From Fragilariopsis cylindrus CCMP1102 (Eukaryota; Bacillariophyta; Bacillariophyceae; Bacillariales; Bacillariaceae), in contig FMBT01000456.1 of assembly GCA_900095095.1 (NCBI GenBank), forward strand, positions 30,478-94,477: a DNA stretch of 64,000 bases, read 5' to 3'. Under the pieces are notes generated by a model. That model ran no database searches and was not told where the DNA came from. It worked only from the letters and a program-made list of their open reading frames with translations. The translations under genes were made by a program, and so were the position numbers. Below are positions 1 to 64,000 of the stretch, one piece after another; position 1 is the stretch's first letter, and the number at the start of each line of letters is the position of its first letter.

Positions 1-1511
1 ATTAGCTTCACACAAGCCTCACATGCCATGTGGTTCCATTTCAGAAAGGCGAGAGGACCAGCCTGTGGCTTATCAGTAGAAGTATCACTTTTGCCGCGCA
101 AGAGTGCAAAGCGTCCCACTCCTTTCCTCGTAGCTTCTTCTGATTGTGCAACGACATGACAAACAAAACTCAGAGCCTTAGCAAGCTGTTGATAGGCCGC
201 ATTACGATCAGCCAATTGCTCTGCAGTGAGTGGGAACCGTCTAACGTATGTCTCCAGATCCATTAGAGCCCAAAATGGAGGTACGCGAAATATTGGAGAA
301 AATTTACGCGTTGGCAAGCCCCCTGTTGTTCCCGCAAGATAGTCAAAAGGGTTAAAGGATGGTTCAATGCCGACGCCACCAGTACCAGCCGCAGAAAGAC
401 CAACTTCGATTTCTCCCGATCCATTCGTTGATTGGAGGAGTGCCACTCCACTCGCACCAATTCCACTAGGAGCTGTTTGTAGTTGTTCTTGCTCCCTTTT
501 CAATTCTTCCTTTTCCTTTCGCATCTGCGCCTTGATACTAGCTTCTTCCTTTTCTCTAATCTTCTTTGCCTCTTTTTCCCCCTTCGATAATTTGATTGGT
601 TTTGCAGAAGTTGCAGGATTAGTATGCATGGGCATGGGTGATTTCGACCGTTCCCGAAGTGATTCCTGTGAAGACTGCTGCTGCTGCTGCTTCTGTGGGG
701 GAGTCGGAGGTTTCGACCTACCCACCATTGGAATGGGCGACTTCGATTGCTGTCGCGAAACATTGACGGGTGTGGGTGTTTGCGACGTAGAAGAGGTTAC
801 AGAAGACGTCTGCGAAGAATTATTCATTGATGGAGATATCTTTGACTGTAACTGATCTCGTTGGTTCGCAGCAGGAATCGCGGCTGCACTTATACTTTGG
901 TTCATACTACCAGGTCCAGACATTGATGGTGTTTGACTCATACTCATACTCATATTATTACCAGAGATTGGTGGTGGTTGTGAAATATTTTGTTGAATAG
1001 TGGGAGCAGGTGCTGGTGTCGACAGTCCCAAATTTGGCAATCCTGCAAAAGGATCGGCAGACTGAGAAAATGACTGCTGCTGTTGCTGGGGTACCTGAAA
1101 GCTTTGCGTTATTCCTTGCGCTCCATATGCCGTAGGTTGTGGCTGCTGACCATATACGGAAGCTCCCTGCTGAAAGGATGGAGCTGCACCAGCAACAGGG
1201 AAACTCGCTTGCTGTTGCTGCTGTTGCCGCTGCTTGACCGATGATGGAGCAAAGGACGTACTTTGCATTCGTTGTTGCATCGACATAGACGAGTTAAGCT
1301 GAGGAGCAGCTTGAGGAGGAGCAGCTGCTGCCAAGGCAGTTACGTACGTGGGTGGGAACCAACCTTCCTTGCCATTGTATGATCCCCACCACCAAGCCCC
1401 GGTCTGATTGGCTTTCGCATTTAGGGTTGCTCCCTTTGGGAAAGAGATTTGAGATTGTCGAGCATCTCCTTGGAATGGGTGCTTAGCTAGAAAAGTAATA
1501 GGTTGTGACAT
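1..1511 (-). CDS. SH3-domain protein, C-terminus beyond the left edge
   Basis: The frame is open from an ATG at 1511-1509 to the left edge, about 503 codons, with no stop. Residues 1-60 form an SH3 domain: an ALYPF-like opening (AKHPF), a WWWG stretch and the closing GWFPPTYV. SH3 domains bind proline-rich partners, often in cytoskeletal or membrane-traffic complexes. After this come some 300 low-complexity residues rich in Gln, Ser and Pro (CAG/CTG-type runs near 1080-1240 and 680-700) and a charged Lys/Glu segment likely to be helical (near 480-600). A more ordered region follows from about 400 down to 1, with Trp, Cys and Leu-rich helices; I do not recognise it. It is transcribed away from the PTPA gene, with which it shares an upstream region. 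The SH3 call is from the sequence; the cellular role is unknown. Confidence 0.8.
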   Translation of the reverse strand, partial: MSQPITFLAKHPFQGDARQSQISFPKGATLNAKANQTGAWWWGSYNGKEGWFPPTYVTALAAAAPPQAAPQLNSSMSMQQRMQSTSFAPSSVKQRQQQQQQASFPVAGAAPSFQQGASVYGQQPQPTAYGAQGITQSFQVPQQQQQSFSQSADPFAGLPNLGLSTPAPAPTIQQNISQPPPISGNNMSMSMSQTPSMSGPGSMNQSISAAAIPAANQRDQLQSKISPSMNNSSQTSSVTSSTSQTPTPVNVSRQQSKSPIPMVGRSKPPTPPQKQQQQQSSQESLRERSKSPMPMHTNPATSAKPIKLSKGEKEAKKIREKEEASIKAQMRKEKEELKREQEQLQTAPSGIGASGVALLQSTNGSGEIEVGLSAAGTGGVGIEPSFNPFDYLAGTTGGLPTRKFSPIFRVPPFWALMDLETYVRRFPLTAEQLADRNAAYQQLAKALSFVCHVVAQSEEATRKGVGRFALLRGKSDTSTDKPQAGPLAFLKWNHMACEACVKL

Positions 1512-2293
1512 ATTAATAATTTTCTATCCAATCCAATCAAAAGATAAGATGAACGCGTCTATCCCCGTTTCCGTGAATTGATTCGATTTCTCTTTTTTTC
1601 CGTCGCTGCTGCTGATTTTTATATATTTCTAGTCGGCTTGTCACTTGTCACGATTTGGTTTTCCTCCAAGGTAAGACCTGCAACTACGCACAACGAGAAG
1701 CGGGTCGTCGTCGTCTCTCTCTCTCTGGAACTACTACCTCCGTTGCTCCACTTCTTTCTTGATTGTTATATGAATATTTTGATTTATTGACGATACTTGT
1801 ATTGGATTTAAAACACGAAAGGATGTCGAACGAAATGTCGAAATGCCGAATGCCTTTAGATGTCGTTGTGGATCTTTCACGTCGTTTGTTTTTATACAGC
1901 CACAGTAAGTACCTCTTCACTTCTTCGTTACTTATGGTACACGTACTAGATATGTTGTGGGTGATGCACGAACCAATTTGAACTTGTTCGCTTGATTATT
2001 CAAAATTGCACTTGACACGATCGACTCAACGGATCTAAGGTGTTCATCAGTCACAACTAATTTTTTTAACCTACCGTGACTCAATGGCGCGACTGGATTA
2101 CCTCACTTACTGTGCTTTTTTATTTGAGATCAACCAAGTGAAAAGAAAAAAGAAGGACGAAAAGACAGAAAGACAACATAAGACAGGAGAGAGAGAGAGA
2201 AAGAGAGGCAGAGGCAAAAAGAATTAGCAGGAGGATATAATTGGAACAGAAATAAACGAAAGGAAGACATTACACACTAGTCCTACCTTTATC
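1512..2293. other. Divergent intergenic region, SH3 gene / PTPA
   Basis: This stretch separates two genes read in opposite directions and must hold both promoters. The 2130-2275 part is strongly purine-rich on the + strand and contains a GA dinucleotide run near 2186-2200, directly upstream of the PTPA start. Small open frames here look non-coding. I see no clear TATA box. Confidence 0.5.
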
Positions 2294-3475
2294 ATGGATG
2301 AGGTTCTGCCGTTACCCCGACGAAGTATCTTCAATGATGTCGATATGAGAAATTTTATGCAATCACAAACGAAAGTCGAATTAATGAATTTTGTCAAGTC
2401 AATGGGAAACGCATGTGCTTCTGGAGGAGGTTCTCCTTTTGATCCATCTCAACCTCTGAAGAATTTACCTCCAGCCATGGCGTGTCTACATGGATCACTG
2501 CTAGAAATGGTTTCATGGGTCGACGACTTTCCTCCAGAAACTGCGAGTAGTGGTGGCACTATAAGTATACGTTTTGGTAATCCTTCATATAAACTGTGGC
2601 ACGAACGTCTTGTGGAACGATCGGATGCGATTATTACTACAATCTTACAAACTAGGGATAGTTCGGACGATCTAACTCCAGAACTTGCCTGTCAGCGTGG
2701 GAAAGATGCCGCATCGGGATCCCTTCAGCCTAAAGGCGACAGCTCTGTCAATCAGGTTTCGTGTTATTTACATGGGTCTTTCGGGAATGAAATAAGATTA
2801 GATTATGGAACTGGTCACGAATCGTCGTTTTTGGTTTTACTATTGATTCTTTCCAAAGTTAAATGCATGGGAGAAATACCTTCCTTGGTTACCATGAGAG
2901 CTGTCACTTTATCTATATTTGATCAATACTTAAAAGTCACACGTCGATTGCAGGTAGATTATAGATTAGAACCAGCAGGGTCTCACGGCGTATGGGGATT
3001 AGACGATTACCACTGCCTTCCGTTATACTTTGGAGCCTGCCAATTGCAAGGCGTTGATCCAGCAGGCGTAACCTCACAAGAACTTCTTGAACCTAAATGT
3101 ATCATGGACGAACACACGATACGTGAATATGGAGACTCATACATGTACTTTGGATGCATTCGATATATTCAAGAGATTAAAAAAGGTGCTCCATTTTTTG
3201 AAGCATCCCCTATGCTGTATGATATTTCACAAACTCTTCCTTCTTGGGACAAAGTAGCAAGGGGACTTATTCGATTATATGAAGGTGAAGTATTAGATAA
3301 GAGAGTGGTTGTTCAACACTTCATCTTTTCAAAGTTATTCCCCTGTACATGGACTCCGTCACGATCATCTGAAAGAATAGCACCTACACAGAATTTCCGT
3401 ACAATTATCCAGAACTCAGGTAGCAAAGATTCCGTCATACCTCATCAAACAAGAGCACCATGGGCTAAAGATTGA
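2294..3475 (+). CDS. PTPA: Serine/threonine phosphatase 2A activator (PTPA)
   Basis: This is an uninterrupted 393-residue protein of the PTPA/RRD family. These are peptidyl-prolyl isomerase-like chaperones that, with ATP, help activate the PP2A catalytic subunit in cytosol and nucleus. Family blocks appear in order: FGNPSYKLWH (94-103), YGTGHESSF (171-179), the VTRRLQ helix (215-220), EPAGSHGVWGLDDYH (226-240) followed by a PLYFGACQL-type segment, and the terminal APWAKD, typical of the family's end. Length matches the family. A Ser/Gly-rich insert near residues 137-155 is not conserved. The ATG follows a purine-rich leader, and no intron or frame break is seen. It is convergent with the CLU gene 220 bp downstream. 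Confidence is high. Confidence 0.95.
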   Translation: MDEVLPLPRRSIFNDVDMRNFMQSQTKVELMNFVKSMGNACASGGGSPFDPSQPLKNLPPAMACLHGSLLEMVSWVDDFPPETASSGGTISIRFGNPSYKLWHERLVERSDAIITTILQTRDSSDDLTPELACQRGKDAASGSLQPKGDSSVNQVSCYLHGSFGNEIRLDYGTGHESSFLVLLLILSKVKCMGEIPSLVTMRAVTLSIFDQYLKVTRRLQVDYRLEPAGSHGVWGLDDYHCLPLYFGACQLQGVDPAGVTSQELLEPKCIMDEHTIREYGDSYMYFGCIRYIQEIKKGAPFFEASPMLYDISQTLPSWDKVARGLIRLYEGEVLDKRVVVQHFIFSKLFPCTWTPSRSSERIAPTQNFRTIIQNSGSKDSVIPHQTRAPWAKD

Positions 3476-3696
3476 TTGGTGATGTGATGTAGATATAGGT
3501 AGAAATAGACAGGAGTGAACTGCCGTCGAGAAATAGTCCAGTTCTCTCGAAAAATAATCACTACTATATAGACTATACTATATGCGAAATATATATATAT
3601 ATATATATATATATAGTAATCAATTCTATTCTGTAGCATTTAATTGTAGAAATCTAGTCATCGTGGACATATTATTATGACTTAACTAGCGGCTTG
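3476..3696. repeat. Short convergent spacer with (AT)n microsatellite
   Basis: An AT dinucleotide run of about 26 bp at 3589-3614 lies in the 3' region shared by PTPA and CLU. Nothing else is visible. Confidence 0.7.
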
Positions 3697-6600
3697 TTAT
3701 TTTTTTCCTTTCTTTTTCTTATTTTTCTTTTTGCGCTTCTTCACCTCTTCTGCGACTTCTTCTGTAATCATTTCGAAGGCAATAGCTTCTGCCGCATCCT
3801 CCTCTTTCTGCTTCTTCTGCTTATCGACCACCAAAGTACCGTGTGCAACGGCAGCTCGCGCGAAGTTGTTCAAAGCCTGATCACTCTGTTTAGCAAGCGT
3901 ATGATTTTCGCCCAGAAGAACGGAAAACAATTGATAAGCACGTTTTTCATTGACAACTGCTAACTTAAAATTACCAACTCCCGCGAGTACAAGTGCAGAG
4001 CTTTTAGATATCATCGCCTCTAACAATCGATCACACGAGTCTAATGAAGTGGCTTTCTGGTAGAATCGAAGAGCCGTCTCGAGATCATTCATTCCATGGT
4101 AAACAGTTCCTATTTTATGATAGGCATTCGGAAGCTCCAGATGATTTTTTCCTCCAATTAATTCCATCAAGTAAATTGCAGCTTTGATGTGTTTGATTGC
4201 TTTGGAAGCCTCACCGGCAGCCAAAAGGCACTGGAACATCACAAAGTGAAGATTAATCACATCGGGAGAGTCGAAACCAGAAATCTGAGTTTGAAAACCG
4301 AGAGCCCGTCCTGCATTTGCAGCGGCAACAGCAGGTTCTCCGGCATCGTATAAAATTGATCCCATGAGATCAATGCATCTTACGACACCCGGATGAGCGG
4401 GAGTATCGCAAACCCTTTGGTATAACATAGCTGCTTCTTGGGCAAAATCTAATGCCCTAGATAACATCTTTTTGTTATGATACACGTGCGCAGACTCTAG
4501 CGTGGCTCTAGCATCAGGAAGAGAAATATGAAGTGCGGGGAGCCCAGTAGTCGGGGCGACACCGCATGCAACAAAACCTTCGCTGTGCGCTGCAGCATGC
4601 TTCATAAGAGGAACGATGTCAATTATGTCAAGAGCTGAAATTGGGTACGACGAAACAACGGGGCCTCCTGAGCCTGAATCACTGCAAAGACATTTCGAGC
4701 CGACGTCATAGTTCTTTGCTGCCATGCGAATCCCGTTTCGCTGACAAACCCGGCGCAATAATGGAATATAAGGCGTTCGATCATTAGGAACGACCCTATT
4801 GAAAATAGTAAGGCTGTATCGAAAACGACGTCCAATTTCGTCTTCAATTTCAGTCCAGACATCACGGCGGCTTCGGAGAGGGATATTAGTAACGACATCT
4901 TGGCCGGTTTGAAAAATGTTAATCCGCTAAGTTCATCTTCATTAGGTTCATTCATTCCTAATTTGTTCATTCTCTTTTCTGTCTGAGCAGCTGTTTCTTC
5001 GCCTTCTGAAACAAGAGCACACAAGAAGGATGCGACAAGTTGCGATAGGCTACCAACATTTGCGCAGTTAGTGAAGCTCAGTAACGGTCAAGGACATGTT
5101 TGGCTGCGCGAGCTACCATTTCGCACTCCAATAACTCGAGCCAAAACAATGGCATCTTTCTGCGATCTAATTTCGAAACTTGGTTATTTTTGAAGCTATT
5201 TAACTGCATACGGTCTTTTTCTTCTTCCATCTGTGCAAGTTTCGCAAGTCGACCCAGATATCTACAATTGATACCTCTCTGATGAATAAAGTCAGTTAAG
5301 CTTTTGCCGTCATGCGGTACTGTATGAACAGTAGCCAGACGAATCTCACGTGTGACACCAGGGATGATATTATCCCAAAGATATTCTGCTGCATTTCGAA
5401 CCATCTCTTCATCTTTCTTGATCTGCTCGAATGCATCATTATCAATGCCTTCAAGAGTTTGAATTTCAGGAAGAAAGACGTTTACATTGAATCGTAATGA
5501 GTTCAGATAAGCAATATCATCTTTTGACATATCTTTCTTTCCAGCAGAATCAGTCTCAGCGGGTTTGTCTTCTTTAGACTTGTCGTTGTCGTCGGCAGTA
5601 GAATCCTTCTCCTTCTTCTCTTGAACATATTTTGCCATTTTCATTTGCGCATAGTTTGATACAAGTTCGCTGCGAAGAACGGCAAGAGTCCATTCCTCAT
5701 CGTAAAGATTTTCAGGGATTCGAGCATTACTCACGAAAGCTTCGTTAGTTTCTAAATGAGAATCCCATTTTCCAGTTCCGCCATCGTTTTTGGGTACCCA
5801 ATTCGCATCACGAGGGGTTAGCCGTGTCATATCTAGGACATACTTTCGCTGATCACTTCCACGAATTCCTTTTGCCTCAAGCGGAGCACACAAGTCAATT
5901 GTTGGACTAAGGCTATCATTCGTTTCATCATCGACAGGTTTGTCATTCCCATTCCCAACAAATAGTGGAGATGCACGCTTTGCATCTTCGATCTCAGCAA
6001 TACGTTTGGGTGTTAGCGGTTGTCTTGGCATGGGACGAGTTGCTATCATGAATCCTTTTCCGAGGGTATTCTCAAAAAGCTCGTGCATCTCCTCATCCCA
6101 AACTAAAGGGACTCCCGTCTCAACTGCTCCGTACAGTAATGTGTGCGTCTTTTCTCCACTTAAAATTCCCGGCAATATACTCTGACAAACAAACCTTGAC
6201 CCAAGATAATCGACTACAACAGTAGCTAGTGTATGCAGACCAGTCCGTTCCATACGATGTAGTGCTCCAAGACAATGAAGATCACGAGAGGCTGACTTGC
6301 GAGCTGCTTTATCTCCTTTTGCAACCTTGAAGGTTTCAAGTCCAGCATCGACAGCACGGGAGAAAAAAATGTTATTGTGCAAAAATACCTGCGATCGCAA
6401 AGGTTCGTTGGGATTCATCGGTGTTACCTGACCGTCACTGATTGCCTTTACTCCTAGTAGTATTGCCTCTCCAAAATCAGTCAAGACCTTATTTAACACT
6501 CTGAGAAGAACAATGAATGGTCAGTTATGCAAGAAATGATAAGGAGAGAGAGAAAAAAACCCGGTACAAATGTATAGATAACAATAGACGTACCTAGCGC

Positions 6601-8512
6601 GTTCAATCCTTTCCAACAAACTTCCCATGGGCATTTCTCGAGCAACTTGAAGTTCCTCATTCCAATCGCGAAGAGATCCACCCCGGACATCTACACCAAA
6701 TGAATTCGAAATATCATCCTCGGCCTTTGCAGGACTGTACACATGTTCGCAATTCCTGTTCCAGGAATTTTCCGCTTCGGATTGAACTCGAGGGACGGGT
6801 ACAAGCCATGAAGGGATTTGAATGAGAGCATCGATACCTTCCGATGCTGCTGCGACCGATGCTTTTTTATATCCTGGAAAGTCTCCACGGATCGCAACAC
6901 GAAAGAATGAATGGAACGGACCATCCTCATTAATTTTTGCCATGAGTTCGTTACGAATTTCCGATGCTTCAAGTGCCTCATTCCAAGAATCACAAAATGA
7001 TTTGGAGTGCAGAAGTAAACAATCTAATAATTCATGGGAGAAACAGGGTGTCGCTGCAGGAGAAGGATTGAATTTATAGTCTCCTTTTGTTAACGTCGAC
7101 CTATTCACATAGAAACCTAAGGAGGTAGCTGAGATACTGACAAGTTCTCCATCAGGTAAAGTGACCTCCAGATATGCAAGATCGCCGATGAATTGACGAT
7201 ACTGTGGAGGCGGATGAAAGCCACTATAACAAATATTACAAACAACTCTTGTTTTTTCCTCAATCTCGTTCAATCGAGGAATGATTTGTTTCATCAACTG
7301 TTCAGTAGAGATATCATCTGTATATCCTCCTTCTGTTAATAAATTATTTGTATTTGCGTTTGTATTCGAATTCCTTTTCTTTCCATTCTTCTTTTTATTC
7401 TTCGTCGTCGTACTTTTCTCTTTCGTCGAACCAGTACAAGTATCCGAAGAATCGTTTAAGTACAAGGTTGGATCTTCGCCACAAGCGTAGTAAAAGAATT
7501 TTTTTAGATCATATATATCTGGAGACAATGATTTTCCTGCTGGGAATACAGGCATATCCTTCGGTGGAGCTTTTATGGATTCTTTTTCTTGTTTTTGTTT
7601 TGGTACAACGCTTTTTTCTTCTTCTGTACCTCCTTCTTCTTTGTTTTCGACAGGAGAGTTTTTCTCATCATCTCCATTTTCGCTTTTCGTTTCTTTTTCG
7701 CTTGACGGCGTTGACTCGGTTTCATCGCTACTATCACTAGCACTGCCACCACCACCACTCTCGTCGAGTGTAATAGAGTTTGGTGCATTACCGTCCAGTA
7801 ATGATCTCAATCTGACAATGTGATCACGAATTAAGGCGATATCATATCGTTCTAATACAATTCGAAAGCCGGACCCATCTTTTAATCCATTATTTTCTTC
7901 ACCATCGTCATGAGCCACTAATGCTGATAAATCTCCAAACTCATCTAAGACCATCTCCTCAACTTCAACCTTAACCTCTTTATCGTCTGATGTTGTTGTT
8001 TTGTTGTTCGCGGAATCATCATTTAACTCTAAACCATCCTGTAAAAACGACTTAACTACTACACGGGTTGAAATAACAGAATCTAATCCAGTATATGGAG
8101 ACGCACCTGTAGGAAGAGACAATATTGTTGACGACGACGACGACGACGATGATGATTTTGCTGATGTCACACCATTCTCGAGAACGAATCGATAATTCGT
8201 AAGATGAGAATATCCACGAATTTCACTTAATGCAGCCCTGATAGATTGAACAGGTTCCTCTGGTCGAATTGGTGGAAGCGGAATAACATCATCCATTTCA
8301 TTATTACGGCGACCTTCCTTCTTCTGCTTCTTTTGCTGCAAAGGAGGCAAAATCACCAGATTTTTGAATACCAGGTCCTGCTGGTTGACAACATCATCGT
8401 CGACGTCGTCGACATCAACAGTCTTCGCCAGTGCTTTTTCGTCGTCCTCTGCTTTGACTAACATTGACTCTGCGATGACGGCTGTATCTGCTCGTACATC
8501 CGTATCCACCAT
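3697..8512 (-). CDS. CLU: Clustered mitochondria protein CLU / eIF3-associated (TIF31-like)
   Basis: Proteins of this family bind mRNAs for mitochondrial proteins and govern mitochondrial distribution in the cytosol. Exon 1 (8512-6594) holds an acidic N-terminus, the CLU_N block beginning DVIPLPPIRPEEP, Ser and Asp runs, and a GSF_CLU-like segment (YRQFIGDLAYLEVTLPDG). A 93-nt intron (6593-6501) follows, then exon 2 (6500-3697) with the CLU domain, an eIF3-p135-like block (VWTEIEDEIGRRFRYSL), TPR-like repeats and a Lys-rich tail. The frame breaks twice inside conserved sequence, near 5080 (RY-L-S, one T short) and near 4927 (one C short). Adding one base at each gives exactly 1575 codons including stop. 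An 80-nt intron at 5085-5006 was considered and rejected, because the sequence across it matches the family (SLSQLVASFL). Probably an assembly error rather than a pseudogene. Confidence 0.9.
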
Positions 8513-9027
8513 TTTCGTTGGAACTCACAACTTAGATTATACAATACACAGATTAAACTCGAGTATTGACAAACTAATTTATGCCACCGATAATGAATGG
8601 GAATCAAAGAAGTTTTTTTGTTTTTGTTTTTGTTTCGTTTTTTTGACTCACTCAGTAATTCTGTTCTAAAGTACAAATAAATCTGTTAATTGGCGAACAC
8701 ATCGTTTGTTGCCTCTCAAAATGTGAGGCGCGTTTCACATATCAATGAGAAAAGGAAAATGCTCAGGAAACCATCAGAATTTGAAATTACAGATTTTGGA
8801 CGGACCTAATGGTAGTCGGGTTAGTTTAGTCACGCGGTCGCGCGGGCAGACCATATTTGCCTCATAACCCATCACTGATTTTCGAATTTAAAATTATGTT
8901 ATACAATATTTATTTTTATTTATTTTAAATTTACATAACTAAGTTACTAGTACCGGTACAGTTAGTTTATCTTTGATACGCAGAAACATCATTCTACAGT
9001 ATCATTGCTCATCGGCTCAATGACACC
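8513..9027. other. Divergent intergenic region, CLU / RNase Z
   Basis: This AT-rich spacer sits between two genes pointing away from each other and is expected to hold both promoters. A T-rich stretch lies at 8610-8640. A GC-rich segment at 8830-8850 looks faintly tRNA-like but does not fold into a tRNA that I can support. Confidence 0.45.
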
Positions 9028-11977
9028 ATGACGAGCTGCGTGAGAGTACTTTCTATTCAAGCTTTGGATTCATTTTCATCGATCTTATTGGTATCGCCCA
9101 ATGGGTACGTAACATAACTGTTGTAACTGTCGTCGTAATGTCATACAAGACATGATCACACTTCACTATTTACTCTGTATGTAATTGTAATACTTACACG
9201 GTTCGAATTCTTTTTTGTTCTTTTTTTCTGTTTCGGTTACCTTTTTCTTATATATAATAAAAAAATTAAGAAAAAAAACTCTCGTAAATTGTGGAGATGG
9301 TTGTCAACGTATATTCTTAGAATTCGGACAAAAAGTATCGACTGTTGACCGGATTTGTCTTACCCACTTGGGACATGAAACAATCGGTGGTTTGCCTGGA
9401 ATGATACTAACATCATCTGATGTAATCAAGCAGGCTACAGAAAAATCTAAGAGTATGCTTAAAAGTAAGATAAGCTCAGGAGGAGGAGGAGTTGTTGTAC
9501 AAAAACAACAAGGCAAACAACGACAACCACCACCACCAGGTCCAGGGCTTACAATAGTTGGTCCTAACGGTACACAAAAGTTTCTTCGATCCCTTCGACA
9601 TTTCATGAGACGAGACTCATTCCGAATAGAAGTTCAAGAGGGTGCTTACAACCAAAGTGCAACCAAGTGTGATACAAACGGCAATAATAATAACAATAAT
9701 AATAACAACAACAAGCAAAAACGAGGTGGGAAAGGAGATATTAAAAACAGCAACCATACTGATGATGATAGTTCTTTTCTCGTTCAGTCCATTGCAGCGT
9801 ATACAACAAAATCCGATAATTCGACAACCGATTCTACAATAATTCAGTCCAAGAAACGTCCTCGCACAACCGAAGAAACAGAAGAAAATCGTACTATATT
9901 AACATCGCAGCAGCAACAGCAACAGCAACAATCAACATCATATCACCACAAAAACGAACAGCAGTGTCATAAAAATCATTCCAATCAAGTTTTATCTTTC
10001 CTTTTTACCACACCACCCATTGCAGGAAAATTTTTAATTGAAAAGGCTAAAGCATTGGGGATACCTAAGGGTCCACTATATAGACGACTTAAAGCGGGGG
10101 AAACTATTACCTTTCCCAATCCTTCTTCGTCAGATAAAACTGTCACCGTAGAAAGCCATCAGGTTGTTGAGCCTAGCAGTCCCGGCGTTGTTGTTGCTGT
10201 TTTATGCTATCCTAGTCTTGATGTTCTCAACCAGCTGCAAAAATCAAACGAGATGAAACAATTTCAGCGACAAGAGCAACAACAACAAGGAAAAGACAAC
10301 ATCACCACTGATGATCAGAATCACGACAAGAGACCTGTACTGGAACTAATTGTTCACATGACATCGCGAGAAATATTTGAATCTAATACTTGTAGTACAT
10401 GGAGGAAATCCTATTATGGAAGCTGTGTTCGACACTTATTTGTCCGCACCGAGACAGCTACAGGTATTGATCGAGTAGTGACTCCCCCTTGCGATGATAG
10501 TGAGTCATTAATGTCACCATTTCATTCTGCACATTCGGGTGCTCAACTACGATCTATGGTGTGTCCTTACGTGTATAGATCCCCATTACAAGAAAACGAT
10601 TTCGAAAATAGATTAACGATAGATACTAATCGACAAGAACAAACAATAATTCCTCCTGGTATTGAGATTGAACGTGAAGAAACAACAAAAGATGAGGAGT
10701 CCAATGTAGTTTATGCCGTACCTCTTCTAGAGTATGTCTTACTCCCACGTCCAAAACGTGGATTTCAAAATGGTGATGCGTGTAACCAACACCGGAAAGA
10801 ATTGAAGAACGATGCCCAAGTTTTGCTAAATACGTCGGGTTGTCTAGATCGGGCAAATCAACTACTAGAGAATGATCGTGTAGATAATAAGAGTCATTGT
10901 ACCGGTGGTGAGATTTTGTTTACGGGTACAGGTTCAGCTGTTCCGTGTAAGCACCGTAATGTGTCTGGAATTTATGTACGAATGGAAAATGGCAATTCTA
11001 TGCTACTTGATACCGGAGAAGGAACGATAGGACAATTATTACGAGCTAAGCAACAACAGAAGCATCGAGGGATAGGTGAAGAAAGTCTGGCAACTGTTCT
11101 AAAGAATATCAAGGCAGTTTGGATAAGCCATCCACATGCGGATCATCATTTGGGTATAATTCGGTTGTTAGAAGAGAGAAAGAGGCTTGTTTCCGATAGT
11201 GATCCAATTGTGTTAATTGCTCCTCCTAATCTTTTATATTTTCTAAAAGAATACGAATTGATCGAACCACGAGTGGTTGGTAGTTACATGTTCCTCGATT
11301 GTCGAACTCTAACAACCAACAGCAACAACGATCGAAAAACATCTCCCAAACATCATGAAACGCTAGCGCTACAACGGCTAAAGGATGATCTAGGAATACA
11401 TTCGTGCACATCGATTCCCGTAGCCCATTGTGCCCATTCGTTTGCTGTTGTATTTCACGGTACAGCCTTTGGTTCATTGGCATATAGTGGTGATTGCCGT
11501 CCAAGTGAAAATTTTGCAAAGATTGCATATAATGCAGATTTACTGATTCATGAGGCGACCTTTGCCAATGGATTGGAGGCTGATGCGGTTGTTAAGAGAC
11601 ATTGTACTGTGGAGAAGCATTGCGTATAGCGACAAAAATGAATGCCAAGACGACCGTGTTGACTCATTTTTCTCAACGTTATCCCAAGATTCCTGAACTT
11701 GATTTTGGTATATCGAATACATTTTCTAGCAGTACGACGACAACGACGACGACAGACAATGCCTTTCTTTGCCATCTGGTATGAAAGTTATCCCCGCTTT
11801 CGATTTCATGGTATTACACCAACCAATATTGCTTCTGCAGCTATGCTTACACCTGCATTACAATTATTATATCCTGACGATTCTGATGATGCGATGGGAG
11901 ATGATACCATGGAAAAGTCCGAGGCACAAGCCGCACTGGAGGTACCTGGTTTATTTGCTCAGAGTGAACTCCTCTAA
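9028..11977 (+). CDS. ELAC2: Ribonuclease Z, long form (tRNA 3'-end endonuclease, ELAC2-like)
   Basis: This enzyme cuts the 3' trailer from precursor tRNAs. Exon 1 (9028-9104, MTSCVRVLS...) joins exon 2 (from 9271) across a 166-nt intron in frame, giving SPNGKKTLVNCGDGCQR, the expected first lobe. The N-terminal half carries poly-Asn and poly-Gln inserts (9680-9720, 9907-9932). The catalytic lobe has FTGTGSAVPC, DTGEGT, the zinc motif HPHADHH (about residue 647), IHEATF and LTHFSQRYPKIP. The frame breaks three times within 200 bp: near 11611 (before GEALRIA), 11769 (before LPSGMKV) and 11811 (before ITPTNIA). Each needs one extra base, and with them the gene closes at 929 codons including stop. 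The broken stretch retains family motifs, so I read this as sequence error, not decay. Confidence 0.9.
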
Positions 11978-12152
11978 ATTCTGTAGTAATCATTCTTCCA
12001 CAGCGAAAAGTCAATTCAGTTGAAGTATCTTTATTCTATACGATGAAGCTGAAGCAGATATGATAATAAAATAAAAATGAAAACACCACTATTCTACACA
12101 CACACACACACACACGATTCGATTATTTCTATTATGTTGTGCTCTTTTTATA
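11978..12152. repeat. Convergent spacer with (CA)n microsatellite
   Basis: An AC dinucleotide run at about 12096-12115 lies between the converging RNase Z and ECH1 genes. Confidence 0.65.
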
Positions 12153-13094
12153 TTACAGCTTGCTTAACTTAGGTATTCTAGAGAACCTAACGGTCTTCTT
12201 TTGTTTGGACGACATCATTGCCGTAGGAATATCGTCTGTCATTATTGCGCAAGTATTATGTGTCGCGATGTGATTAAGGCCCTCTGAAACACTGTGATCT
12301 CTTGAGTATACTAAAGATCTTTTTGTTCCCATGACAGCTATAGGACTATTAGCTGCAATTACTCTTGCCAATTTTACCGCATCGACCATGATTGTATCAC
12401 TATTAGAACAAATTCGTGAAACGAATCCTATTCTTAATGCCTCCTGTGCTGAAAACATTTCTCCTGTAAAGCAAAGTTCTCGTACACGTGAATCATTACC
12501 AGTTATCTTTGGTAATCGTTGCAGTGTTCCAACATCGGCTGCCAAACCGATCTTAACTTCCCTAACTGAAAATTGGGCCGTTTTTGTACATAAGCGTATA
12601 TCACAAACAGAAGCAATATCAATTCCAGCTCCGATGCAACTTCCTTGGATGGCAGCAATGACTGGTACCGGACATTCTTCGATTGCAGTAAAACAGCGTT
12701 GCATATCTAGTATTTTTGGTAAAAATGCCATACCCTTTCGTGCAACATCATCGTTAGGATCATCTGATGAAACCATCATCAATGTAGGATCAGAGATATC
12801 AATACCAGATGTAAATGCCATTGTACCTGCTCCTGTTAATATAACTGCACGACAATCATCACCTATTCGACCCAAGGTCGAAAATACTTCACCAATTTCA
12901 CGCCACATGATTCGATTAATTGCATTCCGTTTACGAATACGATTTAACGTAACCACCACAATATGTGGTGAGTGTTCTTGTTCTTGTTCTTGTTGATGAG
13001 ACGATTCATATTCATCGTCACCACAGGCAACAATCTCAATTTTTAGATGTGAAAAATTCTTTGAAAGAGTTGGGTGGGATAAAAATGACGACAT
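12153..13094 (-). CDS. ECH1: Peroxisomal delta3,5-delta2,4-dienoyl-CoA isomerase (enoyl-CoA hydratase family)
   Basis: This intact 313-residue crotonase-fold enzyme isomerises dienoyl-CoA intermediates during beta-oxidation of unsaturated fatty acids. The family core is clear: AVILTGAGTMAFTSGIDI (84-100), the oxyanion-hole segment GSCIGAGIDIASVCD (151-165), and REVKIGLAADVGTLQRLPK (178-196). Glu179 and Asp187 there correspond to the catalytic acids of mammalian ECH1. The protein ends in Ser-Lys-Leu, a classical PTS1 signal, so it should be imported into peroxisomes. A Gln/Glu run (34-40) interrupts the N-terminus. No frame break or intron is seen. A plain enoyl-CoA hydratase is possible, but the AADVGTLQRLPK block favours ECH1. 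Confidence 0.9.
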   Translation of the reverse strand: MSSFLSHPTLSKNFSHLKIEIVACGDDEYESSHQQEQEQEHSPHIVVVTLNRIRKRNAINRIMWREIGEVFSTLGRIGDDCRAVILTGAGTMAFTSGIDISDPTLMMVSSDDPNDDVARKGMAFLPKILDMQRCFTAIEECPVPVIAAIQGSCIGAGIDIASVCDIRLCTKTAQFSVREVKIGLAADVGTLQRLPKITGNDSRVRELCFTGEMFSAQEALRIGFVSRICSNSDTIMVDAVKLARVIAANSPIAVMGTKRSLVYSRDHSVSEGLNHIATHNTCAIMTDDIPTAMMSSKQKKTVRFSRIPKLSKL

Positions 13095-13191
13095 TCTGTA
13101 TTATTAGTATAGTAATATTATCTTCGTTCTTCGTTGTATGCTCAAAGTTTGAACTAAGCTATCGTAACTTTATTTGGTGACTTGCTTGACA

Positions 13192-13213
13192 ATTGTACAA
13201 TTAATTGTACAAT
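13192..13213. repeat. 22-bp perfect palindrome
   Basis: The arm ATTGTACAATT is followed immediately by its exact reverse complement. It could be a cruciform or a dimeric-protein binding site; its use is unknown. Confidence 0.7.
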
Positions 13214-13383
13214 ACGGTACCGGTATTACATCAATAGTCTTGTGATTAGAATTCAGTGTACAGTAGAATATTTTTTTAACTTTTTCCTGCCGCGGCCCTA
13301 TTTTCTGATTTTCGCGCATGAAAATAAAAATAATTTACCTCACAAATTACTAGTAATGTCATTAAAATTGCAATTTCTTGATC

Positions 13384-13408
13384 ATTGACCATGTTATACA
13401 TGGTCAAT
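13384..13408. repeat. Hairpin: 11-bp arms, 3-nt loop
   Basis: ATTGACCATGT at 13384-13394 and its exact reverse complement at 13398-13408 flank the loop TAT. No T-run or gene end adjoins it, so a terminator role is not suggested. Confidence 0.7.
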
Positions 13409-13539
13409 ATACATCATTCAAAGACCATTATGAGAAATCTCAACCATCATAGAGCTCCAATGAGGTCTATAGTACATGTATTTGATGTTAATATCATTTA
13501 ATTTTCTACACTACTCCTGTAGTACTGTAGTACTGCTAT

Positions 13540-14130
13540 TTTTATGACATTATAGAAACCCATATTATTTCAAATTTATTTTCCATGGTAAAATCCAAAT
13601 TTGCTCTAACTACATCAATAACGGGACCTAACCAATAATCCAAATATTTAGCAGGCCACAATACTACTCCTAAAAGAGATCGAGAAAGTGTTAGCCCTCG
13701 AGGACATGGACCAATGGAGATAGGGGACCCGGAAGTGCGCATAAGGATCTATCAATTTTCGTTCCAAAATCCAACTCCCATTGCCACCACTAAATTTGCT
13801 CCAACTACGTCAATTATTGGACCCAACCAATAGACCAAAGATGTAGAAGGATATAATAATACTTCAAAAAGAATAACGTTGAGTTGTACGTCCCAGGAAA
13901 CGGATCCAAAGGAGTTACAGGACCCGACAGCGCGCATATGGATAAATCGATTTTCGCTCAAAAAACCTCCCCCCATGGTAACCCCCAAACTGGCTCTAAC
14001 TACATCAATAACGGGACCTATCCAATAATCCAAATATGTAGCAGGCCATCGAACTACTTAAAATAGATCCCGACAAAGTGGTATCTCCCAGGGAAAGGAT
14101 CCAATAGAGTTAGCGGATCATACAAAATTT
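13540..14130. repeat. Diverged tandem array, three units of about 196 bp
   Basis: The anchor resembling CTACATCAATAACGGGACC recurs at about 13611, 13806 and 14003, giving spacings of 195 and 197 bp. Each unit also shares a GGACCCGACAGCGCGCAT-like segment and a TAATCCAAATAT-like segment. On the minus strand two units are open in one frame and every unit encodes a variant of YWLGPVIDVVRANL, so the units may descend from coding sequence or a mobile element. I do not recognise the family. Confidence 0.75.
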
Positions 14131-14159
14131 TGGTTAGAATTGAAATAAATTATTTTTAC

Positions 14160-14345
14160 CACCAGGAGGATGGTTTGGCTTGCGCGATGACGCCATTATA
14201 TCCTATCCCTGAGCGCTACCACTTTGTCAGACTCTTTTGAAGTAGTATTACATCCTTCTACATATTCGGTTTTTTGAATAGGTCCACTTATTGATGTAGT
14301 TAGAGCCAGTTTGGGGGTTACCATGGGAGGAGGATTTTCATCTAT
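14160..14345. repeat. Inverted copy of the array unit
   Basis: 14288-14326 is the exact reverse complement of 13973-14011 (39 bp). Weaker complementarity continues through the ACAAAGTGGTA segment to about 14195. Together with the last direct unit it makes a large inverted repeat with an inner spacer of about 276 bp. Confidence 0.8.
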
Positions 14346-14805
14346 ATTTTTTAAGATAAAATGCTAGCATTTTGCGCTGTTATTTTTTTTAATATTAAGC
14401 GCGCAAAAAAATTGTAAACTTTTGTAAACACGCGGCAGGAAAAAGTTTGCGATCTGAAATCCGATGATTCGATTGATTGATTCATTCATTTGATTGAATC
14501 ACGAGGGCCTTTCGACCTTAAGTAAAAATTAAAAAATGTGAGAAACATACAGTCACTGAAAGAAGAGTACGTGCGCCTACCGTTAATGATGATTATTCTA
14601 TGTTTGTGAAACAACACAATTCTTGTCAACCATCATCGAAAATATCTTCACAATCTCACAGATCAGACATCAAACAACACTGTTCACGGAAAGAGAGAAT
14701 GAAGTGGAGCATATTATACGCTTTGAAGACAACCTCTTCCTTTATGCTGCTGACTCGAGATGTTCTGTAGATCGTAAATGATATAAACAACAGCACGAAA
14801 CAAGA
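14346..14805. other. Intergenic, upstream of the phosphatase-fusion gene
   Basis: AT-rich, with short direct repeats GATTGATT/CATTCATT near 14470-14500. I see no gene. It should hold the promoter of the gene starting at 14806. Confidence 0.5.
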
Positions 14806-15792
14806 ATGAAACAAAATTTTCTATTAGTCTCCCCATCAGACATTGATGGTGCTTTTTGTTCGAAAAAGCGACAACGTCAGAAGTCTTTAATAACGTGTAA
14901 TAGTCGATATGTCGAAGATAAAACAATCACATTTCGTGCTGCTTCTACTATCATCCTTATATTAACATCAAATTTACTGATGATGAGTCAGGGGTTTGTT
15001 GGGACGAGTCCGTCATTCATCCTTCGGCCTCGTTCGACGTCTTTTTCTGGAACGACAACAACAGCAATGAAATTCCCCTCCGATGGCGATAGTGACGACG
15101 ACAACGATGATGATGATGAGACATTACCGTCAGTACTACCACCTGATACATCATCGATACTGGAAAAGGACATATCGAAACGACTGTCTTCGGTAAATAG
15201 TCCCGTCTCTGCTACTGGTCTTCCACAACCAACAAAAACAATATTGAGAGAGGAAAACGTTCCAGTCTCTTCCTTATTGCCACCACCAATAAATATAGAC
15301 TCAAAGGAAGGAAATTCTAAGGATAGTAAAATAAATATGAAAGATGATAAAGCTTCTCAAGCTGTATCCTCCTGGGAGGACTTTTTGTCATCGCCATCAT
15401 CATCATCATCATCATCGTCAACGGGAAGGAGAGAAACAAATCTTCAAAAGGAAAAAAAAAGCCGGACGGAAAAAACAGAGTCTGAAAATACTTCTTCGAA
15501 TGGTAACGCAAACGGAAAAATTTCTTCGGACGATGTCGTTAAAGATTTATTACCTTCCATAGCCGATTTGTTTCCATCAGATCTATTTACTACAAAGCCA
15601 GATAGTGATCAGTTGTCAGAAAGAGGATCGACGATGTCTGATAATATCGACAACAAAGATAATATCCGCGCTTCTTCGACATCCACTTTGAATGGTGTAT
15701 TACCAGTCAGTGACCTATTCTATAGGTCCGCACAATCTATGACTGATATTAATGATAATGCTAACCAGAACAACAACGACGACGACAATAAT

Positions 15793-15830
<38 letters not shown>

Positions 15831-17897
15831 ATACGGGGATCGATCTCAGCGGGATGACGAAGAACTTCCCTTTTCAGCTGAACAATCCGATCAATTGACC
15901 ACATCACTTAATAGAATAAAAATACGTCGTAATAGTGCAAGATCAAAAGGATTTACAGCCGCTGGAACAAATACTAATAATAATAATACGAATTCTACCG
16001 CAACTGTTCCTAACAGCAGCAAACCGTCAAAGAGGAGAAAGTTACAACGTAGAGGAATGGAAATGCTAGTAGGAGGAGTTCCAATCAATGCAGATCCTCC
16101 ACAAAGATGTGTCGAATTAACGTACCAACACGATAAGAGTGTTAATTGGAACGAGGTGATAGCAACGAATACTCGTGACTTTGGACCGATGTATTATGGT
16201 CCTAGTGTCACTGAACTATCAAAAGAAGAACAAGGACTGTACTGCGAATTTTTTGTCAATTCGACTTTGAAATGGAACGTCTGTCCGAAAGATCTTAGAT
16301 CTATCTTGAACAAAAATGATGTTTCCACCGACGACGAAGAAGATAGTTCTACAGTCGAAAACGATGAGAAAATATACGAAAGTAACAATAATCGAATAAC
16401 AGATCCTGGCACGATAAAGGAATCATTTAAAAAAGCATCCATATTGGTTGAAGACGGACCCTTGAGCGTGGATTCCAACGTCGAAGAACTAAGTGGTGAA
16501 GTACTATTTTCGATGGGTCTTTCTAAAGAAGAACTGGAATCTAGCGGAAATGTTGTGTTGGAGCGGGTTCTTGCAACAGGGATATCAACCTCTGCACAGT
16601 CCACAGGGTTTGAGGTCGTCATTTCCAAGCTACGCTTATCCGATCAAGGAGACGGAACGACACTGATTTCTGCAGAGTTCACTCTTACGATAGAAAATAA
16701 TGAATCGATGAATTTTGCAGAATCCAAGAGAAGTGCAATCAGATAAATTCTTTTCTGGCGCAAGCATTAGATGACGGTGATATGCAACTTGCAATGGCAG
16801 CTGCTGCAAAGAAAGAATTGGAGTGGCCCGAAGAGCTTCGGAACCGAATAGTAGAGGAATTTCTTTTTGATGACGACGATGGAGATGGTCCCTCGGAAGA
16901 GGGTAATACAGCAGGCGAAGATCTTGTTATAGCCGTTTCCGAGACGAACCAAGAATTGACAATAGATTCTTTAACAATAGATTCTTTACTGAATGATCTA
17001 AACTACGAAGTTCAAGGATTCAAAAGAGATCAATCCGATATACCATTTGGCATGCCAGGGAGTCCAGTCTACGCTAAGGATGATATCTTTCTCGGAGGAG
17101 GTAATGATGGAGTGTTCTGGAATTACGCAGCAGACAACGCTGCGAATGCACCATATCAAGGGAAGCTTGGTCTACGGTTGGTGGATGCTGTCGAAGAAAA
17201 AGCTAAACAGAGACATCCACGCGTAATTGCAATTGGCGATGTCCATGGCTGTATAGACGAGCTCCAAGACCTTCTTCGAGAATGCAATTATGGACCCGGT
17301 GACATCGTAGTATTCCTTGGGGATTTGGTCAGTAAAGGTCCCGATAGCATGGCAGTTGTTCAAATGGCACGTGAAATTGGTGCGCTCGGCGTTCGTGGTA
17401 ATCATGACTTTGAGGTGGTCCGATGGCATCAGGCGATTAAGTCAGGTGTTGATCCACCTGTGGTTGGCTCAGAACACTATCATATTGCAAATTGTCTTTC
17501 GAAGGCTGATATGAAATGGATGTATAGTTTACCTTGGTACATATCAAGCCCAGATTTAGGCGCCTTGTTCGTCCACGCAGGATTTGTTTCTGGAATCCGT
17601 CTCGCTAAACAAAATCCTCGTTTGATGATGAACATGAGAAGCATCCTTCCTGATGGTACTGTCACATCAAAGTTTTTTAATAATTGGCCTTGGGCTAGAC
17701 TTTGGGATGGCCCACAGACAGTTCTGTTTGGTCACGATGCAGATCGAGGGCTTCAACAATATGAACATGCTATAGGGTTAGATACGGGCTGTGTCTACGG
17801 TGGTAGGTTAACAGCATGTATCCTTCCAGAGAAGAGACTTGTTAGTGTTAACGCAAAGCGTGAGTACTTCAAATATCGCAGAAAACATTATGACTAA
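14806..17897 (+). CDS. Plastid-type N-terminus and low-complexity region joined to an ApaH-like metallophosphatase
   Basis: The first 60 residues precede a hydrophobic stretch (AASTIILILTSNLLMMSQGF) that resembles a diatom signal peptide with a Phe-containing cleavage motif. Hundreds of Ser/Asp/Asn-rich residues follow, including an Asn run at 15797-15829, then an ordered block (CVELTYQHDKSVNWNEV) that I cannot name. The C-terminal third is a PPP-family phosphatase of the bis(5'-nucleosyl)-tetraphosphatase (ApaH-like) type, with metal-binding motifs GDVHG, GDLVSKGPDS, GNHD, FVHAG and FGHDAD; such enzymes hydrolyse dinucleoside polyphosphates or related pyrophosphates. One base is missing near 16740 (AI-K-INSFLAQ). 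Adding it makes 1031 codons including stop across both halves. A 15-bp tandem duplication at about 16959-16989 encodes TIDSL twice. Two separate genes remain possible. Confidence 0.72.
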
Positions 17898-18504
17898 TTT
17901 TAATAATGCGATAATAAGTTGCCCTTTCAATCATTAACCACAAAATTATGACTAGTTTTAGTTACTTATGTAGAAAGTTTACTTTCAATGGCTTGAAACC
18001 CAGAAATATATTGATGTAGCATGGGAATCCACTTCTGCATTCTGTTATCTTAGCCCAGAAATGTTACCAGAGGATCAAGATATTCAATACTATACTTTAC
18101 ATACTTACTTTACTTGCTTACTAGTAGCAGTGTTGATTATACGACTACTGTATTGAATATTATTGATGTTCGCGCGTAATTTTAGTCGCGCTATATCCTC
18201 TTCGACCCTCCTACTGTCCTACTACCGGTATTACGAAAGATCCGAAAGATTATATATGAATATTACGGCAATAACAAAACAAAGATGTATGTGTTGTTCA
18301 AATCCATCATACTTTCAAACATCATACTTGTATCGTACCTGGTATGTTCAAAAAGAATAAAGATGTGTGTGACACTTCTGTTGTGGCAAAAATCCTTCGA
18401 ATACGTTGAAAGAGACATCAACAGCCTCAAAAAGTTATAGTTGCTGATACAGGATTATCATCATCGATCACGTTGGAGGAGGACGAAAAAAGGGAGAAAT
18501 AAAA
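17898..18504. other. Intergenic region
   Basis: AT-rich spacer between two genes on the + strand. I see no gene, RNA or long repeat in it. Confidence 0.5.
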
Positions 18505-19671
18505 ATGACAAAAACTACTAACGACAATGCTGATATCGAACAGTCTCATCTTGATTGGACAAAGAAACAAGGGTGTATTTTGACGTGTGGTGGTAAGGCC
18601 GAAAGTTTTTATACTGCAGAACGTGGTTTTCCATTCGTAGAGACGGACCTTCCACATTATCATCTACTTAAAGGAGATACTCATTCTACCTTTAAAGATT
18701 TTAGAAGTTCGAAATTGCCATGTTCGTTGATCGCTGGTGCTTGGAATAGACCGTTATTTACTGGTGGTTGGAAACATTCGTCCGACAAGGAGGAATATGT
18801 TTATAACATTCAAACGAATAATCTATTCATCGATTTCCGTGTACCAAGATCTAGGGAGCTTGTTCTTACATCCAAAGCAACTTCTCTAGATGAATTGAAT
18901 CCATATGAACTCCGACTTTATGCTCGACAGCATATTTTTGCTGGTTATACCGTCCTTGATAATGAAAAGAATCGACCTGTTGCTACACGTCATCATTGTA
19001 TTGACTGGAACTTTGTTGGTGTTTCCCGACCACGTCCCAATAAGTGGTGGATCGAAGTCAATGATGATGATAACTCTGCCTGGAAGGAATATGCTTACGC
19101 CACGGATGATAATGGTCAACATTACTATCTCGAGAAATGGGAACGACTTGAAGGGGGAATGCCAGAACCTCGATTGGCACTCAAAATATCTCCATCTCAA
19201 AAGCGTAAATCGTCCTCTATGAATAAAATAGAGGATAAGGAGGAGGACGAAAAATGTCACGTACAAGAAGATAATGGAATCTTCGTTCTAGTAGGCGACC
19301 ACTTCAATTACGTAACAAGTCGAAAATTTTCTGGTAGTGAGCGATCCTATAACAACAAAACAAGTTTAGTTGATCTTGTAGATGAGGCTGTTGCTAATGG
19401 AGATCTGATAACGGCGCGTTCATATCTTAGTATCGAGGGAGGACATGGAAGAGTATCCAATAAATGGAAACTAGACTGCGCAATCCCATCCTGGAATGAA
19501 GGGAAGGATATACAATCCGTGGGGGATGGCTGCTTCGTAGTTACAGGTACCGATATTCTCTCCTGTAGCGTGGTTTGGAAGGGGTATAATTGGGACGTGT
19601 TTGACTGTAGCTTTGAAAGCGTCGATGAATTAAAAGTGTTTCTGGCAAAAAATACGACGAATGAAGAATAA
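18505..19671 (+). CDS. Uncharacterised protein, possible beta-barrel (HRI1-like)
   Basis: This intact 388-residue frame has balanced composition and no low-complexity bias apart from a Lys/Glu/Asp linker (near 19195-19265). Its first half has a pattern of aromatic-rich beta strands: LIAGAWNRPLFTGGW, then VYNIQTNNLFIDFRVPR and LRLYARQHIFAGYTV. The 'GxWxRP ... Y-x-Q-T-x-x-F-x-D-x-R-x-P' layout reminds me of the HRI1/lipocalin-like family, but that is a recollection and not a proven match. It has no signal peptide or membrane segment, so it is probably cytosolic. The second half (VVTGTDILSCSVVWKGYNWD) may repeat the barrel. No function can be given. Confidence 0.8.
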   Translation: MTKTTNDNADIEQSHLDWTKKQGCILTCGGKAESFYTAERGFPFVETDLPHYHLLKGDTHSTFKDFRSSKLPCSLIAGAWNRPLFTGGWKHSSDKEEYVYNIQTNNLFIDFRVPRSRELVLTSKATSLDELNPYELRLYARQHIFAGYTVLDNEKNRPVATRHHCIDWNFVGVSRPRPNKWWIEVNDDDNSAWKEYAYATDDNGQHYYLEKWERLEGGMPEPRLALKISPSQKRKSSSMNKIEDKEEDEKCHVQEDNGIFVLVGDHFNYVTSRKFSGSERSYNNKTSLVDLVDEAVANGDLITARSYLSIEGGHGRVSNKWKLDCAIPSWNEGKDIQSVGDGCFVVTGTDILSCSVVWKGYNWDVFDCSFESVDELKVFLAKNTTNEE

Positions 19672-20240
19672 ATAGATAGATATAAAGTAAGCCTAATACA
19701 ATATATATATATATATAGATATATATATATATATATATATAAATATAAATATGTACATACATATGGTTTTCATCTACACAGTGTATATCAAATATGACAA
19801 GAGCTACATTGTTTAAGTTTTTCATAGCTAATTAATATCATTGATTTTAAGTTTCATCATAAATTTTGAATAATAAAAAAGCATGATTACTCCTGGCTTG
19901 AGAACATGACAAATTAAAGTGCATGATACCATACTTTTATTCAGTTATCTTGTACTTAAGCACGATGTATTTAGTACTATATCGAAGACTTCCAAAAAAT
20001 CAGGTCAGTTCAATAGTTGTGTTATCTGTCATGTTGGGGAAGTTTTTTGCCTAGTCAAATCTTCCCCCAAATTGAAAATCATCGACGACATCAACAAGCG
20101 GTAATGCATCTACAAAATCTTACAACTTTTCACTCTTTATCAATTATTATCGATGTTGACAACCAAAATCTCATTCTATTATTACGAAGATACGAAGAAA
20201 GTACCAATATCAAACTCGAGCTTGTCATACAGTCGCCACG
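19672..20240. repeat. Intergenic with (TA)n microsatellite
   Basis: A TA dinucleotide run with one interruption lies at about 19700-19740, just after the preceding gene. The remainder, up to the INTS6 start, is AT-rich and without visible genes. Confidence 0.6.
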
Positions 20241-23200
20241 ATGATTGTCGTATTTGTCATTGATACTTCCCCTTCAATGGGTAAGCATCTTGTGGACAAT
20301 AACAGTCTTGGCAGCAATGGAAATACAAGTAGCATGTCGCGATTAGATCTCGCCAAAATGGCTGTGGAAAAAGTGGTAACCGGATTGAAAAAGAGAGTGC
20401 ATGAGCACAATTCAAACCTGCAGCAGCTCCCGCCTAAACTTCAAGAGTCCTTTCATAATATTGGGTTGGGATTTACTCAAAAAGATGATTTTTTGCTGTT
20501 AACGACGGCACCACAATCGACGGCGATTTGTGGTGCGGGAGGTAGGCTGTTGGTAGGATTCGGGGCTGATCATTATGCGGGGAATACTTCGGGAATATCG
20601 GGAACAGCAGAGAATCCGGTAATGGAGCAACCGGTAATATCACATGGAATCGACAGCTTTCAAAGAGAATTGAAGCGCATCAAAGCAAATCAACACCACA
20701 AAAATCAGAAAGAAGGATCATCGTCAAAACAATTTCCAGAAGATGGAGGTGGAATTATAGGACTCAACGCAGCGCTGTCTGCCGGTCTTCAAATGCTATC
20801 AAGATATCGCTTACAATTCAAGGCTACCGAAAACTTTGCAATGGGGCGATTGCCATCTGCAGCAATCTTGAATCCAAGTATGGGAGGAGCTGCTACACAT
20901 GCATTACAACCAGCATGCATGATAATAATCACTGACGGTGCTTGTTTAAGGTCATCAGCGTCCGAAGGTGGAGGAGCCCTCAAACTTCAACCTTCTACAT
21001 TGTTACGGGAATTTTATCAAGAACCGTTTCGTTGGGATCAGCGAATATTTTGTTTAGGAGTGGGAGGAAAAGAATCAACTTCATCTACCCAATATTTGCA
21101 TCCTCATTTGCGAGCACTTTGTGAGGTAACAGGTGGGAGTCATATGATGTTGCGATCGGCAAATAAGCTCTCCCACCTATCCGACCTTCTGGTTAATCTC
21201 ATGGCACCTGCTAGACCACGAGATTTGCCAATAAAAGATCCCATTTCATTCCCCTCAGGAAATCAGCAGCAAAAGCAGCAACAAGAACAAAACTCTTTTT
21301 CTATAACAAAGGGTACGTTTGTGAATGGTGGACCAGTGGTATGTTTCCAAGCACTGGAACCTGATATGAATTCGGGCAAAGCAGCAGCCAAACACCGAGC
21401 GGTTATATCTTACGTACCAATTAGTCTATGTGACACATTGTCATCGACTTCCATTCCTGGAGTTTTTCCTGGAGATACCGGTATGTTTCAGCCCCCCGTT
21501 TGGTGTATTCCAGAATCTTTTTTCCCTAACAAAAAGCTAGACACTTTACCGCCACGTCCAGCTCAACCGCACCTATTATTTTCGAGATTCCCATCCCGAC
21601 TGGGATCAAAATGCTTCGAACCATCTACTGCAATGAAAGCATTAACTCGTCTTGATCAACTCGTTTTGATGAATTTGAAATTCATTACACCATCGGGAAC
21701 TTTCAGCAGTAATCAACAATCGCGATTTTTGAAACGAGATGTATATGTTTGTGAATGGATTTCAGTGGAGGGAAAAGGAGCGGAAGCACCGAACAGCTCT
21801 CAGACTGCTGAGTATTTTCCAGTACTAGTATCTGGGGCAGGAAGGCCCACTCTCAGTGATGGGGAGGGTAATTTTTTGTCAGTTGGAATTCTACATGTTC
21901 CACCTCGAACATCGACGACAACGTTTTCCTCCCACTCATCAGCAGACCGATTGTCGACGCTCACTCTTCTACCGCCAGAACCTCATGTTTTACTTCCTTT
22001 GCTCATCCGGGCTGCAGAAGCCGAACACCGTGTCTTGAAAAAGGCTACATCGCTGACTGAAAACAAAGACTCGACATCAGCCGGATTGATCCACAAACAA
22101 GCGTTGGCAGCCTCTCGATCAGTCCATCTAGATGAAAGTTGGAGGAACGAGTTCAGAGCATATCTATTCCGATTGCCTCCGTATTATCAAACTGCATTGA
22201 AACGTAGTTTACGAGGTGTTCTACCGTCGAGTGCGCATTCTCTATTGAATACAGATGGTTCAGAAGGGGCACTTTCGTCACAGTGTTTCTCGAAGATCTG
22301 TTTGCAGAAAATCCGCAACGCAGAACAAATAGCTAAAACTACTAATGAAAGACTGGAATATCAGGAGATAGAGTTGAGGCGGCGAGGGGTGCCCATTCTT
22401 GACGTACCGAGTCGGCCCGATCAAAACCACCAGCATCAAATGTCATCTAGGGGAAATAATACCACGAAGAGTACAAAGAATATTCTTCCGACGATCAAAT
22501 ATGGACAGTATGATCCTAGATGTCCAGTTGAAAGTTACCTAACCGCGTTGCGACAGATGCCAGCTCCTTGGAGGATTTCGTCAACTGTGGGGTCTGGTAT
22601 TACTACAAATTCAAGTGCGATAGATGAAGGAGACGGTACCAAAGAAAAGATAAGAAAACATAACGCATTGGATGTCATAGGCGATTTGCCCGGGAACTGC
22701 CTCATGGCATATTATGAATCGAGAAGAAGATGGATCTTTGGCGGTTCTGGTTTATCAACACGGGGGCTGCATATAGATGGCGTCAGTAACGATGGTAGTA
22801 ATGTTCAGCACTGTGATTTTAAGAAAGACAAACTAAAAGAATCATTGCTTTCATTTGCTGGAGTTGGCGTATCCGAATTAAATGCAACTACTACAGCCAA
22901 GATGGGTGACTACCGGGAACGACTTCTTTGGTCACGTGCACCAGTTGTAGGCTATGGTGCGAATGATTGCACGGGAGTAGCAGCAACAACTTCACAGACA
23001 GGCGCCCCCGTTTGGTCTGTGGATGATGATGCGATGCCAATCGCATTCTTCGATGAAAGGACTGGTGAATTCGTTGATTCAGTCCAAGCTCGCTTACGCT
23101 CGCGGCTATTTGTCAATTTTGGAAATCGTAAGATATAAAATGATTGTGGTTTAGAATTGATTTCTTGAATCATCTAAAAATCTCATCATATCTTGTTTTT

Positions 23201-24044
23201 GTTATGTTTATGTTTATTCTCCTATCATTTAGCTTACAAGGATAAAAGAGCAAACTCAATTATTCCCGGAGCGTATTTGAATCAACGACCCAAAAAAGGA
23301 ACCGACGAAAACGATGTTGGAGGACCAATGACACCTCCTACGTCCCCTCCCCACGACACATTTTCTGCATCAGAGGGTGAAGGCGAAGGCGAAGCTGTTT
23401 TTGCCGGAAAGCCTATCTCTAGAGGGGGCTCACGAAAATCAACCATGAAAAGTGAAGATATGCAGGATGAAAAACCACATGCAAAAAGACAAAAGATATC
23501 TTCAGAAAATCTTTCTGGACAGTCTCCTTCCCCACCGGTCGCTGAAGGTAAAGCAGAAGGAATGGCAAACGTACAACGAGGTAAACTTGATAAATCAAAA
23601 GATGAAAGACAGTCTACTTCTCAGCCACCTCCACCCCCCCCTCCTCGACAATCTTCGGGTAAGCAGCAGCCCCGTCCTCCTTCTCGACCACAACCGCAAC
23701 CACCGAAGCCTGCTGTTCCTCCTCCAGCACCTCCACCGAAGCCCGTCGTTCGTACGAAACCACGACCGCCGCCCCCACCAACTCACAAACCACCACCTCC
23801 TCGTCCTCCAAACTCAATAAGACCTCCTCCACCCCCTTCTAAACTAGAGCAACACATCAAACAAAGCGCACCAGTACTACAAGGCGCACACAGTACTGAC
23901 AGTCTGGATTTGCAAACACCTGATATAAAACCAAATGTAAATTTACCTCCAGGTTGGATTTGTACGTGGTCTAAAAGCCAAAAACGCTGGTATTTTTTCA
24001 ATACTAAAAACAATAAGAGTGTGTGGCAGTGGCCTCCTCCATAG
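20241..24044 (+). CDS. INTS6: Integrator complex subunit 6 with C-terminal WW domain
   Basis: Integrator cleaves nascent RNA at snRNA and other Pol II genes in the nucleus. The N-terminus is a von Willebrand A domain with the metal-site motif DTSPSMG (8-14) and, later, ACMIIITDGACL and a CEVTGGSHMM block typical of INTS6. Exon 1 ends at 23127. A 105-nt intron (23128-23232) with a GTAAGA donor is spliced in phase, giving FVNFGNPYKDKR, a conserved INTS6 motif. Exon 2 encodes a long Pro-rich segment (23625-23840) and a terminal WW domain (LPPGWICTWSKSQKRWYFF). The total is 1232 residues, with no frame break in 3.7 kb. The WW domain is not part of the INTS6 architecture I know from animals; it may bind Pro-rich partners such as the RNA polymerase II tail (inference). 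Confidence 0.9.
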
Positions 24045-24114
24045 TTAATAGCTAAATTCAAGGGACAGTATAGGATATAGACTAATGATAATTCTCATTT
24101 TTAATAAACGATAT
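24045..24114. other. Short convergent spacer
   Basis: Only 70 bp separate the INTS6 and RPC82 stop codons. It includes an AATAAA-like motif near 24102. Confidence 0.5.
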
Positions 24115-26244
24115 CTAATAGTCATTCAATACCATTAAAGTTTCATCAAGTTGTATGGCAGCATTGTCTAATCGTTCCAGTCCTTGGCAAAACCTAGAAA
24201 ACATTAACTTGTCCAATTCGTTTTCATTTTCCAATTCATTTTCTGCCTCTCTCGCCCTTTCAATCCAATCCTTACCGACTTCAACTTCGTGTTGCCGTCG
24301 CAATCTTATGTTACATAAAGCTATGCAGACATTATCAGCTGCATTACGCGTACATCGTGGCCGAGAATACCCCCACAAGTAGATCATACTGTTTGGGTTG
24401 TGCTGCTTTCCCTGATTGACGTTGAAAAGGTCAATATACCTATCTCTGTACAATCGGTGGAGCAATTCGCGGGTATCCTTTGCGGGGACCATGGCAGATT
24501 CAGCAACCTGAAGTTAAGTTAAAGGTAACACCAGAGAAAATCAATGTGAGGATGATAGGATACTTTGTAGAATTAATGCATTATGAATTACTTGTATTAT
24601 CACAAACGTGTTCTTACCTGATCAGACTCCATAAATCCATGCATACGGAGAACAGGAATGATTCGCGCTGCGATCTCACCATGACTATCAGATATGATCT
24701 GTACACGAGTACATCAAGGAGAAATACAGACAATAGTTAGTGACAGAAAGGACGATTTCATACACCATACAGTAATTGTTGATTACGCTTGTTTACGTGT
24801 ATGCTTATTACTCACTTGATGTACAATCCGGTCACGCAAGTATTCCACCAATCTTCTGGTCTGTATTTGAAACTTAGAATGTGCCGGTTGTCCCGGGGCT
24901 ACTTCGACTTGTTCAACTACAACTGGATCGTGTACATGTGACAATTCGACTAACGTTTTATGAATATTGAGAACAACACCACCCTCTCTTTTTTCATAAT
25001 TCTGAATGACAGCTTTTGGTAGATATTTGAGTATCTTCTCGATGCTAAAATTGTGAATGGCCTCAAAGTCTGATATTGGGACAGCAGAACTGGTGTTGTT
25101 GTCGTCGTTGCTGCTGCCGTCGCTATTTTTACTACTTGTCTTCATAACAGCATTTCCGTATCGTTGTGCAGCTGCAAATTTGAGTGCTGCGGTTACAATT
25201 GATCCCGACGATTGAATTTTGTGGTTGTACCGTTCCGCCACCAGCCATCCCAAACTTACGGCCCGTAATTGCTCGTGAAACATGTTAATATTGACTCTCC
25301 AAATCGCCTTTGCAGGTATATTTTTGTATGGACCATTCCGTAGAAGAGATACAACAGCAGGATCTTCGTCGTCGTCATCGTTGTTGTGTGTTCCGTCGCC
25401 TGTTGTTTCGGTTTTCACAGTAGTATTGGTAAATCCTAAAGATTCTTCTGTGAGTTCGGCTTCCACTTCATCATCCTCTTTGTCCATGTCCTTTACTACA
25501 GGCACCAATTCAAGAAATCCACCCCGAGTCAGTCGTAGAAATGTTTCAAGGACAGACTGCCGACTGGTGTATCGATGATCCGACCTAGTACTTGATTGAT
25601 CATTATTTTCGTTCACATCTTGCTGTTGTTGTTGAAGTTGTTCTACAGTCAAAACAATTGCCTGAACCGTTCTAGCTCGACCTTGGACCAAGAGTGTTTC
25701 TACCAATGTAGCTGCAGTCTCATCCAGTGCCTTTTTAATAAATTCGACGAGGCGTGGGTAGCGGGGGAAGAGTCGAGCTCGATCTGCATCAATTTCGTAC
25801 GTGTGAACTGTTTTAGACTTGCTACCAGTATGATTGCCTTTTTTATGCTGACGGATGTTGTTGTCCTCTCTTTTACAATGACAATCGAATGTTGGATCAT
25901 AGTCAAAAGCGAAGCTCTTACAGATGCATGTGTTGGACGATCTCCATTATTGCTCTTACTTTTAAGGTAGATGCACGCAGCTTACCCAATCGCATAATTT
26001 CATGGCGTTCATCGGACCGGTGTACACTAATATAAGCCTTGGTTTCGATGGTGGCTATAATTTGTAAAAGGGTAGAGCCACCTTTCCGCGAAATCAAGGC
26101 ATCTGCTACAAGTTGAACTGTAGGTCCAAAGTAATCTCTTATACAATTGGAGGCCAGCGTGATGGTAGGTTCATGAGGAATTGACGATAGAGGTGATGTG
26201 GACGTAAATCTGGCAAATTGATTACTATTTCTGTTATCGGTCAT
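24115..26244 (-). CDS. POLR3C: DNA-directed RNA polymerase III subunit RPC82 (POLR3C/RPC3)
   Basis: This subunit helps RNA polymerase III initiate on tRNA and 5S genes. The order of family blocks fits: an N-terminal winged helix (ASNCIRDYFGPTVQLVADAL), DRARLFPRYPRLVEFIKKAL, WRVNINMFHEQLRAV, and MVPAKDTRELLHRLYRDRYI near the end. There are three exons: 26244-24816, 24698-24618 and 24507-24115, with phase-0 introns of 117 and 110 nt. Two one-base losses lie in exon 1, in an A run at 25960-25963 (STLK-SKSNNGD) and in a GG at 25865-25866 (KER-DNNIRQ). Restoring them makes exon 1 exactly 477 codons and the protein 634 residues, close to the family's length. It is divergent from the membrane-protein gene at 26715. 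Confidence 0.9.
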
Positions 26245-26714
26245 GATGGTAAGCGATAATTTAATATCCCGAAGGATGGGAGATAGATATGCGGAACGTT
26301 AAGGGGAAAGAGGCTGAAGTCGATGAATAGTTAGCTAGCTTGTACGCAGTATTTGTATGTCGTTCATTCTTATGATCTATGGCTGTGTGCTTGTCATTGT
26401 CAAATTGTAAATTGTAGATTGAAATTAAAAATGTAAATCACAAATACCATTTTTGTGGTGTTCGCGAGAATCAATGAAAACAAGCATTAAGTCCCGCGGC
26501 GCGCTGTTGTATTCGAGTCGTGAGTATTATGTCGTTGGAATACCGTTGTTGACCGTTACAGGTTCACTAATGAACTTTGAAAAAATGAGAAACAACAATC
26601 CATCACAATACATAATCTTTTCCCATTACATTTCTATCTTGATAAGTTCTAGTTTTGATTCCCAATTTTCGCCCCTCAAAGTAACTAGAAACAATCGATT
26701 AGTAAAGAATAATA
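26245..26714. other. Divergent intergenic region
   Basis: Spacer of 470 bp between RPC82 (-) and the membrane-protein gene (+). An open frame at 26453-26806 runs through it but shows no conserved pattern and overlaps the start of the next gene, so it is judged non-coding. Promoters are expected here. Confidence 0.45.
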
Positions 26715-28036
26715 ATGACAATGCAGATAATGAACTCTATATTCCCTTTCGTTGTTGCGTTTGCTTTGGGTGTCGTTACCACTCCTGCGATGGCGACGGA
26801 AAATAATGATCCATCTGTAAGTTGAGCGGGGTTTGTCAAATCAATCATCTCTGTGTTTTGCGTGTACATTTTTGTGATATTCCTTATCATTTGTCCTCAT
26901 TCCTTTCATTCCTTTGATCCCTCTGATCCTTTCCGTCACTATAATGTTAACATTGCATACTTCATTCAGATCTACAAAACAACTGCGTTGTTTGAAATTG
27001 AATTCACGGCAGGAAGTGAATTTTCGACAGAGGATATCTACCACATAGAAGAAGCGAGTTCCTTGTACTTGAATGAATTACTGATGAACGAAGAATCTCT
27101 GCCGTTTGTTGAGCAACCAGATAGTATTATTGATGTGAATGTTGATGTCCAAACGCAAGAAGTGAACGGAAACGAAATCTCTCTAGAATCCGAGGTGACT
27201 GTCATTCATTATGGAAATGTAGGAATTATTGATCTGGCGGCACTTTTCACGTTTCTTGTAAATAGAAACAACACAGATTCACGATTTGTTTACCTTGATT
27301 ATCTTTTTCAACCAGATGCAACTATCGAACTCATTTCCTTTGATTTTGTTAGCGAATCTATCACCATGGCAAGCAACATCACGGCGATGTCCGATATGGA
27401 AATGCAAAATTCAAAATACACGGGTAATGAGAAAACACTTCTTATCGTAACAACCTTTCTTTCTATTACTCTTTTTGGTATGTCAGCCATTCTCATTTGG
27501 GTCGGAGGAGGATGGTTGATGCTTCGGAAAAAAGTTCAAGTTCTACTTCTCCGTGATGAAGAGCTCACACGCATGACGCAAAATCATCATCGAGGTCATA
27601 TTCAATCCAAACCAACGGCAGAAACAGAAGGAGGGGACGAGGAAGACCCCGACAATAGTCGTTCGAATGAAAGTCAGTCACATCTGACAAATCCCTCTGG
27701 AATGCTAGGCGTCAATAATCACTGTGATAATGGTTCATCAGAGAGAGGAGGACCATGTCTATTTATGGGCTTGGAGAAAGGACTCCTGCAAAAATTGGTG
27801 ACACATCAGACGATGTCGACACACCCATGAGCGTGATGAGCACTTATAGCAATTATTCGGATACAGGACGTGCTCCTATGGGAATTATGTCAATGCGGAA
27901 GCTGGTTCCATCAACTCAATTTCTGGAGTCTCAACACGACCAAGACCAAGACTCAGATTCATATTCAGATCATGACCAAGATGAAACAATGGAAGTGGAA
28001 CAGAGTTTTGCTGGGATGAAAAAGCTAGAATATTGA
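26715..28036 (+). CDS. Type I membrane protein with signal peptide, unknown function
   Basis: Exon 1 (26715-26816) encodes a signal peptide (FPFVVAFALGVVTTPAMA) and is spliced in phase 0 across a 153-nt intron to exon 2 (from 26970). The extracellular or lumenal part has acidic segments and possible N-glycosylation sites (NNTD, ASNIT). One membrane helix follows (27440-27520: LLIVTTFLSITLFGMSAILIW), then a polar cytoplasmic tail. The frame breaks near 27745; adding one base joins the tail to DTPMSVMSTYSNYSDTGRAP and gives 389 residues. This layout of signal peptide, variable ectodomain, single helix and Ser/Asp-rich tail fits diatom-specific families I have seen. No enzyme motif is present. 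It ends 35 bp from the converging gene. Confidence 0.75.
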
Positions 28037-28070
28037 ATCTAGATCGTAGAAACGGAAAGAAATTCGATCA

Positions 28071-31000
28071 TTAAAACTGTATAATACTATTATTTCGCTT
28101 AGGTAGAAGACATTTGTTTATGTTTTTTTCGTACGCATTCTTCCACAGTTCTGTATAGAATGTATACCATACGTTATGCAACAGGAAAGCACTCCTTTCA
28201 TTATCATTATCATTATCATTTGCCCATGCTGGAGCTTCTCCCGGTACAGAATTTCCTCCAAAGAACTCGTCTACAGCACGTAAATCTCGGAGCATCAGTA
28301 ACGATGCTAACGAGCAATGACTAATTTGAGACCATTGACGACACGACCTCTCTCCTGCTTCGATTGGGTCTCGAACATATATCTTCCCTTTTGAGTTTGT
28401 ATCACAAAACTTCGTTCGAGGTGAGCAATGGATGTAGCTTACGATCAATCGACTCACATTCTCTCACTCTACATACGTCAAGAGATCAAGAGATCCCGGG
28501 GTTTCGTCGGACACATTCAATACACGAATGTTTAGGTTACTTTCGTGAACGGGTAACCAAGTTAGTTTGGGTAGTAAAAAAGTACCATCAGTAAGATAGA
28601 TACCTGATTCTACCCATACTTTGACACAAACAGGCGGCATATTACTGTTCTGGTCGTTCTGCGTTGGATGCCATATCAAAGTAAACCTCTCGTTCTTGGT
28701 TGCCTGTGAAAAATGAGAGAAAATTTAGGATATATTCTTCGTATCGATTTCTTTACCACTGATTTAATGATGATCTCAATAATTAATTTTCTTACCTCTA
28801 TGATATCAGACAAAACTTCCTGCCCAAGTCTTTTCCATTACGACCCAGTCCAAAACTTCTGGAATCAAGTATATTCAGAGCCTCTCTTCGTTTTGGATTC
28901 GTCTCATTACCTACAGAACTCTCTCGTCGAGCCATAGCCACCCTAGGACCACATTTCATAGTACGCTCTCTAGCATCTTCGGGATCGCTATCATAGTATA
29001 ACAGCTCGGAATCGTCGACATCTTGAAATTTACTCTTCTTACTGTTCCATTTTTCTTTTCTATTATTGATAGCGTCAAAGGAACTAATTGTTTGTAGAAA
29101 TGTCATATTTTTCGTGTCAGCGGCTTTAAAAGTCATCTGTTTTCTTAAATTCTTGAGGCGTATCGCTTTCCCATCAGCATTTCTTGCTCTGTTGTGAGGT
29201 CGTCTATCTTTCAATTCTTTGCCTGTAGTAGGTTTACTGCCGCTACATTCCAGAGATCATTGACAGACAAAGTTCACTCATATTTGTGTTGTTACTCAAG
29301 AATCCAGAAATGTATTCTTCCGCCACTACTTTTTGATGTTTACCATCAACGTACAAATCTTCTTTGAATTTTTGTTTTAGTTCGAATATTCCGGTCATAG
29401 AATCAGCGAAGTCCTTCAAGGTTACAGTACAGACATCGTCTGCACACCAAGGGCCTGTAACTGGATTTGTACAAGTAGCTGCTAGATCTGCTAGATCTCC
29501 ATCTTCTACGGCGGCAAGAGCTTGTGATTGACATCCTTCTATTGGATTACGACATCCTCCTATTGGATTACAAGCAAAAGACTCATATCGGGTAGAATCT
29601 GCGATCCCATCCATCGAAATCGTCTTCTATCTAACGTTGCCTGATGACGCACTTTGCGCTCCAACTCTCTAGGGGATCGTGATCGTGACTTTTTTTGTTA
29701 ATAAGTAGCTTGGTACTACTGATCCCTGAAGACGAATGTGGTCGAATCTTCCTTCTATAATGGTATCTTTCTTCGCCAAGGTCTTGCAACTATATACATC
29801 GTTCTTTTCAATCCTCGCGTTGGGTCTACGCGTCGATTTGTTAATCGATTGTTTCTTCGTTATCATCAGTTTGTTGACAAAATCATCATGCACCTTCATG
29901 TCAATGTTTTCCTCCCTAGTATATTCTCCTCGGAATTTTCTATATCTCTTATACCCTCATCGTTGCGGCTATCATTAGCATGTTCTTTGTTTTCCATAGA
30001 GTTATTATTAAATTAGTCGGCCTAGATGGCTTTTATTTTTCGTATTGAATTCGGAAAAAGAATTCTCTGTCTCGTAACATTTGTCGATTTCTGCTGGGTA
30101 CTGGTCCTGAAGACGTTTTTGTTTCGCTGTTCAGAACGGATTTTGTGATCTATATTAGGCTGAACTTTTCTGGTGCGACTAGATTTAGAATGCATTCCCG
30201 GATCAATGAGGCTTCGAATGGCCAGTACAACGGTGTCTCGTTCAGCTAGCGATTGCGCCAAAAATGTAAACTTATTCGATTCACCACCATATTTTTCATC
30301 TTCACGACGAAGTAAGTTTTATCGGACGAACCAAGATTATCTTCCATTTTCTCTGCTGCTGTTTCACTTCCCACTCTCGAAATATGCCGAACTTTTATCT
30401 TTATATCTCCTCGGTTGAGTATAGAACTGTCGTTTTCGCTTTCTTCCTCATCCCTGGAACGCATACGAATACGAAGGTACGATTTATCGGAATTAGTCGA
30501 TAGATTTACAGGCAGCCTGTTGCTTCCACCATTATTTAGCCACGTCTATGAACAAGGTCACAGAACAAGGAAAGGAAAGGGAGATATGATGAGTATACAA
30601 ATACATACTTTGAATCCCGAATCAAAAGAACAAGAACAAGAGGAAAGGGAATTTTTGTTTGTATTGAATTGAATGTATAATATTATTATATTTACTCACC
30701 AGATTAAAGCCATATTCGAGTTTTTTCGTTAGTATGGAAGAAGATTTATGTCCATGTGACGTAAGAGGTTGACTTCGATGTTGTCGTGGTTTTAATTTAT
30801 CATAAGTATGCCTTGAAACTGGATTAAGCATGGAAGAAGAAGCTGCTGGGGTTCCTGGTTTTGTCATCGATGATGATGATTGTTGTTGGTTTGTTGAAGA
30901 CATGGAAGTCAAACCACGAGAAGATCGTGATCGCGATCGTGATGGTGATCGCGAAGATGGTCGATTGCTCAATGACGTTTGTTGTGCTAGGAACATGGTT

Positions 31001-31146
31001 CTGTCTTTGGATGGCGATTTGCTTCTTCTTTTTGACGTCGACGACGAGGACTTTTGTTTCCTCGGGGTTGCATTATATTCTTCATCTGGAATCTGAAGTA
31101 TTGACTCATACTCTGAGATACCAGTGATACCGCCACAAAGATTCAT
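28071..31146 (-). CDS. Diatom-family PH-like protein, reading frame broken at about 12 sites
   Basis: Exon 1 (31146-30700) starts MNLCGGITGIS and is Ser/Arg-rich. Introns lie at 30699-30546 and 28795-28704. Exon 2 holds FLAQSLAERDTVVLAIRSLID, SRSRSPRELERKVRHQ, PIGGCRNPIEGCQ, TLSVNDLWN, SKPTTGKELKDRRP and the hallmark LLYYDSDPED. Exon 3 holds WHPTQNDQNSN, ESGIYLTDGTFLLPKLTW, SFVIQTQKGRYMFE, QERGRVVNGLKLVIAR and LASLLMLRDLRAVDEFF, which together look like a pleckstrin-homology fold. I know this combination from diatom gene models but not its function. Neighbouring blocks lie in different frames. Eleven bases must be added in exon 2 and three in exon 3 (near 28467, 28423 and 28316), and then both exons close in phase at about 947 residues. 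An apparent in-frame TGA at 28464 is explained by these shifts. Confidence 0.7.
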
Positions 31147-32204
31147 TGTATGTATGTGATATGTAGATGTAGATACAATAGGAGAGATAATAAAATCTTC
31201 AGAGATAGTTGTCGAGTCAAATTCTATGTTTACTGAGGGAGTCAAGTCAACTAACTAACTGACTGCAAGCAGAATGCTTTGGTGTTACTGAATGGAATGA
31301 TTGATTCTACGTAGTTTGTGTTGATTATTGTCGCGTATACTAGTAGTAGTGTTTGGTGGTATTCTCCTGTATATATGTATTGTGCTGTGTAATGAATGAA
31401 GATCAATCAATGATGCATTATTTATGTGATAAATATTAGTTGATCGCAAAAAAAAGTATTTTAGCGATCTTCGTCCTCGGTACGCTCGGTAGCAGTACAC
31501 GTCTGAACTTTTACAAACGTGTACCATAAAGAGCTGGAACTTGTATTTAGTTGCGTCGCGCACATTTTAAAAACAAATGATAATCCGAAAGGAATGAGGT
31601 TTCGATGACGTGTTAACCTCCCTCAGCTAAGTCGGCTTTTTGGAAGCGAATGCAAATCAAAATCAATCCGTGAATGCATTGAAGAATCTTCGCTCCTTCT
31701 CATCGACCACGATCAAATCAGAATCAATCTTGGCCAGTTCTGATTGCAAGCGCGCCAAGGTTTGAATTCTCAGAACACTTATTTGTATGCGAAACCGATG
31801 CATACAAGTGAATCAAAGAAGTGATCAAAATCATGACGAAACAGAAGGAATCTTCAATCAGAAGATTTGCATGCGTTGACATGTCAAGTAGAGCAATGCT
31901 TTCTTCATGCCGACTCGATTCGTTACTCGATTCGAATGCTTTTTCTTCTGTCAATCAAGAGAACATACAGTATTTTATACTAGTACGTTACTACACTTTC
32001 GCACAACGAGCACATCATTCATTATTCTCATTCCTATCTCTTTTAATTCAATTTCTGTTCTTCCAACTGTAATAAAAAACCCTGAACTCTGAACTGACAG
32101 CGACTCTAATTTTGCGCTTTATACTGTATCCTCTTTAGCGAAAACAAGAATTAATTTTCTCCATACTCTTGGTTTTGTGATTGACAAATAAACACAGTTG
32201 AAAA
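31147..32204. other. Intergenic region, divergent promoters
   Basis: Spacer of about 1.06 kb between two divergent genes. It contains short repeats such as CAACTAACTAACTGACTG near 31250 and several AT-rich patches. I see no gene or RNA that I can support. Confidence 0.45.
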
Positions 32205-33276
32205 ATGAATCCGATTTCCATTGATAACGACGAACTAACATCATCATCATTGATTGTTAGTGACGATAACGATGACTCCGACTTCGTTCTTGTTTCAATT
32301 TCGGAACAAAACAAAGACTATAGAAACGCAAATGTTGTTGTTGTTGATAACGACGACGACGATGATGATATTGTGATAATGAATATGATGATGACTCGTA
32401 TGACTATTGCGAAGATGCTTGTTCCATACTTTCAGATAACGAGCAAGAAAAGGAAGGAGACTATGACTATGAGTCTGACTCGTTGTCGTCATGTAGCCTT
32501 GAAATATCATCATCTACGAAAGGAGGTCTCAAAGATTCGATTCTTACTGTTGTATCAGTACTGATGAAGGACCTAGATGAGGCTCACGAGGCAGCAAAAT
32601 TGGCTCAGATCACAGACACAGATCTTGACACGACAGAAGAACCGGAAAATAATAGTCAAGAATTAGAATCAAATTTTGCAGTAGAATCAAAGGAAGATGA
32701 AGCGGAAGAAGATTTAGAAATGCCTACTGTTGAGGAAGTTTCTGGTAAAGAGAAATCCCTCTCTATTTCTTCTTCGAATTGAAAAGTAAAAGCGACTCGT
32801 CGTCGAATGTAACAACTTTATGTTTGTCATCCTCCCAGATTCAAGAAAAGAAGGAAGGGAAAGAAGACGCTTTCATGTCGCATAATGTCCCTGTCGTATC
32901 TTTCGAGATCGTAAAGATTAGTAGTAGTAGTGTTGATAACTATGTTCCTACTACCAGTCGAATATCCAATAAAAAGCTTCGAAAGAAATTAAAATTAATG
33001 AAGAAGGCACAAGCTGCCGCAACTGCAGCTCAAAAGATTTCAGACAAGAAATACCAGAAGGAGCAGGCGGCATCAGCGCCAAACTCGTCCTCCTCCTCCT
33101 CTTTCTCCAAGACATTCCTACAACGGTCGTCGTCGAATTCCAAGAAATATGCCTTGATGCCATCACGTTGTGCATCGAAAAAAGTTGCTAACATTGCCGT
33201 ATCCTGTGCGTTAGAGTCGATGTCGAACTACAGGAACGACATATTTCGCCAAGATAACCAAACTACTGGTTCCTGA
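32205..33276 (+). CDS. Acidic, Ser-rich protein of unknown function
   Basis: The ATG at 32205 opens an acidic, Asp-rich start (SSLIVSDDNDDSDFVLVSI) with a poly-Asp run. The frame changes twice, near 32368 in the GAT repeat and near 32779 in a TT (ISSSN-LKSKSD). With one base added at each site it is a single protein of 357 residues. Downstream blocks are DYDYESDSLSSCSLEISS, KDLDEAHEAAKLAQ, an acidic stretch rich in Glu, a basic helix NKKLRKKLKLMKKAQAA that could form a coiled coil, and a Ser run. There is no signal peptide, membrane segment or enzyme motif. Composition suggests a disordered nuclear or scaffold protein, which is a guess. Confidence 0.6.
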
Positions 33277-34451
33277 AAACCAACAGCGGCAATTGCAATA
33301 GAAAAAGAAGAATCGTGGAGCACAAATAACAAAACACCCAGTCTTATGATTCTATGCGTTTTTGTGCCATGCTTTCTTTCCTTCTACTTCTACTTACAAT
33401 CAACAATAATTTATGTCTCAAATTCTAAAATAAACAATCAAGAATGGCATTCAAAACGATTTTGTGTGATTTCTTGCTACCGATCCGATCCGAACTCATT
33501 CGAGCGAAAACTTTACTACAATGGAAAACAAAATCCAACAATAAAAAGAAAAAAGCAATTAAAAATGACAAAACAAAACAAAAAGCAATTAAAAAGACAA
33601 AACAAAATACAAAAGTAACTGCAGCGACAAACACATTAGTCTACGTCAACGTTATCCCAATTTTCAGGAGAAAAACAAACAAATACAAATAAAGTGTTGT
33701 TACGAAACAACTAACAAAAATATAAAAATATTTGTCCATACATACTAATGTAAAATAACGATATCTTAATAAGCAAATAATTGAAGCACTTTACGGTAAA
33801 ATATTAGTTGGTGTGTCCGATCTCATTTTAAGACACATAGTAAACCATCCATAGCTACTCATAGGTATAAGTATATACAGGATAGGCCCAACCTAAATGA
33901 TATCAAAGATAAATATGGTTTGCATAACTAGATTAAAATTTGTATGTTTGTATGTACAGTATGTATGTATGTATGTATTCCATTCATAGCAAAGATAATT
34001 CATGCTTGGACTCTGGCTGCTCTTCATTTGTGTGACTATCTCTCTAATTTGGATTGTTGATGATGGAGCACATGAAAAGTATGATTCACCACACATTTAT
34101 CACAATCATGTATGATGATGTGAGATATGAATTGGTGTGATGTGTTTCTCAACTCATAACTGAGTAAGATGATTTTGAATTGCAAAACAGTTCTGGATTA
34201 TGCTGACACTTTTATATAAAAGGAGTGACACGAATTCTCCTCACACTTGTGAGTCAGTCACGATCTTATCTGTCTCATTCTAAGCTCGACGTGTTCCGAG
34301 AATTTATTTATTTGAGATATTTATTAATTTTGACTAACACGTTACAGTTGTATGTCACGTTCTGTCTTGTGCACTAACACGAGCGCCACCTTTCCAGTTT
34401 GATCACAAATTAATCTTTCACCTTTTTATACACACACACACCATTCCAAAA
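33277..34451. other. Intergenic region
   Basis: About 1.2 kb, rich in A-tracts at 33530-33620 and with a (GTAT)n run near 33955-33978. Small open frames such as 33444-33692 are Lys/Asn-rich by-products of base composition. It should hold the promoter of the protease gene at 34452. Confidence 0.5.
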
Positions 34452-37400
34452 ATGTCCAGGAAAGGAAATACTCTTGAATTTAAGAGGATATTGGCCATGG
34501 CCATGTTTGCACACGCTTGTTTTTGTACCCTACAAAAGGGAAGTGCTGTTGTAACAGCATTTTCTATTGCTACTACACTTTCAAATCGATCGACAGCTGC
34601 AGCGTCAAAATCCATTAGTAAATATGGTGTCCGACCTGCCTTTCATCGAGCTTCGTCGTCATCGGCGACTGCAGCTTCTGCTTCCATGCAATTGAGAATG
34701 AGCACCGCCATTGTTGAGGAATCTGTTGATCTAAAGAAAAAAGCAGACGTTGAGCACCCAGCCTTTGAAATCTTGAACAAGGATTTTGTCGAAGAATATG
34801 GAGCTGCCGCTACTTTGTATCGTCACAAGAAATCGGGAGCAGAATTACTTAGTGTTTCTACTGAGGACGACAACAAAGTATTTGGAATTACTTTCCGTAC
34901 GCCTCGTAAGTTAATATATATTTTGATTCGATTTGATTTGATTCGAACCTTTCCTTCTTTTTACCTTTCTCTGGTCGCCTCTGATTTTTATATGTTTGTC
35001 TAACGAATTTCAATTTCAATATTAATATCGTATCATACTGTATCGTTTTGTCGATGCTGGGTCTCTTTTTCCAATTTTCATTTATGAACACACTCAAAAA
35101 TAAAACGACAGCTGAGGATTCTACTGGTGTACCCCATATCTTGGAGCATTCTGTACTTTGTGGATCGAAAAAATATACGACTAAGGATCCGTTTGTTCAA
35201 TTACTTCAAGGAAGCTTACAAACATTTTTAAATGCATTTACTTATCCGGATAGAACTTGCTATGTAGTTGCCAGTCAAAATGAAAAAGATTTCTACAACC
35301 TTATCTCAGTATATGCCGATGCTGTCTTTCATCCGCGAGCGATCAGTGACCCTATGGTGCATGCTCAAGAAGGGTGGCACTTGGAACTTGAAAGTAAGGA
35401 CGATCCTTTAGTCTATAAAGGTGTTGTATTCAACGAAATGAAGGGTGTATATTCTTCTCCGGACTCTCTCCTGGGCAGAGAGTCGCAACGATCAATATTC
35501 CCAGACAATACGTACGGAGTTGATAGTGGAGGTGATCCAAGAGTCATTCCTGATCTTTCTTTTGAACAATTTGCCGACTTTCATAAGAAGTTTTACCATC
35601 CAACTAATTCGCGCATTTACTTTTCAGGAGATGACGATGTCGCAACACGCTTGAAGATGATGGATGAAGTACTTGATGAATTTGATTTTTCACCGGAGAG
35701 TAAGCCAGGAAGTACCATTGTATGGCAGAAGAAAACTTATACTGAACCCAGGAAAGAAGTTCATCCGTATCCCATCGGAGAGGATCAACCAGAGACTCAC
35801 ATGATGAATGTGAATTGGCTCATGAACGACGAGAAATTATCATCATTCGACGAATTGACATTAGGAATTATGGATCATCTTTTGATGGGAACATCCTCCT
35901 CCATCCTTTACAAAGCTCTAATGGAAAGTGGTCTCGGAGAAGCCATTACCGGTGGGGGTCTTTCTGATGAGTTGCTACAAGCAACATTTTCTATCGGTAT
36001 GAAGGGAATTAAGGCGGAAGACGTACCAAAGTTGGAGCAACTTATCATTGATACGATTGCGAAGGTTGCCAAGGAAGGTTTTGAAGCAGATGATATTGCG
36101 TCCTCCATGAACACAATTGAGTTTCAGTTACGAGAATTCAATACTGGATCCTTTCCAAAAGGACTTAGTTTTATGCTCGGAGCAATGAGCAAGTGGTTGT
36201 ACGACGAGTCCCCCACGGATGCTCTTAAATTCGAAAAGCCATTGGCTGAACTGAAGGAAAAAATCGCAGAATCTGGATCTCAAGTATTCCAGGACCTGAT
36301 CCAAAAAATGTTGGTTGACAATTCGCATCGATCAACAATTGAGATGAAGCCATCTAAGACTCATGAAAGCGAGTTATTGAAGGAAGAAAAGGACCGATTA
36401 GAAGACATCAAGAAGTCTTTATCTGATTCTGATATCGAACAAATCATCGAAACGACAAATAAACTCAAAGAACTTCAATCTGCGGAGGATTCTCCTGAGG
36501 ATCGCGCCACTATCCCTTCTTTGGAACTTGGTGACCTCAAGCGAGAAACCACTGAATATCCTATTGAAGAAACAAAGAATGAGAACGATTCAGGTGTTAC
36601 TGTGCTACGGCATGAATTTGGTTCTACTTCTGGTATCGCTTATGCTGTCCTCGGAATTGACCTGTCATCACTTTCAGTCGAAGATATTCCTTTATTACCA
36701 TTAATGACTAGTATGATGATGGAAACTGGCGCTGGAGATTACGATTCAGTAGCTCTCTCTCGTCGAATTGGTACCGACACTGGTGGTGTGAGTGTATCTG
36801 TCCTCAATACCGCGGTGCACCCAGAGGGTGCTGATGAAAGTGCGATCCTAGAGGGGAATCATCTTCAGACGAAACTCATCGTGAGGGGTAAGGCGACAAG
36901 TGATAATGCTGGGGAATTATTTTCTTTGATGAAGATCATTTTAAGTGATGCGAAATTTGACGCTAAATCCCGAGTGGTTGAGATGCTGAAGGAAACTAAG
37001 GCAAGCATGGAGGCTCGCATCGGAGGAAGCGGACATATGGCGATCAACATGAGAATGAAGGCTAGATATCGAGTAGGAGGATATATCGAAGAAATGATGG
37101 GTGGAATCACACAACTGGAAACTGTCAAGGATCTTTTGGTTCAGGCTGAAGAAGATTGGCCGTCTCTATTGGCCCGACTAGAAAATATGAGGAGTGTTAT
37201 TCTAAACGAGGAGACTTGCAGGGATGGTATGTTCTTGGATATTACTGGCGACAAATCCGTCCTTGAAAAGGTACAACCGTCAGTTGATACATTTTTGAAA
37301 GAATTACCTGGATCCAATACGGGTAAATGCCTTCCTAACTTCTACAAGGACGAACATCCTTGGGTTGCTCCTGTTAAAAAACTAATGAATGAATTTGCAC

Positions 37401-37999
37401 CAATTGCAGATGAAGGATTTGTGGTACCTACGCAAGTCTCGTATGTTGGAAAGAGTGGCCTTCTTTTTGAGGAAGGAGAACAATCCAGCGGTACTTCCCA
37501 GGTTGTTTCAAAATTCTTACGAACTGGATATCTTTGGGACCATGTCAGAGTAATGGGAGGCGCGTACGGGGGCTTCTGTACATTTTCCCCGTACTCTGGT
37601 TTCTTCTCCTTTTTGAGCTATCGCGATCCAAACTTGCTGAAGACTCTTGATATCTACGATGCTGCAGGCGATGCTGTTATTGCAGCAGCGGAACAGATGA
37701 GAAATGATCCGGACATTCTCTCCCAAACAATTATTGGAACTATTGGCGAGATGGACGGTTCTCTTGGTCCTGATCAGAAAGGTTTCACCTCTCTTCAAAG
37801 ATGGTTGGTCAACGAAAGTCCAAGTTACCGACAAGCATTTAGAGATCAAATCCTGGACACCAAGCCAGAAGATTTTGATGCGTTTGGAGAACGTCTGAAG
37901 AAGATTAAGGATCCATCTGTTGCAGTTGTTAGCTCCCAATCTGCCTTCGAAACTGCCGAGAAGGATGGCAAAAAGTTCAATTTGAAAACAATTATGTAA
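34452..37999 (+). CDS. PITRM1: Presequence protease (M16C metalloprotease), probably plastid-targeted
   Basis: This enzyme degrades cleaved targeting peptides in organelles. Exon 1 (34452-34905) is spliced in phase 1 across a 206-nt intron to exon 2 (35112-37999), giving [22 protein letters not shown] with the inverted zinc motif HILEH at about residues 160-164. Downstream are TFLNAFTYPDRTCYVVAS, KGVVFNEMKGVYS and NTYGVDSGGDP, all typical of the PreP family. The 1113-residue length fits, and the frame is unbroken in 3.3 kb. The N-terminus has a hydrophobic segment ending VVTAFSIATT, which looks like a diatom signal peptide followed by a plastid transit motif around Phe. That points to the plastid stroma, although mitochondrial import cannot be excluded. 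Confidence 0.93.
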
Positions 38000-38681
38000 T
38001 GCATTTCTCACCCTAGCTATAGACAATATCTCATTATAACGAAACTAGACTATTAATAATATTTTGATACTACACTGAGACAATAAATATCTTATCTACT
38101 TAGCTGTACTACTGTAGTAGCAGTTTGATTAGTCACCTAGGCAGCTACTACATGCTACGGTTTTGTAGGTTATAAATACGTCAGTCCCGCATGGTAAACC
38201 AATTCTAAAAATATAAAAAACGAAATCAAGATCGATTCCCGAACTCGAGGGCGCTAGATTTGTTTTTGTCTTTTCTTTGTTGTTGTTTTAGCTTATATAG
38301 TATTGTTTTTTGATGACGTCAAAACCAATTCGACTAGCTTTGGCGAAAATCTAGTCTCCGTGCGCGTAAAAAGAATATCTACACGTGCCTCTCCTGACAA
38401 TTAATTTTCTCTCATTGGACTAACTTAGATAAAATTTCTCCTTCTTCGCAACTATTTTGTTGTAAGTACAAAAGTACGTGAAACTGAAATTATCTAATTT
38501 AGCACACGCGCAGCAATAATTACGAAAAAATAACTGGAAATGAAATTTTATAAATTTGGGAAAAAATCTTAGTACGTGTACACGTAGAAATCTACGTGAG
38601 GTTTTCAAGGCTTGCTCTCCTCTTGTAAAAAATTTCCGAGCAAGCCTTGTTCATACTTAATTTCACAAAAAACAGAGTAAG
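38000..38681. other. Intergenic region with CRE-like palindrome
   Basis: Contains a TATAAATA motif near 38172 and the palindrome TGACGTCA at 38314-38321, 361 bp upstream of the RNA-binding protein start. No gene is seen. Confidence 0.45.
38314..38321. promoter_or_regulatory. CRE-like palindrome TGACGTCA
   Basis: Matches the core bound by bZIP factors. Similar ACGTCA/TGACGT elements act in CO2- and cAMP-responsive diatom promoters. A chance match is possible, so this rests on the motif and its position alone. Confidence 0.3.
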
Positions 38682-41039
38682 ATGAACCAAAACTATGCAC
38701 CACACCCGCAACACCAAGATCAGCGCGGCGGCAACCGGGAACGCCAACATCACTATATGCAAGAATTGATGTTCGAAAACCCACCGATTGCATATGGTTA
38801 CGTCGATACATCGTGGGAGGCTCACGCCACAATGATGCATCAGTTACAACAGTACCAAAGGTATGTTTGATTCAAAAGGAATTATCGCATTAGGTCATGT
38901 CGTTTTCGTTTATTTGACTTTCTCTGTTTTGACGTCGCGGGCGAATGTTGTGTGCAGTAATTCTTCCAAAATGAATTAGTTTCCGGTAACGCTATGGTAT
39001 GTAATTTTGTACACTACTATCATCAATACTACATTATATAGATACTCTATCGGCCGATACAAACCTACAAATTGCCATGGTGCTTAATCCATTGGTATGG
39101 GAATCGTTTGTCAAAAAGCCTCTCCGAGAGTTAGCTTTACCGTACGGCTAGTTGTTACAAAGCGAAAAACAAGTATTTTTTGACACATCTTTGGCGAAAT
39201 ACAAAAGGGGGACTCTTACAAAAATAAAAGGGGGTACAATATTTTTGCGCGCAGTGAGAAAACACCCTCCAATAATTTTGCTCAGTGTTACACGCTTGTT
39301 GTTAGCGATTAGCTATCGTAATATCCATCCATCAACGCTTTTCTTTTGCTTCGCCGGCGTACTAGTAGAGCGTGGCCAGATTGAGGGGATCTGAGGCTAT
39401 TAGAGGACCTGTGACCTTTGTCCTTCATAGTTGCTTTGAGTGAATTTTAGTTCGTTGCTTAATTATTTGTGTTTTTTTACTGCTTCTTGCTTTTCTTCGG
39501 TATCCCTCAACCTCATTAACAATCGTTTGTAATATTTATCCAACACACTCCCCGTGTTGTTTGTTTTTTCTTGGGGTCTTCATTATCCATTTTGCAGGTA
39601 CGAGTACCCACACCCCCTGCACCAATCAATGGAGGGGGTCCCATTGCCACCGGGTATACCCGGTCTAGGCGGTAGCACGGATCCACTGGAGGCCGTTCTT
39701 GGGTAAGTTTAAAAATGATATTTTTTCAATTTGATTCTGATTGGCGGTGAAAGCACGTAATATCGAATTCTTTATTTGAATGCTAAGATGTTTATTCGTC
39801 ATCCTAGCTAATCTAAATGTTATTGCATCGCTACTCATGTACAAAATAACTTACCGTCCAATTTCTTCTTTTCTTTTTCCTATTGAAAAAATCCTTCTTA
39901 TCGTGTGACCATTTGTTTTTAACGCAGACCCTTTCCGTGCGCCCGACTTCGGAATTTGCCTTTCGATGCAACATTAGAGGATATCTTGATCCTCTTCCAG
40001 GGGTTAGTAGTTATTGACGTCGTCTTGATCGGCCAAGGCGAAGCGTTTGTAATTTTTGCGAATCCAATGGACTATCAAATGGCGCTGCAACGGTAAGTTC
40101 TAAAACACAAAATCATTTCACATCACGTATTCCTTTCCACCATACCTCCTCTTTTTCATTTGTAATAATAAGCATATTTTCCTCACTAAATATATTGTTA
40201 TGCTTTTTCATCCTACTATTATATTATTTATATCCATAGTGACCGTCAAACAATTGGAAGAAGCTTCGTTGCAATTAGTCCGGGATCGCGCTTGGATTAT
40301 TACTCAGCCATTGCTATAGTAAGTTATCTGAAAATTGATTCGTATATCGTATACCGCACAACGTACCAACATCCTTTCTTACACGCCACAATCTTTTTCA
40401 ATATTATCCATTTTTTTTCAGCAACAATGGCAAGAACAGCAAGGGGGACCTTCGTCACGATCTAGCGACGAAATCCATATGGGGGATGATCAGTATCATC
40501 AAAGAGATGTGAAAGGAGGGTCAGATATTTTTGGGATGAGTGGGATGATATCTTCGAGTTATCCGAGTCAATCATCCGGAGCAATACAAGGCGGTAACAG
40601 AGGTGATATTGGTCCGCGGCATGCTGGCCGTGGACCTATGGGTGGTGGACCCGGCGGACCTATGGGTGGACGTGGTGGCAATAATACCGGACGTGGTAAT
40701 CCTGTACCTCCTGGAGGTATGGTTAAAAGAACTGGAGGTGGAATCCAGGTCGGAGAACATACGGGTTATCTACGAATGCGAGGGTTGCCCTTCAGTGCGG
40801 CGAAGGAGGATGTCTATGTTTTTTTTGAAGAATACCACACAGTGCCCGATTCCATTGTACTGACGTATCGAAGTGATGGACGAGCAACCGGTGAGGCGTA
40901 CGTACAATTCGAGACAGGTGACGACTCAACAAATGCAATGGCTCTTCACCGTCAAATGATGGGCAATAGATACATCGAGCTGTTTCTCAGCAACAAAGAA
41001 GAGCATGGGCGAGCCTTAACGCGTTTCGGCGACCGTTAA
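38682..41039 (+). CDS. RNA-binding protein with two hnRNP H/F-type RRMs
   Basis: Five exons join without phase conflict: 38682-38860, 39598-39702, 39928-40092, 40240-40318 and 40422-41039 (381 residues). All introns are GT-AG; the first is 737 nt, the others 103-225 nt. The first RRM (RLRNLPFDATLEDILILF, then GEAFVIFANPMDYQMAL) spans exons 3-4. A Gly/Met/Arg-rich linker follows (40600-40730), then a well-conserved second RRM: LRMRGLPFSAAKEDVYVFF, DGRATGEAYVQF, and MGNRYIELFLSNKEEH. These quasi-RRMs bind G-rich RNA in the hnRNP F/H and ESRP proteins, which regulate splicing. The N-terminus is Gln/His-rich. The gene is intact. The exact orthologue cannot be named from sequence alone. Confidence 0.9.
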
Positions 41040-41774
41040 GATTTTGTCTACTGCTTACAGTAGTAGGCATTACTACAAAAAGGAAAGAAAGGAAAAAAAC
41101 AGGACTTCATAATAGATTCACGTATCTTTTTTATGTTATTGGGTCAAGCAACGATGTTGTTCCATGGGGTGAGGAAAAAAAAATTACAAAATAAAAGAAA
41201 TGAAACCACGTTGTCAAGCCAGCGAATCGATATCCTTGTCGGTTATCGATTCATGTTGAACGTCATACGTATCGTTTCTTGATTTATCATAAGAGATATT
41301 CGAATCAAATCAAATCATTCAAACCATCATTATCTATATATTATATCTGTCCTGTCTTTTTAATCTATTATCTTAAATCCTGGATTATTGAATTAGTCAG
41401 AGATGATTATCGTTATTTCTATTACTACGAAGTACTGCAGTCATTACATTAAATTTGTTACTATCTTCATTTGCGTTCCTTTACTACTCACCGTCCAGCG
41501 TATTAAATATTTCATATACGTCCGTCCTTTCAACAAATTGAATCAAATCACATTATTTGGTAGTTAATAGCACTAACAAACTACGCACATTCCATTATCC
41601 TATTACAACAAAAGCTACACAAGACAATACAGTGTACGTTTATGCATTTAATGGAGATATTATTTATGCTTTGCTACCTAGTATTACTGTAATGCAATTG
41701 TATCTTCCCACAATATTATTACTAGTACAATAAAAGATACGGCCGTGTATCGTACCGAGTACCGAGTTAAAATG
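41040..41774. other. Convergent intergenic region
   Basis: About 735 bp, AT-rich, between converging genes. It holds an oligo-A stretch (41178-41200) and AATAAA-like motifs; I see no gene. Confidence 0.5.
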
Positions 41775-42122
41775 TTACAATCCTCCGAATAAAACACCCA
41801 CTAAAGTGGCACCCATAGCAACTCCAACTCCAGCAAGCATATAAGATGCTAGGGAAGATGCAATAGATTGTGGCTGAATATCATTATCAGTACTCGGTTG
41901 AAACGGTGACGATATCTTTAATTTATTACTGTATTCATTATGCTGTCGTTGTTCTTCAAGTAAAGACGGAAGACTTTGATTTTGCGTACTACTACTACTA
42001 CTAGTGGTAACTGCTACAGGAATATTTTTGACCTTCTTTCTAGGATCTCTTACAATCGTCCTTCTTTTACTCGGAGCGTTAGTTGTGGCTTTTGATAGCA
42101 ATGCTAAAGATCTTCGAAGCAT
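41775..42122 (-). CDS. Small mitochondrial membrane protein, unknown
   Basis: This 115-residue frame begins MLRRSLALLSKATTNAPSKRR, a basic amphipathic presequence expected for mitochondria. A Ser/Gln/Asn-rich middle follows, and it ends with one membrane helix (SYMLAGVGVAMGATLVGVLFG) whose Gly spacing resembles a helix-packing motif. It could be a small inner-membrane assembly factor or a respiratory-complex accessory subunit; no family is recognised. Support is the coherent targeting-plus-helix layout and the ATG; there is no homology evidence. Confidence 0.55.
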   Translation of the reverse strand: MLRRSLALLSKATTNAPSKRRTIVRDPRKKVKNIPVAVTTSSSSSTQNQSLPSLLEEQRQHNEYSNKLKISSPFQPSTDNDIQPQSIASSLASYMLAGVGVAMGATLVGVLFGGL

Positions 42123-43081
42123 ACTTTCTAAATTTTTTATTTATTCAAGCACTAATCTTCCAACAACAAGACGCCAACGACTCGCTCACTCACTCACTCA
42201 CTCACTCGCTCTACAGCCTTTCGATCGGTAAACTGAAGCTCGAGAAGATTATATTATATTCTGTTTCAACTCATAGACCAAGTATAATTAATCCCCACAA
42301 TACTAGCTACAAATTATCCACCATAGGTTGCTAATATTATGTATGTTGATTGATGTGAGGCGATTCATTCATTCGATGCATCCTCGTCCTCATTTCTCAT
42401 AAATTCTCCATACGTGTCTATTCCATGAACTTCGAAAAGAAATGGCTGAAGGATCTTTGTGATGGATGAGTCACGGGTACACTCTGAGTCGTGAATGAGG
42501 GATGCGGGAATACTAATATCACTTCACGTTTCAAAAAAAAGAGAGAAATATCGGCCACTCATTTTCAAGTAATTCGCATCAGTGCATAGCGCAATTCTTT
42601 GCATGCGCTTAATTAAAATAGCCAGCACTGGTTGATTTATTTTTGATAGGAAGACTGACGCCAGACGGACCTTTTACAATGCTGCTGAAATGCTTTCGGC
42701 AAATCTGATGTGTTGTGTTTGAAAAACTTAACCATCCAATTTCAGGCGTGAAATTGCACGAATGTTGAATGTGTGGCATCCGATTTGAAGTTACCTCTAG
42801 ATTTGCTTCTTGAAAGAAGAAACAAGTTGCGGAAGCGGAAGTACCAAACATCCTTTAACTGTTACCCATTGTTACTGAAGGACTACAAGAAATTGATCGA
42901 CGAACATATCAAACGTTGAGAAGCTGCTAATAGAGTCACTCCTACACTACAGTATTGTCTATCTTTACGTCCGAAACAGAGACTAATTAAAGGAAGAATA
43001 AAAAGGTTGTTGTTGTCATTACTGCATAACGCACACACGAGAAATAAGAATAAGAATAAGTAGAAATACCATTATAATACC
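42123..43081. other. Intergenic region, divergent
   Basis: Holds a (CTCA)n microsatellite at 42184-42209 and otherwise AT-rich DNA. An open frame at 42609-42851 (-) has no coherent features. The promoter of the acetolactate synthase gene should lie in the last few hundred bases. Confidence 0.5.
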
Positions 43082-45495
43082 ATGAAGATTCCACGAGCCG
43101 CTCTCCTTTTAGTCCTTGGGGCTGGCACAACTAGTGCATTTATTCCCGCAACGAAACCATTTTCCGTCGTCACACCAACCACATTATCAAGTACGAAACT
43201 ACAAGATGAAGAACTCTTCAAAGATTTGGATAGAAATGGTGCACTTGCGAGTGATATTGCAGATCTTATGAATGCACCGGGTAGTAGTACCAAGTCAAAG
43301 CCAACAAAGTCACCTCAAGTTTTGGAAGCCGAATTAATGAAAAGTACAAAGACAGATATTAAAAGTATGATGAAAAAGTATGAGGGATTATCTGGTGCAG
43401 CTATTGTGTACTTAAAACTCCTTACTGGTGGTGTTGAGGTTGTAAATGGATATTCTGGTGGTGCTGTTCTTCCTCTTTTGGATCAATTCCATCCAGATAA
43501 TCCACGTCATGCTGAAATCGGAAAGAAAGCAATTCGATGGATTACCAACTCGAATGAATCATCGTCTGGACATATTGCGGAGGGGTACGCCAAATCGTAT
43601 CCTGTCAACACGGAAACTGAACCCGTTGGTGTCGTCGTTGCTACATCAGGACCGGGTGTTACCAATTTAATCACCCCTCTACAGGATGGTATGTGTGATG
43701 GTGTACCTATGATCGTCTTGTGTGGACAGGCAGCTACAAATGCCCCAGAAGATGCATTCCAGTCGGCACCAGCTGTAGAAATTACTACACCGTGTACAAA
43801 ATGGAGCTACCAGATTAAATCGGCAGCAGAGCTTCCATTTGTGATGGATTATGCCTTTTATATTGCCACCCACGGCCGACCTGGTCCTGTCTTTATCGAT
43901 CTACCGAAAGATTTGCAAAACCAGATCTTAACACCTGAAATGATCGAATCGTACGTGGAAACGACTATTCCCGATAAGCAAGCCAGCGATGAAAGTGGAT
44001 TGGCAAGCTTGTACACCGGCTTTAGAGAGGAGAATGGAGAAACGTTCAAGGCGATCCGTCTTGGAAATGAAAAGAAGGGATTGTCCTTTGAGATTGACGT
44101 TAATAATGACTTTAAATTGGTACCTGTTGCTCAGACTATGGATACTTTCAACAAGGACCATCATGTAACAGATACAATTATCTGGAAAGCTAATGCACTT
44201 ACGGGAGAACCTGAAAATATTACCAAGGAAGGGAAGTTGGATTTGAATGATCAAATCACAACAGATATGCTGAACTATATTAAAAGAGCAAAGAAACCTA
44301 TTATTATTGCTGGACAGGGTTGTAACGATAGTGCTGAAGAACTCAAAATATTTGCCGAAAAGCTTCAGATTCCTGTCACAACTACCTTACACGCCCTTGG
44401 AACTTTCGATGAACGGCATGATCTTGCCTTGCAATTCGTGGGGATGCACGGCCATCCAACACCGAATTTTATGGTACAGCAGGCAGATCTTATCATTAAT
44501 GTTGGTTCTAGGTTTGATGATCGTATCACCGGACGGATGGCTGATTTTGTTCCTGAGGCGAAAAAAGCGGCAGAGTTGGGTATCGGTGGTATTATTCATG
44601 TTGACCTACGTCTATCTGAAAATTCCAAACAGATCGCACCAAACTTCTTTGTTCATTCTACAGGAAAGAAATTCTTAACTACAATGAACGAAGCTCTTGC
44701 CAAGGAAGAAGATTTAGTTCCTCAAACTTCAGAATGGTTGCAAAAGAAGGCAGATTTACAAAAGGAATACCCTATTACCATTCCTAAATTCAATCCTGTA
44801 GAAATAACTATGATCGATGAAAATGGAGTCGAAACAAAACGTATTCAGAAACCTTTATCAGCTCAAAGTGCTGTGCAAATGTTGGATAGAACACTTTTGG
44901 CTGCAGGGAAAATGGATGACGCTATTTTTACCACTGGGGTTGGAATCCATCAGATGGTAGCAGCGCAGTTGATCACATGGACACAACCGCGACAAATGCT
45001 AAGTAGTGGTTCCCTCGGTACCATGGGAGTTTCGCTTGGTTATTGTATCGGGGCCAAGTTGGCAAACGATAAAAAAATATGTATATCTGTAGATGGTGAT
45101 GGTTCATTCAACATGACTTTTACTGAATTGAAGACTGTTGCTGAACAAATATTCCCATTAAAATTTTGCTCCTTGATAATGAAAGTCAAATGATGGTCGA
45201 ATACTGGCAACGTCTCTTCCACGATAACCGAAAACTGGCTGTCCGAAATGAAAATCCCGATTACCAAACCCTCGCTAAAGCCTTCGGGATTAGAAGTCTT
45301 TACGCAGATAGTGAAGATGGATTTGAGGAGAAGATGCGTGAATTCCTCTTTGATTACCCAGATGAACCCGTCTTATTCCATGTTAAAACTAGACGGACAC
45401 CATGTCTACCTCTTGTTGCCCCAGGACAACCCTTAGATGATATGATCCTTGAAGATATCAACGTTGAAGTTGATCAAAGCGCAGCACCAAGTTAA
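43082..45495 (+). CDS. ilvB: Acetolactate synthase large subunit, plastid-targeted
   Basis: This thiamine-diphosphate enzyme condenses pyruvate in the first common step of valine, leucine and isoleucine synthesis. The N-terminus MKIPRAALLLVLGAGTTSAF followed by IPAT is a textbook diatom signal peptide with plastid cleavage motif. Family blocks follow: SGHIAEGYAKS with the catalytic Glu region, TSGPGVTNLITPLQDGMCDGVP, NVGSRFDDRITGRM, SSGSLGTMG, and the cofactor motif GDGSFNM. One A is missing at 45147-45149 inside EQ-N-IPIKILLLDNESQ. Adding it restores the remaining 110 residues (MMVEYWQRLF, including the conserved Trp) and gives 804 residues. The block around residues 310-400 between core domains is longer than in bacterial enzymes. 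Confidence 0.95.
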
Positions 45496-45863
45496 GCTTT
45501 TTCGCTACTGATGCTATATTTGCATTATTGTCACATTATCATCCATTTTATTCTGCACAAAAAGCTACTTTTTAAATAAAATATTACACTTTTTACAACA
45601 AAACCTGGTACATTATTTCTAATTAGTAGCTCATTTTTTTTCTCCCTTCTACTCATATAAAGTCAGCGTTAGTTCTCTAGTAGTTCCTAGAGGTGTTGTA
45701 GTAGATCTATAGAATATTTCCAACTCAATTGCTGCAAGTGCAGTTTATAGTCTGAAGTTCCCAGTTAATATTTTTTTAATGTCGAATTCCTGCTATGCGT
45801 TCTCAAAATTAGATATGTCAGTTTGTCTTGGGTGAACTAAATGGTATCTTTTACTTATTCAAA
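45496..45863. other. Convergent intergenic region
   Basis: AT-rich spacer of 368 bp between the acetolactate synthase and NEDD1 stop codons. I see nothing beyond AATAAA-like motifs near 45575. Confidence 0.5.
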
Positions 45864-47666
45864 TCATCCCCGATCTTGACGTAGTCTCTCATTTTCTTCA
45901 CGCAGTTGTTGGTTTTCTAATTCTAACCGATCTATTTTTGTAAAGTGCTTTGACAGCGCAGTATCTATTTCTTGTGATTGCAAGTGAAACTGATTTATCA
46001 TGTCTATGTGTAAATTTCGTAGTTGTTCTTCCATTTCATCTTGCAAATTTTCGACCTCTTCCTGAACAACTTCGCGGATCCCTTCCTTATCAGTGTTGGT
46101 GTTAAGAGTTTGCTGCTCATTTTTTTGCTGTTGAAATCGAACAGTGTCGTATCTGTTGGCATCCAATGGCCGTCTCTTTGTTGGTGGAGACAATGGTGTG
46201 GTTTCTTTCGTCTTGTTGACTACACCAGTACTGCGTTGGGACTTTAAACCGCCTGTTAAGATATTTGGGGTAGATTTCGAAGCTGGTTTGACAGCAGGCG
46301 ACTTTGAATTAATTGATGCAAGCCTTGAATTTGCTGCAATTCTTGCAAAACGTGATGGCGATCCCGTATACGATTTTGGAGCAGCAGACGAAGGAGCCGA
46401 AGGAGACGAAACAGATGAAATTTGCTGTTGAGTTGTTATGGTTTTATTTTTATCATCGTCGTTGTTGCTGCTGTCCGATTTGAACTTAGCTGGTGTAGCA
46501 TCCATTGGAAGTTCCATTGTGTTTTGGATCTTAACAATATTCGTATTATTCGTATTAACAGCAATATCATTTGAGTTGTTCTTTGTAGCAAGCCGTTGAG
46601 TCTTGACCCGTGGTGGTGGAGCAAAGTGCAAGGAATGAACAGGTCCATTTATTTGATACGATGCTAGCATCGTTTTTGGAATTCCAACATCTTTGGTGCT
46701 ATTACGAATATCGCAAATATAAATATCTCCTGATTCACAACCAACAGCGCACGTAGCTCCATTACTATGTAAACTCATTGACTGGATAATATTATTATCA
46801 CCCAAAGCACAAACTTCGTAACTCGTTCCTTCAGAAATTTGTGCGCAAGGACAGTACCATCTTGAGCACAACTGATAATCAAATTACTATTTATTGCTGA
46901 AAATGCTAATCCTGTAACGGCTCCACTGTGTCGTTGGGGTAATTCAAAAAGTGGAGAAGATTGACTATGATTAGTAATATCATACATATATATGCTTCCT
47001 CATTTGTTCCAATCGCACATTTGCTCGGTTCTAAATAAGAGATGGAATATTTTGTGAATATAGAATCATCGCCATCAGGCAACTTTAGAGTCCCCATAAA
47101 TAGTCCATCACGCAAATTGTACACATACATAGCCGATGACGACAAACTCATCACGTATGTATCTGTAGGATCGAGGGATACTTGTAGTGATGGAGTGGGA
47201 TCATTTGTGGTGTGAAAATATTGTCGTACTCGTGTCTTTTTCTTTAAATCCCACAAACATATAGCTCCATACTCGTCACCAATACACAGATAACGGCTCT
47301 TGCCCCCAAAATTAATAGTATTTGCTGCGGTACCCGCAACACCATGACGATGCTGCTGTTTTTGGTTTCTTTCATCGTGTTGGAAGGAATCTAACTGTTG
47401 TCCAGTTTGTACAGAAAGTAAAACAATATTATCATGTTCAAATTCGTCAGTTGAAATTCCAGATGAGGTCGCAATTACCATCTGATTGTGATTCCAAGCG
47501 AGACTTGAAATTGGCACCCCGTCATCATCATCTGGATAAGGATTAAAAACACGAACATTGTTTTCTTCTCGATTGGGATGTAAATCCCATAAAATAACTT
47601 CCGATTCAGAAAGAATGGCGAGCGTTACATTTGAGGACGGCGGAATCGATGTATTTGTGCTTTCAT
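45864..47666 (-). CDS. NEDD1: NEDD1-like WD40 protein (gamma-tubulin recruitment)
   Basis: NEDD1 docks gamma-tubulin ring complexes on spindle poles and microtubules. WD40 repeats are visible: LAILSESEVILWDL, SRYLCIGDEYGAICLWDL, SAMYVYNLRDG, AVTGLAFSAINSNLIISCAQDG and TCAVGCESGDIYICDI. A Ser/Asn-rich linker follows, then a C-terminal coiled coil (VQEEVENLQDEMEEQL, HIDMINQFHLQSQEI, ENQQLREENERLRQ) that closely follows the NEDD1 tail. Two breaks are clear, near 46989 (EAYI-MYDITN) and 46838-46840 (LAHK-ISEGTSYE). A third near 47634 links the ATG at 47666 to SSNVTLAILSES. With three bases added the gene is 602 codons including stop. The true start is the least certain part; an additional upstream exon is possible. 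Confidence 0.82.
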
Positions 47667-48050
47667 CGTAACAATCGAGGAAGAGAGTATGCTATGTTTC
47701 AAGTCCGCTGATGAATGGGTATCTTAACGTCGTTTTTGTGATCGACGTTATTAACAATGACAACCAACGATGAGAGTTGTGGTAGGCGAAAAAAAAAAAA
47801 TTCAAATTCAAAATGAGGAACATCCCCTCGAATCTTTCAGACATGGATAAAAATCTCCCTCAAATCAATTTTCGCGCGGATATGATGTGATGGCCATCCA
47901 AGCAAATAATTAAATCTGTCCAAGACGACACAACGATTAACGAGAACGAATGAATGAGAATAAAAATAGAGATAAAGACAAAGTTAGCGGAAGATAATAC
48001 CCAAGCGGCGGCTCATACCGTAGATGCGTCTAACGCAAAAATAAGAAGAC
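47667..48050. other. Divergent intergenic region, NEDD1 / RimM
   Basis: Spacer of 384 bp containing an A run at 47790-47800 and TTCAAATTCAAAA repeats. It should contain both promoters, or a 5' exon of NEDD1. Confidence 0.45.
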
Positions 48051-49129
48051 ATGATACTGCTAGCTGGAGTGCGATGTAAAATACGTGTAAATCTCATCTT
48101 GACCCTTCTTGCGTTATCATTATTGTTATCGATATCTGTGCAACGAGCATTTGGGCTTATTGTAACCATACCAGCTTTGCGTCCTTCGTTTACTTCAAAA
48201 CCTCCCTCTGGGATGTTCCTGAAAATACGAGAGAAGGAACAGTAACGGGAAGAAAAAAGAAAAAGAATAAATATGCCAAGTTTTCCAATACAGACAAAGT
48301 CGAATTAGACCCGTTCGAGGCTCTAGTGAAAGAATCACAACAAAAATTGCAATCTATTGAATTAAAAAATGAAGAACAAATTCAACAGAAGAGAGAAAAA
48401 GTGCTACCACCACCTCCACCCGAAGCTACCACGAAGTTAGAATTCCCGAACAATAAGGATATTGATCCATATGATCCTACTACTTTTGGTTACATGGAAA
48501 TTGGAACAATTGTTGGGCCACATGGTGTGCATGGATGGTCAAAAGTTCAAGGCTGTACAGATTTTCCTGAACGCTTAACTCGAGCAGGTATGCCACTACA
48601 TATGAAACCTGTTCGGAAACGTGCTCCTCGGAAGGTTATTTTAGCTAGTGGAAAATTCCTAGGAGATGATCAATTTTTAATCCAATTGCAGGGGTGTTAT
48701 GATCGGCTTGCGTCCCAATCTTTGAAGGGTTCGATTTTATACTATGCGACGCAACAAGATACTGTACAACGAACAGACGATGAAGTTCTAATTTCTGAGT
48801 TGATCGGATTGTCAGTCTATAGAACCGATACAGATGACGATGAACAAAAACTAGTTGGTAAGATTTCAGGAGTAGTACTGGCAGAAGAAATGTGTGCCAT
48901 TCCAGGATTGCTACATGATATGCTCGAAGTGGAAGCGACAAGAGAGGTGACAGATATCGGATTACCTCAAGATCTTATTCTCATCCCTATGGTACCTGAA
49001 ATTGTCATCAAAATTAATTTGGAGGATCAACTGATTCTAGTAGATCCGCCCTCAGGACTTTTGGATTTAACCTACATAAGAGAGGAAAAGGTAAAGCTCA
49101 AGGGTCTATTACCCCCTGCCAAGGAATAA
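48051..49129 (+). CDS. rimM: Ribosome maturation factor RimM, plastid-targeted
   Basis: RimM binds ribosomal protein S19 and helps mature the 30S head; here it should act on plastid ribosomes. The N-terminal membrane-like stretch (LILTLLALSLLLSISVQRAF) ends in a diatom-type Phe cleavage motif. After a Lys-rich linker the RimM barrel begins with YMEIGTIVGPHGVHGWSKV and FPERL. The PRC-barrel part includes LLHDMLEV and LILIPMVPEIVIKI, close to the bacterial VPFVxxVV signature. One G is missing at 48210-48212 (PPSG-DVPENTREG). Adding it yields 359 residues. The bacterial-type protein with a plastid leader fits a cyanobacterial origin, which is an inference. Confidence 0.9.
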
Positions 49130-49203
49130 TTTAAAGATTATTTAGGGTAATATTATTATTTTGAATATAACGTGTCACAACCAAAGCTGTCTACTGTTAT
49201 CTA

Positions 49204-52200
49204 TTATTTGTCTGAAAGAAATTCGAAGAAATCAGAGAGACTTGTAGTGAGTTGGGCACAAGACAACGCATCCACTATCTTTTCTGCAGGAAGATCAACA
49301 AGAATGTGATTCAATTCATTCTGATCGCCGTCAGACCGTGTTAACAGCTCAGCTTCGACCTTTTCCTTCTTCGTATTTTGTATCCTATCCACTTTGGACT
49401 CTTCAATAGAAACGCACATACGATTGTAGGCACTGTAAAGCTCTTGCGCCAATGGTAGATTCTGGACAACCATAAGAAAATTGATTGTTTCTATGATAGC
49501 ATCAGCGTAGTCCGAATCTGGACAAGACGACTTTAACATACCAACTAAACCCTGTAGCTCCTCTTCACTTCCAGCTCTTTTCTTTTTTTTGTTAGCTTTA
49601 TTCTTATTCCTATTCTTGTGTTTCTTTCCTTTGTTGAATTTTGAACGATGTCGATCTCCTTTTTGTTCACCGGTCATTGAAAATGTATTGGCTGTTTTAA
49701 TACTGATGACACTCTGTCTTGACACATTGCTTGTATTACTCGATGAGCTCATATTGCTTCGTAGACTATTGTTAGAGGCATTAGAAGCTGCCGTAAAGAG
49801 ACTTCCCGTTTCTTCCTCATCCAATGCTTCTGGCTCTGGACCTAGCAAATGCACTGCTTGTTTTCGAAGATTAAGAACCTTGGCGTATTTTGTATTGGCC
49901 GTTTGGAATTCCTCCACTCGCTCTACGAAATCATCAAGCGAAGTACGTGCAAATACAATGGCGCTATCAATACATTTGTTCGTCAAGTCCTGTCTGGAAT
50001 GTAGGTTGGCAACTCGATAGCCTTCACTCCAACATTCTGCGGTTATCAAACAATCAACTGCTCCTATCAAATCATCTCCATAATCCATTAGTATCCGAGA
50101 AGCATCCGAGTAAGCTTTCCGTTTCGTTTTCGAACTATAGTTCGAGGTCGTGATCTCGTTAGCGATCTCCCGCGCAGCTTGACGTCGTCTTTCAATCCTG
50201 TACTCCTCCTGATCTGTTGATCTCTCGTTATCTTCGGCATCGAGGAGAGAAAAGTAGCACCTCCAGTCATGGGCGCCCCTTGCGGCGCGTATTGCACCAT
50301 CAATATATGGAGGATCTGTTGACAAAAACACAGCCAGGGCAGTTGATGGCCGCTTTTCTTCCATGAGACTATTGCCGAGAGCTATCAGTATAGTTTTTGT
50401 TTTATCCGTATCCGCTCGGAAAAGATTAAGCCCTAGCTTATAAAGTTTGTGATCATTAATTAATTGCATGCAATCTTCAAAGGAATTGCCACTTGAAATT
50501 TTGATTTGATCGAAGTTGTCCAATATTTCGTCTTCGATAGACGACTGATACAAATTTGTAAGCGCTGTGTCAAATCTCTTCAAACGCATGTCAACTTCGT
50601 ATCGCGAGAAGAACTTAGGTAGGGCATTGAAACGTTTTAGCAGGGGAAGATACATTTTTGGATCCATTTGGGAATTCCGTGCTACTGCTCTTGCGATATC
50701 ATAATCATACATTCCCAAAGCTGTTTCGAACAGGAGCACGTACTCAGCAAGGAAAGCTAGGTAACGAATCGAGCTTTGGGCCGTTTCTGAGAAAAGGGGA
50801 TTCGTTGATAATTTTCCAGAATGCACTTTCAAAGCATCATCCTTAATAAGACTCAATGCCTCGTCAAGTCTTGGTGGATTCTCTTTTGCAAAGGTTGATA
50901 AAATAGGTAAGAGATAGTATCTATTAGGTTTGTCTCCTGATTTTTCGATGTCGATCATTACAGAACGAGCTTTCCTACAAACTTCATTGACTTTTGTCGA
51001 AAAATCAAACCACTCCTTGCTTTTATCGCTTTTACCTCTAAGCCAAGTTGGAACTGGAAATCTTGACTCAGTCACATCATAGTCTTGCAGATTGGATACA
51101 AACAGGTTCAAATAATCAATAACGTCAACTTGTTTCACAAATGAAGATATTCCGCTCTCCAAGAACTCTTTGGGATGGAGATCAACGATCAAGTTAAGAT
51201 CGACCTTGTGTTTTCTCATCATTCGAAAAGTTTCACTGTACTCGCCTCTGATAATCCTTGACATAACAAAACGTAGGACAAGTGCACGAGGGTAAACACC
51301 CTCAAGGTTTCCCCGGGGCATTTGGAGTATCATTTGTGGTTGTTGGGGTAAGATTGCAACCAAACGCGACCCTTGTTCCACACTACGAGGTTCGTAACCT
51401 TCTAACAGGTAGTTGTGTTCTAGACCCATTAGCGGGTCAAAGTCGTGGAGTTCTTTCAATGGCAAGAATCGCACTTGACATCTTGATCCAGATGTCACGT
51501 AGCTCAAAAATTCATGGTCCAATGACAGTACAAAAGACGACGCAGATTCTGTGAGCATTACATCATTGAAGTACAATCGAGATCTTGAAGATAGACCAAA
51601 TACGAGTCTCGAAGAATGCGAAGTGTCACTATAAGGAGCGCTGTCTTTGATTGCTTTTATCCAGGGGCACAATTCCAAAAGTGGCTCAACCTCAGAGGGT
51701 AATATACTGGTGGACCTTGAGCGTTCGTATTCAAGAAGCGAGCCATCACGAAGCTGGAGAAGACACCCATCTATCGAATCCGACCATTGAACCGCACACT
51801 GAAGTCGACCTTCCAATACGAAACTACCAGTAACATCAGACCGAGGTTCTAAAGAACTGAGGTTACTAATTGTGATTTCCACCATTTTGTCGTTTCTATC
51901 ATTACCGGGAGCGCACAGGAAAGCCACAACGTGTATCGTATCCACTTCTACACCGACAATGAGGAACGACCGCAGAGACAAAATGTCGATATCTTTCGTA
52001 TCACCCCACAGAACTTTGATTTGACTGTAAGATACCATACTCCCTATCGTACAGTGAAGGAACACAAGGTCACCGTTCGACATGAGTATCAATGAAGATC
52101 CAAGATATTGGGTGGCTTTACAAAAGGTTATGCCACTAATAGGAAAATCCATTTTGTAGGTGTTGGCAAACATCGGTGGTGGTATCACAGCTTTATTGAA

Positions 52201-53376
52201 AGCGGTTAGATTCAACGAGGAGCCATCTACTACAAATGCTAGGCTGCTATCTTGAAACGAAAGTGTGGTGCTGGGGTCCCATCTGACTTCGTATTCTCTC
52301 CATTCAAAACAATCTAATAGAACGATGAGTTCGTGTGGATTGTCTTTACTAAACTTTACGAGCTGCACTCGACGATCATGATACCTGAGCTCCCGTTTTA
52401 GATACCAGTGATAATTACATCGATGCCACAATTGTATTTTGTCAGTTCCATCTTCTTCGCGAAGGACCACAGCAAGAACGTCTGATGTCGCATTCCAATG
52501 TAACGAAGATACAACCGTAGACGGAGCTTCACGAAGCAAAAACTCTCGATGTCGTAGTCCATTGGGCTCGAAAAATACTACTTGGTGGGTCTTTTTTCCC
52601 TTTCTTTGAACGCTAGCTAGAAGTTGAGAACAACCTGTTCCAGCCCAAGCAATATTCGCATTCTGGAGATTTTTGACCAATGCGCCACTCGCGTCTTCGG
52701 ATCGTCCAATTGCATGCGGCTCCAACGTTTCCCGCTTGTAAATACGCACGTTTCGCATCGAATCTTCGACATCAATACTACTCACGGCACATAAGCTACC
52801 GTCGGGTCTCCATGTGGCAGAAATTCTTGAGTCTACCGACGTTGATGAGGGTATGTACTTTGGTATATTGATTTCAGCCAGTACCTCAAAGCTAGCATTC
52901 ATTGTCATAAGGTGAGAATTGATTTGAGGTTCTTTATTTTCATCCCCGTCGTCGTCATTTTCGTCATCATCATCTACTATTGAAGTCACCATGAGAAGTA
53001 CTTCTTTGTCTGGACTCCAAGATGCAGCTTCTAAGCCTTGATCAAATACTCCCACTAATTCTGCTTTCCCCGTTGTAGGATCCACAGTCACGATGGCACC
53101 GCGTCTCGATAGACAGACAAGTTCAGGGTCGATGAAAGTCAAATCAAACCAACCACCACCAACATCCTCGACTTCTTCTAAATCACACTTCCATAAAATA
53201 TCCCCACTATCGTTTACCTTCGTCACCAGTCCATTATCTGTCAACACAATGGTTGAAGCTTCGGAATCAATATCACGAGGCAAAATTTGACATAAACCCA
53301 CGATAGTACCGTCCCCGTCGCCGTCAACCAAGTTCAGTGTCCGCCTTCGTTCTCCTAGAAGCGCAAGATTTTTCAT
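49204..53376 (-). CDS. ELP1: Elongator complex protein 1 (IKI3/IKAP family)
   Basis: ELP1 is the scaffold of Elongator, which modifies wobble uridines of tRNAs in the cytosol. I take the ATG at 53376 (MKNLALLGERRRTLNL). The protein is 1390 residues in one uninterrupted exon, a normal family length. The N-terminal half is a tandem beta-propeller with blocks such as WRPDGSLCAVSSI, LHWNATSDVLAVVL and IQLWHRCNYHWYLKRE. The conserved PRALVLRFVMSRIIRGEYSE and KHKVDLNLIVDLHPKEFLES segments start the TPR-like half. Near the end a Lys/Arg-rich stretch (49575-49640, NKGKKHKNRNKNKANKKKK) matches the basic tRNA-binding region known in ELP1. The gene is free of frame breaks, unlike many neighbours. Confidence 0.95.
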   Translation of the reverse strand: MKNLALLGERRRTLNLVDGDGDGTIVGLCQILPRDIDSEASTIVLTDNGLVTKVNDSGDILWKCDLEEVEDVGGGWFDLTFIDPELVCLSRRGAIVTVDPTTGKAELVGVFDQGLEAASWSPDKEVLLMVTSIVDDDDENDDDGDENKEPQINSHLMTMNASFEVLAEINIPKYIPSSTSVDSRISATWRPDGSLCAVSSIDVEDSMRNVRIYKRETLEPHAIGRSEDASGALVKNLQNANIAWAGTGCSQLLASVQRKGKKTHQVVFFEPNGLRHREFLLREAPSTVVSSLHWNATSDVLAVVLREEDGTDKIQLWHRCNYHWYLKRELRYHDRRVQLVKFSKDNPHELIVLLDCFEWREYEVRWDPSTTLSFQDSSLAFVVDGSSLNLTAFNKAVIPPPMFANTYKMDFPISGITFCKATQYLGSSLILMSNGDLVFLHCTIGSMVSYSQIKVLWGDTKDIDILSLRSFLIVGVEVDTIHVVAFLCAPGNDRNDKMVEITISNLSSLEPRSDVTGSFVLEGRLQCAVQWSDSIDGCLLQLRDGSLLEYERSRSTSILPSEVEPLLELCPWIKAIKDSAPYSDTSHSSRLVFGLSSRSRLYFNDVMLTESASSFVLSLDHEFLSYVTSGSRCQVRFLPLKELHDFDPLMGLEHNYLLEGYEPRSVEQGSRLVAILPQQPQMILQMPRGNLEGVYPRALVLRFVMSRIIRGEYSETFRMMRKHKVDLNLIVDLHPKEFLESGISSFVKQVDVIDYLNLFVSNLQDYDVTESRFPVPTWLRGKSDKSKEWFDFSTKVNEVCRKARSVMIDIEKSGDKPNRYYLLPILSTFAKENPPRLDEALSLIKDDALKVHSGKLSTNPLFSETAQSSIRYLAFLAEYVLLFETALGMYDYDIARAVARNSQMDPKMYLPLLKRFNALPKFFSRYEVDMRLKRFDTALTNLYQSSIEDEILDNFDQIKISSGNSFEDCMQLINDHKLYKLGLNLFRADTDKTKTILIALGNSLMEEKRPSTALAVFLSTDPPYIDGAIRAARGAHDWRCYFSLLDAEDNERSTDQEEYRIERRRQAAREIANEITTSNYSSKTKRKAYSDASRILMDYGDDLIGAVDCLITAECWSEGYRVANLHSRQDLTNKCIDSAIVFARTSLDDFVERVEEFQTANTKYAKVLNLRKQAVHLLGPEPEALDEEETGSLFTAASNASNNSLRSNMSSSSNTSNVSRQSVISIKTANTFSMTGEQKGDRHRSKFNKGKKHKNRNKNKANKKKKRAGSEEELQGLVGMLKSSCPDSDYADAIIETINFLMVVQNLPLAQELYSAYNRMCVSIEESKVDRIQNTKKEKVEAELLTRSDGDQNELNHILVDLPAEKIVDALSCAQLTTSLSDFFEFLSDK

Positions 53377-53986
53377 TTTCAATATCCTAGAATCTAAATG
53401 AAATTAAAGTTAGTAAGCAAAAGATATATTCGATATATCTTGAATACCGGTACCAACTTCCTTCAAAGAATGTTGGGTATGTAATGTAATTGGAGTTTAT
53501 TTGTGTGATGTGTTTAAAAAAATTGAATTTCAGTTCGATGGATGTGAGGGCAAGATATACGGGACTCGATTCGATCATTGGATCACGGAGATTAATACCG
53601 TAGAAATTTAAAAAATGGCGTAATTTATTTGCACCAAGAAATGATAAGTTACTACAAATGAAATCTAAAGAATGGAAGGGAAACTTAAACTCTTAATGTT
53701 GACATGAATATTGAGAAACACCTTGTAAATTTTTGGTGGTATCAGTATTGATATGACTAGTAGTTTCCATTACTCAAATTGTTAAATTTCATTCTAATGG
53801 GCAATCAATGTATGTTGTGTCGTTCAACATCTACAAAACATGGATATTGTTACTGTTGAATCAAAAACACAGCCACAATAATGACAACAATGAAAGCAAC
53901 ATAGTAACTATGTGTAGTAAGAACTGGACAAAATGAATAGTAGTATTATTATTATTTTACATTGCGCTAATTTTTCCCCTTCGAAT
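53377..53986. other. Intergenic region
   Basis: About 610 bp of AT-rich DNA upstream of ELP1 and downstream of the complex III gene; presumably carries the ELP1 promoter. No gene seen. Confidence 0.5.
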
Positions 53987-55615
53987 TTAGGCGAATCGGG
54001 AGGCGAAAGTTCCTTGATATGGAACCATAGCAATGTCACCAACTGCTGCCAATGACGGGTTCGATTTCAACATCAAAGCAACAGCACTAGTCACATCACT
54101 ATCGGAAATAGAGTCGTACGACTTTGCAACAGTCGATGCATCCGTGAAGCTTCCAGTCTCCATTACAGAAGCTGTCATAGCTGTTGCTAGTCCAACACTC
54201 CCACAGTCAAGGTCAAAGGTGGCTTCGGCCTTGGCCAAAATCTTCGCCTTGGAAATTACTTCAGATGTCAACTTTGTAGTCAATGTCTCAAGGATCGCAG
54301 CCTCCAAGGTACTAACACCTTCAGTGGGCGCACTTGCATATACACCAACCATACCACCTGTTTCGAACGTGCTCACCCCTGATCCTTTACCTGTTACGCC
54401 AAAGCAATGTTTCAGGATTTTTCTAATAGGACTAGGACCCAACACCGCAAAGGCAAGAGCAACATGTGCGTGACCAATCGATGGAGCTGACAGTCTTGAT
54501 TCTCCACCAAGGTATGATGAAGCAACTGGTGAAGAGGCTGCATCACCTTTTTGAGACTCTGCCAATAATGTATCAACTTGTGTACAAAATGCTGTGTGGT
54601 CCGTAATTCCGGTAGCTGTTAAGATAGCCCCGTTTAAACCGTATCCTCTATTACGAAATTCAACAATTTCATTCGTTGAAGCATCACTACTATAAAGTGG
54701 TCGTCCCATAGAAGAAGAAGCACCATACGCAGCTGCATAAATCTGTTCTGTTAAGACAACTTCGACACTCTTGTTCGCTTGATCAATTTGGTAGTTTGCT
54801 AATTTCTTGGCATCACGAACATCCCACTTTTCGAATGTACAATCGATGGCTAAAAGAGGAATAAGTACTAACGCATTAACAGGCTCTACAGTGTATCCAA
54901 GAGTTGCACTAGTTCGATCAGCTTTAGCAAAAGGTGTCGCGCCCTCGTTTTCGATGGTTCTATTAATTAGTGTGGTCGACAATCCCGATCCACCACGAAA
55001 CGCCATACATTTGTTAATAAGAGCAGCACCTTGCTCTCCCAGCGATTCTGATGCTGATCCTGCCTTAGGATACGTCATGGTAACAGTTGATGTAGAGCAC
55101 GCATCTTCGGTTACTACGATCAAACCGCTGGGAAGAGTACTGACTGATGCTTTACTTGCTTTAGCATGTTCCGGCGACAAATGTGGTAGGCTGGTTTTTC
55201 CGAAAAATAAAAAAATTTCAGTTTCATACATAACATAATAGTTTTAATCATTGCCAACATAAACGAAAAGAAGTAGAAGAATTTTATTATACGAATAATA
55301 ACATTGACAAAAATAACAAAAGTAACACAACATGAGCTAAATGGAAGTTTTTTTTAAATCATCCGTGGAAAATCATCACATACACTTTATGTCAAGTGTT
55401 CGATTTGGAATGATTCTTTGAAATGCAAGCACTATATAATCGATCATCGTTTTTCTTCTTCTTCTATCGACTTAATTTGACTTGACTTCATTTCATTCGT
55501 TCACTCACCCTGGATACTCTTCTGTTAAAGACACTTGAGAAGAAAATAGTTTTCCATGTTCAGCACCCTTCTTGGTAGCGATCCTAAGGACTCTTCTTGT
55601 GGCAACATTCATCAT
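53987..55615 (-). CDS. UQCRC2: Mitochondrial complex III core protein 2-like (M16 family, non-catalytic)
   Basis: Exon 1 (55615-55509: MMNVATRRVLRIATKKG...) is a basic mitochondrial presequence. A 318-nt intron (55508-55191) is spliced in phase 2 to exon 2, giving EEYPGLPHLSPEH. The 436-residue protein follows the two-lobed insulinase-like fold: TLPSGLIVVTE, TLGYTVEPVNALVLIPLL, AAAYGASSSMGRPLYSSD, and GGMVGVYASAPTEG. No HxxEH zinc motif is present at the usual place, so it is not an active processing peptidase. This fits the core 2 subunit of cytochrome bc1. An alpha-MPP relative is the main alternative. Exon 2 is intact. Confidence 0.85.
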
Positions 55616-56088
55616 GATCGTATCGTGACTATTACTATTACTATTGTTTGGCGTCAAATAATAATAGACAAGGTAAAGATAATGGTAAAGTTGAGCTTGT
55701 TGTTGTTGCCATTTGAGGGATAACAATTAATTAAACGCATCACAAGACTTCGTCTCGTAACTGTACATTGAACATTCGTTACGTTTGTATGTGAAGCGCG
55801 AGCAGATGATTTTCGTGCGGTTGGTTGAAGAATAAATCTCTCGTTCCGAGTCGAACGAGTCGTATAACCACTAATTCAGTACTATTTCAATTTCGACCGG
55901 CGCGTCAAGTTTTGTCGTTGCTTTTTCTTCACAAACAATCCCAAACCTACGAGCATCATCAAAAGCAAACGACAACCTACTAGTATGCACTCCTGATAAT
56001 TAAGCCATCGTATTAACAAAGACGATTACAAATTGAAAACTACTACTCAACAAAGTCCTACCTATCCTAAGACATTAACAAATCGATA
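55616..56088. other. Divergent intergenic region, UQCRC2 / MAD2
   Basis: Spacer of 473 bp; both promoters should lie here. I see no further feature. Confidence 0.45.
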
Positions 56089-57131
56089 ATGGCAAGCGCT
56101 ACTGATAACCAAACAGAGATCACTTTGAAGGGAAGTGTCGATATTGTTTCCGAGTTTTTCTTTTATGCTATCAATTCCATTCTTTACCAACGTGGTAAGT
56201 ACTGTGTGATTCTTTCATCTTTTTGTATATAATCTCTATCTTTGATAATGTTATTGATGATAAAATGGTTGGATGCATTACAGTTTTAGTTCTTTAGTTC
56301 TTTATTCCTTTAATAACCACTGTTTCGTATTTCCTTTTTTTCATTCACTACGTACCATCGTGCATCGTTTCATCGCTTTTACGTTTTACTATGCACTGTA
56401 CAATCATTTATCTCTTTTTAGGAATCTATCAGCCAGAAACTTTTAAACGAGAATCAAAATATGGACTTACGGTCCTGACTTCTACCGACGAAGGTTTGCT
56501 AAAATATCTTGCTCAAGTTATGGGACAAGTTGAATCGTGGCTAATGAATGGGGACGTACAGCGACTTGTTGTCGTCGTTAGTGGAGTCGATTCGGGAGAG
56601 ACATTAGAGCGCTGGCAGTTCAATGTTGATTTAGAAGGAGGAGAAGATACTTGTCTAGGAGAAGAGAATCAAAAGCCGAATCAGAAATCATCTGGATCAT
56701 CATCCTCGAACAACAGTAAAAAAAACAAAAAAACTACGAAAGAAATTCATGGTGAAATCCAAGCTATCATTCGACAAGTTACAGCGAGTGTCACTTTTTT
56801 GCCTCTCCTAAGTGAGCCGTGTTCATTCGATCTTCTTGTTATACCAAAAAGGATGCCGCCGTTCCAAAAAATGGGAAGATTCCGATCCATGTTACATCGA
56901 AAACAGCCAGTCGGTCAAACTTCGTAGTTTTACAACTTCTGTGAGTTTATATTTAAAGCGATATACATAGTTATCGTTTACGTGATTTTTGTTCTTTATT
57001 TTTATCTCTAGTCAATCAGAGTATACAGAAAGCAGTACTAACATCACCTTTCTTTCATATAATCATCATCTCAGGTTCATAAGGTTGATTCTATGGTTGC
57101 CTACAGAGAAGCTGATGAATGGGAACTTTAG
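56089..57131 (+). CDS. MAD2: Spindle checkpoint protein MAD2 (HORMA domain)
   Basis: MAD2 delays anaphase by binding CDC20 at unattached kinetochores. Three exons are 56089-56194, 56422-56940 and 57075-57131. The first splice recreates ILYQRGIYQPETF, nearly identical to the family. Next come ERWQFNVDLEGG, EIQAIIRQVTASVTFLPLL and the safety-belt region. Two one-base losses lie 30 bp apart: TT at 56839-56840 (LLV-YTKKD) and an A run at 56867-56871 (VPK-KWEDSD). With both restored, SVKLRSFTTS joins exon 3 (VHKVDSMVAYREADEWEL), giving 227 residues. A Ser/Asn/Lys insert (about residues 113-136) lengthens a loop compared with animal MAD2. Confidence 0.93.
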
Positions 57132-57800
57132 GAATGCGTGAGTGACAACTACCTAATCTTCGTCCAACGTGTGGTGGCATTGTAGGACCAATATCATGTC
57201 ACTCCGTGACCCAACCTCTGCACCAGCAATCACCACCACAATTACGTATAAATTGTACCATTAGCCACACCACTTTCATAAAAGGAAAATAAAGCAAAAT
57301 GAAAGAAAATAAAAACCAACGAGTCTTAATATCGAATTTGTCATGTTGTTCTTCGCTGTATATGTAAATTAGATTATCTGATCTGCTGATAGAAAAATGA
57401 TGAGAAACTATAACTAACTACTACTTGCTACCTAGCTAGTATCATAGATTAATAGAAGAATATCAAATCATACTGTGGTTTGTTACCAGTACTAAATAGC
57501 TGTATTTGTTATATATATATATTTATCTTCTAATTAATTAAAAGTAGTATATTATGGTAGAGAGTCGAGTAGAAATTAGTATAATCTTCTGGTATGGAAA
57601 ATAAAGGAACTTTTTATCATACGCGTACTACTCAATAATGTAGTCAATCACACAATCGTGTAAATTGATTCGATTATTACGTGTGATGGAAAAGGAGCCG
57701 ATGGATTAATGTAACCAAACCCACATGAAGTTAAGAGATCTGGGTCTGACAAGTCATATATCTACATGGTACGGTCTTCAGAATAAATCAAAAATGAAAT
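57132..57800. other. Convergent intergenic region
   Basis: About 670 bp of AT-rich DNA with a short TA run near 57512-57524, between MAD2 and ISCU 3' ends. I see no gene. Confidence 0.5.
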
Positions 57801-58526
57801 TTATGCAGCTGCCTCCGAAGATAGTTGCTCTGCTTGTTTCGCCTTCCAATCCTTTACAGCAGCCTTGATAGCATCTTCAGCTAACATAGAACAATGTAAT
57901 TTGACAGGTGGAAGTTTTAAATGCGCAGCAATATCAGAGTTTTTGATCGCTAATACTTCATCGACGTTCTTTCCTTTCACCCACTCAGTTGCAACAGAAC
58001 TAGCAGCAATTGCAGATCCACAACCGAATGTTTTAAATTTTGATTCAGTAATATTCCCATCGTCGTCGACCTTGATTTGTAATTTCATTACATCACCACA
58101 TGCAGGTGCACCAACAAGGCCCTAGAATTAATATATAACATTACATTGAATGATGTTAAGTTTGTCATGAAAAACGTAATAAATTTAGAATAATCAAATC
58201 GTGAGACAAGAGGGTAGGATTGTTTGTGTTCTTCGAAAATGTAATTGATTGATTGTAAAATAGAATATCAGGCAGATCAAAACGCCGGATGTGATGAAAA
58301 CGTGTTCCATTTAAGTGTAAGGTAACAGATAGGATAAAGTAAAACTTACCGTTCCTACGGATAATTCATTCTTATCAAGTGAACCAACATTCCTTGGATT
58401 TTCATAATGTTCTACAATATTTTCATGATAACTTCTTGCAAATGGGGAATTCGCAATGGATGATCCAAATACTGTTGTTCGTCGAGTTATAACTCGTGAA
58501 GCGAATCTTGTGGTAATAGGCATCAT
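57801..58526 (-). CDS. ISCU: Mitochondrial iron-sulfur cluster scaffold ISCU
   Basis: ISCU is the platform on which cysteine desulfurase and frataxin build [2Fe-2S] clusters. Exon 1 (58526-58350) begins with an Arg/Thr-rich mitochondrial presequence and YHENIVEHYENPRNVGSLDK. A 228-nt intron follows, then exon 2 (58121-57801) with GLVGAPACGDVMKLQIKV. The three cluster cysteines are present (PACGD, FGCGSA, LHCSM), as is the LPPVK motif recognised by the HSP70 partner. The 165-residue protein is intact, with an Ala/Glu/Ser tail. Confidence is very high. Confidence 0.96.
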
Positions 58527-59002
58527 CGTTGGTATTTATTATTATTATTTATTATTCTTTAGTACGTTTTTAAGTTTATAATAGCTTAGAGGTGTAAGTG
58601 CGTTATGACGTAATTACAGTTCTTATTGTTATGAGTTGTTTAGAAGTACAGTTGGGTGAGGAAAGCATCTGCTACGGTAATCCAAACATTCGATAAGCAG
58701 TGGAACAACGTGTTAAACTCACACGACTGGTCCAGTACGACTTGATGGAATGTAAGTTCTCATTCTTTTTACGCTATTTTCAATCCATACGATTGAATCT
58801 CTGGCCATCTATCGTCACGTGCTCCGGTGAATTAAAAATCAAATTGCGAGACAATAAAATAACAGTCGACGGAAATCATAAAAATCACATAAAAAGATGA
58901 TTAAGTGAACAAGAAGTATTCATAACTACTAGTACTTCTTGAAACTATTCTGCTCACTCTCCAGGGTCCAGGGAGTACCCTCCTCTTGCATACTGAGAAA
59001 GA
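58527..59002. other. Divergent intergenic region
   Basis: Spacer of 476 bp between ISCU (-) and TMEM234 (+), with an ATT repeat at 58536-58550. I see no gene. Confidence 0.45.
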
Positions 59003-59432
59003 ATGAAGGATTTTTTATCCATGGTATTGGTTGGTGTTCTATGGGGTTGCACCAATCCACTTTTACGCAAAGGATCCGAAGAGGTCACAGCGTCATCGTC
59101 ATCGTCATCGTCATCGTCGTCATCTTTTACGTCTCCTAAGAGTAGTAAAAGTGAAGGGAAATATACGTTATAATTGAAGCCCTAAAATCATTTTTAAATA
59201 TTAAAGTATGGTTACCATATGTAATCAATCAATAGGATCGGTGGTATTTTATATCCTATTAGCAAATTCTAATATTTCTATGGCTGTTCCAATCTGTAAT
59301 GCAATTGCATTATTATTTTCATTTTTAACAAGCTCATTATTGGGTGAGCCTATTGAAAAACCATTCCAAACTATATTAGGTGCTTCTCTTATATTAATTG
59401 GTGTTACGATCTGTGTTTCTTCCCAAGAATGA
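59003..59432 (+). CDS. TMEM234: TMEM234-like small membrane protein (EamA/DMT superfamily)
   Basis: The start MKDFLSMVLVGVLWGCTNPLLRKGSE matches the first helix of the TMEM234 family, a four-helix half of a drug/metabolite-transporter fold. A Ser run encoded by a TCA/TCG repeat (59090-59120) follows. The remaining helices are seen in VFYILLANSNISMAVPICN, LLFSFLTSSLLGEP and ILGASLILIGVTICVSS. Two frame breaks separate start and end, near 59170 (KYTL-IEALKSFLNIKVW) and near 59225 (YVI-NQSIGS). One base at each gives 143 residues; the second could instead be loss of a 4-bp CAAT repeat unit. Function in protists is unknown. Confidence 0.75.
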
Positions 59433-60866
59433 ATAATACAGTACATACAATACAATACAATCTCATACCAACCAACAAGATGAAAAATCAGAAAATGAGA
59501 AATGAATGTAATCATTTACGAAATTAAATGGAACAAGTCAGGACTGAATGAATCGAATCAATCCGTTTTTTAAATATACCACCGAATATGACGACAATAT
59601 AATTTGATTGATTGGTACATCTTGCAATCTTAAGTTGTTGATGATGTGATGTGATAGCTACGTAGATAGCAAATCGATTTAATTTACAGAAATATGAATA
59701 TAAATGCCGTCATTTGATAACAATGCCACGATTGTTTTACTTTCACATAGCAGGGTGCGATCGATCATATCTTTTTACATTGGATCAACCTATGCGGTTC
59801 CTCACCTAAACCTGTGTAGATGATACACTACTACAAGTACGACTATGAATCAAATCTCATCATTTTCGAAGTAACGCGGTAATGGGAATAATTTTTCCAT
59901 ACATAATTCACAAAACATCTTATATTATTACCTGTTGATGGTTAATAATCATTGGTAAGGATTTAAGATAAGTATTAAATAGCAATCACTGTAAAGAGAG
60001 AAGAAGAAATCTTATCTCAGTAGATGTTTTTAGTTCAATAGCATGATGATTATAATGATAGTAACAGCATGGCAGACATTTACACTGGTATTCCATCGAC
60101 GTTTCCGATCGCCGTGTTTGTTTTTCTAAAATGTTCTGAGTTATTTCAAATGATTCTTTTGAAGAAGAAGAAGTAAAGGTAGAAAAAGTACAAGGTTAGT
60201 TTCATTAAAAAAATGACCAATTGAATTAGCATTTCAAAAGCTTTGGAGCTGTAGATGTGACCACTACTGTAAGCTTTTCTTTGTACACAATAATCAATAC
60301 CCTAGAGAAATCTATTTACATATTATTAGTGCCAACTAGATCGGAATAATTTCATCCCAGAACCACAAGCCACCAACAATATAGAGTCAGATATCATTAT
60401 TTTAGAGACCTCAACAACAGCAATGGCATGGCAATAGTGTTGCACTAAGTGTTATACATATAATGTTTTAATACACACCACACACACATACACACATACA
60501 CAATAACATATACATATATGCATATGGCTAAAATATGAGAAGCCTTACCACCACTACTATATAGTGTAATTGGTATGGCTGTTTAATCCATACAGCCTAC
60601 TTGATTTGAAACACATAAAATCATCAGTCACAGATTGAGAAACACCGCGCGCAGTAGCCTGCAATCTCCGCGCCGTAATGTTTCTCATGGAAATTATTTT
60701 GAAAAAATGCGAGCATCATGCAATCGACTTTTTCAAATAATCAGAATCCGTTGTTTCTGTTCTGACGGTTGTAATTATTTTATCTTCTTCCCTATTATAA
60801 AATAATAAGATATATAAAGTTAACAACAAAGGAAAGGTAAAGAATCAATCAAGGTAATCACGCACG
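59433..60866. other. Intergenic region
   Basis: The longest gene-free stretch of the right half (about 1.4 kb). It holds a CA-rich microsatellite (60472-60512) and AT-rich patches. No frame, tRNA or inverted repeat that I can support. It should contain the promoter of the CXC gene. Confidence 0.5.
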
Positions 60867-63010
60867 ATGATGAAAAGAACGGACGAAGAAGTCTTCGTCG
60901 ATAAATTACCTGGTTCTCATGTAAAGCGTCGTCGTCCTAATCGTAATCTTCTTCTTGATTGCGACGACGCAAAACAGCAGAAGCCGCAGCAGCGAGAAGT
61001 CGGACAAGAGAACGACAAGCATTTAGATTTCAACCTATCTTTCATGGAGAATCAGGCGAGGTAGGACAACAGGATTTACCATGGCATCAGCAACATCATC
61101 ATCGTTCGAACGGTCCGAATCGATGTATCTTGAAGCCGACAACAACGATATGAAGCTTCGGAAAGGCCCATTGAAGAAACGACTCTCTCCGAAGCTTACG
61201 CCTGCATCTACGCTAAGGCAAGAGTTATGGATACAACTACACCTGCGACTTGGACTGCGACTAAAACAGCGCCTGAAACTGCGACTAAACTCCCTCCGGA
61301 TCTATTAAGATCATACACGAGTGGGTCCGGTTTCTCGAGTCTCTCTAGTCTCGGTGCATCATTTTCTTCGTCAACACCATTATTCTGTCGCAAATTGATG
61401 TCCGCTGATACCAAGAATGGTGGTTATTGTATGTTCCTCCCCAGCTTTCACTCAAAAGAACTTTACGTAAACAATTGATGGAAGAACCACTTCTTCATAC
61501 CCCGATTTCTTTGTCTACTTCTATGAAAGAAAGGCTCCCCTTGTCAAGCGGCACGTTACCGTCTTTCAGCTCGTTAGATAGCTGGTCACTAACACCACTG
61601 GCTTGCTCGGTCGCGAAGAAATCAAAGTCTTTCCACCCAGTAACGACTACTCAAAAAATTGGAAGCCAGGAGGAAACGGGAAATACGCCATACAATGCAG
61701 CTTCGACAGTAGACATTATCCGAATTACTCATCCTTACGGTACCAATCCTCATGTTACTATCAAGAAGCGTTTAAGGACACCCTTTTTTTCGCCGTTAGC
61801 GTATGATTTTGGATCTACAGCTCACAATGCACCACCAGAAATAATATCTCACGATCGGATGGTCCCTTCCCTGAGAATACAATTGAAGGCAAGACCGCAA
61901 ATAATAATGGCGGTACGCTACCAAAAGCTACAGGAGCTAAGGGACAACTGGAAATCACTAAGAATCCAATTAGCAAAGGGAAGATACTGAAGAAAAAAGT
62001 TGCGACGTTACCAAAAGTTGCAGAAGCTAAAGGACGATCGACTATCACTGAAAATGCAGTAGTCAGCAAAGGGAAGACTTTGAAAAGAAAAGTTGCGACG
62101 CTACCAAAAGCTGCAGAAGCTAAGGGACGATCGGAAATGGCCTCCGAGAATGCAGTCAAGGACAAGACTATGAGGAAGAGTATTGGGAAGCAACCCAAAT
62201 ACAACCGAAATTAGCAAAAGCTATGGCACGACTGGATATGGGCGTCTCTGAGAATGTAATGGTAGGCAAGAATATGGAAAAGAACGCTGCGAAGAAACCA
62301 AGAGCGAAAAAGAAAATCGTTAATCCGTTTTTGGATCCTCTGCTGTTCGACAATGGATCAATCGCTCTCACCAAAGGCCTTGTAGATGTGGTTCTACCAG
62401 GTAAGCAAAAATATCTCTCTCTCTCCCTCTACATTTTCTCATTTGTCTTATCTTGTCTCGTTTCTCTCACCGCCAACATTTTTTTCTGTTTTACCACGTT
62501 TATATCATATACAGGTGCCTTAAGTTATACTGCGAATGCTTCCACACTGGTGCCTTTTGTGACCCTTCTCTGTGTAATTGCAAGGATTGCCAAAATACTT
62601 CAGCGCACAATCAGTTAGAAGAACCAAGAGGACCTCGAGTTGTGGCCATGCTGAAACTATTGAACAAAAATCCAGATGCTTTTAGCGGAGGCGGTAGAAA
62701 GGCCAACACGAAGGGCTGTCGCTGCCAAAAGAGTCGGTATGTCATTGAATTTTTCAGTGTATTGCAGCCATATTTGTGCATCGTCATTCATTAGATAATT
62801 ACTTTGCCTCACTATCCATATCTTATACTTATACTCATACAGGTGCCTCAAAAAGTTTGCGAATGCGTCGCATCGGGAAAGCGTTGTACAGAAAGTTGTC
62901 TATGCAAGGACTGTCAGAACACGTCCCAAAAGGCAGACGATCGCCAGGAAAGCCCGGAAGAGAAGCAAGAATCACTTTTACTGGACGATGCTGCGTCAAT
63001 TGTGATTTGA
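60867..63010 (+). CDS. Tesmin/TSO1-like CXC (CRC) DNA-binding protein, frame broken at 8 sites
   Basis: CXC proteins (LIN54, TSO1, tesmin) bind DNA and control cell-cycle and developmental genes. Exon 1 is 60867-62400, exon 2 62515-62736, exon 3 62843-63010. The two Cys-rich motifs straddle the splice sites: PCRCGSTR joined to CLKLYCECFHTGAFCDPSLC and CNCKDCQN, then KGCRCQKSR joined to CLKKF-CECVASGKRC and CLCKDCQN. The linker ML..NPDAFS is also typical. Exon 1 is basic and Ser/Pro-rich with three repeats of about 92 bp (61908-62135; VATLPKxAEAKGRS). Breaks near 61062, 61105, 61218, 61427, 61875, 62208, 62370 and 62857 each need one base. Seven in exon 1 and one in exon 3 make all phases agree. 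Function as a LIN54-like regulator is inferred. Confidence 0.8.
61908..62135. repeat. Three coding repeats of about 92 bp in the CXC gene
   Basis: Segments starting near 61911, 62000 and 62092 share ACGCTACCAAAAGCTGCAG-like sequence and encode TLPKATGAKG, TLPKVAEAKG and TLPKAAEAKG. The last two are most alike, indicating recent duplication. Confidence 0.75.
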
Positions 63011-63264
63011 ATAGATGGATCAAATCTGGCGTTTTGAACGTCGAAAGCTGCTGTTTACTTTTGTGACAATCATTTAAGTGCAGTCTAGACGACAAATTCG
63101 AAAATATACCAGTTTGTTACAAAGACACTAGATTATTCTAGATGACCACTATCTCAGATAAATAATTATATATTTAAACTATTCAGAAAATAATTATCAC
63201 CGATTACTTCTTTAATATATCAAAAACCAACGTTACACGTTGTTTAATTTGATCTTTCTCAGAC
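63011..63264. other. Short convergent spacer
   Basis: AT-rich spacer of 254 bp between the CXC gene and the polymerase gene. Confidence 0.5.
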
Positions 63265-64000
63265 TTATCGTCCAAATTTGTCAAGCACCTCCTGAGCTAG
63301 TCGAATGTCAGCTTGGACTTTCTTTCTCCGATAGAATTGACAGGCGCATCCATCTCCTCTACACATGATATCGGAATGGTAAGTATTATGAATTCGTTGT
63401 GCAGCGGACCAGAGTTCAGCGTAGGATTTTTCCGCTTCACGGAGGCATTCCAATTTCCCAAGTATATCTCAGCTTCTTTCGGGACACAATGTTTGCATAA
63501 ATGCCCGTCTTGGGAGCTTACAGGCGCCCTGCAACCCAAGCATTTAGCTGTCTTTACCGCAAACATCATCAAGCTTCCCTTACGTGCAATAGGAGTCGGA
63601 ATGAAGATCTTTCTGGTATGCTCACCTTGAAGCAATGACTTCTCGACGTCATCGATGATAGGTTCGAAGATTCTTGTAAGGGGCTTTGAAAGCTGATTTG
63701 TTAGATACCATTTGCAGTCCAGTGCTAGACTATTCTCAAGGACATAAATGGGATCTTCGCCTCTTTCATATGTTTTTGCTCCCTTGGCTCCGGTTATAAT
63801 GACGTATGGAACACGATCACCCATCTGTGGTGCAGTACCAGCGTCACGTTTTTGCATCCTTGCAGCAAGTTCAACGTGGGCTTGTTTCATCTTGTAGTCT
63901 TCCTTCTTTCCGCCTAGCCCAAGCGCATAGTCAGCACCCTTGTTCAGACTTTTGTGATAACTAAACGGGATATGTCCATCTTGTTTTGAAGCAAATCGCT
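63265..64000 (-). CDS. POLD1: DNA polymerase delta catalytic subunit, C-terminal part
   Basis: This is the end of the main lagging-strand replicative polymerase; the rest lies beyond the right edge. Visible blocks are NKMDISRLVITK, KQAHVELAARMQKRDAGTAP, GDRVPYVIITGAKGAK, EDPIYVLEN and LSKPLTRIFEPI. The zinc-binding CysA (CLGC..., CKHC) and the CysB iron-sulfur module (MCRGDGCACQFYRRKKV) follow, with a normal C-terminus LDKFGR. Two one-base losses are in A runs near 63950 (ITK-SLNKG) and 63455 (LGK-LECLREAEKSY). Both are inside conserved, essential sequence, so they are most likely sequence errors. Confidence 0.93.

Follow-up and report, generated by a model that had tools for sequence, protein, structure and literature searches.

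In a nanopore assembly, the Kastor study found that most indels were false deletions, tied to homopolymers of two to eight bases, and the study also cites Watson and Warr on residual long-read indel errors that fragment genes (PMC12007338). Frame changes in many nuclear genes are described, too, for Euplotes, where +1 frameshifting is genome-wide (PMC4759687, PMC5011710, PMC10235951). The locus studied here, from Fragilariopsis cylindrus, can be set beside both systems. It resembles the long-read case in its single-base losses without nonsense codons, in breaks every 1–2 kb and in losses of which some lie at homopolymers. The excess of false deletions over false insertions in the nanopore assembly is a further point of likeness. 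Our locus differs in that all 22 determined shifts have a single direction and that several sites fall outside homopolymers. With Euplotes the locus shares the many affected nuclear genes, but there the direction is opposite and tied to stop codons, whereas our locus has no fixed motif and has open-frame copies within the same assembly. We conclude, with a probability of roughly 93%, that the frame changes are single bases lost from the assembled consensus and hence an assembly artefact.

Frame changes in the window run in one direction

The window, as we call the whole 64,000-nucleotide stretch analysed (G000:C537:30478-94477), is the terminal part of a 94,477-base contig in an assembly of 67.9 Mb and 818 contigs. 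Family and structure matches place in it CLU, RNase Z, enoyl-CoA hydratase, a metallophosphatase fusion, INTS6, an RPC82-like subunit, PreP, acetolactate synthase (ALS), ELP1, RimM, MAD2, TMEM234, NifU, a CXC-domain gene, PTPA and the end of POLD1. Together with the reading frames of a mitochondrial contig, these genes suggest nuclear DNA of a stramenopile, probably a diatom. Frames of CLU, NEDD1 and RimM were read by eye with homologs of these proteins as a guide.

Frames were followed with a model that includes introns, was trained on long open frames and charges a missing and an extra base equally. At a penalty of -9, its first version called 13 missing bases and 1 extra base over the window (14 and 2 at -8), and a second version with corrected stop emission called 11 and 2 (14 and 3 at -8). 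The model recovered 25 of 29 planted deletions and 29 of 31 planted insertions, showing no directional bias. The three extra-base calls in the window all have other readings: 12934 lies on the strand opposite to the enoyl-CoA hydratase gene, 25926 (RPC82) becomes an intron at a stricter penalty, and 62369 (CXC) adjoins an intron donor, where the paralog on contig C340 shows a base missing from the window. A missing-base call at 34986 was set aside as an intron of PreP by hand reading. Another such call, at 48274, stands at the start of the RimM frame.

The sequence-only reading had counted about 42 frame changes in 14 genes, every one a missing base. We retain 19 well-supported and 4 weaker changes; for some genes the earlier ledger was too long or could not be proved. 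The direction held up better: the shift was -1 at all 22 sites where it could be determined, 18 of them from frames chosen by reading, one in POLD1 and three in CXC against the paralog, and the one to three extra-base calls of the model are those explained above. The observation is partly confirmed, in that frame changes are present in the sequence and run one way. The sites are as follows.

4624..4926, minus strand: CLU frame change 2, called at 4866; shift of -1, at every penalty from -11 to -5
5079..5087, minus strand: CLU frame change 1; shift of -1, 7-nt interval, every penalty from -11 to -5, no slippery site
11596..11628, plus strand: RNase Z frame change 1; shift of -1, PDB ELAC2 alignment stops here
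11730..11783, plus strand: RNase Z frame change 2; frame model, shift of -1, homologs do not span the site
11663..12022, plus strand: RNase Z frame change 3, called at 11812; frame model, shift of -1, homologs do not span the site
16704..16745, plus strand: phosphatase-fusion frame change; every penalty from -11 to -5, one G more in contig C118
25870..25921, minus strand: RPC82 "frame change", rather an intron; model and hand reading, 3' end uncertain
27731..27829, plus strand: membrane-protein frame change (weaker); hand reading, shift of -1, no call by the model
30247..30318, minus strand: one frame change in the PH-like gene (weak); hand reading, shift of -1, no coding support from the model
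32369..32563, plus strand: acidic-protein frame change 1, called at 32433; frame model, shift of -1
32749..32781, plus strand: acidic-protein frame change 2, called at 32774; frame model, shift of -1
45145..45192, plus strand: ALS frame change; frame model and PDB homologs
46776..46883, minus strand: NEDD1-like frame change, called at 46844; frame model and hand reading
46907..46999, minus strand: NEDD1-like frame change, called at 46988; frame model and hand reading
48080..48244, plus strand: RimM N-terminal frame change (weaker); hand reading, shift of -1
56816..56926, plus strand: MAD2 frame change 1; X-joined fragments align unbroken to MAD2 chains, frames
56812..56943, plus strand: MAD2 frame change 2, near 56868; X-joined fragments against MAD2 chains, frames
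59155..59172, plus strand: TMEM234 frame change 1; TMEM234 model 1-29 in the first frame
59205..59234, plus strand: TMEM234 frame change 2; TMEM234 model 49-113 in the last frame
62199..62200, plus strand: CXC, base missing against the C340 paralog; paralog alignment
62375..62376, plus strand: CXC, base missing against the C340 paralog; paralog alignment, model calls an extra base at 62369
62855..62856, plus strand: CXC, base missing against the C340 paralog; paralog alignment
63945..64000, minus strand: POLD1 frame change near 63946, at the contig end; first-frame stop at 63946

Protein families bridge several of these sites. The open reading frames flanking CLU change 1 match Pfam CLU and eIF3_p135, the middle frame (4623-5087) having no Pfam match, and beyond CLU change 2 the eIF3_p135 match continues in the next frame, from model position 119 onwards. 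In RNase Z, the joined fragments align across change 1. The TPP_enzyme_C model covers ALS with positions 1-77 in one frame and 72-151 in the next, the joined TMEM234 pieces match their model over 1-113, and the two sides of the POLD1 site, joined by X, align unbroken to human POLD1 869-1006. Elsewhere the earlier count shrinks. One of the two changes proposed in RPC82 is better read as an intron, which the model picks at a penalty of -11, calling an extra base at -8 and weaker. In the PH-like gene the frame model detects no coding signal, so that the roughly 12 changes claimed there are not confirmed.

The CXC gene offers an internal standard, a paralog on C340 that is 94% identical to the window copy and has an open frame. 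At coding positions the window is short by one base at three places and has an extra base at none; within the introns, as delimited by hand reading, it is short at five places and has extra bases at two. The model called 3, 5 and 7 missing bases and no extra ones at penalties of -6, -5 and -4, the figure of 7 being soft because at -4 the model also places 1 missing and 2 extra bases in ELP1, a gene that is intact. Cysteines are retained in the codons compared with the paralog, and pN/pS between the copies is 0.033/0.058, which is weakly informative.

In 32 other loci outside the window, the model gave 14 missing and 7 extra bases as raw calls; strict one-sidedness is accordingly not a property of the whole assembly.

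Redundant contigs of the assembly differ by single bases

Part of the window is present a second time on contig C118, which is 15,112 bases long. By offsets C118 extends over about 8847-25147 of the window minus about 1.19 kb, mainly a 1.17-kb element; against 20001-25147 it has 5,146 bases to the window's 5,147, one fewer. At the phosphatase site C118 has one G more and reads LTIENNESMNFAESKRKCNQINSFLAQALDDGD in a single frame, while the window switches frame. This is one of the four window sites covered by C118, and the only one where it holds the missing base. Over 11401-12000 the two contigs are identical (600 vs 600 bases), and all three changes in RNase Z lie in this part. Errors arising at random and independently would not fall at the same places, so these shared changes reflect systematic errors, a shared consensus or real sequence. 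Shorter DNA searches of the assembly returned no second copy of window pieces 40000-41000 and 45001-49100. Searches with 20-kb pieces listed no self-match of the window and in one case missed C118, so their silence on second copies means little.

Contig pairs elsewhere show the same kind of difference. C347 and C90 have 0 substitutions and 4 single-base gaps in 3,674 columns; all four bases are absent from C347, and one of these losses breaks the CCT gene, whose frame is open in C90. Over nine contig pairs (11 locus pairs, the longest alignment of each, with some C221/C498 columns counted twice) the alignments total 38,068 columns, with 28 substitutions against 43 gaps of one base and 8 of greater length. 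This count excludes C451/C608, a pair at a contig end with 26 substitutions and mixed gaps, a second stretch of C32/C551 with 10 mismatches and 9 gap letters, and the L029/L030 part of C221/C498, where the sequences diverge at one end. By raw counts, 31 of the 43 one-base gaps fall in runs of at least two and 17 in runs of at least three. The rate of one-base gaps is about 0.56 per kb per copy. The window gives a figure of similar magnitude, 22 sites for some 36 kb that the model calls coding, these 36 kb being coding segments summed by hand and not all 22 sites lying inside them. Bases can be absent on both sides of a pair (7 and 10 in C32/C551, 4 and 4 in C122/C509), so that neither copy is simply the good one. 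In pairs without open frames, the faulty copy cannot be told. An HSP70 copy on C693 has one base too many at a T run when compared with a copy whose protein is 99.8-100% identical. The HSP70 genes on C693 and C612 were rejected as redundant copies, being paralogs of 85% DNA identity, and are used solely to illustrate an extra base.

Consensus error and its alternatives

Consensus error is very probably the main cause of the frame changes, and the earlier attribution to it is supported: C118 has the phosphatase base, contig pairs differ by more one-base gaps than substitutions, and no nonsense codons were called. The three coding bases retained by the CXC paralog also speak for it, as do the nine mitochondrial reading frames scanned, each of which matches a family in one frame on a contig assumed to be deeply covered. 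In such an account, the consensus would drop single bases, roughly 0.6 per kb, and each base lost from coding sequence would produce a -1 frame change. The losses may stem from long-read data of insufficient depth or insufficient polishing, and the remaining sites presumably share the cause of the phosphatase site. That losses usually fall in homopolymers, as had been proposed, holds for part of the sites; a run of 4 or more occurs at 2 of 8 tightly bounded window sites, and several sites lie outside homopolymers. Two observations run against a simple form of the account, namely the RNase Z changes common to C118 and the window and the existence of extra-base errors elsewhere. As a feature, the frame changes are very probably an artefact of the assembly, which must not be taken as evidence of gene loss, of pseudogenes or of unusual decoding. 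Comparing redundant contigs of one assembly also provides a read-free test for consensus error.

In two alternatives the bases are missing from the genome itself. Real deletions are commoner than insertions in many genomes, and decaying pseudogenes with true small deletions could account for the clustering of changes in genes such as CXC and RNase Z and for the RNase Z changes common to two contigs. Decay should also leave nonsense codons beside the indels, and at none of four penalties did the corrected model call an in-frame stop in the window, while it called between 7 and 16 missing bases; since a control recovered 25 of 39 planted stops, the power of this test is moderate. Decay would moreover require the joint loss of the core genes POLD1, MAD2 and ALS, and the CXC cysteines are retained relative to the paralog; we consider it very unlikely. 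The absence from C118 of the 1.19 kb described above suggests that this contig may be another haplotype, in which case frameshift polymorphism between alleles might explain the differences. Natural alleles, however, usually show more substitutions than one-base gaps. The nine pairs have the reverse (43 vs 28), and four one-base gaps with no substitution in 3,674 columns, as in C347/C90, would hardly be seen in real haplotypes, which makes polymorphism a highly improbable cause.

Recoding would instead leave the DNA correct as assembled. Frequent programmed -1 ribosomal frameshifting in nuclear genes would match the geometry of a missing base at 22 of 22 determined sites, but 1 of the 19 bounding intervals (MAD2 frame change 2) contains an X_XXY_YYZ heptamer in the zero frame, against 2.18 expected (standard deviation 1.29, from random coding intervals of equal lengths), so that slippery heptamers are not enriched over the 19 intervals. 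No shift is needed in C118 at the phosphatase or in the C90 copy of CCT, and such frameshifting has next to no chance of being the explanation. Insertional RNA editing of nuclear transcripts, an extremely remote prospect in our judgement, would accord, indirectly, with the open frames of the mitochondrial genes scanned as an effect confined to the nucleus. Editing would leave the base absent from the DNA of all copies; it is present in C118 at the phosphatase and in C90 at CCT, and its absence is uncontradicted at RNase Z. At the phosphatase and CCT sites neither editing nor frameshifting can be required, since a second contig carries the base at the DNA level.

Apart from consensus error, there is a slim chance that some changes, above all the three shared in RNase Z, are real in the DNA, and that the essential protein is produced by a frameshift or by editing, with no canonical slippery site involved. 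These shared changes are the sole sites that merit a read-level look for another cause; if genuine, they would represent a rare instance of nuclear recoding.

The mitochondrial contig, which we assume to be deeply covered by reads, was reached through a search of the assembly for bacterial-type SSU rRNA; an assembly search with the photosystem family PF00124 gave 0 matches. Two nuclear rDNA places considered as a non-coding test were dropped as too degenerate or incomplete. By family matches, the mitochondrial contig carries 49-kDa, molybdopterin-type and S10 reading frames, which we take to be nad7, nad11 and rps10, and all 9 mitochondrial reading frames scanned match their own family in one frame each.

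Probable mobile element and gene paralog in the window

Two features of the window are considered here:
13278-14447, element with terminal inverted repeats, 1,170 bp
62184-62987, CXC-domain gene, with a paralog at 94% identity on contigs C340 and C325

The terminal inverted repeats of the element, 17 bp in length, are perfect, and its interior carries repeats spaced 195 bp apart. About a dozen other copies, whole or partial, were found at ~79-96% identity. The offsets between the window and C118, the contig holding a second copy of part of it, imply that the element is missing from C118, and it therefore resembles a non-autonomous DNA transposon that moved recently.

Frames and consensus elsewhere in the assembly

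On contig C221, an HSP70-like gene (L015, L018) lies within an open frame of 976 aa, with its middle domain matching in a different frame, a switch that probably reflects two stop-free introns. A CCT gene at the extreme end of C451 (L069 1-400) shows several mixed one-base differences from C608, as if consensus quality dropped toward contig ends.

Organellar and ribosomal sequences

Three further features belong to this part of the analysis:
L006 and L007, mitochondrial contig, 17.7 kb
L009 623-5560, degenerate nuclear rDNA copy, deep within the 735 kb contig C108
L008 5074-5490, nearly normal SSU rRNA piece, on contig C596

All nine ORFs scanned on the mitochondrial contig match respiratory or ribosomal families, each in a single frame; a family search of the assembly for Photo_RC (PF00124) returned no matches. 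The degenerate rDNA copy retains parts of SSU, 5.8S and LSU, and the SSU rRNA piece on C596 is followed by a run of N.
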